A stretch of DNA of 64,000 nucleotides, from NCBI RefSeq assembly GCF_014640535.1, contig NZ_BMHD01000001.1, forward strand, positions 1,552,214 through 1,616,213. The letters are read 5' to 3'. Below are positions 1 through 64,000 of this stretch, one piece after another. A model generated the notes under the pieces. It did no database searches and was not told the DNA's origin. It was given only the letters and a program-made list of their open reading frames with translations. The DNA comes from Cnuibacter physcomitrellae. Lineage in GTDB: Bacteria > Actinomycetota > Actinomycetes > Actinomycetales > Microbacteriaceae. How positions within the stretch are numbered: position 1 is the stretch's first letter; the number at the start of each line of letters is the position of its first letter. The position numbers were made by a program, and so were the translations under genes.

Positions 1-30
1 CGGCACCAACTCCCCCACAAAGGTGCAGGA

Positions 31-253
31 ACTGAGCACTCGAGAAATGGCCGGGTTACCCCGCGCACCGCACGCACCCCATCGGGCAGCGAGTGCTCAG
101 TAAAAGCACCAGCTCCCCGGGAAGGTGCAGAAAGTGAGCGCTCAAGAAATCTCCGGGGCATTTGAGCGCCGCGCGTACGCCGCGGGGGCATCGAACGCTC
201 AGTAATGGCGCCACCTCCCCCGCGAAGGCGTGGAAAGTGAGCACTCGAGGAAT
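31..253. repeat. Cluster of short inverted repeats (family A)
   Basis: The first 349 bases hold no convincing gene. They contain a perfect 12-bp inverted repeat, ACTGAGCACTCG at 31-42 and CGAGTGCTCAGT at 90-101. Around it are two more diverged copies of the same block: a short A/G-rich run (as in GAAGGTGCAGAAAGTGAG) followed by GAGCRCTC at about 121-144 and 225-247, with CGAACGCTCAGT at 192-203. A fourth weak copy starts at 301. The 12-mer CGAGTGCTCAGT returns at 59342, so this is a dispersed element. It lies downstream of the stop codon of the flavin oxidase gene. Confidence 0.75.
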
Positions 254-349
254 CGCGCGGTCAGCTGGCGCGCCGCGTTTCTCGCGCGAAGGCTCGGGAG
301 GTGAGCACCCGAGCGCAGGGCGCAGAGCGCAGGGCGCAGGGCGGGGCGG

Positions 350-1720
350 TCACGGGGAGGGGGCGAAGGGGAAGAGGCCCGCGGGGTCGTAGTCGGCGCG
401 GATGGCGGCGAGCCGCTCGCGGGTGTCCGCCGGCCACGACGCCTCGAACGTGCCCGGCACGCCGAAGCCGCCGGCCCAGTTCGGCGTGGTGACCGCCGAG
501 ACCCACGGCGCGAGCGCGGCGGTGAGGCCGTCGGCCACGGACGGCAGCACGGCGTCGAAGAGTGCGGGATCCGGCGCCCCGATGAGCACCAGGGCGTACC
601 CGGCACCGCGGCCGCCCACGGCGCTTCCGCCCGGGACGTCGCGCTCGGTCGCACCCCCGACGCGCCGCACCTCGCACGCCATGATGGGCGTGTGCGTCCC
701 AGGCCCGATGGCTCCGAGCAGCGTGTCGACGAAGGCGCCGTCGACGCGGTCGAGCATCATGCCCCTGTCCCACGAGGGGCCGGGATCGGCGGGATCGCTG
801 TGGATCTCGGCGACGTCGGCGGGGCTCATGACCCGCACTCCGTCGAGATACACAGGAGCGGCCGACCTGATGGGCTCGAACAGCCGCTCGCCCTCGGCGG
901 CATCTCCGATGAACGCGTACCGCACGGCGAGCAGCGTCTTGCCGCGCATCGGCTCGGGGACGGCCTCGATCGGCGGGAAGCTCGCGAGCGCCACCGCCGT
1001 GGTGACCGTCTCGGGCAGGTCGCTGCTCCAGTCGGCCCAGCGCTTGTACACGGCCTCGATGTGCGGGGCGTCGAACAGGACCGAACCCGCGTAGAGCGTC
1101 GTGAGCGGCACGAGTTCGACCGTCATCTCGGTCACCACGCCGAAGCCGCCCTTGCCGCCGCGGAGCGCCCAGAACAGGTCGGCGTTCTCGAACTCGTTCG
1201 CGACGACGACCTGGCCCTCGCCGGACACCACGCGGAAGCCCCTGGCCCAGTCGGAGGAGAACCCGAACGTCCGGGCGAGGGGCCCGAGGCCGCCGCCCAG
1301 CGTGTAGCCGATCGCGCCGACGGTCGCGGACGATCCGGTGATGGGCGCGAGCCCGTGCAGTGCCGCGGCCTCGATCACCTCGCCCCACCGGGTGCCGCCG
1401 CGGAGGACGGCGATCCGCGCATCCGGGTCGATCGAGACGCCGTGGAAGCGACGCAGGGAGACGAGCACGCCGTCGACGATCGGCGTCGGCGACCCGTGCC
1501 CGGTGGACACCGTGCGCACGGCGAGGTCGTTCTCGAGCGCGAACCTGACCGCGGCGACGACGTCGCCCTCCGACTCGGCCGCGACCAGCACCTCGGGATT
1601 ATGAGCGGGGAAGGTGTTGAAGGCCCCGATCTCGGCGGGGATGCCGGGGTCGCCCTGGAACAGGACCGGCCCGGTGACGGCAGCGGTGAGCGCCTCGACG
1701 GCGGCAGGAGCGAGTGCCAT
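350..1720 (-). CDS. FAD-dependent oxidase, berberine-bridge type
   Basis: A 456-residue flavoprotein of the FAD_binding_4 plus BBE family (6-hydroxynicotine oxidase / berberine bridge type), which oxidises small alcohols, sugars or amines and usually passes electrons to O2. The PCMH FAD fold covers about residues 40-200. The motif TGHGSPTP carries His75, the position of the histidyl-FAD bond in this family, and YTLGGGLG is the glycine-rich turn. The Cys that makes the second flavin bond in bicovalent members is not seen (TGSSATVGAIG), so a single covalent link is expected. The C-terminal BBE segment ends with YDPAGLFPF. The ATG at 1720 is chosen because family similarity starts there and a TACCGT hexamer lies exactly 6 nt upstream, as for a leaderless mRNA. 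Substrate unknown. Confidence 0.85.
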   Translation of the reverse strand: MALAPAAVEALTAAVTGPVLFQGDPGIPAEIGAFNTFPAHNPEVLVAAESEGDVVAAVRFALENDLAVRTVSTGHGSPTPIVDGVLVSLRRFHGVSIDPDARIAVLRGGTRWGEVIEAAALHGLAPITGSSATVGAIGYTLGGGLGPLARTFGFSSDWARGFRVVSGEGQVVVANEFENADLFWALRGGKGGFGVVTEMTVELVPLTTLYAGSVLFDAPHIEAVYKRWADWSSDLPETVTTAVALASFPPIEAVPEPMRGKTLLAVRYAFIGDAAEGERLFEPIRSAAPVYLDGVRVMSPADVAEIHSDPADPGPSWDRGMMLDRVDGAFVDTLLGAIGPGTHTPIMACEVRRVGGATERDVPGGSAVGGRGAGYALVLIGAPDPALFDAVLPSVADGLTAALAPWVSAVTTPNWAGGFGVPGTFEASWPADTRERLAAIRADYDPAGLFPFAPSP

Positions 1721-1726
1721 GCACGA

Positions 1727-1732
1727 ACGGTA
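1727..1732 (-). promoter_or_regulatory. Likely leaderless -10 box (TACCGT)
   Basis: TACCGT on the minus strand ends 6 nt before the ATG at 1720. The same TANNNT-N6/7-start layout occurs at several other genes in the window. Confidence 0.45.
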
Positions 1733-1758
1733 GCGAACGCGGCCGACGCGGCGACAGC

Positions 1759-1835
1759 CCCCGAACGCACCCCACCGCGACAGCACGGCCCGAACCCAGG
1801 GACAGCCACGCACACCCGAACGCGCCCCCACCGCG
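1759..1835. repeat. Short direct repeat between genes
   Basis: The string CCCGAACGCACCCCACCGCGA at 1760-1780 recurs as a near copy (one extra C, A to G) at about 1814-1835. ACAGCC precedes both. It lies between the flavin oxidase start and the fprA stop. No function is evident. Confidence 0.6.
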
Positions 1836-1856
1836 AGGGCGCGACCGACGCTGGGA

Positions 1857-3209
1857 TCAGGCCTTGGAGATCTCCACCATCTCGTCGCGCGGGACGACCT
1901 TGATGCGCGTGCGCCCCTCGGCCTCGCCGAGCGCGAGCTCGTGCTGGTCGAGGCGGTGCCATCCCTCGATGTCGGTCCAGACCACTCCGCGCGAGCGCAG
2001 CAGCTCCTCGATCGACTCCTCCTCCGGGGAGGCCGGGGTCCACCAGTTGGCCTGGTCGCGCTTGAGGTGCTCGAGGGTCTCCATCGCATCCGACTTGGTG
2101 TGGCCGATGAGGCCGACGGGGCCGCGCTTGATCCAGCCGGTGGCATAGACCCCGGGGATGATCTCGTTGTGCTCGTCGAGCACCTGACCCTCGTGGTTCG
2201 GGATGACGCCGTGCCGGTCGTCGAACGGGATGCCGTCCAGCGGCGACCCGAAGTAGCCGACCGCCCGGTAGATGGCCTGGATCGGGATCTCCCGGATCTC
2301 GCCCGTGCCGCGGACGCCGCCCGCGCCGTCGGGCTCGGTGCGCTCGTAGCGGATCGCGCCGACCCGCCCGGTGCCGTCGTCCACGACCTCGAGCGGCTTG
2401 GCGTAGAAGTGCAGGTGCAGGCGGCGGGACGCCGACCCGACCTCGCGCTCCCGCCACTGGTTCAGCACCTTGTTGATGACGAACACCTGCTTGTTCGTCT
2501 CGATCGCGGCCTTCGACGCCTCGTCGAGGTCGAAGTCCTCGTCGTAGACGACCATATCGACGTCGGGCACCTCGCCGAGCTCGCGCAGTTCGAGCGGGGT
2601 GAACTTCACCTGCGCGGGACCCCGGCGACCGAACACGTGCACGTCGGTGACCGGCGAGGCCTTCAGGATCTCGTAGACGTTCGCCGGGATCTCGGTGGGC
2701 AGCAGGTCGTCGGCGTGCTTGGCCAGGATGCGGGAGACGTCGAGCGCGACGTTGCCGTTGCCGATCACCGCGACGGACTCGGCCTCGAGCGGCCAGGTGC
2801 GCGGCACATCAGGATGACCGTCGAACCAGCTCACGAAGTCGGCGGCGCCGTAGGAGCCGGCGAGGTCGATGCCGGGGATCTCGAGGTCGGCGTCGCGGAT
2901 GGCGCCGGTGGCGAAGATGACGGCGTTGTAGTGCTTCTTGAGGTCGTCGAGCGTGATGTCGACGCCGTAGCGCACGTTGCCGAAGAAGCGGATGACGCCG
3001 GAGTCGAGCACCTCGCGGAGGGCGGTGATGATGCCCTTGATGCGCGGGTGGTCGGGCGCGACGCCGTATCGCACGAGGCCGTACGGCGCGGGGAGCTGCT
3101 CGAACAGGTCGATCGAGATGTCGAAGTGGCGCTCGGCCTTCTGGAGCAGGTCGGCGGCGTAGATGCCCGCGGGGCCGGCGCCCACGATGGCCAGACGGAG
3201 CTTGGTCAT
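1857..3209 (-). CDS. fprA: Ferredoxin/adrenodoxin-type NADP+ reductase (FprA-like)
   Basis: A 450-residue flavoprotein like mycobacterial FprA and mitochondrial adrenodoxin reductase (family size about 450). It moves electrons between NADPH and ferredoxin in the cytoplasm. The N-terminal FAD motif is VGAGPAGIYAA (from about residue 8), followed by PYGLVRYGVAPDH, which is typical of this family. The NADP-binding motif IGNGNVALDVSRIL lies near residue 155, and GWIKRGPVGLIGHTK near the C terminus closes the FAD site. The ATG at 3209 has AAGGA about 8 nt upstream. Upstream in-frame codons run through a hairpin and are not protein-like. It lies downstream of the menaquinone genes, behind a probable terminator, so it is likely a separate transcript. 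Confidence 0.92.
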   Translation of the reverse strand: MTKLRLAIVGAGPAGIYAADLLQKAERHFDISIDLFEQLPAPYGLVRYGVAPDHPRIKGIITALREVLDSGVIRFFGNVRYGVDITLDDLKKHYNAVIFATGAIRDADLEIPGIDLAGSYGAADFVSWFDGHPDVPRTWPLEAESVAVIGNGNVALDVSRILAKHADDLLPTEIPANVYEILKASPVTDVHVFGRRGPAQVKFTPLELRELGEVPDVDMVVYDEDFDLDEASKAAIETNKQVFVINKVLNQWREREVGSASRRLHLHFYAKPLEVVDDGTGRVGAIRYERTEPDGAGGVRGTGEIREIPIQAIYRAVGYFGSPLDGIPFDDRHGVIPNHEGQVLDEHNEIIPGVYATGWIKRGPVGLIGHTKSDAMETLEHLKRDQANWWTPASPEEESIEELLRSRGVVWTDIEGWHRLDQHELALGEAEGRTRIKVVPRDEMVEISKA

Positions 3210-3242
3210 GGCTGTTCCTTGTTCGGTCGGGTCGGTCGGAGA

Positions 3243-3283
3243 GGATGTCCGCTCGCCTGGCCTGGGCCGGCATGCGGACATCC
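3243..3283 (-). terminator. Hairpin after the polyprenyl synthase gene
   Basis: A perfect 10-bp stem, GGATGTCCGC (3243-3252) with GCGGACATCC (3274-3283). The loop itself can pair (GGCC/GGCC). It starts 6 bp past the polyprenyl synthase stop and precedes fprA. No U tract, as is usual for actinobacterial terminators. Confidence 0.6.
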
Positions 3284-3288
3284 GGGAT

Positions 3289-4347
3289 TCAGGAGGTGCG
3301 CTCCACCACGGTGTCGGCGAAGCGGATGAGGGTCTTCTTCACCGTGCCGTCAGGCAGCGGCGCGAGAGCGGCGGTCGCCTCGGCGGCCCACCGGCGCGCC
3401 TCGGCCACGGTGCGCTGCGTGACCTCGTGCTCACGCAGCGCGGTGATCGCCGCATCCGCGGTCGCGGCGTCGGCGGACTCGAGGGCCTCCGGCGTCAGCC
3501 TCTCGAGGAGGGCGGCCGCCTCGGCGTCGGTGACCGCGGCCTCGCGCAGGTAGAGCACGGGAAGGGTCGCGACACCGGCACGGATGTCGGTCCCGGCGAG
3601 CTTGCCCGTCTCCTCGGAGTGGGGCGAGAGGTCGAGCACGTCATCGACGAGCTGGAAGGCGACGCCGACCTTCTCGCCGAACACGCGCACCGGCTCCTCG
3701 TACGCCGAGGGCGCGTTGGAGAAGATGAGGCCGAGCTGACCGGCCGCGGCGATGAGCGAGCCCGTCTTGTCGGAGAGCACCTGGATGTAGTGCTCGATCG
3801 GATCGATGTCGGGACCGGGACCGATGGTCTCGTTGAGCTGACCGAGGCAGAGCCGTTCGAACGTGTCGGCCTGCAGCCGGATGGCGCGCTCGCCGAGCTG
3901 CGCGAGCAGCTGCGAGGCGCGGGCGAAGAGGAGGTCGCCGGTGAGGATCGCGACGGAGTTGCCCCAGACGTTCTGCGCCGACGGCACACCTCGGCGCTGG
4001 TCGGCGTCGTCCATGACGTCGTCGTGGTACAGCGAGGCGAGGTGGGTGAGCTCGATGGACGCCGCCGCGGTCTGCACGTCGGGGGTGATCCCGTCGCCCA
4101 GCTGGGCGACGAGGAACGCCAGCACCGGGCGGACGCGCTTGCCGCCCGCCTCGAGCAGGTAGCGGGCCACCACGTCGACCAGGCCCGCGGCGAAGCGGGA
4201 CTCGACGGAGAGGCGCTCTTCCAGCGCGTCGATCGCGTCCTCGATGAGGGCTGCGGTACGGCGGTCCTCACCGGTGGAGAAGAGGCGATCGGCCAGCGAC
4301 AGCGACGCAGAGCGGCGGCCGACCGCCCTCTTGAGGCTGGAAGTCAC
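3289..4347 (-). CDS. Polyprenyl diphosphate synthase (menaquinone side chain)
   Basis: A 352-residue trans-isoprenyl diphosphate synthase. It elongates farnesyl- or geranylgeranyl-PP with isopentenyl-PP to the long chain of menaquinone. The first Asp-rich motif DDVMDD starts at residue 109 and is followed by the RRG substrate loop; the second, DDVLD, lies at 235-239. GGKRVRP at about 68 binds IPP. The start is a GTG at 4347 (M-TSSLKRAVG), 10 bp after the menG stop, so the two genes are probably one transcript. Adjacent menG and divergent menF support a menaquinone role over carotenoid synthesis. Chain length (hepta- to nonaprenyl) cannot be read from the sequence with certainty. Confidence 0.9.
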   Translation of the reverse strand: MTSSLKRAVGRRSASLSLADRLFSTGEDRRTAALIEDAIDALEERLSVESRFAAGLVDVVARYLLEAGGKRVRPVLAFLVAQLGDGITPDVQTAAASIELTHLASLYHDDVMDDADQRRGVPSAQNVWGNSVAILTGDLLFARASQLLAQLGERAIRLQADTFERLCLGQLNETIGPGPDIDPIEHYIQVLSDKTGSLIAAAGQLGLIFSNAPSAYEEPVRVFGEKVGVAFQLVDDVLDLSPHSEETGKLAGTDIRAGVATLPVLYLREAAVTDAEAAALLERLTPEALESADAATADAAITALREHEVTQRTVAEARRWAAEATAALAPLPDGTVKKTLIRFADTVVERTS

Positions 4348-4357
4348 GGTGTCGAGC

Positions 4358-5098
4358 CTACTTCGTCGTCGCGGAGAGCGGCGTCGAGGCCGGCACCAGG
4401 GGCTTGACGCCACGGTGCAGGGCCACGATGCCGGCCGTGAGGTTGCGGTACGCGACGTCTGTGTAGCCGGCCGACCGCATCCACGACGCGAGGGTGGGCT
4501 GGTCGGGCCAGGCCTCGATCGAGTCGCCGAGGTAGTCGTACGCCGCGTCGTTCGACGAGGCGAGCTTCGCCAGCGCCGGCATCACGCGCTTGAGATAGAA
4601 GGAGTAGCCGCCGCGCACCAGACCGAGCGGCGGGGTGCTGAACTCGCAGATCACGAGTCGACCGCCGGGCTTGGTGACACGGAAGAACTCGCCGAGCGCG
4701 ACCCGAGGGTCGGAGACGTTGCGGAGCCCGAACGAGATGGTGACGGCGTCGAACTCGTCGTCGCCGAACGGCAGCGCCATGGCGTCGGCGACCACGAACT
4801 CGATCCCCGGGTTGTCGGCCTGACGGCTGCGGCCCACCTCGATCATGCCCGGCGAGAAGTCGGCCGCCACGACATGGGCGCCGCTCGCCGCGATCGACGC
4901 GCTCGAGGTGCCCGTTCCGGCGGCGATGTCGAGGATGCGCTCCCCGGGCCTCGGTGCGATGGCTCGCGTGGTGGCGATCCGCCACAGCGTCGCGTTGCCC
5001 ACCGAGAGGACGGTGTTGGTGCGGTCGTACTTGGCAGCGACCTTGTCGAACATGGCAGACACCTGCTCGGGGCGCTTGGTGAGGTCTGCCTTCGTCAC
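4358..5098 (-). CDS. menG: Demethylmenaquinone methyltransferase
   Basis: A 246-residue SAM-dependent methyltransferase of the UbiE/MenG family, which makes the last ring methylation of menaquinone. The N terminus (KRPEQVSAMFDKVAAKYD) and the SAM motif ILDIAAGTGTSS are characteristic. VTISFGLRNVSDP and CEFSTPP are further UbiE signatures. The start is a GTG at 5098. The purine-rich GGAGG ends only one base before it, which is too close for a normal ribosome site. No better in-frame start exists without losing conserved residues, so initiation may be unusual or leaderless. The gene is followed after 10 bp by the polyprenyl synthase and lies divergent from menF. Confidence 0.93.
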   Translation of the reverse strand: MTKADLTKRPEQVSAMFDKVAAKYDRTNTVLSVGNATLWRIATTRAIAPRPGERILDIAAGTGTSSASIAASGAHVVAADFSPGMIEVGRSRQADNPGIEFVVADAMALPFGDDEFDAVTISFGLRNVSDPRVALGEFFRVTKPGGRLVICEFSTPPLGLVRGGYSFYLKRVMPALAKLASSNDAAYDYLGDSIEAWPDQPTLASWMRSAGYTDVAYRNLTAGIVALHRGVKPLVPASTPLSATTK

Positions 5099-5150
5099 AC
5101 CTCCAGTCTAGGAGGATCCGCCTGGGAGCCGGGCCCCTGCGGGGAAGGCG

Positions 5151-5156
5151 TAGGCT
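5151..5156 (+). promoter_or_regulatory. Likely leaderless -10 box of menF (TAGGCT)
   Basis: TAGGCT ends immediately before a GTG at 5157 and 6 nt before an in-frame GTG at 5163. The 6-nt spacing seen at other genes favours 5163 as the real start. Confidence 0.45.
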
Positions 5157-5162
5157 GTGCCG

Positions 5163-6410
5163 GTGCCTGCAACGCCCTCTCCCGTGACGCAGCTGCGCGT
5201 CGAGACCACCCGGGTCGACGACCCGAAGTACCTCCTCAAGTTCACCGACGAGTCCTCGCCGTTGATCTGGGTGCGCAAGGCCCACGGGATGGCGGGCATC
5301 GGCGAGGCCGTGCGGTTGACCTTCTCCGGGCCCGATCGGATGTCCGAGGCCTGCGAGGCCTGGCGGGCGATCGTGTCCGCGGCGACCGTCTCCGACCCCG
5401 TCCAGGCGCCGGGCTCGGGACTGATCGCGTTCGGCACGTTCGCCTTCGACGACTCGTCGACCGCCGAGAGCGTGCTCATCGTGCCCCGCACCATCGTCGG
5501 ACGCCGCGGCGACGTGTCCTGGGTGACGCGCATCCGGGTCGAGGGCGACGCGACGCCCGCACCGGAGCCCGAGCTGCGGCGCCTCGGCGAGGAGTACCGC
5601 CTGACCCTGCTCCCCGGCGAGGTCTCGCCCGACGACTACCGTGCGATGGTCGAGGCCGCCGTCGGCCGCATCGCCGCCGGCGAGCTCAGCAAGGTCGTGC
5701 TGGCGCGCGACCTCCGCGGGCACCTGCCCGCCGGGTCGGACCTGCGGCGCGTGCTGTACGACCTCGCCCTCGGCTACCCCGACTGCTGGACGTACGCCAT
5801 CGACGGGTTCCTCGGCTCGAGCCCCGAGACGCTCGTCCGGGTCGACCACGGCACGGTGAGCGCGCGCGTGCTCGCGGGCACCACGGCCCGGGGTGCGGAT
5901 GCGGTGAGCGATCAGGAGCGCGCGGTCGCCCTGGCGACCAGCGCCAAGGATCTCGACGAGCACGGCTTCGCGGTGCGCAGCGTCCTCACCGCCCTCGAGC
6001 CGCACAGTCGCGGCCTGGCCACCAGCGAGGTCCCCTTCACCCTCAAGCTGCCGAACCTGTGGCACCTCGCGAGCGACGTGATCGGCACCCTGAGCGACGG
6101 GTCCACCTCGCTCGACCTCATCGCGGCCCTGCACCCGACGGCCGCCGTGGCCGGCACCCCGACCGCCGACGCGCTCGCCCTCATCCGCGAGCTGGAGCCC
6201 TTCGACCGCGGCCGCTACGCCGGGCCGGTGGGCTGGGTCGGCGCCGACGGCGACGGCGAATGGGCCGTCGCGCTGCGCAGCGCCCAGGTGGATGCGGCGG
6301 GCGACATCACCGCGTACGCCGGCTGCGGCATCGTGGCCGAGTCGGTGCCCGAGCGCGAGTACCTCGAGACGAAGATGAAGTTCCGCCCCATCGTCGAGGC
6401 CTTCGCGTAG
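5163..6410 (+). CDS. menF: Isochorismate synthase
   Basis: A 415-residue chorismate-binding enzyme that converts chorismate to isochorismate, the first step toward menaquinone (it can also feed siderophores). The C-terminal half carries the family signatures HPTAAVAGTP, GCGIVAESVPEREYLETK and the Lys in SKVVLARD. Size and layout fit MenF/DhbC rather than anthranilate synthase, and no glutamine amidotransferase partner is nearby. The divergent neighbour menG supports the menaquinone assignment. Two GTG codons (5157 and 5163) are possible starts; the second has a TAGGCT box at leaderless distance. The gene converges on the transglutaminase-like gene across a long palindrome. Confidence 0.92.
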   Translation: MPATPSPVTQLRVETTRVDDPKYLLKFTDESSPLIWVRKAHGMAGIGEAVRLTFSGPDRMSEACEAWRAIVSAATVSDPVQAPGSGLIAFGTFAFDDSSTAESVLIVPRTIVGRRGDVSWVTRIRVEGDATPAPEPELRRLGEEYRLTLLPGEVSPDDYRAMVEAAVGRIAAGELSKVVLARDLRGHLPAGSDLRRVLYDLALGYPDCWTYAIDGFLGSSPETLVRVDHGTVSARVLAGTTARGADAVSDQERAVALATSAKDLDEHGFAVRSVLTALEPHSRGLATSEVPFTLKLPNLWHLASDVIGTLSDGSTSLDLIAALHPTAAVAGTPTADALALIRELEPFDRGRYAGPVGWVGADGDGEWAVALRSAQVDAAGDITAYAGCGIVAESVPEREYLETKMKFRPIVEAFA

Positions 6411-6423
6411 GCGTTCTCCCTCG

Positions 6424-6492
6424 GGTTTCGCTGCCTCTGTGACCTTTCGCTGGGCCAGTGGGCCCGCGCAAGGTCAAAGAGGCAGCGAAACC
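6424..6492. repeat. Long intergenic palindrome (type with 19-nt spaced word)
   Basis: Arms 6424-6446 and 6470-6492 are 23 bp with one mismatch. The word TTTCGCTG occurs twice in the left arm and loop edge, at 6426 and 6445, exactly 19 nt apart. The loop contains a further GGGCC/GGCCC hairpin. It sits between the convergent menF and transglutaminase-like stop codons, so it may end transcription in both directions. Confidence 0.85.
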
Positions 6493-6507
6493 GGATCCGG
6501 AGCGCGC

Positions 6508-8793
6508 CTACGGGGTGGCGTAGGTCGGGATGAGGGAGTCGACCATCCAGCTCGAGTCCTCGGCGCGGGCGGCGCTGTCGGTGAAGCCCGAGTCGGGGAT
6601 CATCAGGTACTGGGTCGGGTCGCCGCCGTCGTTCCAGGTGGGGTCGACCGCGAGCCACTGGCCGTCGACGAACACCTTGTTCCACGCGTGGGGCCCGCCG
6701 GAGAAGACGTCGCCGCTGACCACGATGGTCTGGACGCCCGCGGCGTTGGCCAGCGCGTTGAACGCGTAGGCGTAGCTCGCACACACCCCGATCCCCTGCA
6801 GCATGGTGCCGGTGGCGTTCCAGGCGTTCTCGTGTCCGGCCGGGATGCCGCTGTAGGACACGTCGAGGAGCGAGTCGAACGCCGCGTAGTCGTACTCAGC
6901 GTTGTCGACCAGCCAGCCGTTGAGCGCGGTGACCTTCTCGCGATCGCTCATGCCGTCCGAGACGACGCTCCCGACCACCTCGTCGACCCTCTGCTTGAGG
7001 TTCGCCTGCATCGTCTGGACCTCCTCCGTGGGGAGGGCGTAGGTGACGAGCATCGTGTCGCCGCCGTCCCGGAGGCTGTAGTTGCTGATGTTGAAGGCGT
7101 ACGGGTTCTGCTCGCGCGCCTCCTCGAGCGCGTCGTACGGATCCGGGGCCCCGGGAGCGTCGACGTAGGCCGAGATGTCGATCAGCGCGGTCTGCGCGAT
7201 CAGGTGCGCGGCGAGGAAGCGGACGAAGTCCGAGCTGCCGAAGACCGGATAGGCGACCTGCGGGGTCTCCGAGACAGGCTCCTCATCGGGCACCTCCGGA
7301 GCGACGAACTCGTCGAATCGCGGCATGCCCGTCGGAGGAGCGGCGGCCAGGGCGGCCGCGTTGAACTGGGCGATGGCGGCGGCGGGATCCGGCATGGATC
7401 GCTTGGTGATCGGGATCCACTCGCCGAGTTGCGTGTTGCGCCCACGGAGCGGCACGATCCAGCGGTCACCGTAGTCGAGGATGACCGACTCGTCGATGTA
7501 GGCGACGGTGGATCGGGTCCGCCCGTCGACGGAGGTGAACGGGAGGACCTTCTGCACGTTCTCGATGCCCTCGATGTAGCCGCTGGCGCCCCAGTTCTTC
7601 AGCGCGGTGGCGGTGTGGAACGCCACCTCTCGAGGCAACCAGCCCGCCACCTCCTCCATGTCGTAGGCGGGGAAGGACGAGTACCGCTGGCCGTCGGTCG
7701 CGATGACGCCGATGTCGTAGCCCAGGGTCGACGCCGCGATCTCCTCCTCCGACTCGGGCTGCTCGTAGCCGCCGGTGATCTCGTCCTCGGTGATGCCGCG
7801 GTAGCTGTAGGAGTCGAGACCGACGTTCTGCGCGGAGACGAAGGGCGCTTCCTTCACCTCGTAGTCCTCGATGGCGCCGGCCGACGACCATTCGGTGCCC
7901 TCGACCCTGTCGAGGATCTCCCACGACCCGTTGCCGTCGTCCGTCACCTCGTGCGTGACGACGAGATACCGCTCCGCCCCGTCCACCGGCGCCCAGGTGA
8001 GGCTGATGGTGCCGTCCTCCGCCGCCTTCCCGAACGTGACGTCGGGCGACTCGAGCGAGGGCTGGACCGTGAACTCCGTGACGAGCGGCTTCGCCCGTTC
8101 GGTGCCGTCCTTCTCGGCGCGGCTCACCAGGTAGTACTTGTCGTGCATGCCCCAGCTGCTCAGGGGGTCGCCCTCTTCGGCGATGGGGCCCGGGTTCTCG
8201 CCGAACGCCTCCCCCATCTCGTCACCCGAGATCGTCACCTCGTCGCCCGGGTCGAGCTGGAAGACGGAGAACTCGGCCTTCTTGGTCAGCGCGGGGTCGT
8301 AGTACACCTCGAACGCCCAGTCGTTCGCACCCCTGGACGAGTCGGGGTCCGGCGCGTGCGCGGCATCGATCGCGTCGAGGTCGTAGTCGACGTCGATCTC
8401 GAACTGGTGGTTCCGCTCGAGGGCGAGCATCGGGTCGGTGTAGTCGTAGAGCGCGGACTTGTCGCTGTAGATCGTCTGCTGCTCACCCGTGAAGGCGGGG
8501 ACCACGACGAAGCCGACCACGAGGGCGATGACGGCCGCCATCGCGACGCCGCCGGAGACCAGTCCGATCATCAGGCCGCGGCGCTTGCGTCGCGGAGGCG
8601 TCGGAGCGCCCGGCCCCGAGGGTGCGCTCGCTGGGGACGCGCTCACCGCGGGGGCTGCCGCCGGGACGGCCGTCGCGGCGTCGGCGGAGTGGACGTGCGA
8701 CGTCCACTGCGACCCGTCCCAGTACCGCTGTCCCCGTGCGTCCCACGGATCCTGATACCACCCTGCGGGAGTTCCCCCCGTAGTACCCGACAC
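6508..8793 (-). CDS. DUF2510 - membrane helix - transglutaminase-like protein
   Basis: A 761-residue protein with an unusual order. DUF2510 (WYQDPWDARGQRYWDG) lies at about 11-30, then a Pro/Ala-rich linker with an RRKRRG stop-transfer, one membrane helix at about 72-100, and a large part expected outside the cell. A fibronectin-III-like stretch (ISLTWAPVDGAERYLVV) is near the middle. The C terminus is a transglutaminase/papain-like core: Cys671 in GVCASYAYAF, His702 in GGPHAWNKV and Asp717 in AVDPTWND form the expected triad. Such domains act as peptidases or crosslinkers, often on cell-surface substrates. The GTG at 8793 has GGGGAGG about 8 nt upstream. The domain calls are by eye; substrate and role are unknown. 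Confidence 0.8.
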   Translation of the reverse strand: MSGTTGGTPAGWYQDPWDARGQRYWDGSQWTSHVHSADAATAVPAAAPAVSASPASAPSGPGAPTPPRRKRRGLMIGLVSGGVAMAAVIALVVGFVVVPAFTGEQQTIYSDKSALYDYTDPMLALERNHQFEIDVDYDLDAIDAAHAPDPDSSRGANDWAFEVYYDPALTKKAEFSVFQLDPGDEVTISGDEMGEAFGENPGPIAEEGDPLSSWGMHDKYYLVSRAEKDGTERAKPLVTEFTVQPSLESPDVTFGKAAEDGTISLTWAPVDGAERYLVVTHEVTDDGNGSWEILDRVEGTEWSSAGAIEDYEVKEAPFVSAQNVGLDSYSYRGITEDEITGGYEQPESEEEIAASTLGYDIGVIATDGQRYSSFPAYDMEEVAGWLPREVAFHTATALKNWGASGYIEGIENVQKVLPFTSVDGRTRSTVAYIDESVILDYGDRWIVPLRGRNTQLGEWIPITKRSMPDPAAAIAQFNAAALAAAPPTGMPRFDEFVAPEVPDEEPVSETPQVAYPVFGSSDFVRFLAAHLIAQTALIDISAYVDAPGAPDPYDALEEAREQNPYAFNISNYSLRDGGDTMLVTYALPTEEVQTMQANLKQRVDEVVGSVVSDGMSDREKVTALNGWLVDNAEYDYAAFDSLLDVSYSGIPAGHENAWNATGTMLQGIGVCASYAYAFNALANAAGVQTIVVSGDVFSGGPHAWNKVFVDGQWLAVDPTWNDGGDPTQYLMIPDSGFTDSAARAEDSSWMVDSLIPTYATP

Positions 8794-8918
8794 GACCGAT
8801 CCTCCCCTTCCCCCGAAAGGCCTCGTTGCTTGCTTCTCCCCTCGATCCTGCCCTGCTTCTCAGCCGTCGCCAAGTCGAGCGGCGGCGGTCCATGCCGCCG
8901 ACGGCATGGGACAGGCCG

Positions 8919-10910
8919 CTACCCGACCCCGATCGGAAGCGGCTCGATCGTCATCGCGGCGGCCCCGCGCCCGACGGCGGAGACGATCATCATCTCGTCG
9001 GAGAGGCGGGCTCGGGAGAGAGAGACGCGACCGCGGAAGACGCCCGGCTCGGCGGGGGCGGGGCGAAGAATGTGGCCGTCGGCCCACACGCGGGCGTCGG
9101 CCGGGGCGGATGCTGACAGGCGTACCTCGACCTCCCAGGAGCGGCCTCGAGCCTCGATCGCGATCGACTCCGGGGTCGCGTCCGCCGCCTCCGCCGCACC
9201 GGATCCGTCCGCCTCGGTCGCGGGGACGGGGTCGATCTGGTTCGAGGGCAGGGTCGGGGTGAGGAACGCGGGCTGGCGGCGACGTGTGGCCCGCTCGTAC
9301 GCGCCGGCGCGGTCGAGGAGCGCGTCGTCGCTGTAGGCAGGGCCGGCGAAGGTCAGACCGACCGGCATCTGGATGTCGCCCATGAACCCCATCGGCACGG
9401 TGACCGTGGGGATGCCCAGGTGACGGATGACGCGATTGCCGTTGGAGTAGACGACACCATTGCGCGACGCGGCCTCGAGGCTCTCGGGCCTCTCGAACAG
9501 GTCGACCCGGCCCACGTCGCCGGCGGCCGGGAAGACGACGAGGTCGAGGCCCTCCGCCGCCATCCACTCCTCGAAGTCCTCCCTGCGAGCCTGCTCGAGC
9601 CCCTGCAGCAGCTGAGCCAGCCCCGGGACGTCGTCGAAGCGGGCGGGCAGCCCCTGCTTCACGAGCTCGGCGAGACGCTGCCAGTCGAAGCCGCCGCGGG
9701 CTCGGGTGATCCACACCGGGACCGGCGCGTCGGCGACGGGGAACACGGTGTCGCCGTCGACGTCGGCCCACGTGTCGAGGTGGGGATCCGCGTTGTCGCG
9801 CAGGAACGCATCCAGCGCCATCGCGGTGATCGGGCCGCCCTCGAGGGCGCGCCAGTTCGCCGGGACCAGGCCGCGCTCGGCCAGCCCTCTGGCGCCCGGG
9901 CGGTCCTCCTCGTAGTTCGACACGACGGGGAGGTCGACCTCCACGACCTCCGCTCCGAGCGCCCGCAGGTCGTCGGCGGCGCGATCCCAGAGCGCGCGCA
10001 CCGACGGACGGAGGGCGGGCGGATCGAGGGGCACGTCGTCCTCGCCGATGTAGAGGCGGGGAACGCCGATCCGCAGACCGTCGAGGCGATCGGGCCGGGG
10101 ACGCCGGATCGGATGCGGGAGGACGTCCTCGGGGCGCGGGAGCTCGACCGCGGACTGCTGCCGCCAGAAGTCGCCCGAGCGGTCGGGATCCTCGACCGCC
10201 AGCACGTCGAGGAGGAGCAGGAGGTCGTCCACCGAGCGCGTGTGGGGCACGACGACGTCGCACGTGGGGCGCAGCGGCCAGTTGCCGCGGATCGAGAGCA
10301 CACCCCGCGAAGGCGTGTAGGCGACGAGGCTGTTGTTCGAGGCGGGAGCGCGACCGGAGGACACGGTCTCCTCCGCCATCCCGAAGGCGCACATGCTCGC
10401 CGCGGTGGCGGTCCCGGAGCCGTTCGACGACCCCGATCCGTAGGCGGCGGTGAGGAACTGCGGATGGTACGGGCTGCGGGCGTAGTCGTAGACGCCGGGC
10501 TGCATCCCACCCGCCGCCATGGGCGGCATGTTGGTCTTGCCGAGGAGCACCGCGCCCGCGGCGCGGAGCTGGGCGACGGTGGCGGCGTCGTCGGTGGCGA
10601 CGAGGTCGGCGAGAGCCGGGCTGCCCGACGCGACCGTGAGGCCCTTGACCTTGTAGCTGTCCTTGACCGTGAAGGGCACACCCTCGAGCGGACCGGCCTG
10701 GCCCGCGCGGCGGCGGGCATCCGACGCGGCGGCCTGCTCCAGGCAGGTGGGGTCGAGCACGGCGATGGCGTGGAGGCACAGCCCGGTGCGGTCGTAGTAG
10801 GCGATCCGGTTGAGGTAGGCGGTGACCAGCTCGACGCTCGTCACCGCTCCGCTGTCGAGGGCCTCGAGCATGTCGGCGATGCCGAGCTCCACCACGTCGA
10901 TCCGGTCCAT
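8919..10910 (-). CDS. Amidase-signature-family hydrolase with C-terminal extension
   Basis: A 663-residue member of the amidase signature family (GatA-like fold, Ser-cisSer-Lys triad). The catalytic Lys lies in PFTVKDSYKVKG. The Gly/Ser-rich signature GSGSSNGSGTATAASM and the nucleophile region VSSGRAPASNN follow. Typical family members are 450-550 residues; here a C-terminal segment of roughly 110 residues (after RRRQPAFLTP) looks like a separate beta-rich domain. No signal peptide is visible, so cytoplasmic. The ATG at 10910 has a GGAAGGGCGG purine run at ribosome-site distance; upstream in-frame codons are ignored. Not an operon partner of gatB (no gatB or gatC nearby), so it probably hydrolyses a small amide rather than making Gln-tRNA. 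Confidence 0.88.
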   Translation of the reverse strand: MDRIDVVELGIADMLEALDSGAVTSVELVTAYLNRIAYYDRTGLCLHAIAVLDPTCLEQAAASDARRRAGQAGPLEGVPFTVKDSYKVKGLTVASGSPALADLVATDDAATVAQLRAAGAVLLGKTNMPPMAAGGMQPGVYDYARSPYHPQFLTAAYGSGSSNGSGTATAASMCAFGMAEETVSSGRAPASNNSLVAYTPSRGVLSIRGNWPLRPTCDVVVPHTRSVDDLLLLLDVLAVEDPDRSGDFWRQQSAVELPRPEDVLPHPIRRPRPDRLDGLRIGVPRLYIGEDDVPLDPPALRPSVRALWDRAADDLRALGAEVVEVDLPVVSNYEEDRPGARGLAERGLVPANWRALEGGPITAMALDAFLRDNADPHLDTWADVDGDTVFPVADAPVPVWITRARGGFDWQRLAELVKQGLPARFDDVPGLAQLLQGLEQARREDFEEWMAAEGLDLVVFPAAGDVGRVDLFERPESLEAASRNGVVYSNGNRVIRHLGIPTVTVPMGFMGDIQMPVGLTFAGPAYSDDALLDRAGAYERATRRRQPAFLTPTLPSNQIDPVPATEADGSGAAEAADATPESIAIEARGRSWEVEVRLSASAPADARVWADGHILRPAPAEPGVFRGRVSLSRARLSDEMMIVSAVGRGAAAMTIEPLPIGVG

Positions 10911-11008
10911 GCGTCCGCCCTTCCGTCCCGCTCCGCGCGATCCCCCCATCCTGTCAGCAGCGGGAGCCGCGCGCGGCACAGCGGACGCGCGTCAGCGGTC
11001 GCAGCGGG

Positions 11009-11179
11009 TCAGCGAGCGCGGTTGCGGCGGCGCAGGACGAGGAGCACGATGCCGCCGACGACGAGCACGGCGACGGCGATCCCCGCGATCAGGAGGGCGA
11101 CCTGCCCGTTCGCTCCGGTCTGGGCGAGCTCGCCGGAGGCGAGTTCGGATGCGCTGCCGAGCAGGGCGGTCGTGGTCAC
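11009..11179 (-). CDS. Tiny protein made almost only of an LAxTG sortase signal
   Basis: A 56-residue protein starting at a GTG with GAGGAG 7-8 nt upstream. After about 26 residues comes LAQTG, a hydrophobic helix (VALLIAGIAVAVLVVGGIVLLV) and a basic tail RRRNRAR. That is the layout of a cell-wall sorting signal; LAxTG is the pentapeptide favoured by class E sortases. No N-terminal signal peptide is present, so how it would reach a sortase is unclear. It could also act as a simple small membrane protein. No sortase gene is in the window. It follows the Old Yellow Enzyme gene but is separated by a strong palindrome, so it is likely its own transcript. Confidence 0.7.
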   Translation of the reverse strand: MTTTALLGSASELASGELAQTGANGQVALLIAGIAVAVLVVGGIVLLVLRRRNRAR

Positions 11180-11252
11180 GGTGGTGCTCCTCGCGGTCGT
11201 GCGGCGCCGGCCACGCCGCTGCCCCCACCTTAACCCCTCCCGTCCGCCACAC

Positions 11253-11296
11253 CCAGGTGGTTCCGCCATCCCGATCGGCATGGCGGAACCACCTGG
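11253..11296. repeat. Long intergenic palindrome (type with 19-nt spaced word)
   Basis: Perfect 17-bp arms 11253-11269 and 11280-11296 around a centre that is itself CCGATCGG. The word TCCGCCA occurs at 11243 and 11262, 19 nt apart. It lies just past the stop of the Old Yellow Enzyme gene and ahead of the LAxTG peptide gene, so terminator use is plausible. Confidence 0.85.
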
Positions 11297-11332
11297 AGAT
11301 GGCGAAGTGGAGTCCGCGCCGGGCGGCGCGGG

Positions 11333-12406
11333 TCAGGACCAGCGGGCGCGGTCGTACTGGAGGGGCCAGGCGACCTCGGCGCCGAGCTCGTGCGCGGCGC
11401 GGAGGGGGAAGCGGGGGTCGCGGAGGAACTGGCGCGCCATCGTGACCGCGTCGACCTCGCCCGAGGCGACGAGCTCCTCCGCCTGCCCCGCCTCCGTGAT
11501 CAGGCCCACCGCGCTCACCGGCACGCCCGCGGTCTCGCGGATGTACCGGGCGTGCGGCACCTGGTAGAGCGGATGCACGTCGATCTCCTGATGGGCCACC
11601 AGACCTCCCGTGGACACGTCGAACAGGTCGGCGCCGGCATCCTGAGCCCAGCGCGCGACGCGGGCGGCGTCCTCGCGCTCGAACCCTCCTGGCGCCCAGT
11701 CACTCGCCGACAGGCGCACGATCACGGGCACCGACTCCCCCACCTCGGCGCGCACCGCGCGCACCACCTCGAGCAGGAACCGGGCGCGCCCCTCCAGCGA
11801 TCCACCCCACTCGTCGGTGCGCTCGTTCGACAGCGGCGAGAGGAACTCGTGGAGGAGGTACCCGTGCGCAGCGTGCAGCTCGATGACGTCGAACCCGGCC
11901 GCGACGGCACGGCGGGCGGAGGCGGCGAACGCCTCGACGAGACCGCGCACCTCGTCGCCGGTGAGCTCGCGGGGCTGGGCGTAGCGCCCGAACGCGATCG
12001 CCGACGGCGCCACCGTCGGCCACCCGCCCGAGCCCTCGGGCACTGTGCCGCGCTCGGCCGCCCAGGGGCGGTACGTCGACGCCTTACGTCCTGCGTGGGC
12101 GAGCTGGATCCCCGCCACCGCCCCCTGCGCGTGCAGGAAGCCGACGATGCGCGCGAACGCGGCCTGCTGCTCGTCGTTCCACAGGCCCAGGTCCTGCGGG
12201 GAGATCCGTCCCTCGGGCACGACCCCGGTGGCCTCGACCACGATGAGCCCCGCTCCCCCGGTCGCGAACGCCCCGAGGTGCGCCAGATGCCAATCCGTGG
12301 GCACGCCGTCCTCCGCCTCGACGGAGTACTGGCACATCGGCCCGACCCAGAGCCGGTTCGGGAAGGTCACGTCACGGAGCGTGAAGGGGGAGAACAAGGC
12401 GGACAT
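11333..12406 (-). CDS. NADH:flavin oxidoreductase, Old Yellow Enzyme (YqjM type)
   Basis: A 357-residue FMN-dependent ene-reductase with a TIM-barrel fold. Motifs: GPMCQYS near the start (FMN and active-site Cys, as in YqjM), QLAHAGRKAS, ELHAAHGYLLHEFLSPLSN with the substrate-binding His pair, and EWGGSLEGRARF. The YqjM subfamily reduces activated C=C bonds of enals, enones and nitro compounds in the cytoplasm and is often linked to stress. The ATG at 12406 is preferred over the ATG at 12412: GAGAGG ends 6 nt before the former but abuts the latter. No obvious operon partner; DUF1345 lies upstream on the same strand. Confidence 0.92.
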   Translation of the reverse strand: MSALFSPFTLRDVTFPNRLWVGPMCQYSVEAEDGVPTDWHLAHLGAFATGGAGLIVVEATGVVPEGRISPQDLGLWNDEQQAAFARIVGFLHAQGAVAGIQLAHAGRKASTYRPWAAERGTVPEGSGGWPTVAPSAIAFGRYAQPRELTGDEVRGLVEAFAASARRAVAAGFDVIELHAAHGYLLHEFLSPLSNERTDEWGGSLEGRARFLLEVVRAVRAEVGESVPVIVRLSASDWAPGGFEREDAARVARWAQDAGADLFDVSTGGLVAHQEIDVHPLYQVPHARYIRETAGVPVSAVGLITEAGQAEELVASGEVDAVTMARQFLRDPRFPLRAAHELGAEVAWPLQYDRARWS

Positions 12407-12491
12407 GGTCATCCTCTCGGAGGGAAGCGGGGCGGGACGGAGACGGACACGCGAGGCGGCCGACGGGGACTGCGGGTGCGGAGACGGGTGA

Positions 12492-13151
12492 TCAGGAGGC
12501 GAATCCGGCGATGAGGTTCACCATCGCACCGAGGATCACCGCCCCGAACAGGTACGACAGCAGGGCGTGGCGGAGCACGGTGTGGCGGATCGGCGACGCG
12601 GAGATGGCCGTGTCGGACACCTGGTAGGTCATCCCCAGCGTGAACGACAGATACGCGAAGTCCTGGTACGTCGGCGGATCGTCCTGGTTGAACCCGACGC
12701 CGCCCTCCTCCCCGGAGTAGTACAGGGCCGCGTACCGCAGCGTGTAGAGGGTGTGCACGAGGGCCCAGGAGAGGGCCACGCTCACCACGGCCACGACCGC
12801 GACCACGTCGCGCTCCGTGTTCCCGGCGTCGCCGTCCAGGGTCAGCACGAGGATCGTCACCACGAGGCTCACCACGCTCGCCGCGAGGAGCAGCACGTCG
12901 GTCGCCGGCCGGGTCGGATCCTCCCGGCGGGCATGCCTGCGGGTCTGCGCGGCGTCCATCCTGCCGACCACCAGCCACACCCAGGCCACGTACACGCAGC
13001 ACGCCGCCGCCCATCCGCCGACGGCGGCCACCCGGACGAAGCCCAGGCTCGCGATCACCAAGCCAGAAGCGGCGCCCACGAGAGCGGCGACGATGAATCG
13101 CACCACCGCACGGCGGCGCAGCTGCAGCTCCAGGCCACGCGCGTCGCTCAT
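12492..13151 (-). CDS. DUF1345 membrane protein
   Basis: A 219-residue integral membrane protein of the DUF1345 family. About five hydrophobic segments are visible, with the family signature YQDFAYLSFTLGMTYQVSD near residue 160 and a C-terminal helix ending in VNLIAGFAS. Function is unknown; the signature resembles the selectivity-filter region of two-helix channels, which is only suggestive. It starts 10 bp after the stop of the large anchored protein gene upstream, so the two are probably co-transcribed. Confidence 0.85.
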   Translation of the reverse strand: MSDARGLELQLRRRAVVRFIVAALVGAASGLVIASLGFVRVAAVGGWAAACCVYVAWVWLVVGRMDAAQTRRHARREDPTRPATDVLLLAASVVSLVVTILVLTLDGDAGNTERDVVAVVAVVSVALSWALVHTLYTLRYAALYYSGEEGGVGFNQDDPPTYQDFAYLSFTLGMTYQVSDTAISASPIRHTVLRHALLSYLFGAVILGAMVNLIAGFAS

Positions 13152-13161
13152 CGGATGCGGA

Positions 13162-15132
13162 TCACCGGGGCAGGATGCTCGAGTCGGTCAGCAGGAGCGG
13201 CGCATCCGTCACCGGCACGTCGATGTGCATGTGGGTGCAGGAGTCGTCGAACTCGGTCCAGTTCGTGAACGAGAGCTTGATGCCCGCCGAGGCGCGGCAC
13301 TCGGCCTGACCCACGTGCGCGCCCTTCGGCATGATCGGGTCGAGGATGCTGATCATCTTGAGGGTGTTCGCATCCGCCCCGTTGAGGCTCGCGTTGTTGA
13401 GCAGGTAGAAGTCGACCGCGTGGCCGCCGCCGTCGATGTAGTGCGACGACGCGGTGCCCGCGCCCTCGATCTGGCCCGTGCACTTGCGGTTGATGTCGCT
13501 GACGCCCACCTGATCGAAGTTGTGCAGCGCGATCACGATGATCTCGAGGATGCGGTAGTCGACGCCGCAGTCGGGCACCGTGACGCCGTCCGCGATGTAC
13601 TGGATCTCCTTGATGTGATCGGGCACCGACCCGACGAGCTTGCCGGAGGCGTACGCCGCCATGATCTCCTGAGCGAGCTGACGACCCACGAGCATCTGGG
13701 CGCTCGAGTAGCCGGCCGCCTGCAGCTCGCCCGCATCCGACACCGCGTAGCCGTCGCGGTCGACGGTGCCCGTACTGGCGGTGTTCGCCGTGACGAGCTC
13801 CTGACCGGGGGTGTTCACCGTGAGCGCCGACTGGACGATGCCCGCGTCGATCGGGCTCGCCGACACCGTCGTGGGGATCGCCATCACGGCCGTCATGCCG
13901 AGCACGAAGAGCATCGCGACACCGGAGAAGAGGCCCTTTAACCAGGCCGGACGCCGGACCGCGCTCGACGACGGACGCGGGGCAGACGGCGTGGGCGCGC
14001 CCTTGCTGCGGTCGGCGCGGGACGCGGGGCGCCAGGCGGTGCGGACACGACGCACCCGCTTCTCCGCGCGGCGGGGGCGAGACGGCGCCGGGAGGCGGAG
14101 GGCATCGGGCGTGACCGGATCGGTCGGCTCCACCTCGAGGGTCAGCGGATCGAGAGCCTCGTCGACGGGCTCGATCGTGAGGGTCTGCAGCTCGATCTCG
14201 CGGAGGAGGACCTCGGTGGGCTGGTCGGCCGCGGGGTCGGTCTCGTCGAGAGGGGTCTCGGCGGCGTCGGCGGGGATGTGCGCGGGGAGCGGGGAGGGGA
14301 CGAGGGCGGCGGCGTCGTCGGGGGTGTCTTCGGTGACGGGGGCGGCGGCGTCTTCGGTGACGGGGGCCGCGGTGTCGGGGGCTTCTGCCGTGTTGCTCGG
14401 GGAAGCGTCGGTGGAGGTCTCGATGTCCTCCCCTCGAGTCGACGGGGCCCTACCCGATACTCGTGGGGAGGACATCGAGACCTCCACCGCCTCCGCCGTG
14501 CGGGCGGGGGTGGGGGCTCCGTCGTCGGCGGGGAGGGAGGAAGGAGTGTCCTCGGACGGCTTCGCGCGACGGCCGCGCTGGCGTCGGGCCGGGGGTTCGG
14601 CGATCTCGGCGAGGATCTCGTCGACCGGGATGGGGGCGGTCTTGGAGGAGACGACGTCGATGGTGGGTGCCGGGATGGCGGGGGTGTCGTAGTCGGCCGG
14701 GATGAGGGCCATGCGGAGGCTGCGGCGGCCCGGGGTCGAGCGGGCGGCCTCGGCCTGCTCGTCGCGGCGGCGGGAGCGGCGGGAGATCACCGCCTCGGCT
14801 CGGGCCGGGCCTTCGGCCGGGGCGGAAGAGGCACTCGCCGGGGCGGGAGCGGGGGCAGGAGCCGGGCCTGCGGCCGGAGCGGAGGAGGCACTCGCCGGGG
14901 CCGGAGCCGGGCCTGCGGCCGGAGCGGAGGGGGCACCGGTCCCGGAGGGAGCGGAGGGGGCACTGGTTCCGGAGGGGGCGGAGGAGGCGGTGGGGGTGAG
15001 GGCGCGGCGCTGGGACTCGCGGAGCTCGAGCTCGCGCTGGGCGCGGCGGGAGAGGGGCTGGGAGGGTGCCTCGGTCGACCGGATGCGCGGGCGTCGAAGG
15101 GGCTCGTCGCGCGTAGGGTCGGTGGGGCTCAA
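13162..15132 (-). CDS. Large membrane-anchored protein with possible M15-like domain
   Basis: A 656-residue protein. Residues 1-400 are low-complexity, rich in Ala, Pro, Ser, Thr and Glu and presumably disordered and cytoplasmic. One membrane helix lies at about 402-425 (GLFSGVAMLFVLGMTAVMAI). Residues 426-656 form an outer domain with four Cys (522, 551, 612, 632), ASSHY and GGGHAVDF (His564, His571, Asp574) and THMHIDVP (His634, His636). The spacing resembles the SxHxxGxAxD and HxH metal sites of M15 D-Ala-D-Ala peptidases, but this is a by-eye match. The start is a TTG at 15132 with a GAGAG purine run upstream. Codons 215-241 contain a 24-bp perfect inverted repeat. It probably shares a transcript with the DUF1345 gene. 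Confidence 0.65.
   Translation of the reverse strand: MSPTDPTRDEPLRRPRIRSTEAPSQPLSRRAQRELELRESQRRALTPTASSAPSGTSAPSAPSGTGAPSAPAAGPAPAPASASSAPAAGPAPAPAPAPASASSAPAEGPARAEAVISRRSRRRDEQAEAARSTPGRRSLRMALIPADYDTPAIPAPTIDVVSSKTAPIPVDEILAEIAEPPARRQRGRRAKPSEDTPSSLPADDGAPTPARTAEAVEVSMSSPRVSGRAPSTRGEDIETSTDASPSNTAEAPDTAAPVTEDAAAPVTEDTPDDAAALVPSPLPAHIPADAAETPLDETDPAADQPTEVLLREIELQTLTIEPVDEALDPLTLEVEPTDPVTPDALRLPAPSRPRRAEKRVRRVRTAWRPASRADRSKGAPTPSAPRPSSSAVRRPAWLKGLFSGVAMLFVLGMTAVMAIPTTVSASPIDAGIVQSALTVNTPGQELVTANTASTGTVDRDGYAVSDAGELQAAGYSSAQMLVGRQLAQEIMAAYASGKLVGSVPDHIKEIQYIADGVTVPDCGVDYRILEIIVIALHNFDQVGVSDINRKCTGQIEGAGTASSHYIDGGGHAVDFYLLNNASLNGADANTLKMISILDPIMPKGAHVGQAECRASAGIKLSFTNWTEFDDSCTHMHIDVPVTDAPLLLTDSSILPR
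14410..14488. repeat. Perfect 24-bp inverted repeat inside a coding sequence
   Basis: Arms 14410-14433 and 14465-14488 are exact reverse complements with a 31-base spacer whose ends also pair (CTCGAGT with ACTCGTG). The arms begin and end GGTCTCGAT / ATCGAGACC. The element is read in frame in the low-complexity part of the gene (codons about 215-241), giving VEVSMSSP on one side and GEDIETST on the other. Confidence 0.9.
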
Positions 15133-15331
15133 GCGTCGTATCTCTCGGGGTAAGCGAATCGATCACGCCGTGGGATTCGGGTCTCACGGCTAGGTAACGG
15201 CAGAGTAACGATACCGGGTCGTCCCTGAAAAGTCTCTCCGTGGCCCGCGAGGCCCGGAACGGCGGGCCGCCCGCGTAGCCGCCCTCGCGTGTCGCGCCCC
15301 CGCCTCCGCGGCGTCTCCCTCCGCATCCGAG

Positions 15332-15350
15332 CGAACATATGATGTATGCT
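15332..15350 (+). promoter_or_regulatory. Candidate GntR/FadR operator and -10 region
   Basis: CGAACATATGATGTATGCT, read toward the downstream gene, matches the elements at 21056-21074 and 22928-22946 (consensus C-AA-AT, three free bases, ATGTATG-T). The last hexamer, TATGCT, could be the -10 box. It lies 48 bp before the enolase-superfamily gene, itself next to a GntR gene. Confidence 0.6.
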
Positions 15351-15397
15351 GAATGCGCACCTCGATGGCGGGTGCCGACTGCGAGATCGAGGGCGAC

Positions 15398-16564
15398 ATG
15401 AAGATCACCGGCCTCCGCACCCTGCGGACCCACCGCGACTGGGGTCGCCCCGTGGGAGACGTCAACGGCTTCATCAGCTCGGGCATCACCGAGGTGCCCG
15501 TCGTCCTCATCGACACCGACGAGGGACTGACCGGCGTCGGGCTCGGATCCGACCAGTCCGTCGACGCCCTCTTCCCCGCGATCGAGGGCGAGGACCCGCG
15601 AGCCGTCTCCTCCCTGTACGACCGCATGCTGGCCCAGGTCTTCAAGAGCGGTCACGCGGGCGCCACCTACGGCGGCATCGGCACGATCGACTCCGCGCTC
15701 TGGGACCTCAAGGCCAAGATCGCCGGCGAGCCGCTCTGGCGCCTGCTCGGCGGACGGGACCGCTTCGTCCCCGGTTACGCCTCGGGGCTCGACATCGCGC
15801 TCGACGACGAGCAGCTCGCGGCCTTCTACGCCTCGATGGCCGAGCGGGGCTTCTCGAGCGGGAAGCTCAAGGGCGGCCGCGACTGGGAGGCCGACGTCCG
15901 CCGGCTCGGGATCGTGCGCGACGCGCTGAGTGCCGCCTCCAGCCGACCGGCGCTCATGCTCGACGCCAACGAGTCCTGGAACCTCAAGCAGGCGGTGCGC
16001 TACATCTCCCTGGTCGAGGAGCGCGTCGACCTCACCTGGATCGAGGAGCCCCTGCGCCGCTGGGATGCCGCCGGCCACGCCAGGCTCACCCGGTCGGTGC
16101 GCGCCGGCGTGGCGACGGGCGAGAACCTCTCGGGGCTCGAGCAGTACACCCCGTTCTTCGAGGCGGGCGCCGTCGACGTCGTGCAGGCCGGCGCGATCTG
16201 GGGCGTCACGCACTTCCTGAGGCTCGCCCTCGCCGCCCACTCCCGCGACCTGCCGATCAGTCCGGTCGGACTCACCGCCAACCCGGGGATCGCCCACGCG
16301 GCGACCGCGGTGCCCAACCACCTCTCCGCCGAGGTCCAGGACTTCGGCACCCCGTTCGGGATCACCGTCGACGAGCACTACGCCGACGGCGGGATCGTCC
16401 TCGGCGACGAGCCGGGCTCCGGGGTCACGGTCGACGAGGCGGCCATCAGCGCCGCTCCCGACGACACCAGCGACGGAGGATGGCTCGTCGCCGAGGGCCC
16501 TCACGTCCGGTCGAGCAGGGCGGGGCTGCGGCTCGTCGCCGACGACCGCGGAGCCGCGGGCTGA
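15398..16564 (+). CDS. Enolase-superfamily sugar-acid dehydratase
   Basis: A 388-residue enzyme of the mandelate racemase / muconate lactonizing branch. Mg ligands fall at Asp189 (MLDANESW), the Glu of WIEEP (216-217) and Glu242 (TGENLSG). GKLKGG at 155-160 gives the Lys pair of the KxK motif. The family dehydrates sugar acids such as L-fuconate, L-rhamnonate or galactonate to 2-keto-3-deoxy acids. The neighbouring lactonase, aldo/keto reductase, mutarotase and ABC importer suggest L-fuconate or a close relative; exact substrate is inferred. The ATG at 15398 has GAGGGC about 5 nt upstream and matches the family start (MKITGLRT). It has its own promoter with a candidate GntR site. Confidence 0.88.
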   Translation: MKITGLRTLRTHRDWGRPVGDVNGFISSGITEVPVVLIDTDEGLTGVGLGSDQSVDALFPAIEGEDPRAVSSLYDRMLAQVFKSGHAGATYGGIGTIDSALWDLKAKIAGEPLWRLLGGRDRFVPGYASGLDIALDDEQLAAFYASMAERGFSSGKLKGGRDWEADVRRLGIVRDALSAASSRPALMLDANESWNLKQAVRYISLVEERVDLTWIEEPLRRWDAAGHARLTRSVRAGVATGENLSGLEQYTPFFEAGAVDVVQAGAIWGVTHFLRLALAAHSRDLPISPVGLTANPGIAHAATAVPNHLSAEVQDFGTPFGITVDEHYADGGIVLGDEPGSGVTVDEAAISAAPDDTSDGGWLVAEGPHVRSSRAGLRLVADDRGAAG

Positions 16565-16606
16565 TGCGTCCGAGCTCCGCCTCCCTCGCGTGCCCGACCC
16601 CCTCGG

Positions 16607-16612
16607 TACACT
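16607..16612 (+). promoter_or_regulatory. Likely leaderless -10 box of the GntR gene (TACACT)
   Basis: TACACT ends 6 nt before the ATG at 16619, the same spacing as at several other starts here. This gives the regulator its own promoter, 55 bp after the dehydratase stop. Confidence 0.5.
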
Positions 16613-16618
16613 GACGGC

Positions 16619-17398
16619 ATGACCGATGCTCCCGCCGGCGAGGCAGCCGAGACCGCCTCCGCGGGCCGGTCGGTCTTCGCCACCGACTCCTCGAAGACGC
16701 CCGCCGCCAGGCTCGGCGTCGCGGTCGTGCACGACCTCGTCACGGTCATCGTCACCGGCGAGGTGGCACCGGGCGAGTCGCTGCCCCCGGAGGGCGTGCT
16801 CAGCCAGCACTTCGGCGTCAGCCGGACGGTCATCCGCGAGTCGGTCAAGCGCGTCGAGGAGAAGGGGCTCGTGAGCGTGGCGCAGGGACGCGGGACGCAG
16901 GTCAGGCCCGCGACCTCCTGGAACCTGCTCGACCCTGTGGTCCTGTCGGTGCTGGTCGAGAACGACCGCGAGCTCGGCGTCCTCGACGAGATCGCGGTCG
17001 TGCGCGCCGCGCTCGAGGGCACGATGTCGGCCGAGACCGCCGCCCACCGCTCGGAGGACGACCTCGCACGGCTGCAGGCGGCGTTCGCCCACATGCACGA
17101 CACGATCGAGGACGAGGACGACTACGCGCAGGCGGATGCCGACTTCCACTTCCTCGTGATGGCCCTCTCGGGCAACCGGCTCACCGAGAACATCACCCGC
17201 GTGCTGTTCGAGCGCGCCCGTCAGAGCTCGCGCTTCATCGGCCGCCCGAGTCGCGAGGCGTTCCACCTCACCCTCGAGGAGCACCGCAGGGTGCTCGAGG
17301 CGATCGAGGCCGGCGACGCCGCCGCGGCGGAGGAGGCCATGCGCGTGCACATCACCGACGCCTGGAACCGTCGACGTCAGCCGACCGCGAAGGACTGA
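16619..17398 (+). CDS. GntR-family regulator, FadR/FCD subgroup
   Basis: A 259-residue transcription factor. The winged helix-turn-helix lies at about 35-95, with GVSRTVIRESVKRVEEKGLV as the recognition part and GRGTQV as the wing. The C-terminal FCD domain has the metal-binding pattern DADFHFL, EEHRRVLEAI and MRVHITDAW. Such proteins usually repress catabolic genes until a carboxylic or sugar-acid ligand binds. It sits among sugar-acid genes, and a conserved 19-bp element is found upstream of three of these transcription units, so it is the likely regulator of the locus. It converges on the mutarotase gene and the two stop codons lie in one palindrome. Confidence 0.92.
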   Translation: MTDAPAGEAAETASAGRSVFATDSSKTPAARLGVAVVHDLVTVIVTGEVAPGESLPPEGVLSQHFGVSRTVIRESVKRVEEKGLVSVAQGRGTQVRPATSWNLLDPVVLSVLVENDRELGVLDEIAVVRAALEGTMSAETAAHRSEDDLARLQAAFAHMHDTIEDEDDYAQADADFHFLVMALSGNRLTENITRVLFERARQSSRFIGRPSREAFHLTLEEHRRVLEAIEAGDAAAAEEAMRVHITDAWNRRRQPTAKD

Positions 17399-17410
17399 GC
17401 GCGCTCAGTC
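17393..17410. terminator. 18-bp perfect palindrome holding two convergent stop codons
   Basis: GACTGAGCGCGCTCAGTC reads the same on both strands. It contains the TGA of the GntR gene (17396-17398) and the TGA of the mutarotase gene (17405-17407). It may act as a compact shared terminator, although a loop would cost some central pairs. Confidence 0.6.
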
Positions 17411-17740
17411 GAGGTGCCAGACCTCGGTCATCCGCTCCCAGTTCGGCAGGCCCGAGCCCTCACGGAACGGGATCTGGCACGCGCTCGTCAGACGCCACCA
17501 GTCCTGCATGACCGGGTCCGCCTCCATCCGTGCCTGCGCCGCGTCGAGGTCGTCGCCCACGTAGTCGTAGGTGCCGACGATGACGTCGCCCAGGATGGAG
17601 ATGGTGAAGTCGCGGATGCCGGCTGCGGACGTCACGGCCTCCACGTGGGGCCACACCGCCGCGTGCAGCTCGAGGTACTCCGCCCGCTTCTCCGGGCGGA
17701 GCCTCGCGATCATGCCCACCCTGACCGGCCCCGTCGTCAC
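17405..17740 (-). CDS. L-rhamnose/L-fucose mutarotase (RhaM-like)
   Basis: A 111-residue RhaM/DUF718 mutarotase, which interconverts the anomers of 6-deoxy sugars. The family pattern RLRPEKRAEYLELHAAVWPHV lies near residues 14-34, with the catalytic-type His in ELHAAVWP, and WWRLTSACQIPF near the C terminus. The start is a GTG at 17740 overlapping the permease stop (GTGA), so translation is probably coupled. It is the last gene of the ABC-importer operon. Whether it prefers L-rhamnose or L-fucose cannot be read from sequence; the locus favours a 6-deoxyhexose in general. Confidence 0.85.
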   Translation of the reverse strand: MTTGPVRVGMIARLRPEKRAEYLELHAAVWPHVEAVTSAAGIRDFTISILGDVIVGTYDYVGDDLDAAQARMEADPVMQDWWRLTSACQIPFREGSGLPNWERMTEVWHLD

Positions 17741-18672
17741 TCCTTCGTCCCGCCCGCGGTGAGGCCGCTGACCAGGAACCGCTGCGAGAACAGGAAGATG
17801 ATGAGCACGGGCGCCACCGAGAGGATGGTCGCGAGGGCCAGGACCGGCAGGTCGATCGTCACCGAGGCCGCCGAGGTCGGGTTGAACAGCGGGACGTTCG
17901 ACAGCAGCTCCGCGAGCCCGACCTGGATCGGCGACTTCTTGCCCGGCACCATCACGAACGGCAGGAAGTAGTTGTTCCAGTTGCCCACCAGGCTGAAGAA
18001 GCCGACGAGCGCGATCACGGGCGTGGCCAGGGGCATCGCCACCTGGGCGAACACGCGGAACTCGCTCGCCCCGTCGATGCGCGCGGCGTTGAGGAGGTCG
18101 CGCGACACCGCCGTCGAGAAGTAGATGTAGGTGAGGTACACGCCGAACGGGTAGAAGGAGAACGGCAGGATCACCGACAGCGGCGTCCCCACCAGCTTCA
18201 CCGCGCTCAGCTCGAGGAAGGTCGGCAGCACGAGCGCCGTGTTCGGGATGAGCATCACGATGAGCGTGACCATGAGCAGCGTCCTGCGGAAGCGGAAGTC
18301 CACCATCGCCAGGGCGTACCCGGCCGGGATGCTGACCAGGAGCGTGAGGATCAGCGCCACCCCCGAGTAGAGGGTCGCGTTGCCGAGCCAGGTCCACACG
18401 ATGCCGTTCTGGAACGCCATGAGCTGATCCCAGTTGCTCGCCAGCTGTTCGAACCCGCCGAAGCTGAACGGGTTGTCGAGCAGCAGCTGGCGTCCGTCCT
18501 TGGTGGGGGCCAGGAGCAGCCAGACCATCGGCAGCACGAAGAACACCACGAAGAAGGCGATGACGACCCAGGCGACGACGCGTCCGAGCCATCGCGCCGG
18601 GCTCGGCTGCTCCACGGTGCGCGGAGCGGGGGTGGTCCGCTCGGGGCGGGTGGCCAGATCAGTCGCGCTCAA
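17737..18672 (-). CDS. Sugar ABC importer permease, MalG type
   Basis: A 311-residue inner-membrane permease of the carbohydrate uptake CUT1 group. About six membrane helices are seen, and the EAA loop that contacts the ATPase is LLNAARIDGASEFRVFAQVAMP. The start is a TTG at 18672 with AGGGG about 7 nt upstream; it overlaps the end of the preceding permease gene by 14 bp. No ATPase gene lies in the operon, which is common for CUT1 systems that share a housekeeping MsiK-like ATPase. Confidence 0.92.
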   Translation of the reverse strand: MSATDLATRPERTTPAPRTVEQPSPARWLGRVVAWVVIAFFVVFFVLPMVWLLLAPTKDGRQLLLDNPFSFGGFEQLASNWDQLMAFQNGIVWTWLGNATLYSGVALILTLLVSIPAGYALAMVDFRFRRTLLMVTLIVMLIPNTALVLPTFLELSAVKLVGTPLSVILPFSFYPFGVYLTYIYFSTAVSRDLLNAARIDGASEFRVFAQVAMPLATPVIALVGFFSLVGNWNNYFLPFVMVPGKKSPIQVGLAELLSNVPLFNPTSAASVTIDLPVLALATILSVAPVLIIFLFSQRFLVSGLTAGGTKE

Positions 18673-19612
18673 AGAGTCCCCCTCGGAAGACGAACAGGGC
18701 GGAGAGCCCGGCGGCGACGACGAGCAGCAGCAGCGAGATGGCCGCGGACCCGTTGAAGTCGTTCTGCTTGAACGCGAACAGGTAGGCGAGCTGGTTGAGC
18801 GAGTAGTCCGGCGGCACGACCCCCTTCGAGGCCTGCGAGAGCACGCGGGGCTCGACGAAGAGCTGGGTGCCTGCGGCCAGCGCCATGACCGCCATGTACG
18901 AGATCCACTTCCGCATCAGGGGGATCTGGATGTGCCAGGCGGTCTTGATGGTGCCCGCCCCGTCGATGCGCGCCGCCTCCATCACCTCGACGGGGATGTT
19001 GTTGAGGGCGCCGTACATGATGATGATCCAGCCGCCGGCGCCGGTCCAGAACGCGATCAGCGTGAAGATCACCGGCAGGTTGTCGAGGGCCACCGTCTGG
19101 ACGAAGGTCTCCATCCCGAACAGCTGGAGGACCCACGCGACGGGGCTCACGGTCGGGTCGAGGAGGAACAGCCACAGCATCACGCTCGACGCCCCGGCGA
19201 GCGCGCCCGGGATGTAGTAGAGGAACCGGACGGCGGAGGAGGCCCATCGGACCCGGATGGCGTGGACGATGAGGGCCATCAGCACGACCAGCACGGTGAG
19301 CGAGATCAGCCAGATGAGGACGAAGACGGCCACGTGCTGGACGGCCGGCCAGAACCGGTAGTCGTCGAACACCTTCGCGAAGTTGTCGGCGCCGACGAAG
19401 GCGCCGTTCTTCGTGAAGGCGAGGTACACGGCGTAGAGGGCGGGGAAGACCCCGAAGGCGAGGAGCAGGATCGTGTAGCCCGCCGAGAAGGCGTAGCCGA
19501 TACGGGTCTGGCTGCGGTCGGGACGCTTGCGACGGCGGGCGCCCCGCCGTCGGCCCTCGGTCTCGAGAGGGCCGACGGCGGGGGCCGTCTCCTGAGCGGT
19601 GGTAGTGATGAT
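18659..19612 (-). CDS. Sugar ABC importer permease, MalF type, non-standard start
   Basis: A CUT1 permease of about 317 residues. Six helices are visible and the EAA loop is EVMEAARIDGAGTIKTAWHIQIP. Helix 1 (IGYAFSAGYTILLLAFGVFP) lies upstream of the first GTG (19429) in the same open frame. From the TAA that ends the binding-protein gene (19633-19631) down to that GTG there is no ATG, GTG or TTG in frame. The best candidates are ATC codons at 19612 and 19609, with AGGA 6 nt before the second. I place the start at 19612 so that helix 1 is kept. A rare ATC start, a 3-base change, or a sequence error are all possible. Confidence 0.8.
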   Translation of the reverse strand: MITTTAQETAPAVGPLETEGRRRGARRRKRPDRSQTRIGYAFSAGYTILLLAFGVFPALYAVYLAFTKNGAFVGADNFAKVFDDYRFWPAVQHVAVFVLIWLISLTVLVVLMALIVHAIRVRWASSAVRFLYYIPGALAGASSVMLWLFLLDPTVSPVAWVLQLFGMETFVQTVALDNLPVIFTLIAFWTGAGGWIIIMYGALNNIPVEVMEAARIDGAGTIKTAWHIQIPLMRKWISYMAVMALAAGTQLFVEPRVLSQASKGVVPPDYSLNQLAYLFAFKQNDFNGSAAISLLLLVVAAGLSALFVFRGGLFERD

Positions 19613-19630
19613 CGATCCTGTCGTCAGGGG

Positions 19631-20989
19631 TTACTTGGTGTCGTAGCCCTGGACCTGGGCCTCGTTGAGGATCTCCTCCTGCCAGGCCGGCACCACGTCC
19701 GCGATCGTCTTGCCGCTGGCGAGGGCGGGGATGACGACCGAGGCGTACGCGGTCTCCGGGCTGAAGCTCGGGAAGCCCCAGCCGCCCCACACGCTGCTCG
19801 CGGCCGTCTGCACCGAGCCCTTGAAGTCGCCGGCGAAGAACCCGCTGGCGGCCTGGGTGTCGAGCCAGGTGGAGGCTGCGGAGTCGTAGGCCGGAAGTCC
19901 TGCGTTCAGCTTGGCGGCGGTGTCGGAGGAGGTGACGAACTCGAGGAAGGTCTTCACCGCGGCGAGGTTCTTGGAGTGGCTCGAGGCGTACCAGACCCCG
20001 CCGCCGACGTTGCCGGTGACCTCGTCCTCTCCGCTCCAGTACAGCGGGTCCGCGGCGCCGATCGTCCCGGCGGGGGCGTTGACGCTGTCGGGGTTCTGGA
20101 ACAGGGCTCCGGAGTACCACGCCGGGCCGGGCATCGCGACGATCTTGTCGGAGTACTTCGTCACGAAGTCCGAGCCGAAGACGCTGTCCTGCACGAGGGT
20201 GCCGTTGGCGACCATGGTGTCGAGCAGGTCGGTCATCTTCTTCGAGTGCTCGTCGTCGAAGTTCGAGGAGAACGTGTTCCCGTCGAGCTGGAAGATCGGG
20301 GCCTGCGCGCCCCAGTAGTACACATAGGGACCGACGAACGAGTCGCCCACGGTGCCGAGGATGTAGCCGGGGTGCTCGGCGGCGAGCTTCGTGCTCAGGG
20401 CCTCGTAGTCCTCCCAGGTCTTCGGGATGTCGTAGCCGAACTGGTCCAGGAGTGGCTTGTTGTACCAGAGCACGACCGGGGCGAGGTCGTTGCGGAGACC
20501 GTACACGGTGCCGTCCACGGTCATCGGGTCGAGGGCCCCGTCGGTGAACCCGTCGAGGAAGCTCTGGTCCAGGTACCCCTTGTTCAGGGCCGCGGCGAAG
20601 GCCTGGTTGCCGTTCGTCTCCTTGGCCGCCCAGGAGGCGTCGTTCGTCTGCGTCGAGAAGACGACGTCGGGCCAGCCCTCACCGGACTGGTCGAACAGCG
20701 CCATCTTGGTCTTGAACGTGTCGGAGCCGCCGGAGTTGCCGTCGTAGGTCTCGATGCTGATCGGGACGTCGGGGTTCTCCTCCTGGAACGCCTTGGCGAT
20801 CGGCTCGCGGGAGGCGTCGACCCACACCGTGATGGTGCTGCCGTCCTCCTGTTCGGCGGAGGGGAAGCCGAAGCCGCTGTCGGTGCCCGTGCTGCCACCC
20901 GAACAGGCGGAGAGGAGGCCGAGGGCAGCGAGCCCGGCTGTGATGGCGAGGGTCTTCGTGAAGCGACGACTGCGGCGCTGTGTTGCCAT
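19631..20989 (-). CDS. Sugar ABC importer binding lipoprotein
   Basis: A 452-residue extracellular solute-binding protein (family 1) anchored as a lipoprotein: basic N terminus, hydrophobic stretch and lipobox LLSAC around residue 29. It would deliver an oligosaccharide or 6-deoxy sugar to the two permeases that follow. The ATG at 20989 has AAAGGA 7-8 nt upstream. It is the first gene of an operon with both permeases and the mutarotase. A candidate GntR operator lies 67 bp upstream, so this operon is likely induced with the catabolic genes. Confidence 0.92.
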   Translation of the reverse strand: MATQRRSRRFTKTLAITAGLAALGLLSACSGGSTGTDSGFGFPSAEQEDGSTITVWVDASREPIAKAFQEENPDVPISIETYDGNSGGSDTFKTKMALFDQSGEGWPDVVFSTQTNDASWAAKETNGNQAFAAALNKGYLDQSFLDGFTDGALDPMTVDGTVYGLRNDLAPVVLWYNKPLLDQFGYDIPKTWEDYEALSTKLAAEHPGYILGTVGDSFVGPYVYYWGAQAPIFQLDGNTFSSNFDDEHSKKMTDLLDTMVANGTLVQDSVFGSDFVTKYSDKIVAMPGPAWYSGALFQNPDSVNAPAGTIGAADPLYWSGEDEVTGNVGGGVWYASSHSKNLAAVKTFLEFVTSSDTAAKLNAGLPAYDSAASTWLDTQAASGFFAGDFKGSVQTAASSVWGGWGFPSFSPETAYASVVIPALASGKTIADVVPAWQEEILNEAQVQGYDTK

Positions 20990-21055
20990 GTCACGTCCTT
21001 TGAGGGTCGACGTCGTTGACGACTGCCGCCGGCTCTGGCGGCTAGGTAGTAGTAG

Positions 21056-21074
21056 ATCATACATGTGATCTTTG
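21056..21074 (-). promoter_or_regulatory. Candidate GntR/FadR operator and -10 region
   Basis: ATCATACATGTGATCTTTG on the plus strand. Read toward the binding-protein gene it gives CAAAGAT, three bases, ATGTATGAT, so TATGAT may be the -10. It matches the site at 22928-22946 in 16 of 19 positions. It sits between the lactonase stop and the binding-protein gene. Confidence 0.65.
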
Positions 21075-21081
21075 CGGAACT

Positions 21082-21930
21082 CTAGACCTCCGCGAGCCGA
21101 TAGACCCTCTCCGCCGTACCCCCGAGCACGAGATCGCGGTCGGCGGGATCGAGCGGCTCGAGGATCGTGCCGAGCGCGTCCCACATCCGCTCGTAGCCAC
21201 CCGCGATCCGAGCCACCGGCCAGTCGCCGCCGTACATGAGGCGGCCGGGGCCGAAGAGCTCGAGGGCATCGTCGACGAACGGGCGGAGCGAGTCCACCGT
21301 CCACGCCGCGGGGTCGCCGACGGCCGAGTAGAGGCCCGAGACCTTCGCCGACGCCCGGGGGTTCTCCGCCACGGCGGCGAGCAGCTCGCGCCACTGCGCC
21401 CGCTCCGCCTCCCCGTGACCGATCGGCGGCTTGCCGAGGTGGTCGACGACGAGGCCCAGATCCGGATGCCGCTCGCCGATCGCGACGAGCTCGGCGAGCG
21501 CGGCAGGATCCTTCGTGGGGAAGTCGAGCGTCAGCCCGGCGGCCGCGAGCATCGAGAGCGACTCGTCCTGGGCCATGCCGGCCAGCCATCCCGGCGGCAG
21601 CTCGTGCACGAGCGAGCGGATGCCCACGACGAGCGGCTCCTCGGCCAGCCGGTCGAGGGCGGCCGGGACGAGGTCGGGCCGATCCAGCGGCACCCAGCCG
21701 ACGATGCCGACCACCTCGGGATGCCGTCGGGCCACGTCGATCATCAGCTCGGTGTCCGCGGCCTCGTCCGACGCCTGGACGAGCACGGCCCCGCCGACGC
21801 CCACGGCGGAGAGGGTGGGCAGGATCTCCTCGATGGCGTGATCGCGATGGAGGATCCCCGCATCCTCGGTCAGCCAGGGGTACCGGGCGCGTCCGAGGTC
21901 CCAGACGTGCAGATGGGCGTCGATGATCAT
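21082..21930 (-). CDS. Amidohydrolase-family lactonase (L-fuconolactonase-like)
   Basis: A 282-residue TIM-barrel amidohydrolase (Amidohydro_2). The metal motif HLH lies in MIIDAHLHVWD; VDHLGKPPI and the late Asp in YGGDWPVA complete the site. Members of this group open sugar lactones such as L-fucono-1,4-lactone and L-rhamnonolactone. Its ATG overlaps the stop of the aldo/keto reductase gene by 4 bp (ATGA), so oxidation and lactone hydrolysis are translated together. Substrate is inferred from context. Confidence 0.86.
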   Translation of the reverse strand: MIIDAHLHVWDLGRARYPWLTEDAGILHRDHAIEEILPTLSAVGVGGAVLVQASDEAADTELMIDVARRHPEVVGIVGWVPLDRPDLVPAALDRLAEEPLVVGIRSLVHELPPGWLAGMAQDESLSMLAAAGLTLDFPTKDPAALAELVAIGERHPDLGLVVDHLGKPPIGHGEAERAQWRELLAAVAENPRASAKVSGLYSAVGDPAAWTVDSLRPFVDDALELFGPGRLMYGGDWPVARIAGGYERMWDALGTILEPLDPADRDLVLGGTAERVYRLAEV

Positions 21931-22889
21931 GCGATCTCCTCCAGTTCGGTCCAGAGCTCAGGGGGGATGACGGCACGGTATCGCTCGACGGTGCTCCTGA
22001 CCTGCTCGGCGGTCCGGACGCCGACGACGACCGAGGCGACGACCGGATGGCGGAGCGGGAACTGGACCGCGGCGTCCGGCAGCGTGACACCCGCCTCGCG
22101 GCACAGCTCGGCCATGCGGCGCGCACGCCGCAGGAGCTCGGGCGGCGCCTGATCGTAGTCGAACCTCGCGTCGTCCGGCACCTCCGGGCGCGACAGCAGG
22201 CCCGAGTTGTAGACCGCCGCGGCGACGATCGAGACGCCGTGCTCCTCCGCCGCGGGCAGGAGGTCCTCCTCCGCGGTCCGGTCGAGGAGCGTGAGCCGCC
22301 CCGCCACCATCACGACGTCGACGTCGCACTCGCGCACGAAGCGCGCGAGCATGGCCGACTGGTTCATCCCGGCGCCGATCGCCCGCACGACACCCTGGTC
22401 CCTGAGCTCCCGGAGCGCCGCGATGCCCGTGGTCGACGCGGCCTCCCAGTGCTGATCCGGGTCGTGGAGGTAGGCGATGTCGATGCGATCGAGCCCGAGG
22501 CGCTCGAGACTCTCCTCGACGGACCGCAGGACGCCGTCACGGCTGAAGTCCCACCGGCGCCGATGCGTGGCCGGGACGGCGAAGCCGTCGTCGTCCCGCT
22601 CCCCCGCGGCCGCGAGCTCCGGGGTCGGCACGAGCAGACGCCCCACCTTCGTCGACAGCACGTAGGTGTCGCGGTCCCGGCCGGCGAGCGCCTCACCGAG
22701 CCGGCGCTCGGAGAGCCCGATGCCGTAGTGGGGCGCGGTGTCGAAGTACCGGATCCCCGCATCCCACGCCGCGTCGACGGCGGCTCGGGCCTCCTCGTCG
22801 GTGGTCTCCCGATAGAGGCTTCCCAGCTGAGCGGCTCCGAATCCGATCTCGGTCAGCTCCACCCCGGCCGCGGTCCGTCGTGTCTGCAT
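21927..22889 (-). CDS. Aldo/keto reductase, L-fucose (D-threo-aldose) dehydrogenase-like
   Basis: A 320-residue NAD(P)-dependent aldo/keto reductase. The catalytic tetrad is visible as Asp and Tyr in RYFDTAPHYG, Lys in LSTKVGR and His in AYLHDPDQH. The sequence resembles the D-threo-aldose / L-fucose dehydrogenase branch, which oxidises the sugar to its lactone, and the next gene is a lactonase. The ATG at 22889 is preferred to a GTG at 22895, because GAGGAGG ends 7 nt before the ATG but only 1 nt before the GTG. A candidate GntR operator is 39 bp upstream. Confidence 0.87.
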   Translation of the reverse strand: MQTRRTAAGVELTEIGFGAAQLGSLYRETTDEEARAAVDAAWDAGIRYFDTAPHYGIGLSERRLGEALAGRDRDTYVLSTKVGRLLVPTPELAAAGERDDDGFAVPATHRRRWDFSRDGVLRSVEESLERLGLDRIDIAYLHDPDQHWEAASTTGIAALRELRDQGVVRAIGAGMNQSAMLARFVRECDVDVVMVAGRLTLLDRTAEEDLLPAAEEHGVSIVAAAVYNSGLLSRPEVPDDARFDYDQAPPELLRRARRMAELCREAGVTLPDAAVQFPLRHPVVASVVVGVRTAEQVRSTVERYRAVIPPELWTELEEIA

Positions 22890-22927
22890 CGTCACGCCTC
22901 CTCGTCGAGTGTCTGGATGCGCCAGAC

Positions 22928-22946
22928 ATCATACATAGTATCTTTG
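22928..22946 (-). promoter_or_regulatory. Candidate GntR/FadR operator and -10 region
   Basis: ATCATACATAGTATCTTTG on the plus strand, oriented toward the aldo/keto reductase gene as CAAAGAT, three bases, ATGTATGAT. TATGAT can serve as -10. It is one of three matching elements in the window, all with the same orientation relative to the gene they precede. Confidence 0.65.
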
Positions 22947-22965
22947 TGGACTCGACGCCGTCCGC

Positions 22966-24474
22966 CTAGCGGGTGGGGAGCACGAGCACTCCGTCGACGC
23001 GGCGCGGGATCGACAGGTCGTCGTCGCGCAGCTCCGCCGGCAGCACCGCGGCGGGCGCGTTCTGCCAGGCGACGGGGCGCAGCCACCGGCGGATCGCCGT
23101 CACGCCCACGGACGTGTGCTGGGTGTTCGTGGCCGGCCACGGACCTCCGTGGTGCTGCGCCCACGACACGCGGACCCCGGTCGGGTACCCGTTGAAGACG
23201 AGCCGACCCGCGAACGGCTGGAGCGAGGCCGCGAGGTCGGCCACCAGCTCCTCCTCGTCGGGCTCGGAGTGCACCGTCGCGGTCAGCGAGCGCGGTACGC
23301 GTCCGATCGCCTCGACGACCTGGTCGATCGAGTCGTACCTCACGGCGACGATCATCGGCCCGAAGCACTCCTCGGCGAGCTCCGCCGAGAGCTCGGTCGC
23401 CGTGGTCTCGAGCATGGTCGGCGGCACGGTGTACCCCTCCCCCTCGGCCTCCCGCCCGCGGGCGAGCGCTCGCGCCCCCGCCTCGACGAGACGGCCCTCG
23501 ATCGCGTCGAACGACCCGCGGATGCGCGAGTTGAGGAGGACCCCGGCCCCGGCGTCGTCGGTGAGGGACGCGAGCGCGGAGACGAGCCCGTCGCCCGCTG
23601 CCCCCGTCGGCACGAAGGCCAGCCCGGGCTTGGTGCACAGCTGCCCCGCCGATCCGGTGTACGAGGCGAACAGCCCCTCGGCGATGGCGGCCGAGCGCGC
23701 CGCGGCCGCGCCGGCGGTGACGACGAGCGGGTTGATGCTCGACAGCTCCCCGAAGAACGGGATCGGCTCGGGCCGGGTGGCGATCGCGGCCTGGAGGGCC
23801 TCGGCCGCGCCGAGGGACCCGGTGAAGCCCACCGCCGTGATGTTCGGGTCCGTCACGAGCCGGGTCCCGGCCTCCTGCCCGTACACGATGCCGATCGTCC
23901 CCTCGGGCGCACCGACCGAGCGAGCGGCCGCGAGGAGGGTCTCGTACGACAGGGCCGAGGTGAGCGGATGCGAGCCGTGCGCCTTGGCGACCACGGGGCA
24001 TCCGGCGGCCAGCGCCGAGGCGACGTCGCCGCCGAGGACGGAGAAGGCGAAGGGGAAGTTGCTCGACCCGAAGACCGCGACGGGGCCGGTCGGCACGAGC
24101 ATGCGGCGCACGTCGGGCTGCGGCCCGAGAGGCGTCTCCCCGGCGTGGTCGATGGCGGCCTCGAGGTACGACCCCTCCCGGATGGCGGACGCGAACAGCG
24201 AGAGCTGGAACGCACTGCGACTGAGCTCCCCGTTCAGGCGCGCGGCGGTCAGCCCGGTCTCGGACTCCGCCGTGGAGACGAGCTGCTCGCGGCTGCCCTC
24301 GAGGGCGACGGCCATCGCGTCGAGCATCTCGGCGCGGAACTCGCGCCCGAGCGAGGCGAGGTCGCGGGCCGCCGAGGCGGCCAGCGCGGCGATCGCGGCG
24401 ACCTCCTCCGGGGAGGTCTTCTCGAGATCGGTGGCAGCGCTGACACCGGTGCGGGGGTCTGTCGTGGTGATCAT
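22966..24474 (-). CDS. Aldehyde dehydrogenase, 2,5-dioxovalerate type
   Basis: A 502-residue NAD(P)-dependent aldehyde dehydrogenase of the branch that oxidises alpha-ketoglutaric semialdehyde (2,5-dioxovalerate) in oxidative sugar-acid pathways. Catalytic Cys280 lies in GQLCTKPG, the general base Glu243 in FFGELSS and Asn139 in GSSNFPFAFS. GFTGS at 216-220 is the cofactor loop. It is last in the minus-strand run that begins with the CoA-transferase, 32 bp after the LacI gene. Other aldehydes (lactaldehyde, for example) remain possible. Confidence 0.88.
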   Translation of the reverse strand: MITTTDPRTGVSAATDLEKTSPEEVAAIAALAASAARDLASLGREFRAEMLDAMAVALEGSREQLVSTAESETGLTAARLNGELSRSAFQLSLFASAIREGSYLEAAIDHAGETPLGPQPDVRRMLVPTGPVAVFGSSNFPFAFSVLGGDVASALAAGCPVVAKAHGSHPLTSALSYETLLAAARSVGAPEGTIGIVYGQEAGTRLVTDPNITAVGFTGSLGAAEALQAAIATRPEPIPFFGELSSINPLVVTAGAAAARSAAIAEGLFASYTGSAGQLCTKPGLAFVPTGAAGDGLVSALASLTDDAGAGVLLNSRIRGSFDAIEGRLVEAGARALARGREAEGEGYTVPPTMLETTATELSAELAEECFGPMIVAVRYDSIDQVVEAIGRVPRSLTATVHSEPDEEELVADLAASLQPFAGRLVFNGYPTGVRVSWAQHHGGPWPATNTQHTSVGVTAIRRWLRPVAWQNAPAAVLPAELRDDDLSIPRRVDGVLVLPTR

Positions 24475-24506
24475 CGTGTGTCCTTTCGGGAGACCGAGGA
24501 GGGGAG

Positions 24507-25601
24507 TCAGGCGCTCTCGCGGGCGACGACGGCGAAGCCGAGGTCGACGCGGCGGACGTCGTCGGAGCGATGGGTCATGCGCTGCAGCAGCAGCTCGCCG
24601 GCCACCGTGCCGATCTCGCGGTTGGGCGCCGAGACGGTGGTCAGCGTGGGCGCGAGGTAGCGGGCGAGCTCGAAGTCGCCGAACCCGGTGATGGCGAGGT
24701 CGCCGGGCACCGAGATGCCCTGCCTGCCCGCCTCGAGGATGGCGCCGGCGGCGAAGACGTCGCTGGCGAACATGAGGACGTCGGTCTCGGGATGCAGGGA
24801 TCGCGCCTGGTGCAGCAGCGCCTTGCCCGTCTCCAGGTCGACCCGGGCGGTGCCGGAGTCGACGACGCGGATGGCCTCGCCGGGGAACAGCTCGGCGACC
24901 GTCTCCTCGAACGCCGCGCGGCGCTTGGCCGCGCGGAAGTCGCCGGTCTGCAGCGACCCGGCGAAGGTGGGGTGCCGGTACCCGCGGCCGTGCGCGTACT
25001 CGACGATGGCGCGGATGGCGTCGTGGTTGGAGAAGCCGACGAGGGAGTCGATCGGGGCGTCCGTCATCTCCCAGGTCTCGACGACCGGCACCTTCGACTC
25101 GCGGAGGAGGTGCGTGGTCCGCTCCGTGTGGGTGGTGCCCACGATGAAGAAGCCGTCGGGACGGCGGCCGAGGAACGAACGGACGAGGTCCTCCTCGTGC
25201 GAGGGCCGGTAGCCGGTCGATCCGAGGAAGAGCTGGTACCCGGCCGGGCCGAGCACCTCCTCCAGCCCGTGCAGAGCATCCGCGAACACCGAGGCACTGA
25301 CGTCGGGCACGAGCACGGCGACGGTCATGCTCCGGTTGGAGGCGAGGTTCGAGGCGGCGAGGTTCGGCACGTAGCCGGTGGCCGCGATCGAGGAGCGCAC
25401 CCGCTCCAGGGTGAACTCGGACACCAGCTCGGGCGCTCGGATGGAGCGGGACACGGTCTGCGGCGAGACCCCGGCGTGCACGGCGACGTCGTTGAGCGTC
25501 ACCGTCTGCGTCGACCGCCGGGTGAGCCTCGGCCCTGCCGCGGCGGCCTCGAGGTCGGCGGCGGGGTCGAGGTCGGCGACGACCTCGAGCCCCGGGGTCA
25601 C
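24507..25601 (-). CDS. LacI-family regulator
   Basis: A transcription factor of about 364 residues. The LacI headpiece starts at VTLNDVAVHAGVSPQTVSRS, followed by the hinge NLAASNLASNRS and a periplasmic-binding-protein-like sugar domain. A GTG at 25601 overlaps the stop of the FAH gene (GTGA), giving a 35-residue tail before the headpiece. The alternative GTG at VTLNDV would give the usual LacI length. Likely operators are the AGCGCT-centred palindromes at 34328-34341 and 30095-30108, the latter on the promoter of its own probable operon. Confidence 0.9.
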   Translation of the reverse strand: MTPGLEVVADLDPAADLEAAAAGPRLTRRSTQTVTLNDVAVHAGVSPQTVSRSIRAPELVSEFTLERVRSSIAATGYVPNLAASNLASNRSMTVAVLVPDVSASVFADALHGLEEVLGPAGYQLFLGSTGYRPSHEEDLVRSFLGRRPDGFFIVGTTHTERTTHLLRESKVPVVETWEMTDAPIDSLVGFSNHDAIRAIVEYAHGRGYRHPTFAGSLQTGDFRAAKRRAAFEETVAELFPGEAIRVVDSGTARVDLETGKALLHQARSLHPETDVLMFASDVFAAGAILEAGRQGISVPGDLAITGFGDFELARYLAPTLTTVSAPNREIGTVAGELLLQRMTHRSDDVRRVDLGFAVVARESA

Positions 25602-26782
25602 AGCAGGTTCCGGCCCGCCAGGTTGCGCATCAGCGAGCCGATCCCGAACACCCATGGTTCGCACCTCTCGCTCTGCTCCACGTGGTTGACCAGACTACCC
25701 AGTTCGGGTGCCGAGATCGCGACCACGTCGCCGCGCTTGTGGGTGAAGCCGCGGTCGGGCTCGTCGCGGTCGACGATGGGCGCGAACATGGTGCCGAGCA
25801 TCAGCGCGGCACCATCCGGGTACTGATGCGACGGGCCCACGAGCTGGGCGGCGAGGTCCTCGGGATCGCGGCTGATCTGCCGCATCTCGCTGGTGCCGTG
25901 CAGCTCGAAGCCGTCCTCGCCGACGAGGTCGAGCGACACCGTGAGACCGCGGACGGTGTCGAGGTCGAAGGTCTCGTCGAAGAGCCGGATGAACGGGCCG
26001 ATCGAGCAGGAGGCGTTGTTGTCCTTGGCCTTGGGCAGGAGGAGGGCGGATCGTCCCTCCACGTCGCGGAGGTTCACGTCGTTGCCGAGCGTGGCCCCCA
26101 CGATCCGGCCGGTCGACGTCAGCGCCAGCACCACCTCGGGCTCGGGGTTGTTCCACTGCGACTTCGACCAGACCCCGACCGCGACGCCGGTGCCCATCGT
26201 CGACAGCGTCGGGCCCTTGGTGAAGATCTCGGCGTCCGGCCCGATCCCGACCTCGAGGTACTGGCTCCAGATCCCCTTCTCGACGAGGAACGCCTTGAGC
26301 GCGGTCGCCTCGTCCGACCCGGGCACGATCGCGCTCAGGTCGGCGCCGATCTCCGCGAGGATCTCCTCTCGCATCGCAGCCGCCGCATCCGGGTCGCCCT
26401 TCACCCGCTCCTCGATCACGCGCTCGATCATCGAGACGGCGAAGGTGACTCCCGCCGCCTTGACGGTCTGCAGGTCCAGGGGCGACAGGAGCCGTACCCG
26501 GGTCACGTCGCCGGCGACGGTCGCGGCGAGCGCGTCCTCGAGCGTGCCGAGGTTCGGCGCCCCCTCCCCCAGGGCGGCGCGCGCGGCGGCGACCGGGTCG
26601 TCGCTCTCCAACAGGTCGCTCACGGTCGCGAAGGAGCCGGACAGGTCGTACAGGCCGTCCTCCCGCACCAGCACGGGGGAGGGGCCCTCGACCGCCGGGT
26701 CCCAGACCCGTCCGACGAGGGTGCCCGCGTAGCGGTCGGCGGGGAGGGTGGTCGCGACGTCGGCGGTGATCGTCGTGGTCAT
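25598..26782 (-). CDS. Fumarylacetoacetate-hydrolase-family enzyme
   Basis: A 394-residue FAH-superfamily protein, larger than typical members by an N-terminal domain. The metal site is in WNNPEPEVVL, and GNDVNLRD and the late LMLGTMFAP match the family. Relatives dehydrate 2-keto-3-deoxy-arabinonates or hydrolyse 2,4-diketo-3-deoxy-fuconate. Next to a 2,5-dioxovalerate-type aldehyde dehydrogenase and sugar-acid enzymes, either role is reasonable; I cannot choose. The ATG at 26782 has AGGAG 8 nt upstream. The gene overlaps the LacI start by 4 bp. Confidence 0.82.
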   Translation of the reverse strand: MTTTITADVATTLPADRYAGTLVGRVWDPAVEGPSPVLVREDGLYDLSGSFATVSDLLESDDPVAAARAALGEGAPNLGTLEDALAATVAGDVTRVRLLSPLDLQTVKAAGVTFAVSMIERVIEERVKGDPDAAAAMREEILAEIGADLSAIVPGSDEATALKAFLVEKGIWSQYLEVGIGPDAEIFTKGPTLSTMGTGVAVGVWSKSQWNNPEPEVVLALTSTGRIVGATLGNDVNLRDVEGRSALLLPKAKDNNASCSIGPFIRLFDETFDLDTVRGLTVSLDLVGEDGFELHGTSEMRQISRDPEDLAAQLVGPSHQYPDGAALMLGTMFAPIVDRDEPDRGFTHKRGDVVAISAPELGSLVNHVEQSERCEPWVFGIGSLMRNLAGRNLL

Positions 26783-26867
26783 GCGGAGGGCTCCTGTCGG
26801 GGCGGATGCGGTCGGGCGGGCGTGGGTAGGGGTGCGCGCGGGTCAGCGGTGCGGGGTGGGTCGCGGG

Positions 26868-27659
26868 TCAGCGGCGCCTGAAGACGGCGTCTCGCTTCTC
26901 GGCGAAGGCGCGCCGCCCCTCGGCGGCGTCCTCCGTGGCGAACGTGATGGTCTGGAGGTCGCGCTCGTAGCGGATGGCCTCGTCCTGCGTCATCGTGAAG
27001 GCGGCGCGGAGGTTGGCCTTCGCGGTCTCGGCGGCGATCGGCGGCCGGGTCGCGATCGTGGCCGCGAGCTCGCGTGCCCGCGGCAGCAGCGCATCCGGCT
27101 CGACGACCTCGGAGACGAGGTTCCAGGCCAGCGCCTGCTGCGCGGTGATCGGATCGCCGGTCATGATCATCACGGCGGCGTTCGACGGGCCGATCGAGTG
27201 GGCCAGGAACGTGCTCATGCCACCGCCGCCGATCCAGCCGAGCTTGATCTCGGGTGCCGCGAACGAGGCCGTCGACGACGCGAGGCGGATGTCGCAGGTC
27301 ATCGCCGTCTCGAGTCCGCCGCCGAACGCGTAGCCGTTCACCGCGGCGATCAGCGGCTTCCGCAGGAGCCGCAAGGCGTCGCAGTAGTCCTCGCGGTTCC
27401 GGAACTCCCAGGGCGTGCGGTACTTGTCGAGCGAGCGGATGTCGCTGCCCGCGCAGAAGGCGCGCTCCCCCGCTCCGGTCAGCACGACCGCCCGGACCTC
27501 GTCCTCGTCGTTCGCCCAGGTCGCGGCGACGACGAGCGCATCCGACATCTCCTGGGTGACCGAGTTCAGCTTCGCGGGCCGGTTGATCGTGATCGTCGCG
27601 ACATGTCCGTCGAGCTCCAGCAGGATCTCGTCGGTGCCCAGGTCGGGTGTGCTCACCAC
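26868..27659 (-). CDS. Enoyl-CoA hydratase/isomerase family protein
   Basis: A 263-residue crotonase-fold enzyme. The oxyanion-hole segments are AFCAGSDI and NGYAFGGGLETAM; the Glu in PEIKLGWIGGGG is placed as a catalytic acid. It acts on an acyl-CoA, which fits the class III CoA-transferase two genes upstream. Starts at a GTG pair (27659/27656) overlapping the stop of the binding-protein-like gene, so translation is coupled. Reaction (hydration, hydrolysis or isomerisation) cannot be set from sequence. Confidence 0.87.
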   Translation of the reverse strand: MVSTPDLGTDEILLELDGHVATITINRPAKLNSVTQEMSDALVVAATWANDEDEVRAVVLTGAGERAFCAGSDIRSLDKYRTPWEFRNREDYCDALRLLRKPLIAAVNGYAFGGGLETAMTCDIRLASSTASFAAPEIKLGWIGGGGMSTFLAHSIGPSNAAVMIMTGDPITAQQALAWNLVSEVVEPDALLPRARELAATIATRPPIAAETAKANLRAAFTMTQDEAIRYERDLQTITFATEDAAEGRRAFAEKRDAVFRRR

Positions 27660-28792
27660 TGTTCCGTCACTTTCTGCGGGTGTTGGGCCGCCACACCCAC
27701 CGGAAGTGACGGATCAGGGGATGCGGCGCGGAGCGCCGCGAGCGCGGAGGGGATCGTGAGCTCGCCGGACAGGGCGTCGCGGATGATCGCGGACGCGTCG
27801 GCCTGGAACCGGATGTATCCGGAGTAGCGGGGGCGCACCCAGGAGTCCTCGATGGTGGCGAGCGTCGAGCGGTAGAAGCCGTGCGCGGCGCCGTTCACGG
27901 CGTCGTCGAGCCAGGCGGTCCGGGTGCTGGGCTGGCCGGCGTGCGCGGGGATGAACCCGACCTGCGCCTCGGACGACATCAGCCACTCGATGTGGTGCAC
28001 GAGCTCGGGGGTGACCTCGCACCGCCGACTCAGCGCGAGCCCGGTGCCGCCGATCGTCGAGCCCAGGCGACCGCCGGCGACGGCGGCCGGGGCGTCCGCG
28101 AAGCGCACGGTCGGCGACGAGTAGTTCACGTACCCGTAGACCAGGGGCACGTAGGCGATGTCGGCGGTGTCGGTCATCCGCTCGAGCAGCGCGATCGGGT
28201 TCTGCGTCTCGGCGTCGCGCGGAGCGCGGGCGGCGATCGACCGCATCCGATCGAGCACCTCGGTGCCCACCACGTCGTCGTCGAAGGCGGATCCGAAGGC
28301 GACGCACATCGACGCGAAGGTGAGGAAGGCGTGCGGGCCGGCGAGCGAGAGGACGACCGGGACGGAGCGGGACAGCGCCTCCACCTCGTCCCACGTGCCG
28401 GGCTCGGCGGGGCACAGGTCCGCGCGGCGGACCGACACCTGCGTGGCGGCGTCCAGCGGCAGCGCCCACTGACGCCCCGCCACCTCGTACGAGGCGAAGG
28501 ACGGCCCGACCGCCTCCCCGGCCCAGCGCTCGAGCTGCGCCGCGGACACGACGTCGTCGATCGGACGGAGGGACCCGAGCTCGAGCGCCTCGCCGAGATG
28601 CGGATGGTCGAGGACGATCAGGTCGTAGCGCTCCGCGAGGTCGTCGATCGGATGCGACTCGAAGTGCTCGAGGGAGTGGGCGTCCCACACGATGTCGAGG
28701 CCCGAACCCGCCGAGCGCTCGCGCGCGGCGGCGGCTCGCAGCGCATCCCTCCCGCGAGGGTGGTCCCAGGTGATGCCGCGATAGGACGTCAT
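27653..28792 (-). CDS. Solute-binding-protein-like protein without export signal
   Basis: A 379-residue protein with the fold pattern of family 1 extracellular binding proteins (LPLDAATQVSVRRAD, IEWLMSSEAQVGFIPAHAGQPS) but no signal peptide and no lipobox. It starts directly with MTSYRGITWDHPRGRDAL. It should therefore be cytosolic, and it is not next to any permease. It overlaps the CoA-transferase stop by 4 bp and the enoyl-CoA hydratase start, so the three are a tight unit. It may sense or hold a ligand of this pathway. Its last 15-20 codons run through an imperfect palindrome (27664-27712), so the native C terminus may be shorter in relatives. Confidence 0.75.
   Translation of the reverse strand: MTSYRGITWDHPRGRDALRAAAARERSAGSGLDIVWDAHSLEHFESHPIDDLAERYDLIVLDHPHLGEALELGSLRPIDDVVSAAQLERWAGEAVGPSFASYEVAGRQWALPLDAATQVSVRRADLCPAEPGTWDEVEALSRSVPVVLSLAGPHAFLTFASMCVAFGSAFDDDVVGTEVLDRMRSIAARAPRDAETQNPIALLERMTDTADIAYVPLVYGYVNYSSPTVRFADAPAAVAGGRLGSTIGGTGLALSRRCEVTPELVHHIEWLMSSEAQVGFIPAHAGQPSTRTAWLDDAVNGAAHGFYRSTLATIEDSWVRPRYSGYIRFQADASAIIRDALSGELTIPSALAALRAASPDPSLPVGVAAQHPQKVTEQW
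27664..27712. repeat. Imperfect palindrome across a gene end
   Basis: Arms 27664-27683 and 27693-27712 (20 bp, three mismatches), starting CCGTCACTT. It is read as the C-terminal codons of the binding-protein-like gene and ends 4 bp from its stop. It resembles the intergenic palindromes in size and in the TTCCGTCA / CGCCAC words. Confidence 0.65.
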
Positions 28793-30066
28793 GCCGACTC
28801 CGCGACGGGCACCTCGGGGGCCGGTGCGGCCGCCGAGCCGGGCCCGGGCTCGGCCACGACGACGCCGGACTCCACGAGGGCGTCGACCGTCCGCGGGTCC
28901 ACGCCCAGCTCGGCGAGGATCTCCCGGGTGTGCTCGCCCGTCACGGGGGCGCCGCGGTCGATGCGCGCCGGGGTCTCCGAGAGGCGGTAGGGGAAGCCCG
29001 GGGTCTTGATGCGGCCCTCGGTCGGGTGGTCGTACTCGATGAAGGTGCCGTTGTGCTCGATCTGCGGATCGTTGACGAGCGCCTCGTAGTCGTAGACCGG
29101 CCCGGCCCAGATGCCGGCCTCGGCGAGCGCCTCCAGCCAGTGCGCCGTCGACTCCGTGGCCAGCCGGGCGGCGGTGCGCTCGTAGATCTCGTCGCGGTAC
29201 CGCCAGCTGTCGGTCTCCGTGTCCATGTCGAGGAAGGTGTCCTCCCCGATCACGCGACCGAGCGTGGAGAGCTCGGGCATCGCCAGCGCGACGAACCCGT
29301 CGGTCGTGGCGAAGGCCCCGTAGGGGGCGCGGATGTAGACGTGGGCGTGCGGCTGAGCGCCACGACGCTGCTCGACACCGCCGACGGTGTAGACCGACAG
29401 CTCCTGCATCTGCAGGGTGGTGATGGCATCCAGCATGTTGACCGTGACCAGCTGGCCCTGCCCCGTCCGCTCACGGTGGAAGAGCGCGGCGAGCACGCCC
29501 TCGAACGCCGTGGAGGCGGTCACCGCGTCGACGAGGTACTGCCCGGCCGGCTGCGGCGGTGCGCCGTGCGAGCCCGCGGAGAGCATGGCGCCGCTCATCG
29601 CCTGGAGGAGGAGATCCTGCCCCGGACGGTTGCGGTAGGGCCCGTCCTCGCCGTAGCCGGAGATGGAGACGTAGACCAGGCTCGGGTTGATCGCGCGGAG
29701 CGTGTCGTAGTCGACGCCGAGCCGGGCCGCGACGCCCGGCCGGTAGTTCTGGAGGAAGACGTCGGCCGTCGCGACCAGGTCGTAGAGGATGCCCCTGCCC
29801 TCGTCGGACTTGAGGTCGACCGCGATCGAGCGCTTGTTGCGGTTGAGCGAGAGGAACGAGACGTTGATCCGGTTGCCGCTCGCCCCGCCCGCCGCGGCGT
29901 GCCGCTGCCACTCCCCCGTGGGCGGCTCGACCTTGATGACGTCGGCTCCGAGGTCGCCCAGGCGCTGCGCCGCGAACGGCCCCGCCATGGCGATCGAGCA
30001 GTCAAGCACACGCACGCCGGAGAGCACCTCGGGGGGTCCTGCGACTTGTCCGTCGGTCATGTCCAT
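28789..30066 (-). CDS. CaiB/BaiF class III CoA-transferase
   Basis: A 425-residue family III CoA-transferase that moves CoA between carboxylic acids in the cytoplasm. VLDCSIAMAGPFAAQRLGDLGADVIKVE at the N terminus is typical (seen at 20-47), and the catalytic Asp is residue 151 in PGQDLLLQAMSG. The last 25 residues are an Ala/Pro-rich tail. Two ATG starts (30066 and 30060) are possible; GAGG sits 6 nt before the second and AGGA 5 nt before the first. It is the first gene of a run with the binding-protein-like, enoyl-CoA hydratase, FAH, LacI and aldehyde dehydrogenase genes. Confidence 0.9.
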   Translation of the reverse strand: MDMTDGQVAGPPEVLSGVRVLDCSIAMAGPFAAQRLGDLGADVIKVEPPTGEWQRHAAAGGASGNRINVSFLSLNRNKRSIAVDLKSDEGRGILYDLVATADVFLQNYRPGVAARLGVDYDTLRAINPSLVYVSISGYGEDGPYRNRPGQDLLLQAMSGAMLSAGSHGAPPQPAGQYLVDAVTASTAFEGVLAALFHRERTGQGQLVTVNMLDAITTLQMQELSVYTVGGVEQRRGAQPHAHVYIRAPYGAFATTDGFVALAMPELSTLGRVIGEDTFLDMDTETDSWRYRDEIYERTAARLATESTAHWLEALAEAGIWAGPVYDYEALVNDPQIEHNGTFIEYDHPTEGRIKTPGFPYRLSETPARIDRGAPVTGEHTREILAELGVDPRTVDALVESGVVVAEPGPGSAAAPAPEVPVAESA

Positions 30067-30094
30067 CCTCTTCCTGCTCGAGCACTGACGTCTA

Positions 30095-30116
30095 TGGCAG
30101 CGCTAACAACATCATA
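30095..30116 (-). promoter_or_regulatory. Promoter with LacI-type operator for the CoA-transferase operon
   Basis: On the minus strand a TATGAT -10 hexamer (30111-30116) is followed by TGTTAGCGCTGCCA (30095-30108), which covers the expected start site. The plus-strand form TGGCAGCGCTAACA matches the perfect palindrome at 34328-34341 in 12 of 14 positions. This placement is typical for repression by a LacI protein. Confidence 0.65.
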
Positions 30117-30160
30117 CCTTTGAAAGCCGAGCGATGCCTCCGGACACCGCTCGGCTTCGG

Positions 30161-31285
30161 TCAGTCGGGCTGTCCGCCGAGGGCGCGGATGCGCTCCCGC
30201 GCGCCGTCCGTCTCGGCCTGGCCGACGAGGACGCGGATCGTGGTCCGGTACTCCCGCGACTGTCCGTGCTCGAGCCAGATCATCGACCCGTCCTCGCGCG
30301 CAGCCCCGTCGCCGCCGACGTGGTGGGTGGAGGGTTCGAGGCCGACCGCATACTGGCCGCTCCGCAGGTTCTGCCACTCGAAGAAGCTCGGCATGCCGGC
30401 CGGGTCCCACGAGACCTCGACGCCGAGGGCGCCGTCGGCGCGCAGCAGCGCGACACGGTGCAGTCCGTCGGGCCCGACGACGAGCTCGTGCTCGGTCACC
30501 TGCTCGACCATGTTCAGCACGGGTGCGGGCAGCGTCCGGTACGAGATGCCCTGCTCGGCGACCGAGTCCGACTGCCAGAGATGCCGGGAGATCGCGGCGA
30601 CGAACTCCGTGCCCTCGTCGACGATCGGCCAGCCGACGTTGATGTGGTACAGGAACATGTGAGGCGTGGGCTCGAAGCCGAGGTTGTCGACCACGTCGTG
30701 CAGACGGATCTCGCGGCCGTCCACATCCACCTCGATCGTGCGCGTGAGCCTCAGGTGCTCGCCGAACGAGGTCGCCTGGATCACCTCGCCCACCAGGCGG
30801 AGCACGCTCGGCCCGCTCTCGGGATCGACGACCTCTCGGGCCTCGAGCAGTCGCGCGGGGATGGCGGTGAGCCGACCGTGGAGCCCGTGCGACACGGTCT
30901 GCTTCGGCGGATACGCGTACCGGGTCGCGTCGACCTCGCCGCCGAAGAGCGTGTGGTCGAGTCCGCCCGAGACGAGCAGGCCGTCGAGGGCCCGCAACCA
31001 GGAGAGCCCGCCCTCATCCGTGTGCTCGTGGAGCCCCGGATGACGGAACCCGTTGCCGGAGCGCCAGCCCACCGGGATGCCGGTGATGCGGGCGGAGCCG
31101 AGGTCGAACGCGCGGTCGACGAGCACCTCGAGCTCGAGGCCCGCCGAGGTGCGGAGGTCGATGGCGCGCACGCCCCGCTCCACCCCGTCGTCGAGCACCA
31201 CGTGACGGATGCCCGCCACGGCCGAGAGGTCGCCGGTGCGCTCGGCGAGCTGCCGGCGCGTGAGGTCGTGTCCGAAGACGTCCAT
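30161..31285 (-). CDS. DUF4432 galactose-mutarotase-like protein
   Basis: A 374-residue protein of the aldose-1-epimerase-like DUF4432 family. HGLHGRLTAIPA, PHMFLYHINVGWP and FFEWQNLRSGQYAVGLEPSTHH are visible family stretches with candidate catalytic His and Glu. It probably acts on a sugar or sugar acid in the cytoplasm, possibly interconverting anomers. It lies 10 bp after the SDR gene and is probably the last gene of the run that starts with the Gfo/Idh/MocA gene. Confidence 0.82.
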   Translation of the reverse strand: MDVFGHDLTRRQLAERTGDLSAVAGIRHVVLDDGVERGVRAIDLRTSAGLELEVLVDRAFDLGSARITGIPVGWRSGNGFRHPGLHEHTDEGGLSWLRALDGLLVSGGLDHTLFGGEVDATRYAYPPKQTVSHGLHGRLTAIPARLLEAREVVDPESGPSVLRLVGEVIQATSFGEHLRLTRTIEVDVDGREIRLHDVVDNLGFEPTPHMFLYHINVGWPIVDEGTEFVAAISRHLWQSDSVAEQGISYRTLPAPVLNMVEQVTEHELVVGPDGLHRVALLRADGALGVEVSWDPAGMPSFFEWQNLRSGQYAVGLEPSTHHVGGDGAAREDGSMIWLEHGQSREYRTTIRVLVGQAETDGARERIRALGGQPD

Positions 31286-31295
31286 GATGATCCCC

Positions 31296-32039
31296 CTACT
31301 CCATGATCCAGCCGCCGTCGACGTTGATCGTCTGCCCCGTCACGAAGGCCGAGTCCGGCCCGACGAGGAACGAGACGACCGCCGCCAGCTCGGCGTTGGT
31401 GCCGCGGCGCTTCAGCGACTGACGGGTGAGCACGAACTCGGTGTACTCGGCGCTGTCGCCCTGGATCTCCTCGGCCTTCGTCGGGAAGGCTCCCGGCGAG
31501 ACCGCGTTGACCCGGACGCCGTACTCGCCGAGCTCCCGGGCGAGCGCCCGGGTCAGGCCGACCGCGGCGCCCTTGGTCGACACGTAGCTGGCGAGGTTCG
31601 ACCATCCGCCGTGGAACGTGATCGACCCCACGTTCACGATCGCCCCGCTCCGCCGTTCGACCATGGGCCGGGCGGCGACCTGGGCGGCGTAGAAGTACGC
31701 CCGCTGGTTGACGGTGACGACGTCCTCGTACTCCGCGAGCGGGATGTCCAGGAACGGGGTGGACGGGTAGATCGCCGCGTTGTTCACAAGCGCCTCGACC
31801 GGCCCGAAGTCCCGATCGGTCGTGGTGATCGCCGCCTCGATCGCCTCGGCGTCACGCAGGTCGACCTCGAGGGTGCGCACCGGCACCCCCGCCTCGTCCA
31901 GCAGTCGCGCCGACTCGTCGAGCTCCTCGCTCGCACGGCCGAGCACGGCGACGGCGAAGCCGTCCTGCCCGAGCCGCAGCGCGGTGGCGCGCCCGAGGGC
32001 GCCGCCTGCTCCCGTGATGATCGCCACGCGATCGTTCAT
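31296..32039 (-). CDS. Short-chain dehydrogenase/reductase
   Basis: A 247-residue classical SDR. TGAGGALG at about 9-16 binds NAD(P), NNAAIYPS stabilises the fold, and the catalytic Ser (VGSITFHG) and YVSTK complete the site. GGWIME is the normal C terminus. Substrate is probably a hydroxyl of a sugar or sugar acid; if the L-fucose-type route operates, this could be the 2-keto-3-deoxy-L-fuconate dehydrogenase step. The ATG at 32039 is the family start; codons upstream run into a palindrome. Confidence 0.9.
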   Translation of the reverse strand: MNDRVAIITGAGGALGRATALRLGQDGFAVAVLGRASEELDESARLLDEAGVPVRTLEVDLRDAEAIEAAITTTDRDFGPVEALVNNAAIYPSTPFLDIPLAEYEDVVTVNQRAYFYAAQVAARPMVERRSGAIVNVGSITFHGGWSNLASYVSTKGAAVGLTRALARELGEYGVRVNAVSPGAFPTKAEEIQGDSAEYTEFVLTRQSLKRRGTNAELAAVVSFLVGPDSAFVTGQTINVDGGWIME

Positions 32040-32076
32040 CCTGTGTCCCGTTCCTCTTCTGTGGTCCATCGTGTCG

Positions 32077-32136
32077 GGCTTTGTCCAGGTTTCCGTCGCC
32101 ATCCGGCGGATTGGCGACGGAAACCTGGACAAAGCC
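32077..32136. repeat. Perfect 25-bp intergenic palindrome (family B)
   Basis: Arms 32077-32101 and 32112-32136 are exact reverse complements around a 10-base spacer. The core TTTGTCCAGGTTTCCGTCGC is identical to that of the palindrome at 40275-40340. It lies after the sugar-isomerase stop and before the SDR gene, so it may end or weaken read-through between the two. Confidence 0.92.
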
Positions 32137-32176
32137 GGGGCGGGGGGCGAGGGGGCGGAGCCCCCACCCCTCCGCG

Positions 32177-33091
32177 TCAGATCGTGTAGCGCTTGAGCAC
32201 CTCGGTCACGAACGCCTTCGCGCGCGGGATGTCGGCCTCGTCGAGGTGCTCGATGATGAGCGGCGCGTTCGGGTTCTGCTCCGACAGGCGCTGGAGGTAG
32301 AGGTCGTAGTCGAGCGAGCCGAGGCCGGCGGCCGGCAGCTCGATCTCTCCGACGCCGCGGAAGGTGTGCGAGGCGAGCGCGTCGTCGTCGCCGATGTCCG
32401 CGTGCTTCTCGCTCTTGTCCGAGCCGGCGCGCTTGACGTCCTTGGCGTGGGCGACGCGGACGCGATCGCCGAGGGTGTCGAACACCTCGTTGAGGACGCC
32501 CGCCTGGTCGTCGATGTTGTCCTGGTCGAAGTAGTTCGTCGGGTCCATGAGCAGCTCGAGACCGGGGGTGCGGATGTCGTTGAAGACGCGCACGGTCTCG
32601 CGCACCGACCCGATCACGTTGTTCACGTACGTCTCGAGGAGGAACGTGGCGCCGTGGTCGTAGGCCTCCTGCGCCAGCTCGGCGAGCACGTCGCGGACCT
32701 GCTCGTAGGCGTCCTCGGTGCGGTTGTGGGGGTCGTGGTCCCACTCGCTCTCGGGGTTGAACGTGCCCGACTCGGAGATGACGTACTTCGATCCGAAGTT
32801 GCGGGCGTTGCGGATGATCTCCTTCAGGTACTCGACGTTCTGGCGACGGTGCTCGGCGTCGGGGTGGACGATGTTCGTGTACCCGGAGATGGCGCTGATC
32901 GGCAGGTCGTGGTCGCGAAAGGTGTCGGAGACCTTCTTGGCCTTCTCCTTCGTGATCTGGCCGGCCGAGAGGTCCATGTCCTTGAAGTGAAGGTCGAGCT
33001 GCACGGTGTTGAAGCCGTGCGCGCGGATCCTCTGCGCGGTGGTCTCGAGGTCGTACGGGTAGTAGGCGGTGAAGATGCCCAGCTGGATCAT
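32177..33091 (-). CDS. Sugar phosphate isomerase/epimerase (AP_endonuc_2 TIM barrel)
   Basis: A 304-residue xylose-isomerase-like TIM-barrel protein. Metal-ligand candidates are Glu in FLLETYVNN, Asp in LLMDPTNYF, His in VRVAHAKDV and Glu in LIIEHLDE, as in this family. It likely isomerises or epimerises a keto-sugar. The ATG at 33091 fits the family start (MIQLGIFTAYYPYDLE) with AAGGAG 10 nt upstream. It is paired with a Gfo/Idh/MocA dehydrogenase, a common combination in polyol and inositol-like catabolism. Confidence 0.86.
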   Translation of the reverse strand: MIQLGIFTAYYPYDLETTAQRIRAHGFNTVQLDLHFKDMDLSAGQITKEKAKKVSDTFRDHDLPISAISGYTNIVHPDAEHRRQNVEYLKEIIRNARNFGSKYVISESGTFNPESEWDHDPHNRTEDAYEQVRDVLAELAQEAYDHGATFLLETYVNNVIGSVRETVRVFNDIRTPGLELLMDPTNYFDQDNIDDQAGVLNEVFDTLGDRVRVAHAKDVKRAGSDKSEKHADIGDDDALASHTFRGVGEIELPAAGLGSLDYDLYLQRLSEQNPNAPLIIEHLDEADIPRAKAFVTEVLKRYTI

Positions 33092-33164
33092 GGCGTCGTT
33101 GCTCCTTGATGTGGCGAGTGTTCGGTGGTGAGGGGTCGGATGCGGCGGGTCGGGCGAGCGGCGA

Positions 33165-34259
33165 TCAGAGCGTGAACTCCAACAGCTGGACAGGGCGCTT
33201 CTCCGCGATCGAGCGGTATCCCGCCTCGATGAGCGCCATGGTCTTGACGTTGTCGGCGACCGAGAGCTCGGGCTCGGTGTCCGTCTCGACCGCGTTCTGC
33301 ACCTGCTCCATGACGCCGATGAAGGCATGCGGGAACCAGTGCGTGTCCCAGGTCGGCGTCACCCATCGGCCGTCGGTGGTGATCGCCGAGGCGTAGGTGA
33401 GGGTGGAGGGCTGCCCGGTGGGCCACCCGATCGTGCCCTTCGCGACTCCCCGCGTGCCCTCCACACGCCAGGTGATGGAGAGGTCGGAGTCGAAGCCCTC
33501 CTCGCGCGGGCCGCTCCAGACGTCCTCGAGCGACAGGGCGAGCACGTTGCCCGGGAAGCGGAGCGTCGAGACGACGATGCCGTCCTCGTGCTCGAACGCG
33601 GTGCGCGGATCCTCGCGGACGACCGTGGAGATCTCGGTGGGGTCGCCGAAGAGGTAGCGGAGCGCATCCAGATGGTGGACGCTCATGTTCGCCAGCGTGA
33701 GCCGGTCGTAGCCCTCGAGGAACGTCTGCCAGTGCGGGATGGCCCGCATGTCGATCGAGGCGAAGACGACGTCGCCGAGCTCGCCCCGGTCGAGGATCTG
33801 CTTGAGCACGCGGATCGACTGGTCGTAGCGCATGTTCTGGTTGACAGAGAGGATCTTCCCGGCCGCGGCCGCCTCGTCGCGGAGGGCGACGGCCTCGTCG
33901 AGGTCGAGCGCGAGGGGCTTCTGAGCGAGGATCGCGCGGATGTGCGGCTTCGTCAGCGCCTCGCGGATGATCGCGGGCTGCTGGTCGGGCGGGAACGCGA
34001 TGTCGACGATCTCGACCCGCTCGTCGTCGAGCAGCTCGCTGGGCGTGGAGTGGACGGTGCCGATGCCCCAGCGGTCGGCGACCTGCTGCGCCGTGGCGGG
34101 GGTCCGGGAGGCGATCGCGACGACGGGGAAGCCCGCCTCGGCGTAGGCGGCGAGGTGGTTGTCGGCCATGATCATGCCCGCGCCGATGCAGCCGATGGCG
34201 TGGGCGCGGCTCCGGATCTCGACGTCCGGGGCGAACTCGGACGGGGTCGTCGTGACCAT
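33165..34259 (-). CDS. Gfo/Idh/MocA-family oxidoreductase
   Basis: A 364-residue NAD(P)-dependent sugar or inositol dehydrogenase. The Rossmann motif is GCIGAGMIMADNHL, the family Lys is in ILAQKPLALDLDEA, and NMSVHHLDALRYLFGDP carries the catalytic-type His. The ATG at 34259 has AGAGGAA 7 nt upstream. It is first of a minus-strand run (isomerase, SDR and epimerase follow) and lies divergent from the ribose-type ABC importer with two AGCGCT-centred operators between them, so both sides are probably under LacI control. Confidence 0.9.
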   Translation of the reverse strand: MVTTTPSEFAPDVEIRSRAHAIGCIGAGMIMADNHLAAYAEAGFPVVAIASRTPATAQQVADRWGIGTVHSTPSELLDDERVEIVDIAFPPDQQPAIIREALTKPHIRAILAQKPLALDLDEAVALRDEAAAAGKILSVNQNMRYDQSIRVLKQILDRGELGDVVFASIDMRAIPHWQTFLEGYDRLTLANMSVHHLDALRYLFGDPTEISTVVREDPRTAFEHEDGIVVSTLRFPGNVLALSLEDVWSGPREEGFDSDLSITWRVEGTRGVAKGTIGWPTGQPSTLTYASAITTDGRWVTPTWDTHWFPHAFIGVMEQVQNAVETDTEPELSVADNVKTMALIEAGYRSIAEKRPVQLLEFTL

Positions 34260-34314
34260 CGGGGGTTCCTCTCGCTTCGTTGCGAACTGCGTTCGATCAC
34301 AGTACCGGAAATCG

Positions 34315-34341
34315 TTGATAGCGCTACTGGCAGCGCTGCCA
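34315..34341. promoter_or_regulatory. Two LacI-type operators in a divergent promoter region
   Basis: A perfect 14-bp palindrome TGGCAGCGCTGCCA (34328-34341) lies next to a second AGCGCT-centred half-matched site (TTGATAGCGCTACT, 34315-34328), centres 12 bp apart. The first matches the site on the CoA-transferase promoter at 30095-30108. Position between the divergent Gfo/Idh/MocA and importer genes suits joint control. Confidence 0.7.
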
Positions 34342-34454
34342 AAATTACGTTAGTGTCGGGCCACACCATCCGTCAACCACAGCGATTCACCGGCGAATCG
34401 AGCGGGAACCGTGCCCGGTTGACCTTCTGCACAACGCATTTCAAGGGAGAAATC

Positions 34455-35534
34455 GTGGCATCATCACGGCACACCAAGCGGCTCGTCCAGGCAGCCGGCG
34501 TCCTCTCCGCGGTCATGGCGATCACGGTCCTCGCGGGCTGCACCTCGGCCCCGGCCGAGGGCGGCGGCTCCACCCCCGGATCCGACGGCAAGTTCGTCAT
34601 CGGGTTCGAGCAGCCCCTCGGCGGTCAGGCCTGGCGCGAGATGGGACTGGCGTCCCTCCAGGCGCTCGCGAACAGCCCGGAGTACAAGGACAAGGTCGAG
34701 CTCAAGATCGTCCGTACCAACGACAACGACGCGGCACAGCAGAACGCGGCGATGCAGAACCTCATCGCCGACGGCGTCGACCTCATCCTCTTCGACCCCG
34801 CCTCCTCCAGCGGTGCGGATGCGGCCATCACGCAGGCCACGGCCCAGGGCATCCCGGTCATCGCCAACGGCGGGCCGTACGACAGTGAGGACGTCTACGT
34901 CGTCTCGACCGATTGGGCCAACGCCGGCACCATCGGTGCGAACTGGCTGCTCGACAACCTCGGCTCGAACAAGAACATCGCCGTCCTGGAGGGCCTCGCG
35001 GGCGTGCCGCTCAACGAGGGCTCGATGCCCGGCGTGATCGACACCCTCGAGAAGGGCGGCGCGACGGTGGTCGCGCAGGACACGAACGGCTGGAACGAGG
35101 CGACCGCGCAGGAGGCGATGTCCACCATCCTCCGCTCCAACCCGGACATCGGCGGCGTCTACTCCTTCCTCACGGGCGGGCAGGGCGTCCCCGAGGCGTT
35201 CAAGGCGGCGGGCATCCCGTTCGTCCCCGTCGTGGGCGGCTCCGGCTACAACGGCGAGGCGTGCGAGCTCGTCGAGTACGGGTCCGAGGGGCTGAAGGGC
35301 GACATGGTCTTCGGCCAGCCCGCGATCTACGCGAAGGGCCTGGAGCAGGCCGTCGCGCTCCTCGAGGGTCAGGAGATCGAGAGGGAGCAGTACTTCCCGC
35401 CGCTGGAGATCACGAACGAGAACGCCGCCGACTACTGCCTCACCGACAAGCCGGCCAACTTCCAGCTCGGCTACGACTTCCCCGGTCTCGACCTGAAGCT
35501 CGACGACGTCCTGAAGTACTACTCGGGCTCCTGA
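34455..35534 (+). CDS. Ribose-type ABC importer binding lipoprotein
   Basis: A 359-residue periplasmic-binding-protein family (RbsB/CUT2) lipoprotein. The start is a GTG at 34455 with GGGAG 6-7 nt upstream. The signal peptide ends in the lipobox VLAGC (about residue 29). QQNAAMQNLIADGVDLILFDPASS and PVIANGG are typical of sugar-binding members. It opens a four-gene CUT2 operon with ATPase and two permeases; the divergent catabolic genes suggest a polyol, pentose or inositol-like substrate. Confidence 0.92.
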   Translation: MASSRHTKRLVQAAGVLSAVMAITVLAGCTSAPAEGGGSTPGSDGKFVIGFEQPLGGQAWREMGLASLQALANSPEYKDKVELKIVRTNDNDAAQQNAAMQNLIADGVDLILFDPASSSGADAAITQATAQGIPVIANGGPYDSEDVYVVSTDWANAGTIGANWLLDNLGSNKNIAVLEGLAGVPLNEGSMPGVIDTLEKGGATVVAQDTNGWNEATAQEAMSTILRSNPDIGGVYSFLTGGQGVPEAFKAAGIPFVPVVGGSGYNGEACELVEYGSEGLKGDMVFGQPAIYAKGLEQAVALLEGQEIEREQYFPPLEITNENAADYCLTDKPANFQLGYDFPGLDLKLDDVLKYYSGS

Positions 35535-35569
35535 GCCGCGGACGTCCCTCTTCCAAGGAGATCACTGAC

Positions 35570-37204
35570 GTGACAGACGCACAGACGGGCGCGGCGACCA
35601 CCTCGGTCGCGGCGCCCGTCGCCTCCCCTCCCTCCGGCACCCCCGCCGACGCGGCGCGCGCCGGGACCTCGCCCTCCGACACCGTCCCCACCGACGCCCT
35701 GCTCGTCGCGACCGACCTGGTCAAGAGCTACGGACCCGTCAAGGCGGTGCAGGGGGTCACCTTCCACTGCATGCCCGGCGAAGTGCTCGCCCTCGTCGGA
35801 GAGAACGGCGCCGGCAAGAGCACGGTGGCGAAGATGCTCGCGGGCGCGGTGACGCCCACCTCGGGTGCCATCACCGTCTCCGGGGCCCCTCTCGCCTCGG
35901 GCAGCGTGCGTCAGTCGCGGCAGTCCGGCGTCCGATGCGCGTTCCAGGAGCTGGCCCTCGTGCCCGACTGGACCGTCGCGGAGAACCTCAGCCTCCCCGA
36001 CGGCGCTCCGCTCCGCGGCTTCTCGCAGAAGAAGGCGGTGCGGGCGGCGCGCGAGCTGCTCGACGCCCTGCACCTCCCGCAGATCGACCCGCGGGCCGCG
36101 GTCGGCTCGCTCTCGCTGGCCGACCGGCAGCTCGTCGAGATCGCCCGGGCGCTCGCCGGCGCACCGACGCTGCTCATCCTCGACGAGGCGTCGTCGGCGC
36201 TCACCCCGCCGGGTGTGGCCTGGCTGTTCGAGCGCATCCGCGAGCTCACCGCGCAGGGCGGGAGTGTCATCTACGTGTCGCACCGGCTCGGCGAGATCGC
36301 CGAGATCGCCGACCGCGGCACCGTCCTCCGCGACGGGCGGGTCGCGGGAGAGTTCGTCCGCGGCGGATGGACCGACGACCAGCTCATCTCGATGATGGCC
36401 GGCCGCGAGGCCGAACGCTTCTTCCCCGCACCGCCGCCTCGCACCTCGGATGCAGTGGCCCTGTCGGTCGAGAACCTCCGGGCCGAGGGCCTCCGCAGCG
36501 TCTCGCTCGAGGTGGGCGCGGGCGAGATCCTCGGCGTCGGCGGGCTGCAGGGCCACGGTCAGGCCGAGCTCCTGCGCGCGCTGTTCGGGGCGAGCCCCGC
36601 TCAGGCCGACTCGTGGACCGTGGGCGGCCGGCGCATCCGCCGCACCACCCCGGTGCGCTCGGTCGCCCGCGGACTCGGATACGTGCCCGAGGACCGCAAG
36701 AAGGAGGGCCTGGCGCTCGAGATGAGCGTCGGCGAGAACCTCCTGGCGCCGTGGTTCCGGTGGTGGCAGCTCGGCGGTCGGCCCCGTCTGTCGAAGGAGA
36801 GGGGCTGGATCTCCGGCATCCTCTCCGTCCTGTCGGTCCGCACCCGCGGACCGCTCGAGCTGGCGGGCTCGCTGTCCGGCGGCAACCAGCAGAAGCTCGT
36901 GTTCGGTCGCTGGATGAACCGCGACCGCACCGTCATCCTCCTGCACGACCCCACGCGAGGCATCGACGTGCGGGCCAAGCAGGAGCTCTATGGAGCGATC
37001 GTCGACCTCGCGGAGCAGGGCGTCGGCATCCTCTGGTTCTCGACCGAGGTGGAGGAGCTCGTGCACGTGTGCCATCGAGTCGTCGTGCTGTACCAGGGCC
37101 GCGTCGCCGACGAGCTGACCGGCGACCGGCTGACCCCGGATGCGGTGGTCGGCGCCGCCGTCACCGGATCGAGCGCGGCGATCAGGGGCGGAGCCGTCGC
37201 ATGA
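35570..37204 (+). CDS. Ribose-type ABC importer ATPase (two nucleotide-binding domains)
   Basis: A 544-residue duplicated ATPase of the RbsA/XylG/MglA group. Domain 1 has Walker A GENGAGKST, signature SLSLADRQLVEIARAL and Walker B LLILDEASSAL. Domain 2 has the degenerate loop GGLQGHGQAELL usual for the group, signature LSGGNQQKLVFGRW and LHDPTRGIDV. An Ala/Pro/Thr-rich tail of about 40 residues precedes domain 1. The start is a GTG at 35570 with AAGGAG 9 nt upstream. The gene overlaps the permease start by 4 bp. Confidence 0.93.
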   Translation: MTDAQTGAATTSVAAPVASPPSGTPADAARAGTSPSDTVPTDALLVATDLVKSYGPVKAVQGVTFHCMPGEVLALVGENGAGKSTVAKMLAGAVTPTSGAITVSGAPLASGSVRQSRQSGVRCAFQELALVPDWTVAENLSLPDGAPLRGFSQKKAVRAARELLDALHLPQIDPRAAVGSLSLADRQLVEIARALAGAPTLLILDEASSALTPPGVAWLFERIRELTAQGGSVIYVSHRLGEIAEIADRGTVLRDGRVAGEFVRGGWTDDQLISMMAGREAERFFPAPPPRTSDAVALSVENLRAEGLRSVSLEVGAGEILGVGGLQGHGQAELLRALFGASPAQADSWTVGGRRIRRTTPVRSVARGLGYVPEDRKKEGLALEMSVGENLLAPWFRWWQLGGRPRLSKERGWISGILSVLSVRTRGPLELAGSLSGGNQQKLVFGRWMNRDRTVILLHDPTRGIDVRAKQELYGAIVDLAEQGVGILWFSTEVEELVHVCHRVVVLYQGRVADELTGDRLTPDAVVGAAVTGSSAAIRGGAVA

Positions 37205-38208
37205 GCGCCGTCACTCCCCCGGTCTCGCGGTTCGGGTTCCTGAACGGCACCGGCATCACCCGGCTCCGCCGCGAAGGCGCGATCGCCCCGATCGGCGCGT
37301 TCGTGATCTTCTTCGTGGTCTATGTGGCGATCAACCCGTCGCTGCTCACCCGGTTCCAGCTGCAGACCGCGGCGAACCTCGTCGTGCCGCTCGCGCTCGT
37401 CGCCCTCGGGCAGCTCATCATCGTGCTCGTCGGCGGCATCGACATCTCCATCGGCGCGATCATGAGCCTGTCGAACGTCGTGTTCGCCGTGCAGATGGAG
37501 ACCATGCCCGTGCCGGTCGCGATCCTCATCGGACTCGCCACGGGCCTCGCGTGCGGACTCTTCAACGGGCTGCTCGTGGCGTACGGCGGGTTCCCCGCCA
37601 TCGCGGTGACGCTGGCCTCGGCGTTCATCTTCGGCTCTCTCTCGCGCGAGGTGCTCGACGCCCCCGGCGGCGGCATCACCAAGGAGTTCTACCTCGCCAC
37701 CTCGGGCGAGCTGCTGCCGTTCCTGCCGATCTCCCTGGTCTGGCTCGCCGTCGTGGCCGTGCTGCTCTGGCTGCTGCTGCAGCGCACGGCGCTCGGCCGC
37801 CACATCTACGGCGTCGGGTCGAACATGGAGAGCGTCCGCGCCGCCGGCCTGAACGCGCGGCTGACGAAGCTCATCGCGTTCGGGCTCTCGGGCGTGCTCG
37901 TGTCGATCGGCGCGATCCTCCTCGCCGGGTCGACCGTCACCGGCGACCCGCGCTCCGGCGATCCGTACCTGCTGTCGTCGATCGCCGCCGTCGCTCTCTC
38001 CGGTGCGGCCTTCACCGGCGGGCGCGGGTCGATCATCGGCACCATCCTCGCCGCCTGCACGCTCGGCCTCATCGGCAACCTGCTGTTCTTCGCCGGCATC
38101 AACTCGTACTGGCAGTACGTCATCTCGGCGCTCATCATCGTCGCGGTCGTCGGGATCCCCGTCGTCTGGCGCCGGGTGGCGTTCGCCGTGAAGGGAGCCC
38201 GATCATGA
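37201..38208 (+). CDS. Ribose-type ABC importer permease 1
   Basis: A 335-residue membrane permease of the CUT2 (RbsC-like) family, with about 8-10 hydrophobic segments. GGIDISIGAIMSLSNVVFA and GRHIYGVGSNMESVRAAGLN are family hallmarks. The ATG overlaps the ATPase stop (ATGA), and its own stop overlaps the next permease start. The presence of two different permeases suggests a heterodimeric channel. Confidence 0.92.
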   Translation: MSAVTPPVSRFGFLNGTGITRLRREGAIAPIGAFVIFFVVYVAINPSLLTRFQLQTAANLVVPLALVALGQLIIVLVGGIDISIGAIMSLSNVVFAVQMETMPVPVAILIGLATGLACGLFNGLLVAYGGFPAIAVTLASAFIFGSLSREVLDAPGGGITKEFYLATSGELLPFLPISLVWLAVVAVLLWLLLQRTALGRHIYGVGSNMESVRAAGLNARLTKLIAFGLSGVLVSIGAILLAGSTVTGDPRSGDPYLLSSIAAVALSGAAFTGGRGSIIGTILAACTLGLIGNLLFFAGINSYWQYVISALIIVAVVGIPVVWRRVAFAVKGARS

Positions 38209-39296
38209 GCACGACCGCAGCGACCGGGCACTCCGCCGGATCGAATCCGGATGAGGTGACCAGCGCATCCGGCGCCCTCGGCACGACGGCGGAGCCGGTC
38301 GGGCCCACGGGGTCCTCCTCCCCCGGCGCGGGGCCCGCCCGCTCCTCCTCGGGGCTGTCGTGGCTCGGGCGTGTGCCGCGCGCGGTGTGGCCGCTGCTGG
38401 CCTTCCTCGTGCTGTTCGGCATCGGCGGCCTCATCCGCCCCAACCTCATCACGGTCGACTCGCTCATCGGCACGGCGACGTTCGCGATCATCCTCGCGAT
38501 CGCGTCGTTCGGGCAGACGGTCGCGGTGATCCAGGCGGGCATCGACCTCTCGGTGCCGAACACCATCGGGTTCGCGGCCCTGTCGTTCCTGGCGTGGGTG
38601 GGGCCGCTCGGGCCGGTCGGCGCGTTCGTCGCCGCGCTCCTGTCGGGCGCGGTGATCGGGGCGCTGAACGGGCTCGTGATCTCGAAGCTGCAGCTGACGC
38701 CGATCGTGACCACGATCGCGATGAACGGGCTGCTGTTCGGGGTGATCCTGCTCGCGTTCAACTTCTCGGAGCTCACCGTCGTGCCGGACTTCGTCGTCGC
38801 GATCACGTCGGCGAAGATCGAGGTGTTCGGGATCACCATGGCGGCGGTCTTGCCGCTCGGTCTCGGTCTGATGGTCGTGCTGCAGCTCATCCTGTCGTTC
38901 ACCGGATGGGGGCGCTCGCTCTTCGTCACCGGCTCCGCGGCCGAGGTGTCGCGGCTCGCCGGGCTCTCGGTGGACCGCATCCGCATCTCGGGATACGTGG
39001 TGTCGGGCCTTCTCGCCGCCTTCGCCGGCATCGTGATCGTGGGGTACTACCAGCAGGCGTCCGCGACGATGGGCGCGAGCTACCTGCTCTCGTCGGTCGC
39101 CGCGGTCGTCGTCGGCGGCGCGTCGATCTTCGGCGGACGCGGCTCCGTCGTCGGCACCGTGGGCGGCGCCCTCGTGCTGGCGCAGGTGAGCACCCTCGTG
39201 ACGGTGCTGAACCTCGGGGCGAACATCCAGCAGCTCATCTACGGCGTGATCATCCTCGTGGTCATCTCCCTCTACGGCCGCCGCCGCGGCGCGTGA
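38205..39296 (+). CDS. Ribose-type ABC importer permease 2
   Basis: A 363-residue CUT2 permease with a Ser/Gly/Pro-rich cytoplasmic N-terminal tail of about 60 residues before the first helix. QAGIDLSVPNTIGFAALSF and TGSAAEVSRLAGLSVDRIRI are the family stretches. The ATG at 38205 overlaps the stop of permease 1 by 4 bp. Last gene of the importer operon; a perfect 24-bp palindrome follows the stop. Confidence 0.92.
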   Translation: MSTTAATGHSAGSNPDEVTSASGALGTTAEPVGPTGSSSPGAGPARSSSGLSWLGRVPRAVWPLLAFLVLFGIGGLIRPNLITVDSLIGTATFAIILAIASFGQTVAVIQAGIDLSVPNTIGFAALSFLAWVGPLGPVGAFVAALLSGAVIGALNGLVISKLQLTPIVTTIAMNGLLFGVILLAFNFSELTVVPDFVVAITSAKIEVFGITMAAVLPLGLGLMVVLQLILSFTGWGRSLFVTGSAAEVSRLAGLSVDRIRISGYVVSGLLAAFAGIVIVGYYQQASATMGASYLLSSVAAVVVGGASIFGGRGSVVGTVGGALVLAQVSTLVTVLNLGANIQQLIYGVIILVVISLYGRRRGA

Positions 39297-39303
39297 GCCC
39301 GTG

Positions 39304-39365
39304 TCGCCACACCCTTGGCCTTTCGCCCTGCGCATGCATGTGGCGAAAGGCCAAGGGTGTGGCGA
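39304..39365. repeat. Perfect 24-bp intergenic palindrome (type with 19-nt spaced word)
   Basis: Arms 39304-39327 and 39342-39365 are exact reverse complements with a 14-base loop containing GCATGC. The word TCGCC occurs at 39304 and 39323, 19 nt apart. It begins 8 bp after the permease stop and ends 8 bp before the next -10 box. Confidence 0.92.
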
Positions 39366-39372
39366 ACGTGAT

Positions 39373-39378
39373 TAGGGT
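39373..39378 (+). promoter_or_regulatory. Likely leaderless -10 box (TAGGGT)
   Basis: TAGGGT ends 6 nt before the GTG at 39385. It follows the palindrome at once, so the aldo/keto reductase probably has its own promoter rather than read-through from the importer operon. Confidence 0.5.
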
Positions 39379-39384
39379 GAGGAC

Positions 39385-40251
39385 GTGACGAACACCGTGC
39401 CTGTCTTCGAGCTCGACACCGGAACCCTCATGCCGCAGCTGGGACTGGGGGTGTGGCAGGCCTCCGACGAGGAGACGGAGCGCGTCGTGCGCTTCGCGAT
39501 CGACGAGGCCGGCTACCGCCACATCGACACCGCCCGCGCGTACGGCAACGAGGAGGGCGTCGGGCGGGCGATCGCGTCGGCGTCGGTGCCCCGCGAGGAC
39601 CTCTTCGTCACCACGAAGCTCTGGAACAGCGACCACGGGCGCTCGCGCACGCTGACGGCGGTGGATGCGTCGCTGTCGCGACTGGGGCTCGACTACCTCG
39701 ACCTGTTCCTCATCCACTGGCCCCTCGGCGACCGCGACCGGCTGGTGGAGACGTGGCTGGCGATGGAGGAGATCCTGGAGTCGGGCAAGGCCCAGGCCAT
39801 CGGCGTGTGCAACCACGAGCCGCACCACCTCGACTGGATCCTCGAGGGCGGATCGGTCGTGCCCGCGGTGAACCAGATCGAGCTGCACCCGCGCCTGCCG
39901 CAGTGGGTATCGCGCGCGTTCGACGACTCGCACGGGATCGTGACCGAGTCGTGGAGCCCGCTCGGCGGCACCAGCAACTCCGGGTGGGGCGGCGACTCCA
40001 AGCCCAACACCCTGCTGACCGACGAGACGCTCGTGTCGATCGGCGAGCAGTACGGCAAGACGCCGGCGCAGGTGATGATCCGCTGGCACCTGCAGAACGG
40101 GCTCGTCGTGATCCCGAAGTCGACGCACGAGGAGCGCATCCGTCAGAACATCGACGTGCTCGACTTCGAGCTCACGGGCGCGGACATCGAGCGCATCGCC
40201 CAGCTGGAGACCGGCGAGCGCGTCGGCTACCACCCCGACGACTTCGTCTGA
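39385..40251 (+). CDS. Aldo/keto reductase, 2,5-diketogluconate reductase type
   Basis: A 288-residue NADPH-dependent aldo/keto reductase. The catalytic tetrad is in YRHIDTARAYGNE (Asp, Tyr), VTTKLWN (Lys) and LIHWPLGD (His). IPKSTHEERIRQN binds the cofactor phosphate. This branch reduces 2,5-diketo-D-gluconate, methylglyoxal and other carbonyls. It differs from the aldo/keto reductase at 21927 and is not in its operon. GTG start at leaderless distance from a TAGGGT box. Confidence 0.9.
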   Translation: MTNTVPVFELDTGTLMPQLGLGVWQASDEETERVVRFAIDEAGYRHIDTARAYGNEEGVGRAIASASVPREDLFVTTKLWNSDHGRSRTLTAVDASLSRLGLDYLDLFLIHWPLGDRDRLVETWLAMEEILESGKAQAIGVCNHEPHHLDWILEGGSVVPAVNQIELHPRLPQWVSRAFDDSHGIVTESWSPLGGTSNSGWGGDSKPNTLLTDETLVSIGEQYGKTPAQVMIRWHLQNGLVVIPKSTHEERIRQNIDVLDFELTGADIERIAQLETGERVGYHPDDFV

Positions 40252-40274
40252 TCCCGTCCGCTCGGCTCGCGTGC

Positions 40275-40340
40275 CCGGGGTTTGTCCAGGTTTCCGTCGC
40301 CTTTTCACCGATTCGCGACGGAAACCTGGACAAAGCCCGG
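40275..40340. repeat. 26-bp intergenic palindrome (family B)
   Basis: Arms 40275-40300 and 40315-40340 with one mismatch. The 20-base core TTTGTCCAGGTTTCCGTCGC is identical to that at 32077-32101, while the spacers differ. It lies between the convergent aldo/keto reductase and DMT transporter genes. Confidence 0.92.
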
Positions 40341-40387
40341 CTACATGAGCGCGGATGCGGAGCGCGAAGCGCGCTTCGACGGGAGCG

Positions 40388-41323
40388 TCAGCGCGGGGTG
40401 CGGCGGCGGGCGGGGATCGTGGCGATGGCGACGCCGAGCACGACGACGAGGATCGCGGCGGGGGTGGTCCAGTCGAGGGGCGCGACGCCGGGGAGCGCGA
40501 GGTCGAGCACGAGGGCGCCGGTGAGCTGACCGGCGACCGTGCAGAGGCCGAGGATGAGGACCCCCGTCACGCGGACGGCCGTCGCCAGCCCGAAGATGAA
40601 CGCGACGCCGAGCACGCCGCCGGTGTAGAGCCACCAGTCGCCGGGATACGCCGTCGGCAGACCCGTGCCGGCGACGGCCGCGTGGATGACGAGCGCGATG
40701 ACGAGCCCCGCCGTCCCCATCACGAAGTTGACGAACGTGCTCGTGACGCCCGAGCCGACAGCGGCGCCGAGGCGTCCGTTGCCACCCTGCTGGATCGCGT
40801 TCACGAAGCCCGCGATCAGCGGCAGCAGGAGCAGCCACACGGGGATGTCGACGCGGATGTGCGCCGACACCGACCAGACGACCGCCGCCACCGCGAGAGC
40901 GGCGCCGAGCGCGCGGCGCGTGGTGATGGGGCGCCGACCGCCGGGACCGAGCCCGAGGCGGTCGACGAGGAGTCCGCTGGCGGTGAGCCCGCCCACGAAG
41001 GCGATCGTGAACACCGAGATGCCGACCGCCACCGACGCGATGCTCTGCGTGAGGACGAAGAACGCCCCCGAGAGACCGCCGAACAGCGGCCACACGGGCA
41101 GCCGTCCCTCGCGCACCGCGGGGGCGATGCGGCGGAGCCCCCGCCGCCCCGACGGCATGAGCAGGAGGATCACCGTGACGATCACGAGCCCCGAGCCGAA
41201 GCTCAGGACGCTGGCCGAGAACCCGTCGCCGAGCCGGGTGCCGAGCTCGCCGTTCACGCGCGACTGCGTGGCCATGAGCGCGCCGCAGACGAACGCGATC
41301 ACGACCGCGAGCCACAGCGGCAT
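40388..41323 (-). CDS. DMT-superfamily transporter (DUF606/YdcZ, two repeats)
   Basis: A 311-residue membrane protein with about ten helices formed by two DUF606 (YdcZ) repeats; each begins with a helix followed by an asparagine-rich turn (MATQSRVNGELG and NAIQQGGNGRLG). Substrate unknown; relatives are predicted drug or metabolite exporters. I start at ATG 41323, where the first helix begins. A further ATG at 41386 lies in the loop of a long palindrome and has no ribosome site; a GTG at 41335 is also possible. Confidence 0.85.
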   Translation of the reverse strand: MPLWLAVVIAFVCGALMATQSRVNGELGTRLGDGFSASVLSFGSGLVIVTVILLLMPSGRRGLRRIAPAVREGRLPVWPLFGGLSGAFFVLTQSIASVAVGISVFTIAFVGGLTASGLLVDRLGLGPGGRRPITTRRALGAALAVAAVVWSVSAHIRVDIPVWLLLLPLIAGFVNAIQQGGNGRLGAAVGSGVTSTFVNFVMGTAGLVIALVIHAAVAGTGLPTAYPGDWWLYTGGVLGVAFIFGLATAVRVTGVLILGLCTVAGQLTGALVLDLALPGVAPLDWTTPAAILVVVLGVAIATIPARRRTPR

Positions 41324-41348
41324 GAGCGGGCGCACCGCGCCCGCCGCA

Positions 41349-41422
41349 TCCGTTCCGCCACCCTGCTGGCGTTCCGCCACGCTCATGCGCGTGGCGAAGG
41401 GGCAGCAGGGTGGCGGAACGGA
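41349..41422. repeat. Perfect 20-bp nested palindrome (type with 19-nt spaced word)
   Basis: Outer arms 41349-41368 and 41403-41422 are exact reverse complements. An inner 8-bp stem (41375-41382 with 41389-41396) closes a 6-base loop. TTCCGCCA occurs at 41353 and 41372, 19 nt apart. It starts 8 bp past the helicase stop on the minus strand and likely ends that transcript. Confidence 0.92.
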
Positions 41423-41429
41423 GGGAGGG

Positions 41430-43625
41430 TCATGCCTGCGGGGCCGCCAGGTCCTCGAGCACCTGGTCGCCGGGGGCGGCGAACGTGGTGTCGGCCTCGA
41501 TCTCGGCGCGCCCGAGGAGGTCGTCCATGCGGCGACGACGGGTGCGCGGGATGAGCGTCACGACGGTGCCGCGCTTGCCCGCACGGCCGGTGCGGCCGGC
41601 GCGGTGGAGGTACGTCTTGTACTCGTCGGGCGCATCCGCCTGGATGACCAGGTCGATGTCGTCGACGTGGATGCCGCGGGCGGCCACGTCGGTCGCCACC
41701 AGCACGCTGACACGGCCGCTGGTGAGGCGCTCGAGGTTGCGCGTGCGACGCGACTGGTTGAGGTCGCCGTGGAGGCTGGTGGCGAAGATGCCCGCATCCT
41801 CCAGCTGGTCGGCGAGACGCTCGGCGTAGGCGCGGGTGCGGGCGAAGATCAGCGTCTTGCCCTCGCGGTCGGCCAGGCGCTCGATGATCGCATCCTTGTC
41901 GCGGTGCTCCACCACGAGCACGCGGTGCTCGATGGTCGAGGACGCCTGGTCCTCGCCCGCGACCTCGTGCACGGCGGGCTCGACGAGGAACTCCTCGACT
42001 AGGGCCGCGACACCGCGGTCGAGCGTGGCGGAGAAGAGCAGCTTCTGGCCGCCCTCCTTCGTCTCGCGCAGGATGCGCTGCACCGGCTCGAGGAAGCCCA
42101 GGTCGCACATGTGGTCGGCCTCGTCGAGCACCGTGATGGCGACCTCGGAGAGGTCGAGGCGGCCCTGGTTGATGAGGTCCTCGATGCGACCCGGCGTGCC
42201 GATCACGATGTCGACGCCGCGCTGGAGCGCACCGACCTGACGACCCTGGGGGACGCCGCCGTAGATCTGCGTGGTGAACAGGCCCACGCTGCGGGCGATC
42301 GGCTGCACGGTGCGGTCGATCTGCAGCGCGAGCTCGCGGGTGGGGGCCAGGATGAGGGCGCGCGGCTTCCGGCCCATCTGGCGCTTCTGCCCGCCGTTGT
42401 TCTCCATGAGCTTCTCGACGAGCGGGGCGCCGAACGCGATGGTCTTCCCGGATCCGGTGCGGCCGCGGCCGAGCACGTCGCGACCCGCGAGGACCTCGGG
42501 GATCGTGGCGGCCTGGATGGGGAACGGGCTCTCAGCGCCGAGCTCTGCGAGCGCGCGCACGATGTTGTTGCCGAGACCGAGGTCGCCGAACGTCACACCC
42601 TCGACATCCTTCGCCTCGGTGGCCTGGGCCTCGAGGCGCTCGAGCACGACGTCGTCCTGCGGGGTGAACGCGGGGCGGTCGTCGCGGCTGGGGTAGAGGT
42701 CGCTGCCGCGGCGGTCGGAGCGCTCGCCGTACTGGCGAGGAGCGCGGTCGTCGCGGTCGCGGCGGGGACGGTCGCCGCGGTCTCCGCGGTCGAACGAACG
42801 CTCGGGGCGGTCGGTGCGCTCGTAGCGGCGCGGTCCGCGGTCGTCGCGGTCGAACGAGCGAGCCGGACGGTCGGCGCGGTCGTACGAACGGGCCGGACGC
42901 TCGGAGCGCTCGGGACGGTCCGCACGGTCGAACGAGCGGGTCGGACGCTCGGAGCGGTCGAACGACCGAGCCGGGCGGTCGCTGCGGTCGAACGAACGGG
43001 CCGGACGCTCGGCGCCACCGTCGCGCTCGAAGCGGTCGCCGCGCGCGGGACGCTCGTCGCGGGTGTAGCCGCCGCGTCCGCCGCGGTCGTCGCGACCGGC
43101 GAAGCGGTCGTCGCGGCCGAAGCGCGCGCCGCGCTCGCCGTCACGAGGGGCGCCACCGCGGGCACCGCGGTCGTCGCGATCGGCGAAGCGGTCATCGCGG
43201 TCGAAGCGGCGCGCGCCACGCGCATCCGCTCCCCCGTCGCGGCTGAAGCCGCCGCGGGCGCCGCGGTCGTCGCGACCCGTGCCGGCACCGCCGTCCCGGC
43301 CGAAGCGCGCGCCGCGGCCGTAGCCGGCGCGGTCGTCGCGACCGCCGCGGGCTCCGGCGTCACGGCCCGAGCGCTCGAAGCGCTCGGAACGGTCGCGGCC
43401 GAAGCTGTCGTCGCGGGGGGCGCGGCCCGTGCGGGCGTCGCGGTCGGCGCGCGCCTCGCGGTCGGACGTGGTCCAGCGCTGCTTGCGCGGGGCCTCGCCC
43501 TCCTCGGCGGGACGGTAGCCGCGGTGACCCGCACTGCGGCTGCCGGGCTTGGTGCCGCGGGCGCCGCGGTTCGGCTCGTAGTTCTTGGGGGCCTTGAAGC
43601 CGCCCGTCTTGTTGGTCTTGGGCAT
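41430..43625 (-). CDS. DEAD-box RNA helicase with long RD/RG-rich N terminus
   Basis: A 731-residue ATP-dependent RNA helicase. The helicase core is at about 345-700: Q motif region, motif I GRGRTGSGKT, DEAD in VLDEADHM, SAT in LFSATLD, and motif VI HRAGRTGRAG. The first ~330 residues are almost wholly Arg, Asp, Gly and Ser, with repeats of the SFDRxDRPxR kind, and should be disordered; such tails bind RNA. Family members such as CsdA/DeaD and RhlE help ribosome assembly and mRNA decay in the cold. The ATG at 43625 has a weak ribosome site (GGAT), and the 277-bp upstream region has several hairpins. Confidence 0.92.
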   Translation of the reverse strand: MPKTNKTGGFKAPKNYEPNRGARGTKPGSRSAGHRGYRPAEEGEAPRKQRWTTSDREARADRDARTGRAPRDDSFGRDRSERFERSGRDAGARGGRDDRAGYGRGARFGRDGGAGTGRDDRGARGGFSRDGGADARGARRFDRDDRFADRDDRGARGGAPRDGERGARFGRDDRFAGRDDRGGRGGYTRDERPARGDRFERDGGAERPARSFDRSDRPARSFDRSERPTRSFDRADRPERSERPARSYDRADRPARSFDRDDRGPRRYERTDRPERSFDRGDRGDRPRRDRDDRAPRQYGERSDRRGSDLYPSRDDRPAFTPQDDVVLERLEAQATEAKDVEGVTFGDLGLGNNIVRALAELGAESPFPIQAATIPEVLAGRDVLGRGRTGSGKTIAFGAPLVEKLMENNGGQKRQMGRKPRALILAPTRELALQIDRTVQPIARSVGLFTTQIYGGVPQGRQVGALQRGVDIVIGTPGRIEDLINQGRLDLSEVAITVLDEADHMCDLGFLEPVQRILRETKEGGQKLLFSATLDRGVAALVEEFLVEPAVHEVAGEDQASSTIEHRVLVVEHRDKDAIIERLADREGKTLIFARTRAYAERLADQLEDAGIFATSLHGDLNQSRRTRNLERLTSGRVSVLVATDVAARGIHVDDIDLVIQADAPDEYKTYLHRAGRTGRAGKRGTVVTLIPRTRRRRMDDLLGRAEIEADTTFAAPGDQVLEDLAAPQA
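42785..43015. repeat. Tandem 24-36 nt coding repeats in the helicase tail
   Basis: Degenerate repeats of GGTCGAACGANCG followed by a C/G-rich part code for copies of PARSFDRSDR, PTRSFDRADR and PARSYDRADR in the helicase N terminus. Units differ in length by whole codons, so slippage keeps the frame. Confidence 0.75.
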
Positions 43626-43902
43626 GGTGATATCCGGGTTTCCTGTATTGAGATGCGTTGCGCATCCGCTTCGGATGCTCGTGCGAAACCCGGCTATCGC
43701 TATCCGGGGCCGTGTCGTACGCGACGCTCACCAGTGACCAGCGCTTCTGCGCACTGACTGGGAGACCGGCCCTCTGGACTGACATGGTGCAGCCGCGGTG
43801 ATCCGCGGTGTCCAAAAGCCGACCCTCCACCATAGCGCATCCGAACCCCGAGGCGCCAGCCGCGGCGATGCGTCCGCTCGAACCCGGGCTAGCGTGGGCA
43901 GC
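43626..43902. other. Divergent intergenic region with small hairpins
   Basis: No gene is seen. On the helicase side GCATCCG-CTT-CGGATGC forms a 7-bp hairpin (43662-43678) and ATGCG-TTG-CGCAT another (43653-43665). These may belong to a structured 5' leader of the helicase mRNA. TAGCGT at 43890-43895 sits 7 nt before the GTG of the AI-2E gene, as in leaderless promoters. Confidence 0.5.
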
Positions 43903-44994
43903 GTGCGACGTGCCGACACCCCCACCCCGCGCGAGCCGCTGCTCTCGCCGACCCTCCGCATCCTGCTCGGCCTCGCGGCGGCGACCGTGGTGCTCGCCGG
44001 ACTGTACTTCGCCCGGGAGCTGGCCGGGCCGCTGCTCCTCGCCGCCGTGATCGTGATCATCTGCCACCCCGTGAGGCACCCCCTGGAGCGCGCCGGATGG
44101 CCGAGCTGGGCGGCGACCACCGCGGTCATCGGCGTCGCCTACGTGGTCCTCGCGGCCCTCGGCGCGCTGCTGTACTTCGCGGGCACGCAGTTCGTGCGGC
44201 TGGTGGGCGACTTCGCGGATCAGCTCGAGTCGACCGCGCACTCGGTGGCGGTGTGGCTGCAGCAGTTCGGCCTCGACCAGGATGCGGGCGACGCGCTGCG
44301 GAACGCCGTGTCGTCCTCGAACGTGGTCGGGTACGTGACCTCGCTCGGCGGCACGGTCGTGAGCGTGCTCACGGCGATGTTCTTCGTGCTCGCCTACGTC
44401 ATCTTCATGGCCGCCGACGGGGCGCGATACGCGCACGTCGAGCGCGAGTTCGGCGCCGACGCGTCGCGTCCGCTGATGGCGCGGGTCCGCTCGTACAACC
44501 GGAGCGTGCGCCGGTACTTCGTGGTGAACGCCGTCTTCGGCGCGGTGGTGGCGATCGTCGACGGCCTCGCCCTCTGGGCGCTCGGCGTGCCCATCCCGGT
44601 GGTCTGGGCGATCCTGTCGTTCGTCACGAACTTCGTGCCGAACATCGGGTTCGTCCTGGGTCTCATCCCACCAGCGGTGCTGGCGCTCGTCGTCGGCGGC
44701 TGGCCGCTGATGCTCGCCGTGATCGCGGTCTACTGCGTGGCGAACGTGGTGCTGCAGGTGCTCGTGCAGCCGAAGTTCGTCAGCGACGCGGTCGATCTCA
44801 GCCTCACGCTGAGCTTCTTCTCGGTGATCTTCTGGACGTTCATCATCGGCCCGCTCGGCGCGATCCTCTCGATCCCGCTCACCCTCCTGGTGCGGGCGCT
44901 GGTGCTCGACGGCGACCCCGGGACGCGGTGGCTGCGCTGGTTCTCGGGCCAGGGATCCGCGGCCCGCGAGCCCGGCGCCCCTCCGGGCGGCTGA
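43903..44994 (+). CDS. AI-2E family transporter
   Basis: A 363-residue integral membrane protein of the AI-2E (PerM/TqsA) family with about eight helices. FVVNAVFGAVVAIVDGLALW, FVTNFVPNIGFVLGLIPP and VQPKFVSDAVDLSLTLSFFS are diagnostic. Despite the name, substrates vary widely and include Na+/H+ in some members. The GTG at 43903 is preceded by TAGCGT at 7 nt. Not clearly linked to either neighbour. Confidence 0.9.
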   Translation: MRRADTPTPREPLLSPTLRILLGLAAATVVLAGLYFARELAGPLLLAAVIVIICHPVRHPLERAGWPSWAATTAVIGVAYVVLAALGALLYFAGTQFVRLVGDFADQLESTAHSVAVWLQQFGLDQDAGDALRNAVSSSNVVGYVTSLGGTVVSVLTAMFFVLAYVIFMAADGARYAHVEREFGADASRPLMARVRSYNRSVRRYFVVNAVFGAVVAIVDGLALWALGVPIPVVWAILSFVTNFVPNIGFVLGLIPPAVLALVVGGWPLMLAVIAVYCVANVVLQVLVQPKFVSDAVDLSLTLSFFSVIFWTFIIGPLGAILSIPLTLLVRALVLDGDPGTRWLRWFSGQGSAAREPGAPPGG

Positions 44995-45022
44995 CCGGCA
45001 GCTCCCGAGCGGGCACCGACCC

Positions 45023-46596
<1,574 letters not shown>

Positions 46597-46624
46597 GCCC
46601 TGCCCGCGGCGCGCAGCGCCGCGG

Positions 46625-46677
46625 AGCACACCCAAGAACCGCGGCTCCCGGCCTCCGCGACCCGCAGTTCCTGGGTG
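46625..46677. repeat. Intergenic palindrome (family G)
   Basis: Arms 46629-46644 and 46662-46677 (16 bp, two mismatches). The left side reads GAGCACACCC, two variable bases, GAACCGCGGCT and recurs at 51204-51226. It lies after argG. Confidence 0.8.
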
Positions 46678-46726
46678 CGCTCGCTCGTCCTGCGTCGGAT
46701 GCGCGGCACCGACCCGGAGTGGGCTC

Positions 46727-46753
46727 GGGCGACCCGCGCAGCGCGGGTCGCCC
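46727..46753. terminator. Bidirectional terminator hairpin, argG / rtcB
   Basis: GGGCGACCCGCG and its exact reverse complement form a 12-13 bp stem with a loop of only 1-3 bases. It ends 8 bp before the rtcB stop between convergent genes. Confidence 0.75.
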
Positions 46754-46761
46754 GCCCGGGC

Positions 46762-47805
46762 TCAGTCCCCCTTCACGTTCACGAGCTGGCGGAGTTCGTG
46801 GCGGATCTCGACGAGGTCGGCCGCATCCGCCATCACCCGGTCGATGGGCTTGTACGCCTGCGGGATCTCGTCGAGGAACGCGTCGGAGCGGATCCACTCG
46901 ATCCCCGCCATCGCCTCGTCGAGCTGATCTCGGGTGAACGTCTTCCGCGCCTTCGTCCGCGAGTACTCGCGCCCGGCGCCGTGCGGCGACGAGTGCAGGG
47001 AGTCGGCGTCGCCCCGGCCCACCACGACGTACGAGCGCGTGCCCATCGACCCGGGGATGAGGCCCGGCCGACCGGCGGACGCGTCGATGGCGCCCTTCCT
47101 CGACAGCCACACCTCCTCGCCGAAGTGCGTCTCGCGCTCGGTGTAGTTGTGGTGGCAGTTGACGCGCTCGAGCTCGTCGACGGGGCCCCAGTCGGCGAGC
47201 GCGGCCACGACGCGGTCCATCATCTCCTCACGGTTCTGCAGCGCGAACTCCTGCGCCCAGCGCAGCTCGGCGATGTAGCGGTCGAACTCCTCCGTCCCCT
47301 CCTCCAGGAAGGCGAGGTCGCGGTCGGGCAGCGTCACGCCGTCGCGGAGGCAGCGCTCCTGGGCGACCGCGATGTGGTGCGTCGCGATCTTGTTGCCCAC
47401 GCCCCTCGAGCCCGAGTGCAGGAAGAGCCAGACCCGGTCGAGTTCGTCGAGCGACACCTCGATGAAGTGGTTGCCCGAGCCGAGCGACCCCAGCTGCAGC
47501 ACCCAGTTCGCCGCGTAGGAGGCCGGGTCGAACCCGGCGTCGTCGGCGGGCAGATCGCCGGCCGTGAACTGTGTGCGCACGGCGATCATGCCGCATCCGA
47601 TGTCGACCCCCACGGCGGCGGGGATGATCGCGCCGAGCGTGGGGATCACGCTGCCGACCGTCGCGCCCTTGCCCAGGTGCGCATCCGGCATCAAGGCGAC
47701 GTGCGGGTGGATGAACGGCATCGCCGCCGTCGTGATGGCCTGTTCCCGAGCGTTCGGGTCGAGGATGGACGCCCAGCTGAGCAGGCGTTCGGTGATTCTC
47801 TCCAT
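46762..47805 (-). CDS. rtcB: RtcB-type RNA ligase, internally shortened
   Basis: A 347-residue RtcB, the Mn/GTP-dependent ligase that joins RNA 2',3'-cyclic phosphate and 5'-OH ends. Metal ligands are visible: Cys71 (GVDIGCGM), His113 (GSGNHFIEV), His130 (FLHSGSRG), His219 (CHHNYTE), and the guanylylated His275 (SSPHGAGREYSRT). Compared with E. coli RtcB (408 residues; Cys78, His168, His185, His281, His337) the later spacings agree, but Cys-to-first-His is 42 instead of 90. About 48 residues are missing there with the frame kept. Activity is therefore uncertain. The ATG at 47805 has AGGAAG 7 nt upstream behind a leader hairpin. Confidence 0.88.
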   Translation of the reverse strand: MERITERLLSWASILDPNAREQAITTAAMPFIHPHVALMPDAHLGKGATVGSVIPTLGAIIPAAVGVDIGCGMIAVRTQFTAGDLPADDAGFDPASYAANWVLQLGSLGSGNHFIEVSLDELDRVWLFLHSGSRGVGNKIATHHIAVAQERCLRDGVTLPDRDLAFLEEGTEEFDRYIAELRWAQEFALQNREEMMDRVVAALADWGPVDELERVNCHHNYTERETHFGEEVWLSRKGAIDASAGRPGLIPGSMGTRSYVVVGRGDADSLHSSPHGAGREYSRTKARKTFTRDQLDEAMAGIEWIRSDAFLDEIPQAYKPIDRVMADAADLVEIRHELRQLVNVKGD

Positions 47806-47817
47806 GGTGTGCTTCCT

Positions 47818-47850
47818 GCTCGCTCCCCCCGGAGCGAGCCTTGCAGGATA
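47818..47850 (-). promoter_or_regulatory. rtcB -10 box and 5'-terminal leader hairpin
   Basis: On the minus strand TATCCT (47845-47850) is followed after 5 bases by a perfect 9-bp hairpin, GCTCGCTCC-GGGG-GGAGCGAGC (47839-47818), then AGGAAG and the ATG. The stem would form the 5' end of the mRNA and stop just short of the ribosome site. Confidence 0.6.
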
Positions 47851-47894
47851 CACGGATCCGTTCGGCTGCGGAAGCGGACGACCGGAGGAGAGGA

Positions 47895-48923
47895 CTACGG
47901 GACCAGGGTGGAGAGGATCGTGGCGGCGGGGGCCGCGAGGGCGCGGTCGTGGTGCACACCCGCCCAGAGCGCCATCCGCTGGGCGTCGCCGGCCGCCGCG
48001 GCCGCCCTGCGGAGGGGCGACGTGACCTGGTGCACCTCCGGGTACCCGAACGGGGCGTCCGACTCGTGGTCGCGCATGAAGTCGTTGACGAGGCCCCGGG
48101 CCCACCGGCCGGTGAACGCCTTCGTCAGGGCGGTGCGCGGGTACTCGGCCGAGACCAGGGCCGCGCGGTACGCGGGGGGCGTGCCGGCCTCGTCGGAGCG
48201 GAGGAACGCCGTGCCCGCCTGCGCCGCCGCGGCCCCCGCGGCGAGCACACCCTCGACGTCCTCCGACGAGGCGAGGCCGCCGGCGACGACGATCGGCAGG
48301 CGCGTGTTCGACGACAGCTCCGCCAGGAGGGCGTAGAGCGGCTGCTCGCTCGGCAGCGCGAGGGGGTCGAACGTACCGCGGTGCCCGCCCGCGAGGGGCC
48401 CCTGCGCGACGACGAAGTCGGGCTTCGACGCCTTCGCCTCCACCAGCTCGGTCAGCGAGGTGACGGTGACGCCGACGGCGACCCCCGCCTCCTGCAGCCG
48501 GGCGACGACCGCCGGCGACGGCACTCCGAACGTGAAGGACGCGACCGACGGGGAGGTCTCCTCGAGGAGGGCGATCTTGGCGTGCCAGTCGTCGTGGTCC
48601 GGATGCGGCTCCCCCACGGAGACGCCGAGCCGCTCGGCCTCGGCCGTGAGCGAGAGCGCGTACTCGGCCACCTGCTCCGGATCCGCGATGGACTGCCCGG
48701 GGACGAACACGTTGACGCCGAACGGCGCATCCGTGAGCATCCGCGTCTGGACGATCTGCTCGCGCACCTGGTCGGCCGTGAGGTAGCCCGCCGCCAGGAA
48801 CCCGAGCCCGCCCGCGGCGGACACCGCGGCCGCGAGCGCCGGCGTGGAGACGCCGCCCGCCATCGGGGCCTGGACGACGGGCGCCTCCAGGCCCGAGACG
48901 TCGAATCGGGAGCCGTCGGGCAC
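47895..48923 (-). CDS. Nitronate monooxygenase / 2-nitropropane dioxygenase family
   Basis: A 342-residue FMN-dependent TIM-barrel enzyme. QAPMAGGVSTPALAAAVSAA near the start, AQGPLAGGHRG and VVAGGLAS are typical of class I nitronate monooxygenases, which detoxify propionate 3-nitronate and nitroalkanes. GTG start 3 bases after the stop of the LLM oxidoreductase gene, so the two form an operon of flavin enzymes. Confidence 0.9.
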   Translation of the reverse strand: MPDGSRFDVSGLEAPVVQAPMAGGVSTPALAAAVSAAGGLGFLAAGYLTADQVREQIVQTRMLTDAPFGVNVFVPGQSIADPEQVAEYALSLTAEAERLGVSVGEPHPDHDDWHAKIALLEETSPSVASFTFGVPSPAVVARLQEAGVAVGVTVTSLTELVEAKASKPDFVVAQGPLAGGHRGTFDPLALPSEQPLYALLAELSSNTRLPIVVAGGLASSEDVEGVLAAGAAAAQAGTAFLRSDEAGTPPAYRAALVSAEYPRTALTKAFTGRWARGLVNDFMRDHESDAPFGYPEVHQVTSPLRRAAAAAGDAQRMALWAGVHHDRALAAPAATILSTLVP

Positions 48924-48926
48924 GGG

Positions 48927-49853
48927 TCAGTCCCCGACCTGGGGCACGATCTCGCGGGCGATGAAGTCGAGGTGATCGAGGTCGTGCAGGTCGAGCACCT
49001 GCAGGTAGACGCGCTCGACGCCCTGCTCGCGCAGCTCCCCGATCCTGTCGACGATCTCGGATGCGGTGCCGGCCAGGCCGTTCTCCCGCAGCTCCGCCGG
49101 CTCGCGGCCGATCGCCGCCGCGCGACGGGCGACGGTCGCCTCGTCGGATCCGGCCGCGACGACGAGAGCGGTCGAGTAGACCATGTCGTCGGGATCGCGG
49201 CCCAGCTCGACGCACGCCTCGCGCACGTTGCGGAACAGGCCGGGGAGGGTGCCCGGGTCGGGGAACGGGACGTTGAACTCGCTCGCGTAGCGGGCCGCGA
49301 GGAGCGGCGTGCGCTTCGTGCCCTTGCCGCCCACGATCACGGGGAGCGGCGACTGCGTCGGCTTCGGCAGCGCCGGCGAGTCGACGAGCTCGTAGTACTG
49401 GCCCTTGAACGAGTACGTGTTCCCCGGCTCGGTCGCCCAGAGCGAGGTGACGATCTCGAGCTGCTCCTCGAGGATGGAGAAGCGCTTGGGCGGGAACGGG
49501 ATGCCGTAGGCGCGGTGCTCCTCCTCGAACCAGCCCGTGCCGAGACCGAGCTCCACGCGTCCGCCCGACATCTGGTCGACCTGGGCCACCTGGATCGCCA
49601 GCACACCCGGGTAGCGGTACGTGACGCTCGACACGAGGGTGCCGAGGCGGATGCGGCTGGTCTCGCGGGCGAGCCCGGCCAGGGTCGTCCACGCATCCGT
49701 GGGGCCGGGGTTCGGATCGCCGGGACCCATGCGGAGGTAGTGGTCGGAGCGGAAGAAGGCGTCGAAGCCGAGCTTCTCGGTGGCCTGGGCCACCGCGAGG
49801 AGATCGTCGTAGCTCGCGCCCTGCTGGGGTTCGGTGAAGATCCTGAATTCCAC
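48927..49853 (-). CDS. LLM-class F420/FMN-dependent oxidoreductase
   Basis: A 308-residue luciferase-like monooxygenase fold protein. FFRSDHYLRMG, LGTLVSSVTYRYPGVLA and VELGLGTGWFEEEHRAYG are typical of actinobacterial F420-dependent members. Substrate unknown. The GTG at 49853 follows a purine-rich GGATGGGGGC; CAGGAT ends 6 nt before the start, so it may be leaderless. It is followed directly by the nitronate monooxygenase gene. Confidence 0.9.
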   Translation of the reverse strand: MEFRIFTEPQQGASYDDLLAVAQATEKLGFDAFFRSDHYLRMGPGDPNPGPTDAWTTLAGLARETSRIRLGTLVSSVTYRYPGVLAIQVAQVDQMSGGRVELGLGTGWFEEEHRAYGIPFPPKRFSILEEQLEIVTSLWATEPGNTYSFKGQYYELVDSPALPKPTQSPLPVIVGGKGTKRTPLLAARYASEFNVPFPDPGTLPGLFRNVREACVELGRDPDDMVYSTALVVAAGSDEATVARRAAAIGREPAELRENGLAGTASEIVDRIGELREQGVERVYLQVLDLHDLDHLDFIAREIVPQVGD

Positions 49854-49922
49854 GCCCCCATCCTGCCAGGCCCCGCCCCTCATCCCACCTCCCCCTCTCG
49901 GTTTCGCGCGGGACGGGGTAGG

Positions 49923-51179
49923 TCAGCGGAGGGCGCGGGTGGCGCGGAGGGTGGCGGCGAGGCCCGCGGTGGTGAAGACGAGGGTCGAGATCACGAGCAC
50001 GAGGAGGGAGCCGTCCCAGTCGGCCGTGGCGTCGTGGACGGCGCCGACGAGGGTGGGGGCGGTGGCGCCGAGCGCGTATCCGCAGCCCTGCACCATCGCC
50101 GAGAGCCGGCGCGAGTGGGTGCCGTCGAGGGCCATCTCGACGACGAGCATGAAGACGATCGTGATGCCGCCGCCCTGGGCCACGCCGCCGAGGAACGCCC
50201 AGGCGAACCAGCCGTCGGGCGCCAGGAGCAGCCCCACGGGGCAGCTGATCCACAGGGCGGCGACGAGCGCGAACGTCCGGGGGATGCCGGCGCGCGAGGC
50301 GAGCAGCGGCACGCCCAACGCTCCCACCACCGCGGCGATCTGGAACACGGAGGCGCTGGCGCCCGCGGTCGTGGCGTCGTACCCGACCCGATCCTCGAGG
50401 ATGGTCGGGAACCACGCCGTCAGGCCGTAGTACGTGAACGCCTGCCCGGCGAAGGCGAGGGCGAGGAGGACCGCCGAGAGGTTCTTCCAGGTGCGCGGCT
50501 CGCGCCGGGTGAGGACGGGGATGCCCCGGGTGTCGACGATCATCGTGTCGACGGCCCCGGTCTCGATCGCGGGCCGCAACGGCCCCCAGTGCACGGCGGC
50601 GCGCGGACCCACCGCGAACAGCCAGGCCGCGGCGGCCAGCGCGGCCAGCGACACCCAGGCCAGCAGCGCGACCTGCCATCCGAACGCCGCCGCGAGCGGC
50701 GCGGTGGCGAGCGAGGTGACCATCGAGCTCACGTTCATGGCCGACGTGTACGCGCCCGTCACGATCCCGACGCGGTACGCCGGCACGTCGCGGCGGATGA
50801 TGACCGGCATCACGACGTTCCCGATCGTGATGAACGCGCCCATGATGATCGTGCCCGTGAACGCGGCGGTCTCACCGCCCGCCGAGCGGACGATCGTGCC
50901 GATGCCGACCCCCACGATCGCGACCGTCGTCGCGAGGTTGGCGCCGGCCTTCCCCACGAAAAGGGACGCGAACGGCGTCATGAGGGCGAAGCAGAGCACC
51001 GGCAGGCTGGTGAGCAGGCCCATCTGGGCGGCGCTGAGCCCCAGGTCGGCGCTGATCGCGCCCGTCACGGGGGCCACGGCGACGATCGGCCCGCGCAGGA
51101 TGAACCCGATGAAGACGATGCCGGTGAGGATCGGCCACACGCTGCGGCTGCGGTCGAGGATGCTCATCGTCCGATCCAT
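49923..51179 (-). CDS. MFS transporter, CynX/NimT-like
   Basis: A 418-residue major-facilitator permease with about 12 helices, resembling cyanate/nitroimidazole transporter CynX. Visible hallmarks are LRGPIVAVAPVTGAISADLGLS in helix 1-2, LCFALMTPFASLFVGKAG, and a central cytoplasmic loop of about 40 residues (residues roughly 190-230). Exporter or importer cannot be told. The ATG at 51179 and one at 51167 are both possible; the later one is closer to helix 1. Confidence 0.85.
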   Translation of the reverse strand: MDRTMSILDRSRSVWPILTGIVFIGFILRGPIVAVAPVTGAISADLGLSAAQMGLLTSLPVLCFALMTPFASLFVGKAGANLATTVAIVGVGIGTIVRSAGGETAAFTGTIIMGAFITIGNVVMPVIIRRDVPAYRVGIVTGAYTSAMNVSSMVTSLATAPLAAAFGWQVALLAWVSLAALAAAAWLFAVGPRAAVHWGPLRPAIETGAVDTMIVDTRGIPVLTRREPRTWKNLSAVLLALAFAGQAFTYYGLTAWFPTILEDRVGYDATTAGASASVFQIAAVVGALGVPLLASRAGIPRTFALVAALWISCPVGLLLAPDGWFAWAFLGGVAQGGGITIVFMLVVEMALDGTHSRRLSAMVQGCGYALGATAPTLVGAVHDATADWDGSLLVLVISTLVFTTAGLAATLRATRALR

Positions 51180-51203
51180 CCTACGGGCGGCACTCCGTCC
51201 GCC

Positions 51204-51261
51204 GAGCACACCCGGGAACCGCGGCTGACGCGCTCATGGGTACGCTCTTTCCGGGTGTGCT
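51204..51261. repeat. Intergenic palindrome (family G)
   Basis: Arms 51205-51218 and 51249-51261 pair with a single bulge. Its left side matches the palindrome at 46625 over 21 of 23 bases. Here the element lies between divergent genes (MFS and ketopantoate reductase), so it is not simply a terminator. Confidence 0.75.
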
Positions 51262-51312
51262 GCAGCGACCGACGGACGTCGCGCGGCCGCCCTCGACGAG
51301 TGAGGAGAGACC

Positions 51313-52233
51313 ATGCGGGTGCTCATCGTGGGGGCGGGGGCCGTGGGCGGGTACTTCGGCGCGGGGCTGATCGAGGCCGGGCGCGACGTGACCTTCCTCG
51401 TGCGCGAGAGGCGGGCGGATGCGCTGCTCCGCGAGGGCCTGCGCGTCGCGGTCGGCGACACGGTGACCGTGCACGAGCATCCGCAGACCGTCACCGCGGC
51501 CGACGCGGGCTCCGCCGGTCCCTTCGACGCGGTGGTGCTCTCGGTGAAGGCCTTCGCCCTCGACGCGGCGATCGACGACATCACCCCGTTCGTCGGTCCG
51601 GACACGATGGTGCTGCCGCTGCTCAACGGGATGCGCCATCTCGACCGACTGCAGGACGCGTTCGGCGAGCGCGTGCTGGGCGGGCTGTGCGTGGTCGCGG
51701 CGCAGCTCGAGGAGGGCGGCGTCGTGCGGAGGCTCGCCCCGGGCGCGAGCCTGACCCTCGGCGAGCTCGCCGGCGGAGAGTCGGACCGCACGACGGCCCT
51801 CGCCGCCGAGCTCGTGGGACAGGGCTTCGACACGCGTCTCACGCCCGACGTGCGGGCGATGATGTGGCAGAAGTGGGTGTTCCTCGCCTCGGGCGGCGCG
51901 GTGACGAGCCTCCACGACGGCGCCGTCGGCGAGATCGTCGCGACGCCGACGGGAGCGCTGTCGGCACTGCGGATCATCGACGAGGTGGTCGCCGTCGCCA
52001 CGGCCGAGGGCTACCCGCCCACGGCGCGAGCGCTCGAGACCGTCCAGTCCGCGCTGACCGAGCCCGGCTCGTCGTTCACCACGTCCCTCTTCCGCGACCT
52101 GCGGCAGGGTCTCCCGGTCGAGAACGAGCACATCCTCGGCGACCTCGTCGAACGAGCCGTCCGCCGCGGGATCGACACGCCCCTCCTCGCTGCCGCGTAC
52201 GCCCGCATCCGCGTCTACGAGAACCGCCGCTGA
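51313..52233 (+). CDS. 2-dehydropantoate 2-reductase family (ketopantoate reductase)
   Basis: A 306-residue NADPH-dependent reductase of the ApbA/PanE family, which makes pantoate for CoA. The Rossmann motif is VGAGAVGGYFGAGL. Catalytic Lys is in AMMWQKWVFLAS and the Glu/Asp site in VENEHILGD. The family has many paralogues of unknown substrate, and no other pan gene is near, so panE is not certain. The ATG at 51313 has GAGGAGAG upstream. Confidence 0.88.
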   Translation: MRVLIVGAGAVGGYFGAGLIEAGRDVTFLVRERRADALLREGLRVAVGDTVTVHEHPQTVTAADAGSAGPFDAVVLSVKAFALDAAIDDITPFVGPDTMVLPLLNGMRHLDRLQDAFGERVLGGLCVVAAQLEEGGVVRRLAPGASLTLGELAGGESDRTTALAAELVGQGFDTRLTPDVRAMMWQKWVFLASGGAVTSLHDGAVGEIVATPTGALSALRIIDEVVAVATAEGYPPTARALETVQSALTEPGSSFTTSLFRDLRQGLPVENEHILGDLVERAVRRGIDTPLLAAAYARIRVYENRR

Positions 52234-52286
52234 GCCGCGCCCGTCCGCCCTCGGCGGAGGGCGAGGCGGCCTGGCAGGATGTGTCC

Positions 52287-52916
52287 ATGGCACACGAGCG
52301 CAGCTTCGACCGGCTGGTGAACTTCTCGGACGCGGTCGTCGCCATCGCCATCACGCTGCTCGGCCTGCCGCTCATCGACCTCGCGGCCGAGCTCGGGCAG
52401 AACGGGATCGACACGGTCGGCGAGCTGCTCCTCCACAACGCCACACGCCTGTTCGGCTTCGGGCTGAGCTTCGCGGTGATCGCCGTGTTCTGGATGGCCC
52501 ACCACCGCGTGTACGACTACCTGACGGGCTACACCAGAGGCCTGATCTGGCTGAACATGCTGTGGCTCGCGTCGATCGTCTTCCTGCCCTTCCCCACGGA
52601 GATCATCGCCAGCGGCCACGACGACGCGGGGGCCGCCGCCCTGTACATCGGCACGATGATCGTGACGGCGGCGGCACTGCTGGCGCAGATCCTCCTCGTC
52701 CGGGCCCGTCCTGAGCTCATCTCGGGCGGCCGTGAGGCGCTGAGCTACGTCCCGGCCCTCGCGGTGACGGTCGCCCTGTTCGTGGCCCTCGGCGTCACGA
52801 TCCTGGTGCCGGGGACGCACCTCTGGACGCTGCTCCTCATCGTGCCCGCCCAGGTGGTGACGCGCCGCATCCAGGTCGCCCGAGAGCGCAGGACCGCGAC
52901 GCCCGGGCCGCGCTGA
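52287..52916 (+). CDS. TMEM175-family potassium channel (DUF1211)
   Basis: A 209-residue membrane protein with about six helices. The diagnostic helix-1 motif RLVNFSDAVVAIAITLLGL is the K+-selective gate region of bacterial TMEM175 channels. The C-terminal tail is basic. The ATG at 52287 is preceded by CAGGAT at 6 nt, so it may be leaderless. It converges on the YhgE gene. Confidence 0.88.
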   Translation: MAHERSFDRLVNFSDAVVAIAITLLGLPLIDLAAELGQNGIDTVGELLLHNATRLFGFGLSFAVIAVFWMAHHRVYDYLTGYTRGLIWLNMLWLASIVFLPFPTEIIASGHDDAGAAALYIGTMIVTAAALLAQILLVRARPELISGGREALSYVPALAVTVALFVALGVTILVPGTHLWTLLLIVPAQVVTRRIQVARERRTATPGPR

Positions 52917-52943
52917 CCGCCGCCCGCGCTCATCCGAGCCGGC

Positions 52944-54965
52944 TCAGACCCGGCGCGGGCGGCGCGCCGACCACGCCGGCACCACCCAGCCCAGCGCCGT
53001 CGGCCTCCGCCGCCGCCCGAGCACCGCCCACGCGAGCAGCAGGCCGACCGCGAGCGTCACCAGCAGCACGGCGACCGCCGTCCACACCGTCGACGCCGAT
53101 CCACCCGCGAGGATCGCCTGCAGCCCCGAGACCGCGTAGGCGAGCGGGCTCACCGTGTTGATCGCCTGGAACGGCGCCGACAGCAGCTGCACCGGATACA
53201 GCCCTCCGGTCGACGCGATCTGGAGCGCCAGGAGCACCAGGGAGACGAACGCCCCCATCCGCCCGAACGCGGTCGTGAGGAACTGGTGGAAGGCCATGAA
53301 CGCGAACGACACCAGCAGCGAGAAGCCGAGGGTGGCGGGCAGCAGGCTCCAGGATGCGCCCAACGCCAGGTGCAGGAACGCGACGACGACCACGGCCTGG
53401 CCGACGCCGAAGACAGCCGAACGGAGGAAGGTCCGGCCGACGAGCCGGCCCGTGGACGCGGGCGATGCGAGCATCGACCTCGAGAACGGCCGCAGCCACA
53501 GGAAGAGGGCGAGCGCGCCGATCCACAGGGCGACCGGGATCATCACCGTCGAGACGACCTGGCCGACCGAGGAGACCTGATTCGCCGTGTTCACGTCGAC
53601 GGCGACCGGCTGAGCGATCACGTCGGCCGCGGACTGCGGATCCGAGCTCGTGCGCGACCCGAGCTGGTCCGCCCCCGTGGTCAGGCCGGACGCGAGCTGA
53701 CCCGCCCCGCTCTGGAGCTGCGCGGCACCTGCCCCGAGCTGCTGCGCGCCCTGCACGAGCGCGGGGCCGTTCGCCGCGAGCTGGTCGGCTCCGGAGCTCA
53801 GCGCCGGACCACCGGCGGCCAGCTGCTCGGCGCCCGAGACGAGGGCCGGGCCGTTCGCCGCGAGCTGGTCGGCGCCCGAGGCGAGCTCGCCGATCCCGCT
53901 CTGCAGAGCCGGCATGCCGTTCCCCGCCTCGGCGAGCGCGCCGCTGTTGGCGTCGAGCTGGGAAGCGCCGGCGGCGAGACCAGCGAGCTGCGCCTGCACC
54001 TGCTCCGGAGTGAGCAGCCCCGCCTGCGCGGCCGCGCTCAGCTGCGAGAGCCCCTGCGTGAGCTGAGTGACGCCCGACGCGTACGAGGCCACACCGGTGC
54101 CGAAGTCGCCGAGCTGGGCGGTCTTCGTGCGCAGTTCGTCGGCGCCGCTCGCGAGCTGGCCGACGCCTCCGGTGTACTGGGTCACTCCCGAGCTGAGCGA
54201 GGTCACCCCGTCGGTGTACTGCGCGACGCCCGAGGCGAGCGTCGACGCGCCGGAGGTGTACTGCGAGAGACCGTCGGAGAGCTGGGTGGCGCCGTCGGCG
54301 AGCTGCCCGGCGCCCGAGCCCAGCTGGGTCGCGCCCGCGGCCGCATCCTTGAGGCTCGTGCCCACGGTGCCGAACGACGTGTAGATGCCGTTCACGACGG
54401 TCGCGGTGATGGTCTGCCCGAACCCCGCCTGCACCGCCGTCCCGACGGTCGAGGCGAGCACGCCGGACAGGTACCCGTGCGCGTCGTCGGTCTGGATGTC
54501 GATGAGGCCCTGCTTCGGGTCGGGGGTGCCGAGCGTGTTCACCGTGGCGGAGAAGTCGCTCGGGATCGTGAGGACCGCGTAGTACGTGCCGTCGGCGAGG
54601 CCGGCTGCGGCGTCGTCGGCGTTGGTGACGGTCCAGTCGAACCCGTTCTGGCCCGAGCCCGTCAGCTCGGTCACGAGGCCGCGGCCGGCGAAGTTCACCG
54701 ACTGCGTCCCGTCGGCGTTCGTCGTCGTGACGAGCTGGTCCTCGTTCACGATGGCGGCCGGGATGCTGCTGATCGACTGGTCGACGTTCGACAGCGCCCC
54801 GGCGAACAGCCCGTTCACGGCGAAGGGGGTCAGGACGATGGCGATCGCGGTCACGACGATGAGCGCGATGCGGGTGCGTCGCCGCGACGCCGCCGACGGG
54901 ACGGACGGCACGGGCGCGGTCGGGGAGGACGGCGCGGTCGAGCGGGCGGGGGTCACGTCGCTCAT
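52944..54965 (-). CDS. YhgE/Pip-family membrane protein
   Basis: A 673-residue protein with one N-terminal helix (ALIVVTAIAIVLTPFAVNGLF), a long outer region, and five or so C-terminal helices. The middle consists of many 7- to 14-residue repeats of the type QLxxGAxxLxxG, expected to form helical coils, as in the phage-infection protein Pip and the ESX-associated YhgE group. Such proteins are linked to export of peptides or toxins and to phage receptors. The ATG overlaps the MMPL stop by 4 bp. It is last in a TetR / MMPL / YhgE operon. Confidence 0.9.
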   Translation of the reverse strand: MSDVTPARSTAPSSPTAPVPSVPSAASRRRTRIALIVVTAIAIVLTPFAVNGLFAGALSNVDQSISSIPAAIVNEDQLVTTTNADGTQSVNFAGRGLVTELTGSGQNGFDWTVTNADDAAAGLADGTYYAVLTIPSDFSATVNTLGTPDPKQGLIDIQTDDAHGYLSGVLASTVGTAVQAGFGQTITATVVNGIYTSFGTVGTSLKDAAAGATQLGSGAGQLADGATQLSDGLSQYTSGASTLASGVAQYTDGVTSLSSGVTQYTGGVGQLASGADELRTKTAQLGDFGTGVASYASGVTQLTQGLSQLSAAAQAGLLTPEQVQAQLAGLAAGASQLDANSGALAEAGNGMPALQSGIGELASGADQLAANGPALVSGAEQLAAGGPALSSGADQLAANGPALVQGAQQLGAGAAQLQSGAGQLASGLTTGADQLGSRTSSDPQSAADVIAQPVAVDVNTANQVSSVGQVVSTVMIPVALWIGALALFLWLRPFSRSMLASPASTGRLVGRTFLRSAVFGVGQAVVVVAFLHLALGASWSLLPATLGFSLLVSFAFMAFHQFLTTAFGRMGAFVSLVLLALQIASTGGLYPVQLLSAPFQAINTVSPLAYAVSGLQAILAGGSASTVWTAVAVLLVTLAVGLLLAWAVLGRRRRPTALGWVVPAWSARRPRRV

Positions 54966-57946
54966 CGGTGGGCTCCTTCGAGTCGGGCGGGATCGAGGGA
55001 TCGGGTGCCGCCCGCGAAGCCCGCGGACGGCGTGACGGCGGGGCTCCCGCCGAGGTCGATGCGCACCAGCGCCCGCCCGTCGAGGTCGGACTCGGCGGAG
55101 GTCGCAGACGCAGCGGGGACGGGGACCCCGATCACCACGGTGACGTCCGACCCGACCACCGCGGCGACGGCGGACAGGAACGCCTCCGACCCCACCGCGA
55201 GCGGCGCGTCGCCGGGGTCGGCGACGACGAGCCGGGCGCCCTGCGCTCCCGCGAGGGCGATCCGCAGCAGGGCGAGTCCGGTCGCCGAGAGCGCGCTGAG
55301 CGGCGTGTGGATCGACACACGCCCGTCGGAGGCGGAGGCGGTGGCCAGTGCATCGTCGAACCTGCGCACGAGGTCCTCGACCTCCTCGCGGGGCACGCGA
55401 CGCAGGGCCGAGCGCCCCCACCGCATCCGCTCGAGGATCGCCTCGCCGACCGTCTCCGCGTCGCTGACCGGTCCGGAGCCCGCCGGACCCCCGTCGAGGT
55501 CGACGAGCGCGGACAGCCGCTCGACCCGGGTCCGCGCCGAGGGCAGCGGATGTCCGAGCACCTGCAGGTGGCCGCCCGCCGGGGCGACGCGTCCCGCGAG
55601 GGCGCCCGCGACGAGTCGCCGAGCTCCCGGATCGCCGGCGAGCAGCACGATCGCACCCTCCGGCGCCGACGCGGTGACCGTGGCGGGGACGCCGTCGACG
55701 CGCAGGCCCTCCGCGGTGAGGACGTCGCCCCGCCGCGCATCCGCCCAGGCCTTCGCCTCGATGTGGGCGCGAAGCCCCTCCCCCTCGACGTCGACGTTCG
55801 GCAGGAGCCGGTCGAGCCAGCGCGGCAGGGACCAGGCCCGCCGGCCGAGCAGCGTCATCACCGCCGGGACGAGCGTCATGCGGACGAGGAAGGCGTCGAC
55901 GAAGACGCCCACGGCGAGCGCCAGCGCGATCATCTTGATCGCCCCGTCCCCCTCGGGCACGAAGGCGAAGAAGACGAAGAACATGATCAGCGCGGCGGCG
56001 GTGACGACGCGCGCGCCGTGCTGGAAGCCCACCCGCACCGCACGCCGGGCGTCGCCCGACTTCACGAACTCCTCGCGCATCCCCGAGACGAGGAACACCT
56101 CGTAGTCCATCGCGAGGCCGAAGAGGATGGCCATGAGGAGGATCGGCAGGAAGCTGATGATCGGACCCGTCGACGTCACGTGCAGCAGGTCGGCGAGCCA
56201 CCCCCACTGGAACACCGCGACGGTGACGCCGAACGACACGCAGACCGAGAGGGCGAAGCCGAGCGCGGCCTTGATCGGCACGGCGAGCGACCGGAACACC
56301 ATCGCGAGGAGCACGATGGACAGCCCGACGACGAGAACGCCGAAGGGCAGCAGCGCGTTGGTGAGCTGGGTCGAGACGTCGATCGCGACCGCGGTCTGAC
56401 CGCTCACCGTGATGGGCGTGCCGTACTGGTCCTCGATCTCGCCCTTGAGGTCGCGGAGATGCTGCACGAGCTCCTTCGTGGCGGGATCGTCGGGCGCGGT
56501 GGTCGGCACGACGCGGAAGATCGCGGTGTCCAGTCCCTGATCGGGAAGGCCCTGCCCCACGTAGGCGACCCCGTCGACGGCCTCGAGGTCGGAGCGGATG
56601 CCGGCGAGGTCGTCCTGGATGTCGGTGGTCTGCGTGATGTCGGCCGCGACCACGATCGCGCCGTTGTAGCCGGGCCCGAAGCCCTGGGCGATGAGGTCGT
56701 AGGCCTGACGGGCGGTGTCGTCCTCCGGCTGGGACGCGGCCGTCGGGAGGTTGAGGTCGAGGCTCAGCGCCGGGATCGACGCGACCCCCAGCAGCCCGAT
56801 GATCGCGACGATGAACACGATCGGAGCCTTCATCACGATCCGCACCCAGCGGCCGCCGAGCGACGGTCTCGCCGTGCCCTCGCCCTCGTGCTCCGCGGCC
56901 GCGAGCGCTCGTCGCTGCGCGCGCGAGCCCGCCTTCGGGACGAGCCGGCCCCGGGCGACCCCCATGATCGCGGGGATGAGGGTCACGGCGATGCTCACCG
57001 CCACCAGCACCGCGAACGCGGCGCCCACACCCATCACCGACAGGAACGGGATGCCCACGACGAGGAGCCCCAGCAGGGCGATGATGACGGTGACCCCCGC
57101 GAAGACCACGGCCCCGCCGGCGGTGGCGACCGCCTGCGCCGCCGACTCCTCCGGATCGAGGCCCTGCGCGAGCTGGGATCGATGCCGCGAGAGGATGAAG
57201 AGGGCGTAGTCGATCCCCACCGCGAGCCCGATCATCACCGCGAGCATCGGCGCCGTGCTGGAGACGGTGGTGAAGGCGGCGGTGACCATGATCGCGCCGG
57301 AGGACAGCCCGACCCCGAGGATCGCGGACAGCAGCGGCATCCCGGCCGCGAGCAGCGATCCGAACGTGACGAAGAGCACCACGCCGGCGAAGAGCACGCC
57401 GACCGCCTCGGTCCAGGTCAGTCCGAACGACACCTCCTGGAACACCGAGCCGCCGAACTCCACGCGGACGCCGTCCGCCTCCACTGGGGCGGCCTCCGCC
57501 TGCAGCTCGTCGAGCGTCTGCGTCGTGACGTCGGTGGCGGGCCCGTCGAACTGCACCTGCGTATAGGCGATGGTGCGGTCCTCGGAGATCGCGTTGGTGG
57601 CGTACTCCGAGTACGGGTCGACGACGGCCGCGACCTGGTCGAGATCGCCCATCGTGGTCGCCATGTCCTGGATGGCCTGCTTCACCGCGGGGTCGTCGAC
57701 GGTGGAGCCCTTCGGCGCCTGGTACACGACCTGCGCCGACGCCCCCGCCACCTGCGGGAAGACGCGGTCGAGCTGGTCGATGGTCTGCTGAGACTCGGTG
57801 CCCGGGATCGTGAAGCTCTCCTGGAACTGGCCGCCGAGGGCGAGCCCGGCTCCGAGCACCGCGCCGAGCGCGAGCACCCAGGTGGCGATGACGTACCAGG
57901 CCCGCCGGTAGGCGAACCGTCCGATCCGGTAGAGGAAGGTGGCCAT
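54962..57946 (-). CDS. MMPL-family exporter fused to a degenerate ABC-ATPase-like domain
   Basis: A 994-residue protein. Residues 1-740 form an MMPL (RND-like) exporter with about 12 helices and two outer loops; GLAVGIDYALFILSRHRSQL and LFGLAMDYEVFLVSGMREE are the hallmark Asp-Tyr motifs of the proton path. Residues about 741-994 are an added cytosolic domain whose order looks like an ABC nucleotide-binding domain: LLAGDPGARRLVAGALAG in the Walker A position without GKS/T, LSALSATGLALLRIAL in the signature position, and RLVVADPGD in the Walker B position. It should not bind ATP in the usual way. The ATG at 57946 lies 16 bp after the TetR stop; AGGAGAG precedes it. Confidence 0.85.
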   Translation of the reverse strand: MATFLYRIGRFAYRRAWYVIATWVLALGAVLGAGLALGGQFQESFTIPGTESQQTIDQLDRVFPQVAGASAQVVYQAPKGSTVDDPAVKQAIQDMATTMGDLDQVAAVVDPYSEYATNAISEDRTIAYTQVQFDGPATDVTTQTLDELQAEAAPVEADGVRVEFGGSVFQEVSFGLTWTEAVGVLFAGVVLFVTFGSLLAAGMPLLSAILGVGLSSGAIMVTAAFTTVSSTAPMLAVMIGLAVGIDYALFILSRHRSQLAQGLDPEESAAQAVATAGGAVVFAGVTVIIALLGLLVVGIPFLSVMGVGAAFAVLVAVSIAVTLIPAIMGVARGRLVPKAGSRAQRRALAAAEHEGEGTARPSLGGRWVRIVMKAPIVFIVAIIGLLGVASIPALSLDLNLPTAASQPEDDTARQAYDLIAQGFGPGYNGAIVVAADITQTTDIQDDLAGIRSDLEAVDGVAYVGQGLPDQGLDTAIFRVVPTTAPDDPATKELVQHLRDLKGEIEDQYGTPITVSGQTAVAIDVSTQLTNALLPFGVLVVGLSIVLLAMVFRSLAVPIKAALGFALSVCVSFGVTVAVFQWGWLADLLHVTSTGPIISFLPILLMAILFGLAMDYEVFLVSGMREEFVKSGDARRAVRVGFQHGARVVTAAALIMFFVFFAFVPEGDGAIKMIALALAVGVFVDAFLVRMTLVPAVMTLLGRRAWSLPRWLDRLLPNVDVEGEGLRAHIEAKAWADARRGDVLTAEGLRVDGVPATVTASAPEGAIVLLAGDPGARRLVAGALAGRVAPAGGHLQVLGHPLPSARTRVERLSALVDLDGGPAGSGPVSDAETVGEAILERMRWGRSALRRVPREEVEDLVRRFDDALATASASDGRVSIHTPLSALSATGLALLRIALAGAQGARLVVADPGDAPLAVGSEAFLSAVAAVVGSDVTVVIGVPVPAASATSAESDLDGRALVRIDLGGSPAVTPSAGFAGGTRSLDPARLEGAHR

Positions 57947-57962
57947 GGGAAGCTCTCCTGGG

Positions 57963-58595
57963 TCAGGCCGACAGCGGGCGGAGGAGGTCGGTGAGGACCT
58001 CGACGAGGGCTTCCCTGACCTCGTCGACGGGCATCTCGTCGTCGTCCGGATCGACCGGGGAGACGGCGAGGATGTAGGCGGCGCCGGCGAGGGCGATGCT
58101 GAGGCGCATGCGCTCCGTCGCCGACGGCAGCTCGGCCATGACCGACTCACCGATGCGCTCGATGTACCCGAGCGCCTCGTCGATGAGCCCGATGTCGGCC
58201 AGCGTCCGGCCCTGGTTGATGATGATGTGCACCTCGGACCGGTGGGCGAGCATGACGTCGATGAACTCCTCGACGAAGGCCTCGAGCTCCTCGGCGGAGC
58301 GGACGCGGCGGACGCTGTTGTCGAGGAAGGCGCCCAGCGTCTTCACCGCGGGCTCGATGGCCGACTCGAAGAGCGCCTCCTTCGAGGAGAAGTGGTAGAG
58401 CACGCTCGACTTCGAGTAGCCGGCGGCGTCGGCGATCTGCTGGAGGCTGGTCCCGGCGTACCCGGTCTGGGCGAACATCCGCAGGGCGATGGCGCGCAGG
58501 TCGTCGGCGGCGTCGGGTCGGGTGGACGCAGCGGGTCGAGTGGACGCGGCGGGGCGGGCGGAGGGACCCGGACGGGCCGCTGGGGTCGGGCTCAT
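57963..58595 (-). CDS. TetR-family regulator of the MMPL/YhgE operon
   Basis: A 210-residue TetR protein. The helix-turn-helix lies at about 32-75 (GTSLQQIADAAGYSKSSVLYHF). The N terminus has a short tandem repeat (RPAASTRPAASTRP). It is first in the operon, and two CGATCGGTC operators overlap and flank its promoter, so it probably represses itself and the exporter genes until a ligand binds. TACTCT ends 7 nt before the ATG, giving a leaderless mRNA. Confidence 0.9.
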   Translation of the reverse strand: MSPTPAARPGPSARPAASTRPAASTRPDAADDLRAIALRMFAQTGYAGTSLQQIADAAGYSKSSVLYHFSSKEALFESAIEPAVKTLGAFLDNSVRRVRSAEELEAFVEEFIDVMLAHRSEVHIIINQGRTLADIGLIDEALGYIERIGESVMAELPSATERMRLSIALAGAAYILAVSPVDPDDDEMPVDEVREALVEVLTDLLRPLSA

Positions 58596-58610
58596 GCCCT
58601 CGAGAGTAGC

Positions 58611-58645
58611 CTGACCGATCGGTCGGAAACTGAACGATCGGTCAG
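58611..58645 (-). promoter_or_regulatory. Tandem TetR operators
   Basis: CTGACCGATCGGTCGG (58611-58626) and CTGAACGATCGGTCAG (58630-58645) are two near-palindromes, centres 19 bp apart. They lie just upstream of the TACTCT -10 box (58603-58608) of the TetR gene. Confidence 0.8.
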
Positions 58646-58673
58646 AGTGCGCGTCCTTCGCCTCTCGCGGTCG

Positions 58674-58934
58674 TCAGAGTCGCTCGTCGACGACCCGCGC
58701 CTCACCCACGATCTCGAGCTCCTCGGCGGCCACCGCCCGGTCGGCCTCGGCGCGGGAACGGCCCCGATGACCGAGCACCAGGGACGACACGGCGAACGCG
58801 AAGGAGACCAGGGAGAACAGCAGCAGCGCGGGCTTGTCGGCGAGGATCGCGGTGACGCCGAGGGCCAGTCCGACGGCGACGAAGAAGCCCACGAAGCTCG
58901 TCACGACGTCGGGCACACCAGGTCTGTCGTCCAC
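58674..58934 (-). CDS. Small two-helix membrane protein
   Basis: An 86-residue protein with two hydrophobic helices (VVTSFVGFFVAVGLALGVTAIL and LLLFSLVSFAFAVSSLVLG) and a charged C-terminal tail. The GTG at 58934 has GGGGAG 4-5 nt upstream. I do not recognise the family; many actinobacteria carry similar small membrane proteins. It ends 29 bp from the TetR operators on the opposite side of the promoter. Confidence 0.65.
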   Translation of the reverse strand: MDDRPGVPDVVTSFVGFFVAVGLALGVTAILADKPALLLFSLVSFAFAVSSLVLGHRGRSRAEADRAVAAEELEIVGEARVVDERL

Positions 58935-59067
58935 GGGTCTCCCCTCTCGTCGTCCACGCGGTCGACTTCGACGCTACGCCCCCGAAGGCCCGCCGAAGGC
59001 CCTCGAGACCGAACCGTTATGACGTTTCACGTCCCGTTCATCCGGCCTCCCGGCGAGGGGCCCGAGC

Positions 59068-59238
59068 TCACATGCGCATGCGGATGGCGGCCACGGCGAA
59101 CACGATCGACGTCGTGCCGCCGAACAGCGTGACGAGGAGCCCCGCCTCGACACCGCCGGCCATCATGACCAACCCCGCCACCAGCATGAGCGCGCCGCAG
59201 AGTGCGGCGACCGCGTTCCCCCGTCGTTCCTTGCGCAC
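59068..59238 (-). CDS. Small two-helix membrane protein
   Basis: A 56-residue protein with two hydrophobic segments joined by a Gly-rich turn (LMLVAGLVMMAGG and VTLFGGTTSIVFAVAAI). The GTG at 59238 has GGGAGG 7 nt upstream, which is better than the ATG further out. No family recognised. It lies downstream of the RND gene, beyond a palindrome. Confidence 0.55.
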   Translation of the reverse strand: MRKERRGNAVAALCGALMLVAGLVMMAGGVEAGLLVTLFGGTTSIVFAVAAIRMRM

Positions 59239-59341
59239 CGTCGCGCCTCCCGTGCTCTCGCCACGGCGCACGGGCTTGCCCCCGAGCCAGCTGCACCGTC
59301 GCAGTCTCGAATCTGCCCCTCACCCTACGCCCTGAGGCCGA

Positions 59342-59398
59342 CGAGTGCTCAGTTCTGGTCGCATCCGCGGTGGAACGACGACCAGGACCGAGCACTCG
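59342..59398. repeat. Intergenic palindrome (family A)
   Basis: Arms 59342-59361 and 59379-59398 are 20 bp with two mismatches. The first 12 bases, CGAGTGCTCAGT, are identical to 90-101. It starts 14 bp past the RND transporter stop on the minus strand and may end that transcript. Confidence 0.85.
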
Positions 59399-59411
59399 AT
59401 GCCCCGAGCGG

Positions 59412-62400
59412 TCAGGCGAGGCGGGCGGCGGCGCGCTCCTCCCGGCGGCGGGCGCGACGCTCACGACCGCCCTCGTAGAGGTTGTAGAGCACCGGCAGCA
59501 CGATGAGCGTGAGCACGGTCGACGACACGAGTCCGCCGATCACGACCAACGCGAGCGGCTGCGAGATGAAGCCGCCCCCACCGGTGAGCCCGATGGCCAT
59601 GGGGAGGAGGGCGAAGATGGTCGCCAGCGCCGTCATGAGGATAGGGCGGAGCCTCCGCGAGGCGCCCTCGACGAGGGCCTCCCTCACGCTCAGCCCGCGG
59701 GTCCGGTACTGGTTCACCAGGTCGACGAGCACGATGGCGTTGGTGACCACGATGCCCACCAGCATCAGGAGGCCGATGATGGAGGGCACACCCAGCGGCA
59801 CACCCGTGATCACCTGGAGCAGGATGGCGCCCGTGGCCGCGAACGGCACCGACGACAGCAGCAGCAGCGGCTGGATGAGGCTCTTGAACGTCGCGACCAT
59901 GACGACGTACACGATGAGGATGGCGACGAGCAGCGCGAGGAACAGCTGGCCGAACGCCTCCGCCTGATCGGCCGTGGCGCCGCCCAGCGTGGCCGACGCG
60001 CCCGCGGGCAGCGAGACGCCGTCGATCGCGGCCTGCAGCTCGCGGCTCGACGCGCCGAGGTCGTCGCCGCTCGGGGTCACCGTGACGGAGGCGGTGCGCA
60101 CGCCGCGCTCGGTCGTGATCGCCGTCGGCCCCTCCGAGATGCTCACCGTGGCGAGGGACGACAGGGGGACGACGCCGGTCGCGGTGGGGATGGGGAGGCT
60201 CTGGAGCTGATCGGTGGTCTGCGGCGGCTCGGCCGACTGCAGGTAGATCGTGTACTGGGTGTCGTCGATCGTGATCGAGCCGACGCTGGTCGGCTGCAGG
60301 GTCTGCGACACGATCGTGCCGACCGCGACCTCGGACAGGCCCGCGGCCGCGGCCTTCTGGCGGTCGACGGCGACCTGCACGAACGGCAGGGATGCGCTGA
60401 GGCTCGACGTGGCCTCCGCGACGCCGCCGAGACCCTGCACCGCGGAGAGCACGGCATCCGAGGCGGTCTGCAGGTCGCCCTGGTTCGTCGCCGTGATGTC
60501 GACCGTGATGTCGCTGGACCCGCCGAAGCCCTGCGAGGCCGACACGCTGATCTCGCCCGGGTCCGGCTGACCCTCCAGCGCGGTGCGCGCATCCGCCTGG
60601 ATGGCCTCCTGGTCGGCGCCCTCTGCCGTCGTCACGTTGTAGGTGATCGACCCGCCGCCCCCGCCGGCGAAGGCGTCGCGCAGCAGGGAGCCGCTCGACC
60701 CGATGGTGGTCTGCACGGTCTCGACCCCGTCGACGCCCTCCAGCAGGCCCTCGCTGGCCGACGCGATGTCGGACTGGGACTGGAGGCTCGAGCCGACCGG
60801 GACGGACTGGGTGACCGTGAACGTGTTCTGGCCGCTCGAGCCGAGGAAGTTCGTCTGCAGGAGGCCCAGCAGCGGGACGGTGCCGAGGAGGATCACGATC
60901 GCGCCGGCGAGGGTGATCCACGAGTGGCGGAGCGTCCAGCCGAGGATCGGGAGGTAGCGGCGCTGCAGTGCGGTCTGCGGCTCGTCGGCCGTCTCCGGCT
61001 CGTCGCGTTGCGCACGCCGGCGGGTGAGCACGGCGGTCGCGCCGGTCGAGGCGGGGAGCGCGTGGGCGCCGTGGCCGTCCGGGGCCGCCGTCGGCGACGA
61101 GGCGTCGGGGACGTCGTGCGGGGCGGCGCCCGCGTGCTCGCCGTGGTGGACGGGCGGCTCGCCGTCCGCGCTCGCCTGCGCTGCGCTCGCCCCCGCGGGG
61201 GTCGTCTTCGTGGCCTCCCCCGACGCCGGCTTGGGCTTGGGCGGGCGCACGATCCAGTAGGCCAGCACGGGCACGATGGTGAGCGCGACCAGCAGCGAGG
61301 CGAGCAGGGCGATGGTCACGGTGAGGGCGAACGGCCGGAACAGCTCGCCGGTCGCACCCTCCACGAACGAGATCGGGAGGAAGACCGCGACCGTCGTGAT
61401 GGTGGAGGCGGTGATCGCGCCCGCCACCTCGCGCACGGCGTCGACGATGAGCTTGGCGCGCATCCGCCCGGCGGCCGCGGGTGCGAGGCCCTGTGCACTC
61501 GGACTGGCGAGATGTCGCTTGATGTTCTCGATGACGACGATGGAGTCGTCGACCACGCGCCCGATGGCGATCGTCAGCGCACCCAGCGTGAGGATGTTGA
61601 GGGTGTAGCCGGCTGTCTGCAGGCCGATGAAGGTGATGAGCACCGAGGTCGGGATGGAGATGGCCGCGACGAGCGTCGACCTGATCGACAGCAGGAAGAC
61701 GAAGATCACGATCACGGCGAAGCCGAGCCCGAGCAGGCCCTCGGTCGTGAGCGACTCGATCGACTGCTCGATGAACGGCGCCTGATCGAACACCACCGTG
61801 AAGGTCGTGCCCGGGATGTCGGCCTCGAGCGTCGGGATGACGTCGCGGACCGCGTGGGAGACCTCGACCGTGTTCGCGGCGGGGAGCTTCGTGACCGAGA
61901 GGGTGAGCGCGGGCTCGCCGTTCACGCGCGAGATCGAGGTCTGCGGGTCGTCGGTGAGCGCCACGGAGGCGACCGACCCGATCGTCACGACTCCGTCCGG
62001 CCCGAGTGCCGGCAGCGGGAGGGCGGCGATGTCGTCGGTGGACGACAGCTTCGAGCCGGACTGCACGCTGTAGGTCTGGCCGTCCTGAGTGATGCTGCCG
62101 CTCGGGATGAGCCGGCCGTTCGACGTGACGGCGTTGGTGATGTCGCGGGTGGTCAGGCCGTATTGGAGCAGCGCGCCCTGGTTCGGGGTGATGGTGACCC
62201 GCTGCCCGATGGCGCCGAACACATCGGCCGCGCGCACGCCGTCGGCCTTCTCCAGGGCGGGCACGGCGATGGTGTCGAGCTGCGACGCGAGCTGCTTCTG
62301 TGCTGCGGCGTCGGCGTCGGCTCCCGACGTCACGGCGATCGCGATCACCGGCAGGTCGGCGATGCTCCCGCTGACCACCTGGGGGTCGAGGTCCTCGGGG

Positions 62401-62759
62401 AGGCTCCCGGAGATGCGGGAAATCGCCTGCGTGACCTTCTGCTCGGCGCCGGCCAGGTCGGTCCCGTAGGTGAACGACGCGTTGACCACCGACTGGTTCG
62501 TGCTCGACGTGGCCGACGTCGACTCGATGCCCTCGATGCCCTGGATCGCGGCCTCGATCGGCGTCGACACCTCGTCGTTCACCACCTCGGGGCTCGCCCC
62601 GGGATACGAGGTGACGACGGTGATCCTGGGGAACTCGATCGACGGGATGAGCTCCTGCTTGAGGCTCGTGAGCGCAACGCCGCCGAAGACGGCGACGACG
62701 ACGGTGATGAGGGCGATGAGCGCGCGGTTCCTCATGCTCAGCACGGCCAGGAAGCTCAT
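59412..62759 (-). CDS. RND-family efflux permease (AcrB/SwrC-like)
   Basis: A 1115-residue RND permease with the usual duplicated layout: helix 1, a large outer loop, helices 2-6, a linker, then the second half. IGRVVDDSIVVIENIKRH carries the paired Asp of the proton path, and LLMLVGIVVTNAIVLVDLV and FVEGATGELFRPFA are hallmarks. Related Gram-positive proteins (SwrC/YerP) export lipopeptides or drugs. The linker (about residues 515-605) is rich in Pro, Ala and His. No adaptor or outer-membrane partner is near. The ATG at 62759 has GAGAGG 7 nt upstream. Confidence 0.92.
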   Translation of the reverse strand: MSFLAVLSMRNRALIALITVVVAVFGGVALTSLKQELIPSIEFPRITVVTSYPGASPEVVNDEVSTPIEAAIQGIEGIESTSATSSTNQSVVNASFTYGTDLAGAEQKVTQAISRISGSLPEDLDPQVVSGSIADLPVIAIAVTSGADADAAAQKQLASQLDTIAVPALEKADGVRAADVFGAIGQRVTITPNQGALLQYGLTTRDITNAVTSNGRLIPSGSITQDGQTYSVQSGSKLSSTDDIAALPLPALGPDGVVTIGSVASVALTDDPQTSISRVNGEPALTLSVTKLPAANTVEVSHAVRDVIPTLEADIPGTTFTVVFDQAPFIEQSIESLTTEGLLGLGFAVIVIFVFLLSIRSTLVAAISIPTSVLITFIGLQTAGYTLNILTLGALTIAIGRVVDDSIVVIENIKRHLASPSAQGLAPAAAGRMRAKLIVDAVREVAGAITASTITTVAVFLPISFVEGATGELFRPFALTVTIALLASLLVALTIVPVLAYWIVRPPKPKPASGEATKTTPAGASAAQASADGEPPVHHGEHAGAAPHDVPDASSPTAAPDGHGAHALPASTGATAVLTRRRAQRDEPETADEPQTALQRRYLPILGWTLRHSWITLAGAIVILLGTVPLLGLLQTNFLGSSGQNTFTVTQSVPVGSSLQSQSDIASASEGLLEGVDGVETVQTTIGSSGSLLRDAFAGGGGGSITYNVTTAEGADQEAIQADARTALEGQPDPGEISVSASQGFGGSSDITVDITATNQGDLQTASDAVLSAVQGLGGVAEATSSLSASLPFVQVAVDRQKAAAAGLSEVAVGTIVSQTLQPTSVGSITIDDTQYTIYLQSAEPPQTTDQLQSLPIPTATGVVPLSSLATVSISEGPTAITTERGVRTASVTVTPSGDDLGASSRELQAAIDGVSLPAGASATLGGATADQAEAFGQLFLALLVAILIVYVVMVATFKSLIQPLLLLSSVPFAATGAILLQVITGVPLGVPSIIGLLMLVGIVVTNAIVLVDLVNQYRTRGLSVREALVEGASRRLRPILMTALATIFALLPMAIGLTGGGGFISQPLALVVIGGLVSSTVLTLIVLPVLYNLYEGGRERRARRREERAAARLA

Positions 62760-62965
62760 CCAGGATCCTCTCTCGGTGTCCTCGTGGCCCGCGCACAGCG
62801 GTCCCCGAGGACAAGCATCCCATCCGGGGACGACGTCAACCCGAGCGTCACCCGAGCACGCGCGATCCGACGTAGGTGGTTCTGCTCGTCTTCACCCCGG
62901 AGGCGGGCCGTGTCCGAGACGATTCCGGGGTCGTCGGCCGTGCACCCGACGCTGAAGGGGAAGCA

Positions 62966-64000
62966 GTGACATCGATCCGACACCGCCCGCTGGCCGCCTG
63001 CCTGGGCGCGACCGCGCTGGCCGTCCTCCTGATCGCCGGGCCCGCCCACGCGGAGCCCGTCTCGGGCGACGAGGCGCCCATCGTGAACCCGGCGCTCACC
63101 GAGCTCGCCGAGTCGGGCGCGGCCCCGGGCTCCGCCGAGGGTGAGGCCGCGTCGGGTCTGTCGACCGACGGCGCCTCCGCCCTGGTGGTGGACGACGCCG
63201 CCCGCGTCCTGGTCGGAGTGGTGTTCGCCGACGACGACGCGCTGCAGGCCGGACTGGCCGCGGTGACCGGCCTCGGCGAGATCGCGAGGACGGCGCGGAG
63301 CGCGCCCGAGGTGTTCGTCTCCGTCGCCCCGAGCCGCTTCGACGACCTCGCCGCGATCCCCGGCGTGGTCGAGGTCTCGCCCGCGCTGAGCGGTGTGACC
63401 TCCGACACCCCCGCGCTGGGAGGCCCGGCCGCCGGCGCACCGGACGTCGCTGCCGCGGCCGCCCCGTCCTGCCGCAGCATCCCCTCCGACGTCGACTCGG
63501 CGCTCGGCACCGCCGGGGTCCGCGAGAAGTTCGGCGTCGACGGCACCGGGGTCGTCGTCGGGATCCTCTCCGACTCGTTCGCGGGCGCCCCGCACGCCCT
63601 CACGACCCCGGCGCAGGACGTCGCCGCCGGGGCGCTCCCCGGACCGGGCAACCCCTGCGGCTACGAGACCGCCGTGCGCGTGCTCGTCGACGACACGACC
63701 GGGCAGGGCAGCGACGAGGGGCGTGCGATGGCTCAGATCATCCACTCGGCCGCCCCCGGGGCGACCCTGCTCTTCGCGGCGGCGGGTCCGGGACAGAGCA
63801 CGCTGGCCGACTCGGTCCGGATGCTGCACGAGGCCGGCGCGACGGTCATCGTCGACGACGTGTGGTTCCCCGAGGAGACCCTCTGGCAGCGCGGGCTCGT
63901 CGCCTCGGCGATCGCCGAGGCGAACGACGACGGCGTCACCCTCCTCAGCTCCGCGGGGAACGCCACCTCGATCGGCACCCTCGGCGACGAGCCGGGCCAG
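62966..64000 (+). CDS. Secreted subtilase/sedolisin-like protein, cut by window end
   Basis: 345 codons are present and the frame is open at the window edge. The start is a GTG at 62966 with AAGGGG 5-6 nt upstream. A signal peptide with cleavage after AHA29 is clear. After a propeptide-like region, GVVVGILSDSF (Asp203) fits the catalytic Asp of S8/S53 enzymes. Where subtilisins have HGT, this protein has GSDEGRAM (Glu251), similar to the Glu of sedolisin-type triads. VTLLSSAGN is the oxyanion Asn region. The Ser motif would lie beyond the window, so activity cannot be judged. Confidence 0.75.
   Translation, partial: MTSIRHRPLAACLGATALAVLLIAGPAHAEPVSGDEAPIVNPALTELAESGAAPGSAEGEAASGLSTDGASALVVDDAARVLVGVVFADDDALQAGLAAVTGLGEIARTARSAPEVFVSVAPSRFDDLAAIPGVVEVSPALSGVTSDTPALGGPAAGAPDVAAAAAPSCRSIPSDVDSALGTAGVREKFGVDGTGVVVGILSDSFAGAPHALTTPAQDVAAGALPGPGNPCGYETAVRVLVDDTTGQGSDEGRAMAQIIHSAAPGATLLFAAAGPGQSTLADSVRMLHEAGATVIVDDVWFPEETLWQRGLVASAIAEANDDGVTLLSSAGNATSIGTLGDEPGQ

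Follow-up and report, generated by a model that had tools for sequence, protein, structure and literature searches.

REP-like palindromes are among the commonest repeats of bacteria, and in the literature searched their mobilisation is attributed to the RAYT transposase. In the systems formed by REP or REPIN sequences and RAYT enzymes (REPtrons), dispersed extragenic palindromes mostly adjoin gene 3' ends in convergent or tandem gaps, the enzyme gene is flanked by its own palindromes, and several families are present per genome, each with an enzyme (PMC3733652; PMC8049555). A second system relevant here is represented by the EDxHD (Vsr-fold) homing endonucleases, of which I-Bth0305I forms a dimer on a target site nearly 60 bp long (PMC3943268). 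By description, the MTES_1575 domain is also a Vsr-family nuclease (PMC3710099). No link of the MTES_1575 and DUF559 domains to palindromic repeats, and no description of a palindrome/nuclease system of the kind presented below, was found in the open-licence literature searched.

The window analysed, that is, the whole stretch of 64,000 nucleotides of Cnuibacter physcomitrellae DNA, contains all four of the long palindromes listed in a preliminary description. Three of them, at 11242..11307, 39302..39367 and 41353..41418, follow exactly a 66-bp plan consisting of an 8-nt word, an 11-nt core, the word again, a 12-nt centre and the mirror image, with the four words of each copy at +0, +19, +39 and +58 and the last two inverted. 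The fourth, at 6424..6492, is a related, less symmetric variant whose left words (TTTCGCTG, at 6426 and 6445) are likewise 19 nt apart, while its right half is shifted by one base and its inner right word has decayed. The variant, termed class C, lies between the converging genes 5157..6410 (+) and 6508..8793 (-), and has relatives at C1:177997, 2006065, 3144612 and 3407312. The palindrome at 11242..11307 belongs to class A, with centre CGATCG, and is located downstream of a flavin oxidoreductase gene (11333..12412, -). The other two belong to class B: the copy at 39302..39367, with centre GCATGC, starts 5 nt past the stop codon of a gene for a transport permease (end at 39296, +), and the copy at 41353..41418 lies 11 nt past that of a DEAD-box helicase gene (41430..43625, -). 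When folded as RNA, the four window copies form hairpins of about -47 to -57 kcal/mol, and Rfam gives no match in the window at gathering score.

The palindromes are members of a dispersed family in this genome. The half-pattern TTYCGCCA-N11-TTYCGCCA occurs 44+43 times (87) with up to one mismatch, against 0+0 for the reversed-pattern control, and 91+89 times (180) with up to three mismatches, against 26+32 (58), which corresponds to about 55-60 palindromes; a lack of excess of the 19-nt arrangement over controls, which the preliminary description had named as refuting its reading, is not observed. The word is nearly restricted to these palindromes in the 414 kb of genome sequence examined, and tandem extension by extra 19-nt units is also seen (C1:2006154-2006218). 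The earlier statement that the cores differ completely was too strong, as the 66-bp copies fall into two main core classes tied to the centre: class A cores ending in GTGG or GCTG go with CGATCG, class B cores ending in TGGCC, TGGCG or TGACC go with GCATGC, and class C represents a third variant. Within a copy, the two arms agree at 9.0 (class A) and 8.6 (class B) of 11 core positions, compared with 7.6 and 7.0 after shuffling of arms among copies of the same class, and 0 of 2000 shuffles reach the observed agreement. Thus, symmetry is maintained copy by copy, whether through structural selection or through some copying mechanism; conservation of the cores merely by common descent of one copy was examined and does not describe the data. 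The exact 66-bp plan with TTYCGCCA words has no match among the GTDB r220 genomes, where the genome under study may be absent, and among 150 Microbacteriaceae genomes the TTYCGCCA pattern is enriched in this genome only, indicating that these words are specific to its lineage.

The family resembles REPtrons in being made up of some 55-60 extragenic copies beside gene 3' ends. Indeed, 32 of 54 copies are found in convergent gaps, 19 in tandem gaps, 1 in a divergent gap and 2 overlapping called genes, compared with 14 convergent, 66 tandem and 30 divergent among background gaps of at least 60 nt (convergent excess p = 7e-10, with gene calls from our own codon-usage-based caller), and the distance from stop codon to palindrome is 2-30 nt for most copies. 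C-rich sequence past stop codons was considered as a target preference and rejected, as convergent gaps without these palindromes show the same. The palindromes nevertheless differ from REP sequences, since they measure about 58-72 bp, with words 19 bp apart in each arm, compared with 20-40 bp for REP, and since the two-fold symmetric 66-bp copies lack, in their alignment, the GTAG or CGTC end tag. Moreover, the PF01797 profile for Y1_Tnp (RAYT, IS200) finds nothing in the genome, while controls score. The absence of RAYT and of the tag, together with the different length, means that the defining features of REP/RAYT systems are missing.

A different enzyme occupies the corresponding position. 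Two near-identical class A palindromes flank a gene for a 307-aa nuclease (L051:2095-3018:-; C1:3473294-3474217), an arrangement like that of REPtrons, except that the linked protein is a Vsr/EDxHD-like nuclease and not an HUH tyrosine transposase (Y1_Tnp). This protein combines an AbiEi-like N-terminal part, which in some family members matches the AbiEi_4 or AbiEi_1 models, with a Vsr/EDxHD-like C-terminal nuclease part, suggested by a conserved residue pattern and weak profile matches; near-invariant residues of catalytic type in the family are E198, D230, E241, D243, K247, E266 and K267. It thereby differs from AbiEi antitoxins and their winged-helix relatives in having a nuclease domain fused, and no AbiEii-type toxin gene was noticed adjoining its gene. 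Three further relatives in the genome belong to a sister clade (clade 2), homologous to that of the class A enzyme (clade 1) with an HHalign probability of 99.9; among the clade-2 proteins, 10 of 14 match Pfam MTES_1575 and 7 of 14 match DUF559. One of them (L160:1303-2298, -) adjoins nine copies of the class D palindrome (GATCTGACACTCGTGGYG), which is present in about 100 copies genome-wide. Class D palindromes form arrays with regular steps of ~105, 143 and 127 nt (L160:307-1280; C1:3271358-3272377; C1:3248107-3248755), while class A and B copies are mostly single. Another (C1:1093412-1094344) lies between two palindromes of class E, a family of about 25 copies that is represented in the window at 32077..32136 (TTTGTCCAGGTTTCCGTCGC) and 40265..40350. 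The third (C1:1767257-1768180) is bordered, on a single side, by a palindrome containing the class G word CGAGTGCTCA. This word also occurs in a window palindrome at 59342..59398 and in a looser inverted pair at 22..110, whose arms are separated by 47 nt and whose assignment is uncertain. Taken together, the class A, D, E and G neighbourhoods place four nucleases beside four palindrome families, and the genome yielded no nuclease belonging to class B, C or F. The same holds for an additional, ATCACGAGATACGCGCAAGC-like family of palindromes with copies at C1:2103869, 2103973, 1901274 and 3145149.

The same pairing is present in other genomes. Homologs of the nuclease are encoded by 121 of the 200 Microbacteriaceae genomes searched. 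Of 69 clade-1 loci in other Microbacteriaceae, 28 have long palindromes both to the left and to the right of the gene, 22 have them on a single side and 19 lack them. At 57 conserved helicase control loci of the same family, partly from genomes other than those of the nuclease loci, these figures are 2, 14 and 41 (p = 4e-7), with palindrome thresholds that were set by us and were identical for the two sets. The left and right palindromes belong to the same family in 27 of the 28 two-sided loci, whereas only 41 of 756 cross-locus pairs share sequence. The best internal-repeat offset at 50 clade-1 loci is 19 in 31, 20 in 5 and 18 in 3, with shuffles giving about 1 at 19, and this offset recurs though the words vary between lineages. 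In clade 2, palindromes are two-sided at 21 of 48 loci and of the same family in 20 of these 21, but the settings used were slightly laxer, so that the comparison with the controls is fully matched for clade 1 alone. A 19-nt repeat is found in just 1 of 38 clade-2 loci, and the 19-bp plan is thus tied to a single clade of nucleases. In comparisons across genera, the more alike two nucleases are, the more alike are their palindromes (0 of 2000 permutations). Homologs are also common beyond Microbacteriaceae: 112 of the 148 genomes sampled from the class have them, a count in which a few Microbacteriaceae are included. Flanking palindromes were present at only 8 of 22 loci outside the family, and the viral contigs searched contained no nuclease relative.

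Linked to nuclease genes and matched to them family by family, spaced at 19 bp in one clade, kept complementary arm to arm and placed past stop codons, the nested palindromes are best explained, with a probability of roughly two in three, as dispersed, REP-like elements with a partner nuclease, which recognises them and probably spreads or maintains them. Each site would offer the nuclease four points of contact, the words, and a dimer or a dimer of dimers could cover the site. I-Bth0305I offers a comparison: the clade-2 profile weakly matches the structure 3r3p (E = 0.016), which is listed as a mobile intron protein and which we take to be that enzyme, the order of catalytic-type residues is similar, and the length of its target is close to that of the palindromes. 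In contrast to EDxHD homing endonucleases, the nucleases described here are not associated with an intron, carry an AbiEi-like N-terminal part and go with numerous palindromic sites scattered through the genome, where a homing endonuclease has a single site. Cutting or nicking at the palindromes, followed by copying repair or transposition, would both spread them and keep their arms alike, and they may persist mainly past stop codons because insertion is harmless there or yields a useful 3'-end hairpin. The preliminary description had pointed to structural selection or a dedicated mechanism, and both parts gain support, the former from the matching of arms with their own partners and the latter from the 19-nt plan as a hallmark of the palindromes of one nuclease clade, with mobilisation by the nuclease as the step that we infer. 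Counting against the pairing are the 19 of 69 clade-1 loci without a flanking palindrome at the threshold used, the low share of flanked loci outside the family (8 of 22), the failure to find nucleases for classes B, C and F, and the presence or absence of palindromes in only two Plantibacter gaps, which look like replacements.

An alternative that we regard as improbable is that the palindromes are bidirectional transcription terminators or 3'-end stabilisers of mRNA, kept alike by gene conversion or selection, with the nuclease link being secondary. Their concentration in convergent gaps (32 of 54 copies) shortly past stop codons would fit such a role, as would the stability of the folded window copies and the finding that 31 of the 32 convergent gaps hold no other canonical terminator. 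Compared with an intrinsic terminator, defined by a G+C-rich hairpin followed by a U-tract, the hairpin is strong but the U-tract is missing, the 16 nt outside the palindromes being G-rich and T-poor. Shared words and a fixed 19-nt repeat are, moreover, not a trait of ordinary terminators, and neither the two-sided flanking of nuclease genes nor the matching of palindrome and nuclease families is explained in this way. A role at 3' ends and the pairing with a nuclease could, on the other hand, coexist.

Two other explanations concern the nuclease itself, and both appear very improbable. AbiEi-like proteins might regulate their own genes, the palindromes being operators bound by the winged-helix part; this would agree with the AbiEi_4 and AbiEi_1 matches of some members and with one flanking palindrome preceding the nuclease gene at many loci, but not with the second palindrome downstream of it, nor with dispersed copies that sit at gene 3' ends and almost never in divergent gaps, which is the opposite of what operators do. 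Alternatively, host repeats of other origin might serve as homing sites into which a homing-type nuclease gene inserts, so that the enzyme would not spread the palindromes at all. A nuclease gene between near-identical, and at L212 and L275 fully identical, palindromes looks as if a site had been duplicated on insertion, and the weak match of the clade-2 profile to the homing endonuclease structure 3r3p would also fit. However, there are few nuclease genes per genome compared with tens of palindromes, the words are new in every lineage and match the nuclease found there, and insertion at homing sites leaves both the dispersal of the palindromes and their 19-nt plan unexplained.

The recurrence of the pairing with distinct sequences in other Microbacteriaceae points to a class of palindromes, not described so far, that spread with the help of an enzyme. 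In a broader formulation, to which we give even odds, these would be mobile palindromes of bacteria that form a class of their own, common across Microbacteriaceae and driven by AbiEi-like/Vsr-type nucleases instead of HUH transposases, in which each clade has its own palindrome architecture (word pairs spaced by 19 bp in clade 1) and each family evolves new words along with its nuclease. With an enzyme family unrelated to RAYT in this role, the palindrome lifestyle would have evolved at least twice. The pairing would also hint at what a large group of actinobacterial nucleases with poor annotation does, and would provide many natural nuclease/site pairs for recognition studies.

Comparison of related genomes gives little evidence of palindrome movement. 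In two putative Plantibacter genomes of ~95% identity, two gaps past the same stop codon contain a palindrome in one genome that is absent from the other; their interpretation as clean empty sites was rejected, as the gaps look like replacements and not like clean insertions. A different, GGTCACTGAGCCTGTCGAAG-like palindrome recurs (L313 near G049:C3:306101; L314/L313 near 323963), filling gaps where the sister genome has another palindrome. In three genomes of one genus (L280-L309, genus g50), the dispersed copies are composites of ~167 bp made up of a palindrome and further words (CCAGCGCGGTGCGCTGACG), reminiscent of REPIN/BIME composites. Other palindromes were also seen in the window. A strong one at 14409-14489, with 31-bp arms that are 97% complementary, overlaps a called coding sequence, while the one at 27656-27720 and another downstream of a helicase gene in Herbiconiux (L098) both hold TCCGTCACTTT..TGCG-like arms and, judging from this resemblance, may represent a palindrome family common to more than one genus.

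Follow-up and report, generated by a model that had tools for sequence, protein, structure and literature searches.

In the cai system of Escherichia coli, according to the cited passages of PMC2131755, CaiB and CaiD act together on carnitine: a 3-hydroxy acid is dehydrated as its CoA thioester, and the CoA is cycled. The sugar-acid dehydratases covered by the cited parts of PMC9795676 and PMC6336799 are metal users, relying on iron-sulphur, on other iron sites or on Mg2+. In the Route II/Weimberg-type pathway of Herbaspirillum huttiense, as outlined in the cited sections of PMC6336799, the pentonate dehydratase is of the UxaA/GarD type (elsewhere of the IlvD/EDD or enolase type), and a FAH-type 2-keto-3-deoxypentonate (KDP) dehydratase leads to ketoglutarate semialdehyde; a UxaA/GarD-type D-arabinonate dehydratase is clustered there with the FAH-type KDP dehydratase, and both were assayed.

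In the window, by which we mean the whole 64,000-nucleotide stretch of Cnuibacter physcomitrellae DNA that was analysed, a CoA-transferase (CoAT), a leaderless protein with a binding-protein fold (SBPc) and a crotonase are encoded by consecutive genes (Table 1). As in the CaiB/CaiD system, a family III CoA-transferase shares one locus with a crotonase or another hydratase, an arrangement found in 57 of the 58 loci compared below. Unlike that system, the predicted substrate is a sugar acid, an SBP-fold protein is added, MaoC is able to replace the crotonase, and no CoA ligase was recognised in the window locus. The locus resembles the H. huttiense route in its predicted FAH-type KDP dehydratase, but the CoA trio would stand in place of the pentonate dehydratase. 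SBPc shares its fold, and probably a sugar-like ligand, with the carbohydrate ABC binding proteins TMBP (1eu8), LpqY and SmoF; unlike these it has neither a signal peptide nor a permease partner, and its fixed partner is a CoA-transferase. The first-pass annotation had suggested an undescribed pathway, and a full-text search of the literature indeed retrieved no description of it: neither a CoA-dependent sugar-acid dehydration nor a cytosolic SBP paired with a CoA-transferase was found, and PMC8407117, which shares some of the terms, proved unrelated. The open reading frames of the trio lie on the minus strand and overlap as that annotation had claimed, by 4 nt (CoAT/SBPc) and 7 nt (SBPc/crotonase). 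They are followed by the FAH and LacI genes and then by the 2,5-dioxovalerate-type aldehyde dehydrogenase (ALDH) that it had also listed, the last lying just beyond the 24507-30066 range under its consideration.

Table 1. Features of the window locus, with the basis of each assignment.
Feature	Coordinates	Strand	Basis
CoAT, family III CoA-transferase	28789..30066	-	Pfam CoA_transf_3 2e-111; presumed catalytic Asp in 58/58 loci
SBPc, leaderless protein, predicted cytosolic, carbohydrate-binding-protein fold	27653..28792	-	sub-threshold Pfam, model and fold match
Crotonase (enoyl-CoA hydratase fold), both presumed catalytic Glu	26868..27659	-	Pfam ECH_1 1e-61
FAH-family protein, predicted KDP dehydratase type	25598..26782	-	Glu kept in 34/34
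LacI-family regulator (start codon uncertain)	24507..25664	-	Pfam LacI and Peripla_BP_3
Aldehyde dehydrogenase, putative ketoglutarate-semialdehyde/2,5-dioxovalerate type	22966..24474	-	Pfam Aldedh
Aldo/keto reductase, candidate aldose 1-dehydrogenase	21927..22895	-	Pfam Aldo_ket_red 4e-55
Amidohydrolase, L-fuconolactonase-like	21082..21930	-	NCBIfam FuconLaconase 2.6e-50, below cut-off
Lipoprotein ABC sugar-binding protein (transport SBP of the locus)	19631..20989	-	lipoprotein-type N-terminus in translation
Two ABC permeases	17737..19429	-	ORFs and conserved neighbourhood
L-rhamnose-mutarotase-like protein	17405..17740	-	annotation of relatives, profile matches
DUF4432 protein (aldose 1-epimerase-like)	30161..31285	-	Pfam DUF4432 9e-82; relatives annotated as aldose 1-epimerase family
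Short-chain dehydrogenase, candidate sugar dehydrogenase	31296..32090	-	Pfam adh_short_C2 8e-53
Sugar phosphate isomerase/epimerase-type protein	32177..33091	-	conserved; annotation of relatives
Gfo/Idh/MocA dehydrogenase	33165..34259	-	conserved; annotation of relatives
Enolase-superfamily (MR_MLE) protein without dehydratase His/Asp dyad	15353..16564	+	
GntR/FCD regulator	16619..17398	+	Pfam FCD and GntR in cluster representative

The neighbourhood survey proposed in the first-pass annotation was performed on 58 SBPc loci from three phyla (Actinomycetota, Alpha- and Betaproteobacteria, Bacteroidota); these loci are mutually related, and their counts do not equal independent events. L129, the same locus as L009, and the SBPc-less clade L124-L127 were excluded, and L140, L141, L142, L143 and L147, which were found later and all contain CoAT and SBPc, are not among the 58. 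SBPc was also present in 145 plasmid records, 14 of which are within the 58. CoAT accompanies SBPc in all 58 loci, and a crotonase or MaoC hydratase does so in 57. In 56 loci the CoAT and SBPc genes are direct neighbours with the same orientation, mostly with a 4-nt overlap, which across three phyla is more than chance would give, and a merely accidental neighbourhood was ruled out by co-conservation. The order of the two genes is reversed in four loci, indicating that the pairing outlives rearrangement. Neither SBPc homologues with signal peptides beside permeases nor a lack of co-conservation, the two observations that the first-pass annotation had named against itself, was encountered. Its interpretation stands with regard to co-conservation, a cytosolic SBPc and the sugar-acid setting, and is extended or changed as follows: the CoA chemistry has a likely place (see below), MaoC replaces the crotonase in about one third of the loci, and the tightest unit is CoAT plus SBPc.

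The search was also led by CoAT, which gave matches in 27 of 299 genomes of the family at E <= 1e-90. Among the 23 CoATs with at least 61% identity (window included), 22 adjoin SBPc, and the 23rd lies in the same cluster. Three genomes (G193, G831 and G845) encode a related CoAT and a hydratase, and SBPc was not found in them, so that chemistry of this kind does not generally require SBPc. On Sinorhizobium meliloti pSymB the CoAT-SBPc pair is present with no hydratase nearby. The possibility that the SBPc-linked CoATs form a single clade was rejected (p-AU 0.006, with a warning of long branches) in a tree built after removal of 14 rows, most of them near-duplicates.

The Pfam CoA_transf_3 match in CoAT is full-length (model positions 1-366 of 366), and its conserved Asp is presumably the catalytic residue of family III (CaiB/BaiF/Frc) CoA-transferases. 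The protein remained below the NCBIfam equivalog cut-offs for the formyl, succinate-glutarate, carnitine and mesaconate types (best 243 of 750 bits). A crotonase is the only hydratase in 36 of the SBPc loci and MaoC in 20; one locus has both and one has none. The hydratase gene lies within 500 bp of the CoAT-SBPc pair in 50 of 58 loci; the genome of the window contains 11 ECH and MaoC matches in 4.35 Mb, or about 5% per 20 kb. Two Glu residues of the crotonase, which we take to be catalytic, are kept in all crotonase loci but one (36 of 37), which has a gap there, and the Asp/His of MaoC in 21 of 21. Since two unrelated hydratase folds fill one slot, hydration or dehydration of a CoA thioester is indicated; the crotonase could also act in the hydration direction.

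The sugar-acid catabolic setting assumed in the first-pass annotation was supported. On sequence grounds the FAH-family protein is assigned to the KDP dehydratase type (9kkt, 2.9e-125; KdaD 2q18, 4e-20), and a FAH with 60% identity to it is flanked in Variovorax by genes for an altronate dehydratase and an ALDH. The ALDH of the window gave weak matches to the NCBIfam 2,5-dioxovalerate dehydrogenase (6e-23, below cut-off) and to PDB entries 1eyy and 3v4c. With a FAH predicted to be of the KDP type and an ALDH that would fit, the locus can be interpreted as a route of the Weimberg type from which the pentonate dehydratase appears to be missing. No UxaA/GarD gene was detected in the genome of the window, and its one IlvD/EDD gene, located beside an ilvB-like ORF, looks like a housekeeping gene. 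This apparently missing sugar-acid dehydration step is the likely place for the CoA chemistry.

We judge it slightly more probable than the opposite that the trio is a module for CoA-dependent sugar-acid dehydration, in which CoA cycles via CoAT, SBPc is a sugar-acid-binding partner of CoAT, and the KDP formed is converted to 2-oxoglutarate. CoAT would first transfer CoA to a sugar acid, which in the window is most likely a pentonate. The crotonase would dehydrate the resulting thioester at C2-C3, giving an enol that would tautomerise to a 2-keto-3-deoxyacyl-CoA. CoAT would then hand the CoA to the next sugar acid, so that CoA would only cycle, as with CaiB and CaiD for carnitine, and the freed 2-keto-3-deoxypentonate would be converted to 2-oxoglutarate by the FAH-type KDP dehydratase followed by the ALDH. 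In the cytosol, SBPc would bind the sugar acid and serve CoAT either as a partner subunit or by delivering the substrate, a role that is the least certain part of this proposal. We infer the substrate and the CoA cycling, as well as the SBPc ligand and the SBPc-CoAT contact. If the proposal is true, the CoA-thioester route is a separate chemical solution, spread over three phyla of bacteria that live in soil or with plants, and the missing step in actinobacterial pentose oxidation becomes directly testable.

A more detailed version can be put forward only tentatively. The SBP fold would have been turned into a cytosolic CoA-transferase subunit, SBPc closing on the polyhydroxy acid and handing its carboxylate to CoAT, and the three proteins would together form a metal-free sugar-acid dehydratase. 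There might then be two stereochemical lines, with the crotonase serving (3S)-aldonates (e.g. D-xylonate) and MaoC, whose line is found beside GH95 genes, serving (3R)-aldonates (e.g. L-fuconate, D-arabinonate).

The FAH gene accompanies the crotonase in 33 of 37 loci but MaoC in only 2 of 21, from which it follows that the MaoC variant must mostly feed another route. The scarcity of FAH beside MaoC, together with the GFO, SPI, DUF4432 and SDR genes that travel with one crotonase form, would also fit a beta-oxidation-like CoA module acting on another acid, such as a product of the SDR/GFO/isomerase branch, with FAH and ALDH as mere neighbours. We consider this somewhat unlikely, given the frequency of FAH in crotonase loci and given that no thiolase or acyl-CoA dehydrogenase was seen among the annotated neighbours, except for an opposite-strand thiolase in L077. 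In favour of the dehydration module, KDG kinase and KDPG aldolase are encoded in L126 beside a related CoAT and a crotonase, and no other dehydratase was seen among the genes annotated there.

KDP could also be made by the enolase-family protein of the locus, or by a dehydratase encoded elsewhere, leaving the trio with another job. Such an MR_MLE gene does occur in the operon of group 1b loci, the KxK motif is kept in the alignment, and seven further MR_MLE matches in the genome could supply a dehydratase. However, the Asp and His of the dyad, presumably the dehydratase residues of the enolase family, are replaced in 12 of 12 aligned relatives of the locus protein, and in L003-L009, L067, L068 and L078 the operon contains the trio but lacks a related MR_MLE gene, so we regard this explanation as unlikely.

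The assignment of SBPc to the SBP fold is based on prediction. Its Pfam matches are sub-threshold (SBP_bac_8, 25.6 bits with a cut-off of 27; SBP_bac_1, 19.4 bits with a cut-off of 26). An AlphaFold model from an alignment of eight rows (window and L003-L009), of middling confidence (mean pLDDT 68, pTM 0.68) and used for the fold only, matched carbohydrate ABC binding proteins (Foldseek E 1e-14; VIA Z 20.2, rmsd 7.0 over 317 residues). The first-pass annotation had noted the lack of an export signal, and this holds across the family: no signal peptide or lipobox was found in 57 loci (L052, with a split SBPc, was omitted), 55 of which were scorable, the open frame before the TWxHxRG motif being long enough. 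In these 55 the most hydrophobic upstream 15-residue window averages at most 1.19, versus 2.01 in the lipoprotein SBP of the window, and in 7 of the 57 the first upstream stop is at most 20 codons away. Pairing with permeases was not seen in the 58 loci, the fixed neighbour being CoAT (56/58). These data support a cytosolic location. No SBPc match was obtained among phage records at 1e-5.

Thirty-five columns of SBPc are invariant in 25 diverse sequences, including H11, R13, D62, H63, D114 and Y221, and part of them align with positions that we take to be the ligand cleft of sugar SBPs. Such cross-phylum conservation, strong for an SBP, might mean that SBPc no longer serves transport but has itself become an enzyme, with the sugar acid, the corresponding lactone or the CoA ester as substrate; thiaminase I and THI5 are SBP-fold proteins that took this course. 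Yet the best relatives of SBPc are transport SBPs, and conservation of the ligand would equally account for the invariant columns, which makes an enzymatic role improbable in our opinion. The role of ligand carrier or sensor envisaged in the first-pass annotation is one of several options. As a ligand sensor or allosteric activator, SBPc would switch on CoAT, or a regulator, with the sugar acid and deliver no substrate; it is paired with CoAT yet absent from a related CoAT clade, and a possible precedent is CaiE of the carnitine operon, suggested in the cited passages of PMC2131755 to activate CaiD/CaiB. The regulators beside the pair vary (LacI, IclR, GntR), but CoAT is constant, and we hold a sensor to be an equally unlikely explanation. 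Finally, an ordinary transport SBP with an unrecognisable signal or a mis-annotated start, in keeping with the fold and with database labels such as 'carbohydrate ABC transporter substrate-binding protein', is highly improbable in view of the upstream hydrophobicity and stop codons and the coupling to CoAT instead of permeases, and a transport role was ruled out by the missing signal, the lack of permease pairing and the separate lipoprotein SBP already in the locus.

To our knowledge, no carbohydrate SBP has previously been found to work with a metabolic enzyme, and SBPc, as a partner of CoAT, would be the first, if the preferred reading is true; many genes labelled 'extracellular solute-binding protein', though their products are intracellular, would then gain a function. 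The distances of SBPc and CoAT are correlated (0.90 over 54 loci; L052, L073, L074 and L123 omitted). Over 30 loci (L003, L052, L130 and all loci lacking ECH or FAH omitted) the values were 0.84 for SBPc-CoAT, 0.81 for SBPc-FAH and 0.88 for ECH-FAH. Coevolution was rejected as proof of SBPc-CoAT contact, the first of these values being hardly above the second and thus not specific.

Hints about substrates can be observed in the neighbouring genes, pointing to pentoses (FAH/ALDH), to L-fucose-type sugars (GH95, lactonase, mutarotase-like protein) and to pectin-like material (GH88 in L124 and L126).

Re-derivation of the open reading frames recovered, overlapping and on the minus strand as described in the first-pass annotation, the genes of a family III CoA-transferase (CoAT), a leaderless protein with a sugar solute-binding-protein fold (SBPc) and a crotonase. 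The FAH (2-keto-3-deoxypentonate, KDP, dehydratase-type) and LacI genes reported after this trio are also present, as is the 2,5-dioxovalerate-type dehydrogenase (ALDH) gene following LacI, which falls just beyond the range assigned to the module. In a tree, the closest relatives of the window CoAT are those of Herbiconiux, a kinship that places the window in a Microbacteriaceae genome.

Genes of the CoAT-SBPc-crotonase locus and its surroundings
Gene	Position	Strand	Remark
CoAT	28789-30066	-	overlaps SBPc by 4 nt
SBPc	27653-28792	-	overlaps crotonase by 7 nt
Crotonase	26868-27659	-	
FAH	25598-26782	-	after trio
LacI	24507-25664	-	
ALDH	22966-24474	-	
Aldo/keto reductase, fuconolactonase-like amidohydrolase, lipoprotein ABC sugar importer, L-rhamnose-mutarotase-like gene			beyond ALDH
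DUF4432, SDR, sugar isomerase-type gene, Gfo/Idh/MocA dehydrogenase			upstream of trio

The D-KDP dehydratases treated in PMC7374468 belong to the FAH family, and PMC6336799 describes a UxaA/GarD-type D-arabinonate dehydratase clustered with an FAH-type KDP dehydratase, both assayed. A Variovorax cluster, whose FAH is 60% identical to that of the window, has the order altronate dehydratase-FAH-ALDH. In the window CoAT-SBPc-crotonase occupies the place of the dehydratase gene. The window's genome has no UxaA/GarD match, and its single IlvD copy lies beside an ilvB-like ORF (labelled from its first residues). The enolase-superfamily protein of the locus (15353-16564, plus strand) and its 11 relatives keep KxK and have lost the dyad Asp and His in 12 of 12 cases.

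SBPc relatives were found at seven loci in the genome collection, in 22 of 396 genomes from the order and in 145 of 72,556 plasmid records, chiefly of Sinorhizobium, the other hosts being Azospirillum, Roseibium, Streptomyces, Rufibacter and Persicobacter. Profile scoring of 58 SBPc loci supported co-conservation: CoAT is present in all 58, and a crotonase or the alternative hydratase MaoC in 57 (crotonase only in 36, MaoC only in 20, both in one). In 56 loci CoAT and SBPc are same-strand neighbours (CoAT first in 52, SBPc first in four), usually overlapping by 4 nt, and in 50/58 the hydratase is no more than 500 bp from the pair; hydratase matches in the window's genome number 11 per 4.35 Mb. 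The lone locus without a hydratase is a bare CoAT-SBPc pair on S. meliloti pSymB. A search starting from CoAT gave matches in 27 of 299 genomes of the family; where the CoATs are at least 61% identical, SBPc is within the cluster in 23/23 genomes and adjoins CoAT in 22, and in the remaining four (41-47% identity) it is about 10 kb away in one and absent from the genome in three.

The residues which we take to be catalytic are intact throughout: the CoAT Asp in 58/58, the MaoC Asp/His in 21/21 and the crotonase Glu pair in 36/37, the 37th being a gap. Since two unrelated hydratase folds occupy one slot, this slot is best explained by water addition or removal on a CoA thioester. FAH occurs in 33 of 37 crotonase loci versus two of 21 MaoC loci (one locus having both hydratases). 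Crotonases act on (3S)-hydroxyacyl-CoA and MaoC-type R-hydratases on the (3R) form; D-xylonate is 3S, and D-arabinonate and L-fuconate are 3R. We therefore predict that crotonase loci handle (3S) aldonates and MaoC loci (3R) aldonates. The MaoC loci of family f14 adjoin genes of GH95, which includes alpha-L-fucosidases, and this fits L-fuconate as substrate.

From the observed gene linkage and conserved residues we infer every step of the following route. A sugar would be oxidised and its ring then opened to give an aldonate, which CoAT would convert to aldonyl-CoA; the hydratase would strip the C3 hydroxyl and C2 proton, giving an enol and then 2-keto-3-deoxyacyl-CoA; CoAT would hand the CoA back to the next aldonate; and FAH, then ALDH, would lead to 2-oxoglutarate. 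The principle is that of the carnitine system, in which, according to PMC2131755, CaiD depends on CaiB cycling CoA between product and substrate.

Sequence-family searches gave only sub-threshold SBP-family matches for SBPc. A profile built from 25 diverse SBPc proteins matched sugar-binding proteins in the PDB (1eu8, 6.6e-20; LpqY, 6e-18), whose fold the predicted model shares. In most loci SBPc starts about 7 residues ahead of a TWxHxRG motif. The protein is very probably cytosolic, as previously claimed from the sequence, because none of the 55 loci (of 57) open to scoring has an upstream hydrophobic segment, and seven of the 57 leave no room for one before the first in-frame stop. A phylum-wide profile search (E<=1e-10) matched 13 of 396 genomes with a score gap, three matches at 1e-128 or better and the others, open frames as long as ordinary SBPs, at 1e-10 to 1e-13.

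Most likely, SBPc binds the aldonate on behalf of CoAT, because it still adjoins CoAT where the hydratase has moved or is absent (L071, L072, L075, L076 and L079) and because some invariant residues, D62 among them, align to the sugar cleft of relatives. A CoAT sister clade without SBPc counts against this role, and SBPc may instead be an enzyme or a sensor. The components all belong to known kinds; to our knowledge, their combination is new, as is the reaction proposed here. A full-text literature search, with thin coverage of subscription journals, returned no account of such a pathway, and "CoA" does not occur in the review PMC9795676.

Clusters of CoAT, crotonase and a metallo-beta-lactamase (MBL)-fold protein without SBPc, accompanied by GH88, occur at L124 and L126 (genomes G193 and G831) and are a related module for a different sugar acid. 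At L126 the related CoAT and crotonase adjoin an SDR, KDG kinase, KDPG aldolase and the MBL-fold protein, which may be a lactonase; the genes annotated there include no further dehydratase. A second CoAT-crotonase pair of the window's genome (L136 8499-10609, C1:2214579-2216533) lies in another gene setting, without SBPc.

Several arrangements depart from the common one. On a Jannaschia plasmid (L073), SBPc and CoAT are encoded on opposite strands some 4.5 kb apart, separated by TRAP transporter and crotonase genes. A variant cluster on a Streptomyces plasmid (L147 5694-15143) and in the window's family (L123) combines SBPc-FAH with CoAT-MFS transporter-MaoC-ALDH, SBPc being close to CoAT and not adjacent. 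The lone S. meliloti pSymB pair (L142 10829-13116, L075 7829-10116) lies downstream of traA with no hydratase nearby, and adjoins an IS21 element in one strain. Two CoAT genes, perhaps encoding a heteromeric transferase, stand beside SBPc at L071, L072 and L055 (Bacteroidota and one actinobacterial locus). In one genome (L058, about 10700-14400), GH95 and CoAT seemingly share a single open frame some 1213 codons long, possibly a fusion.
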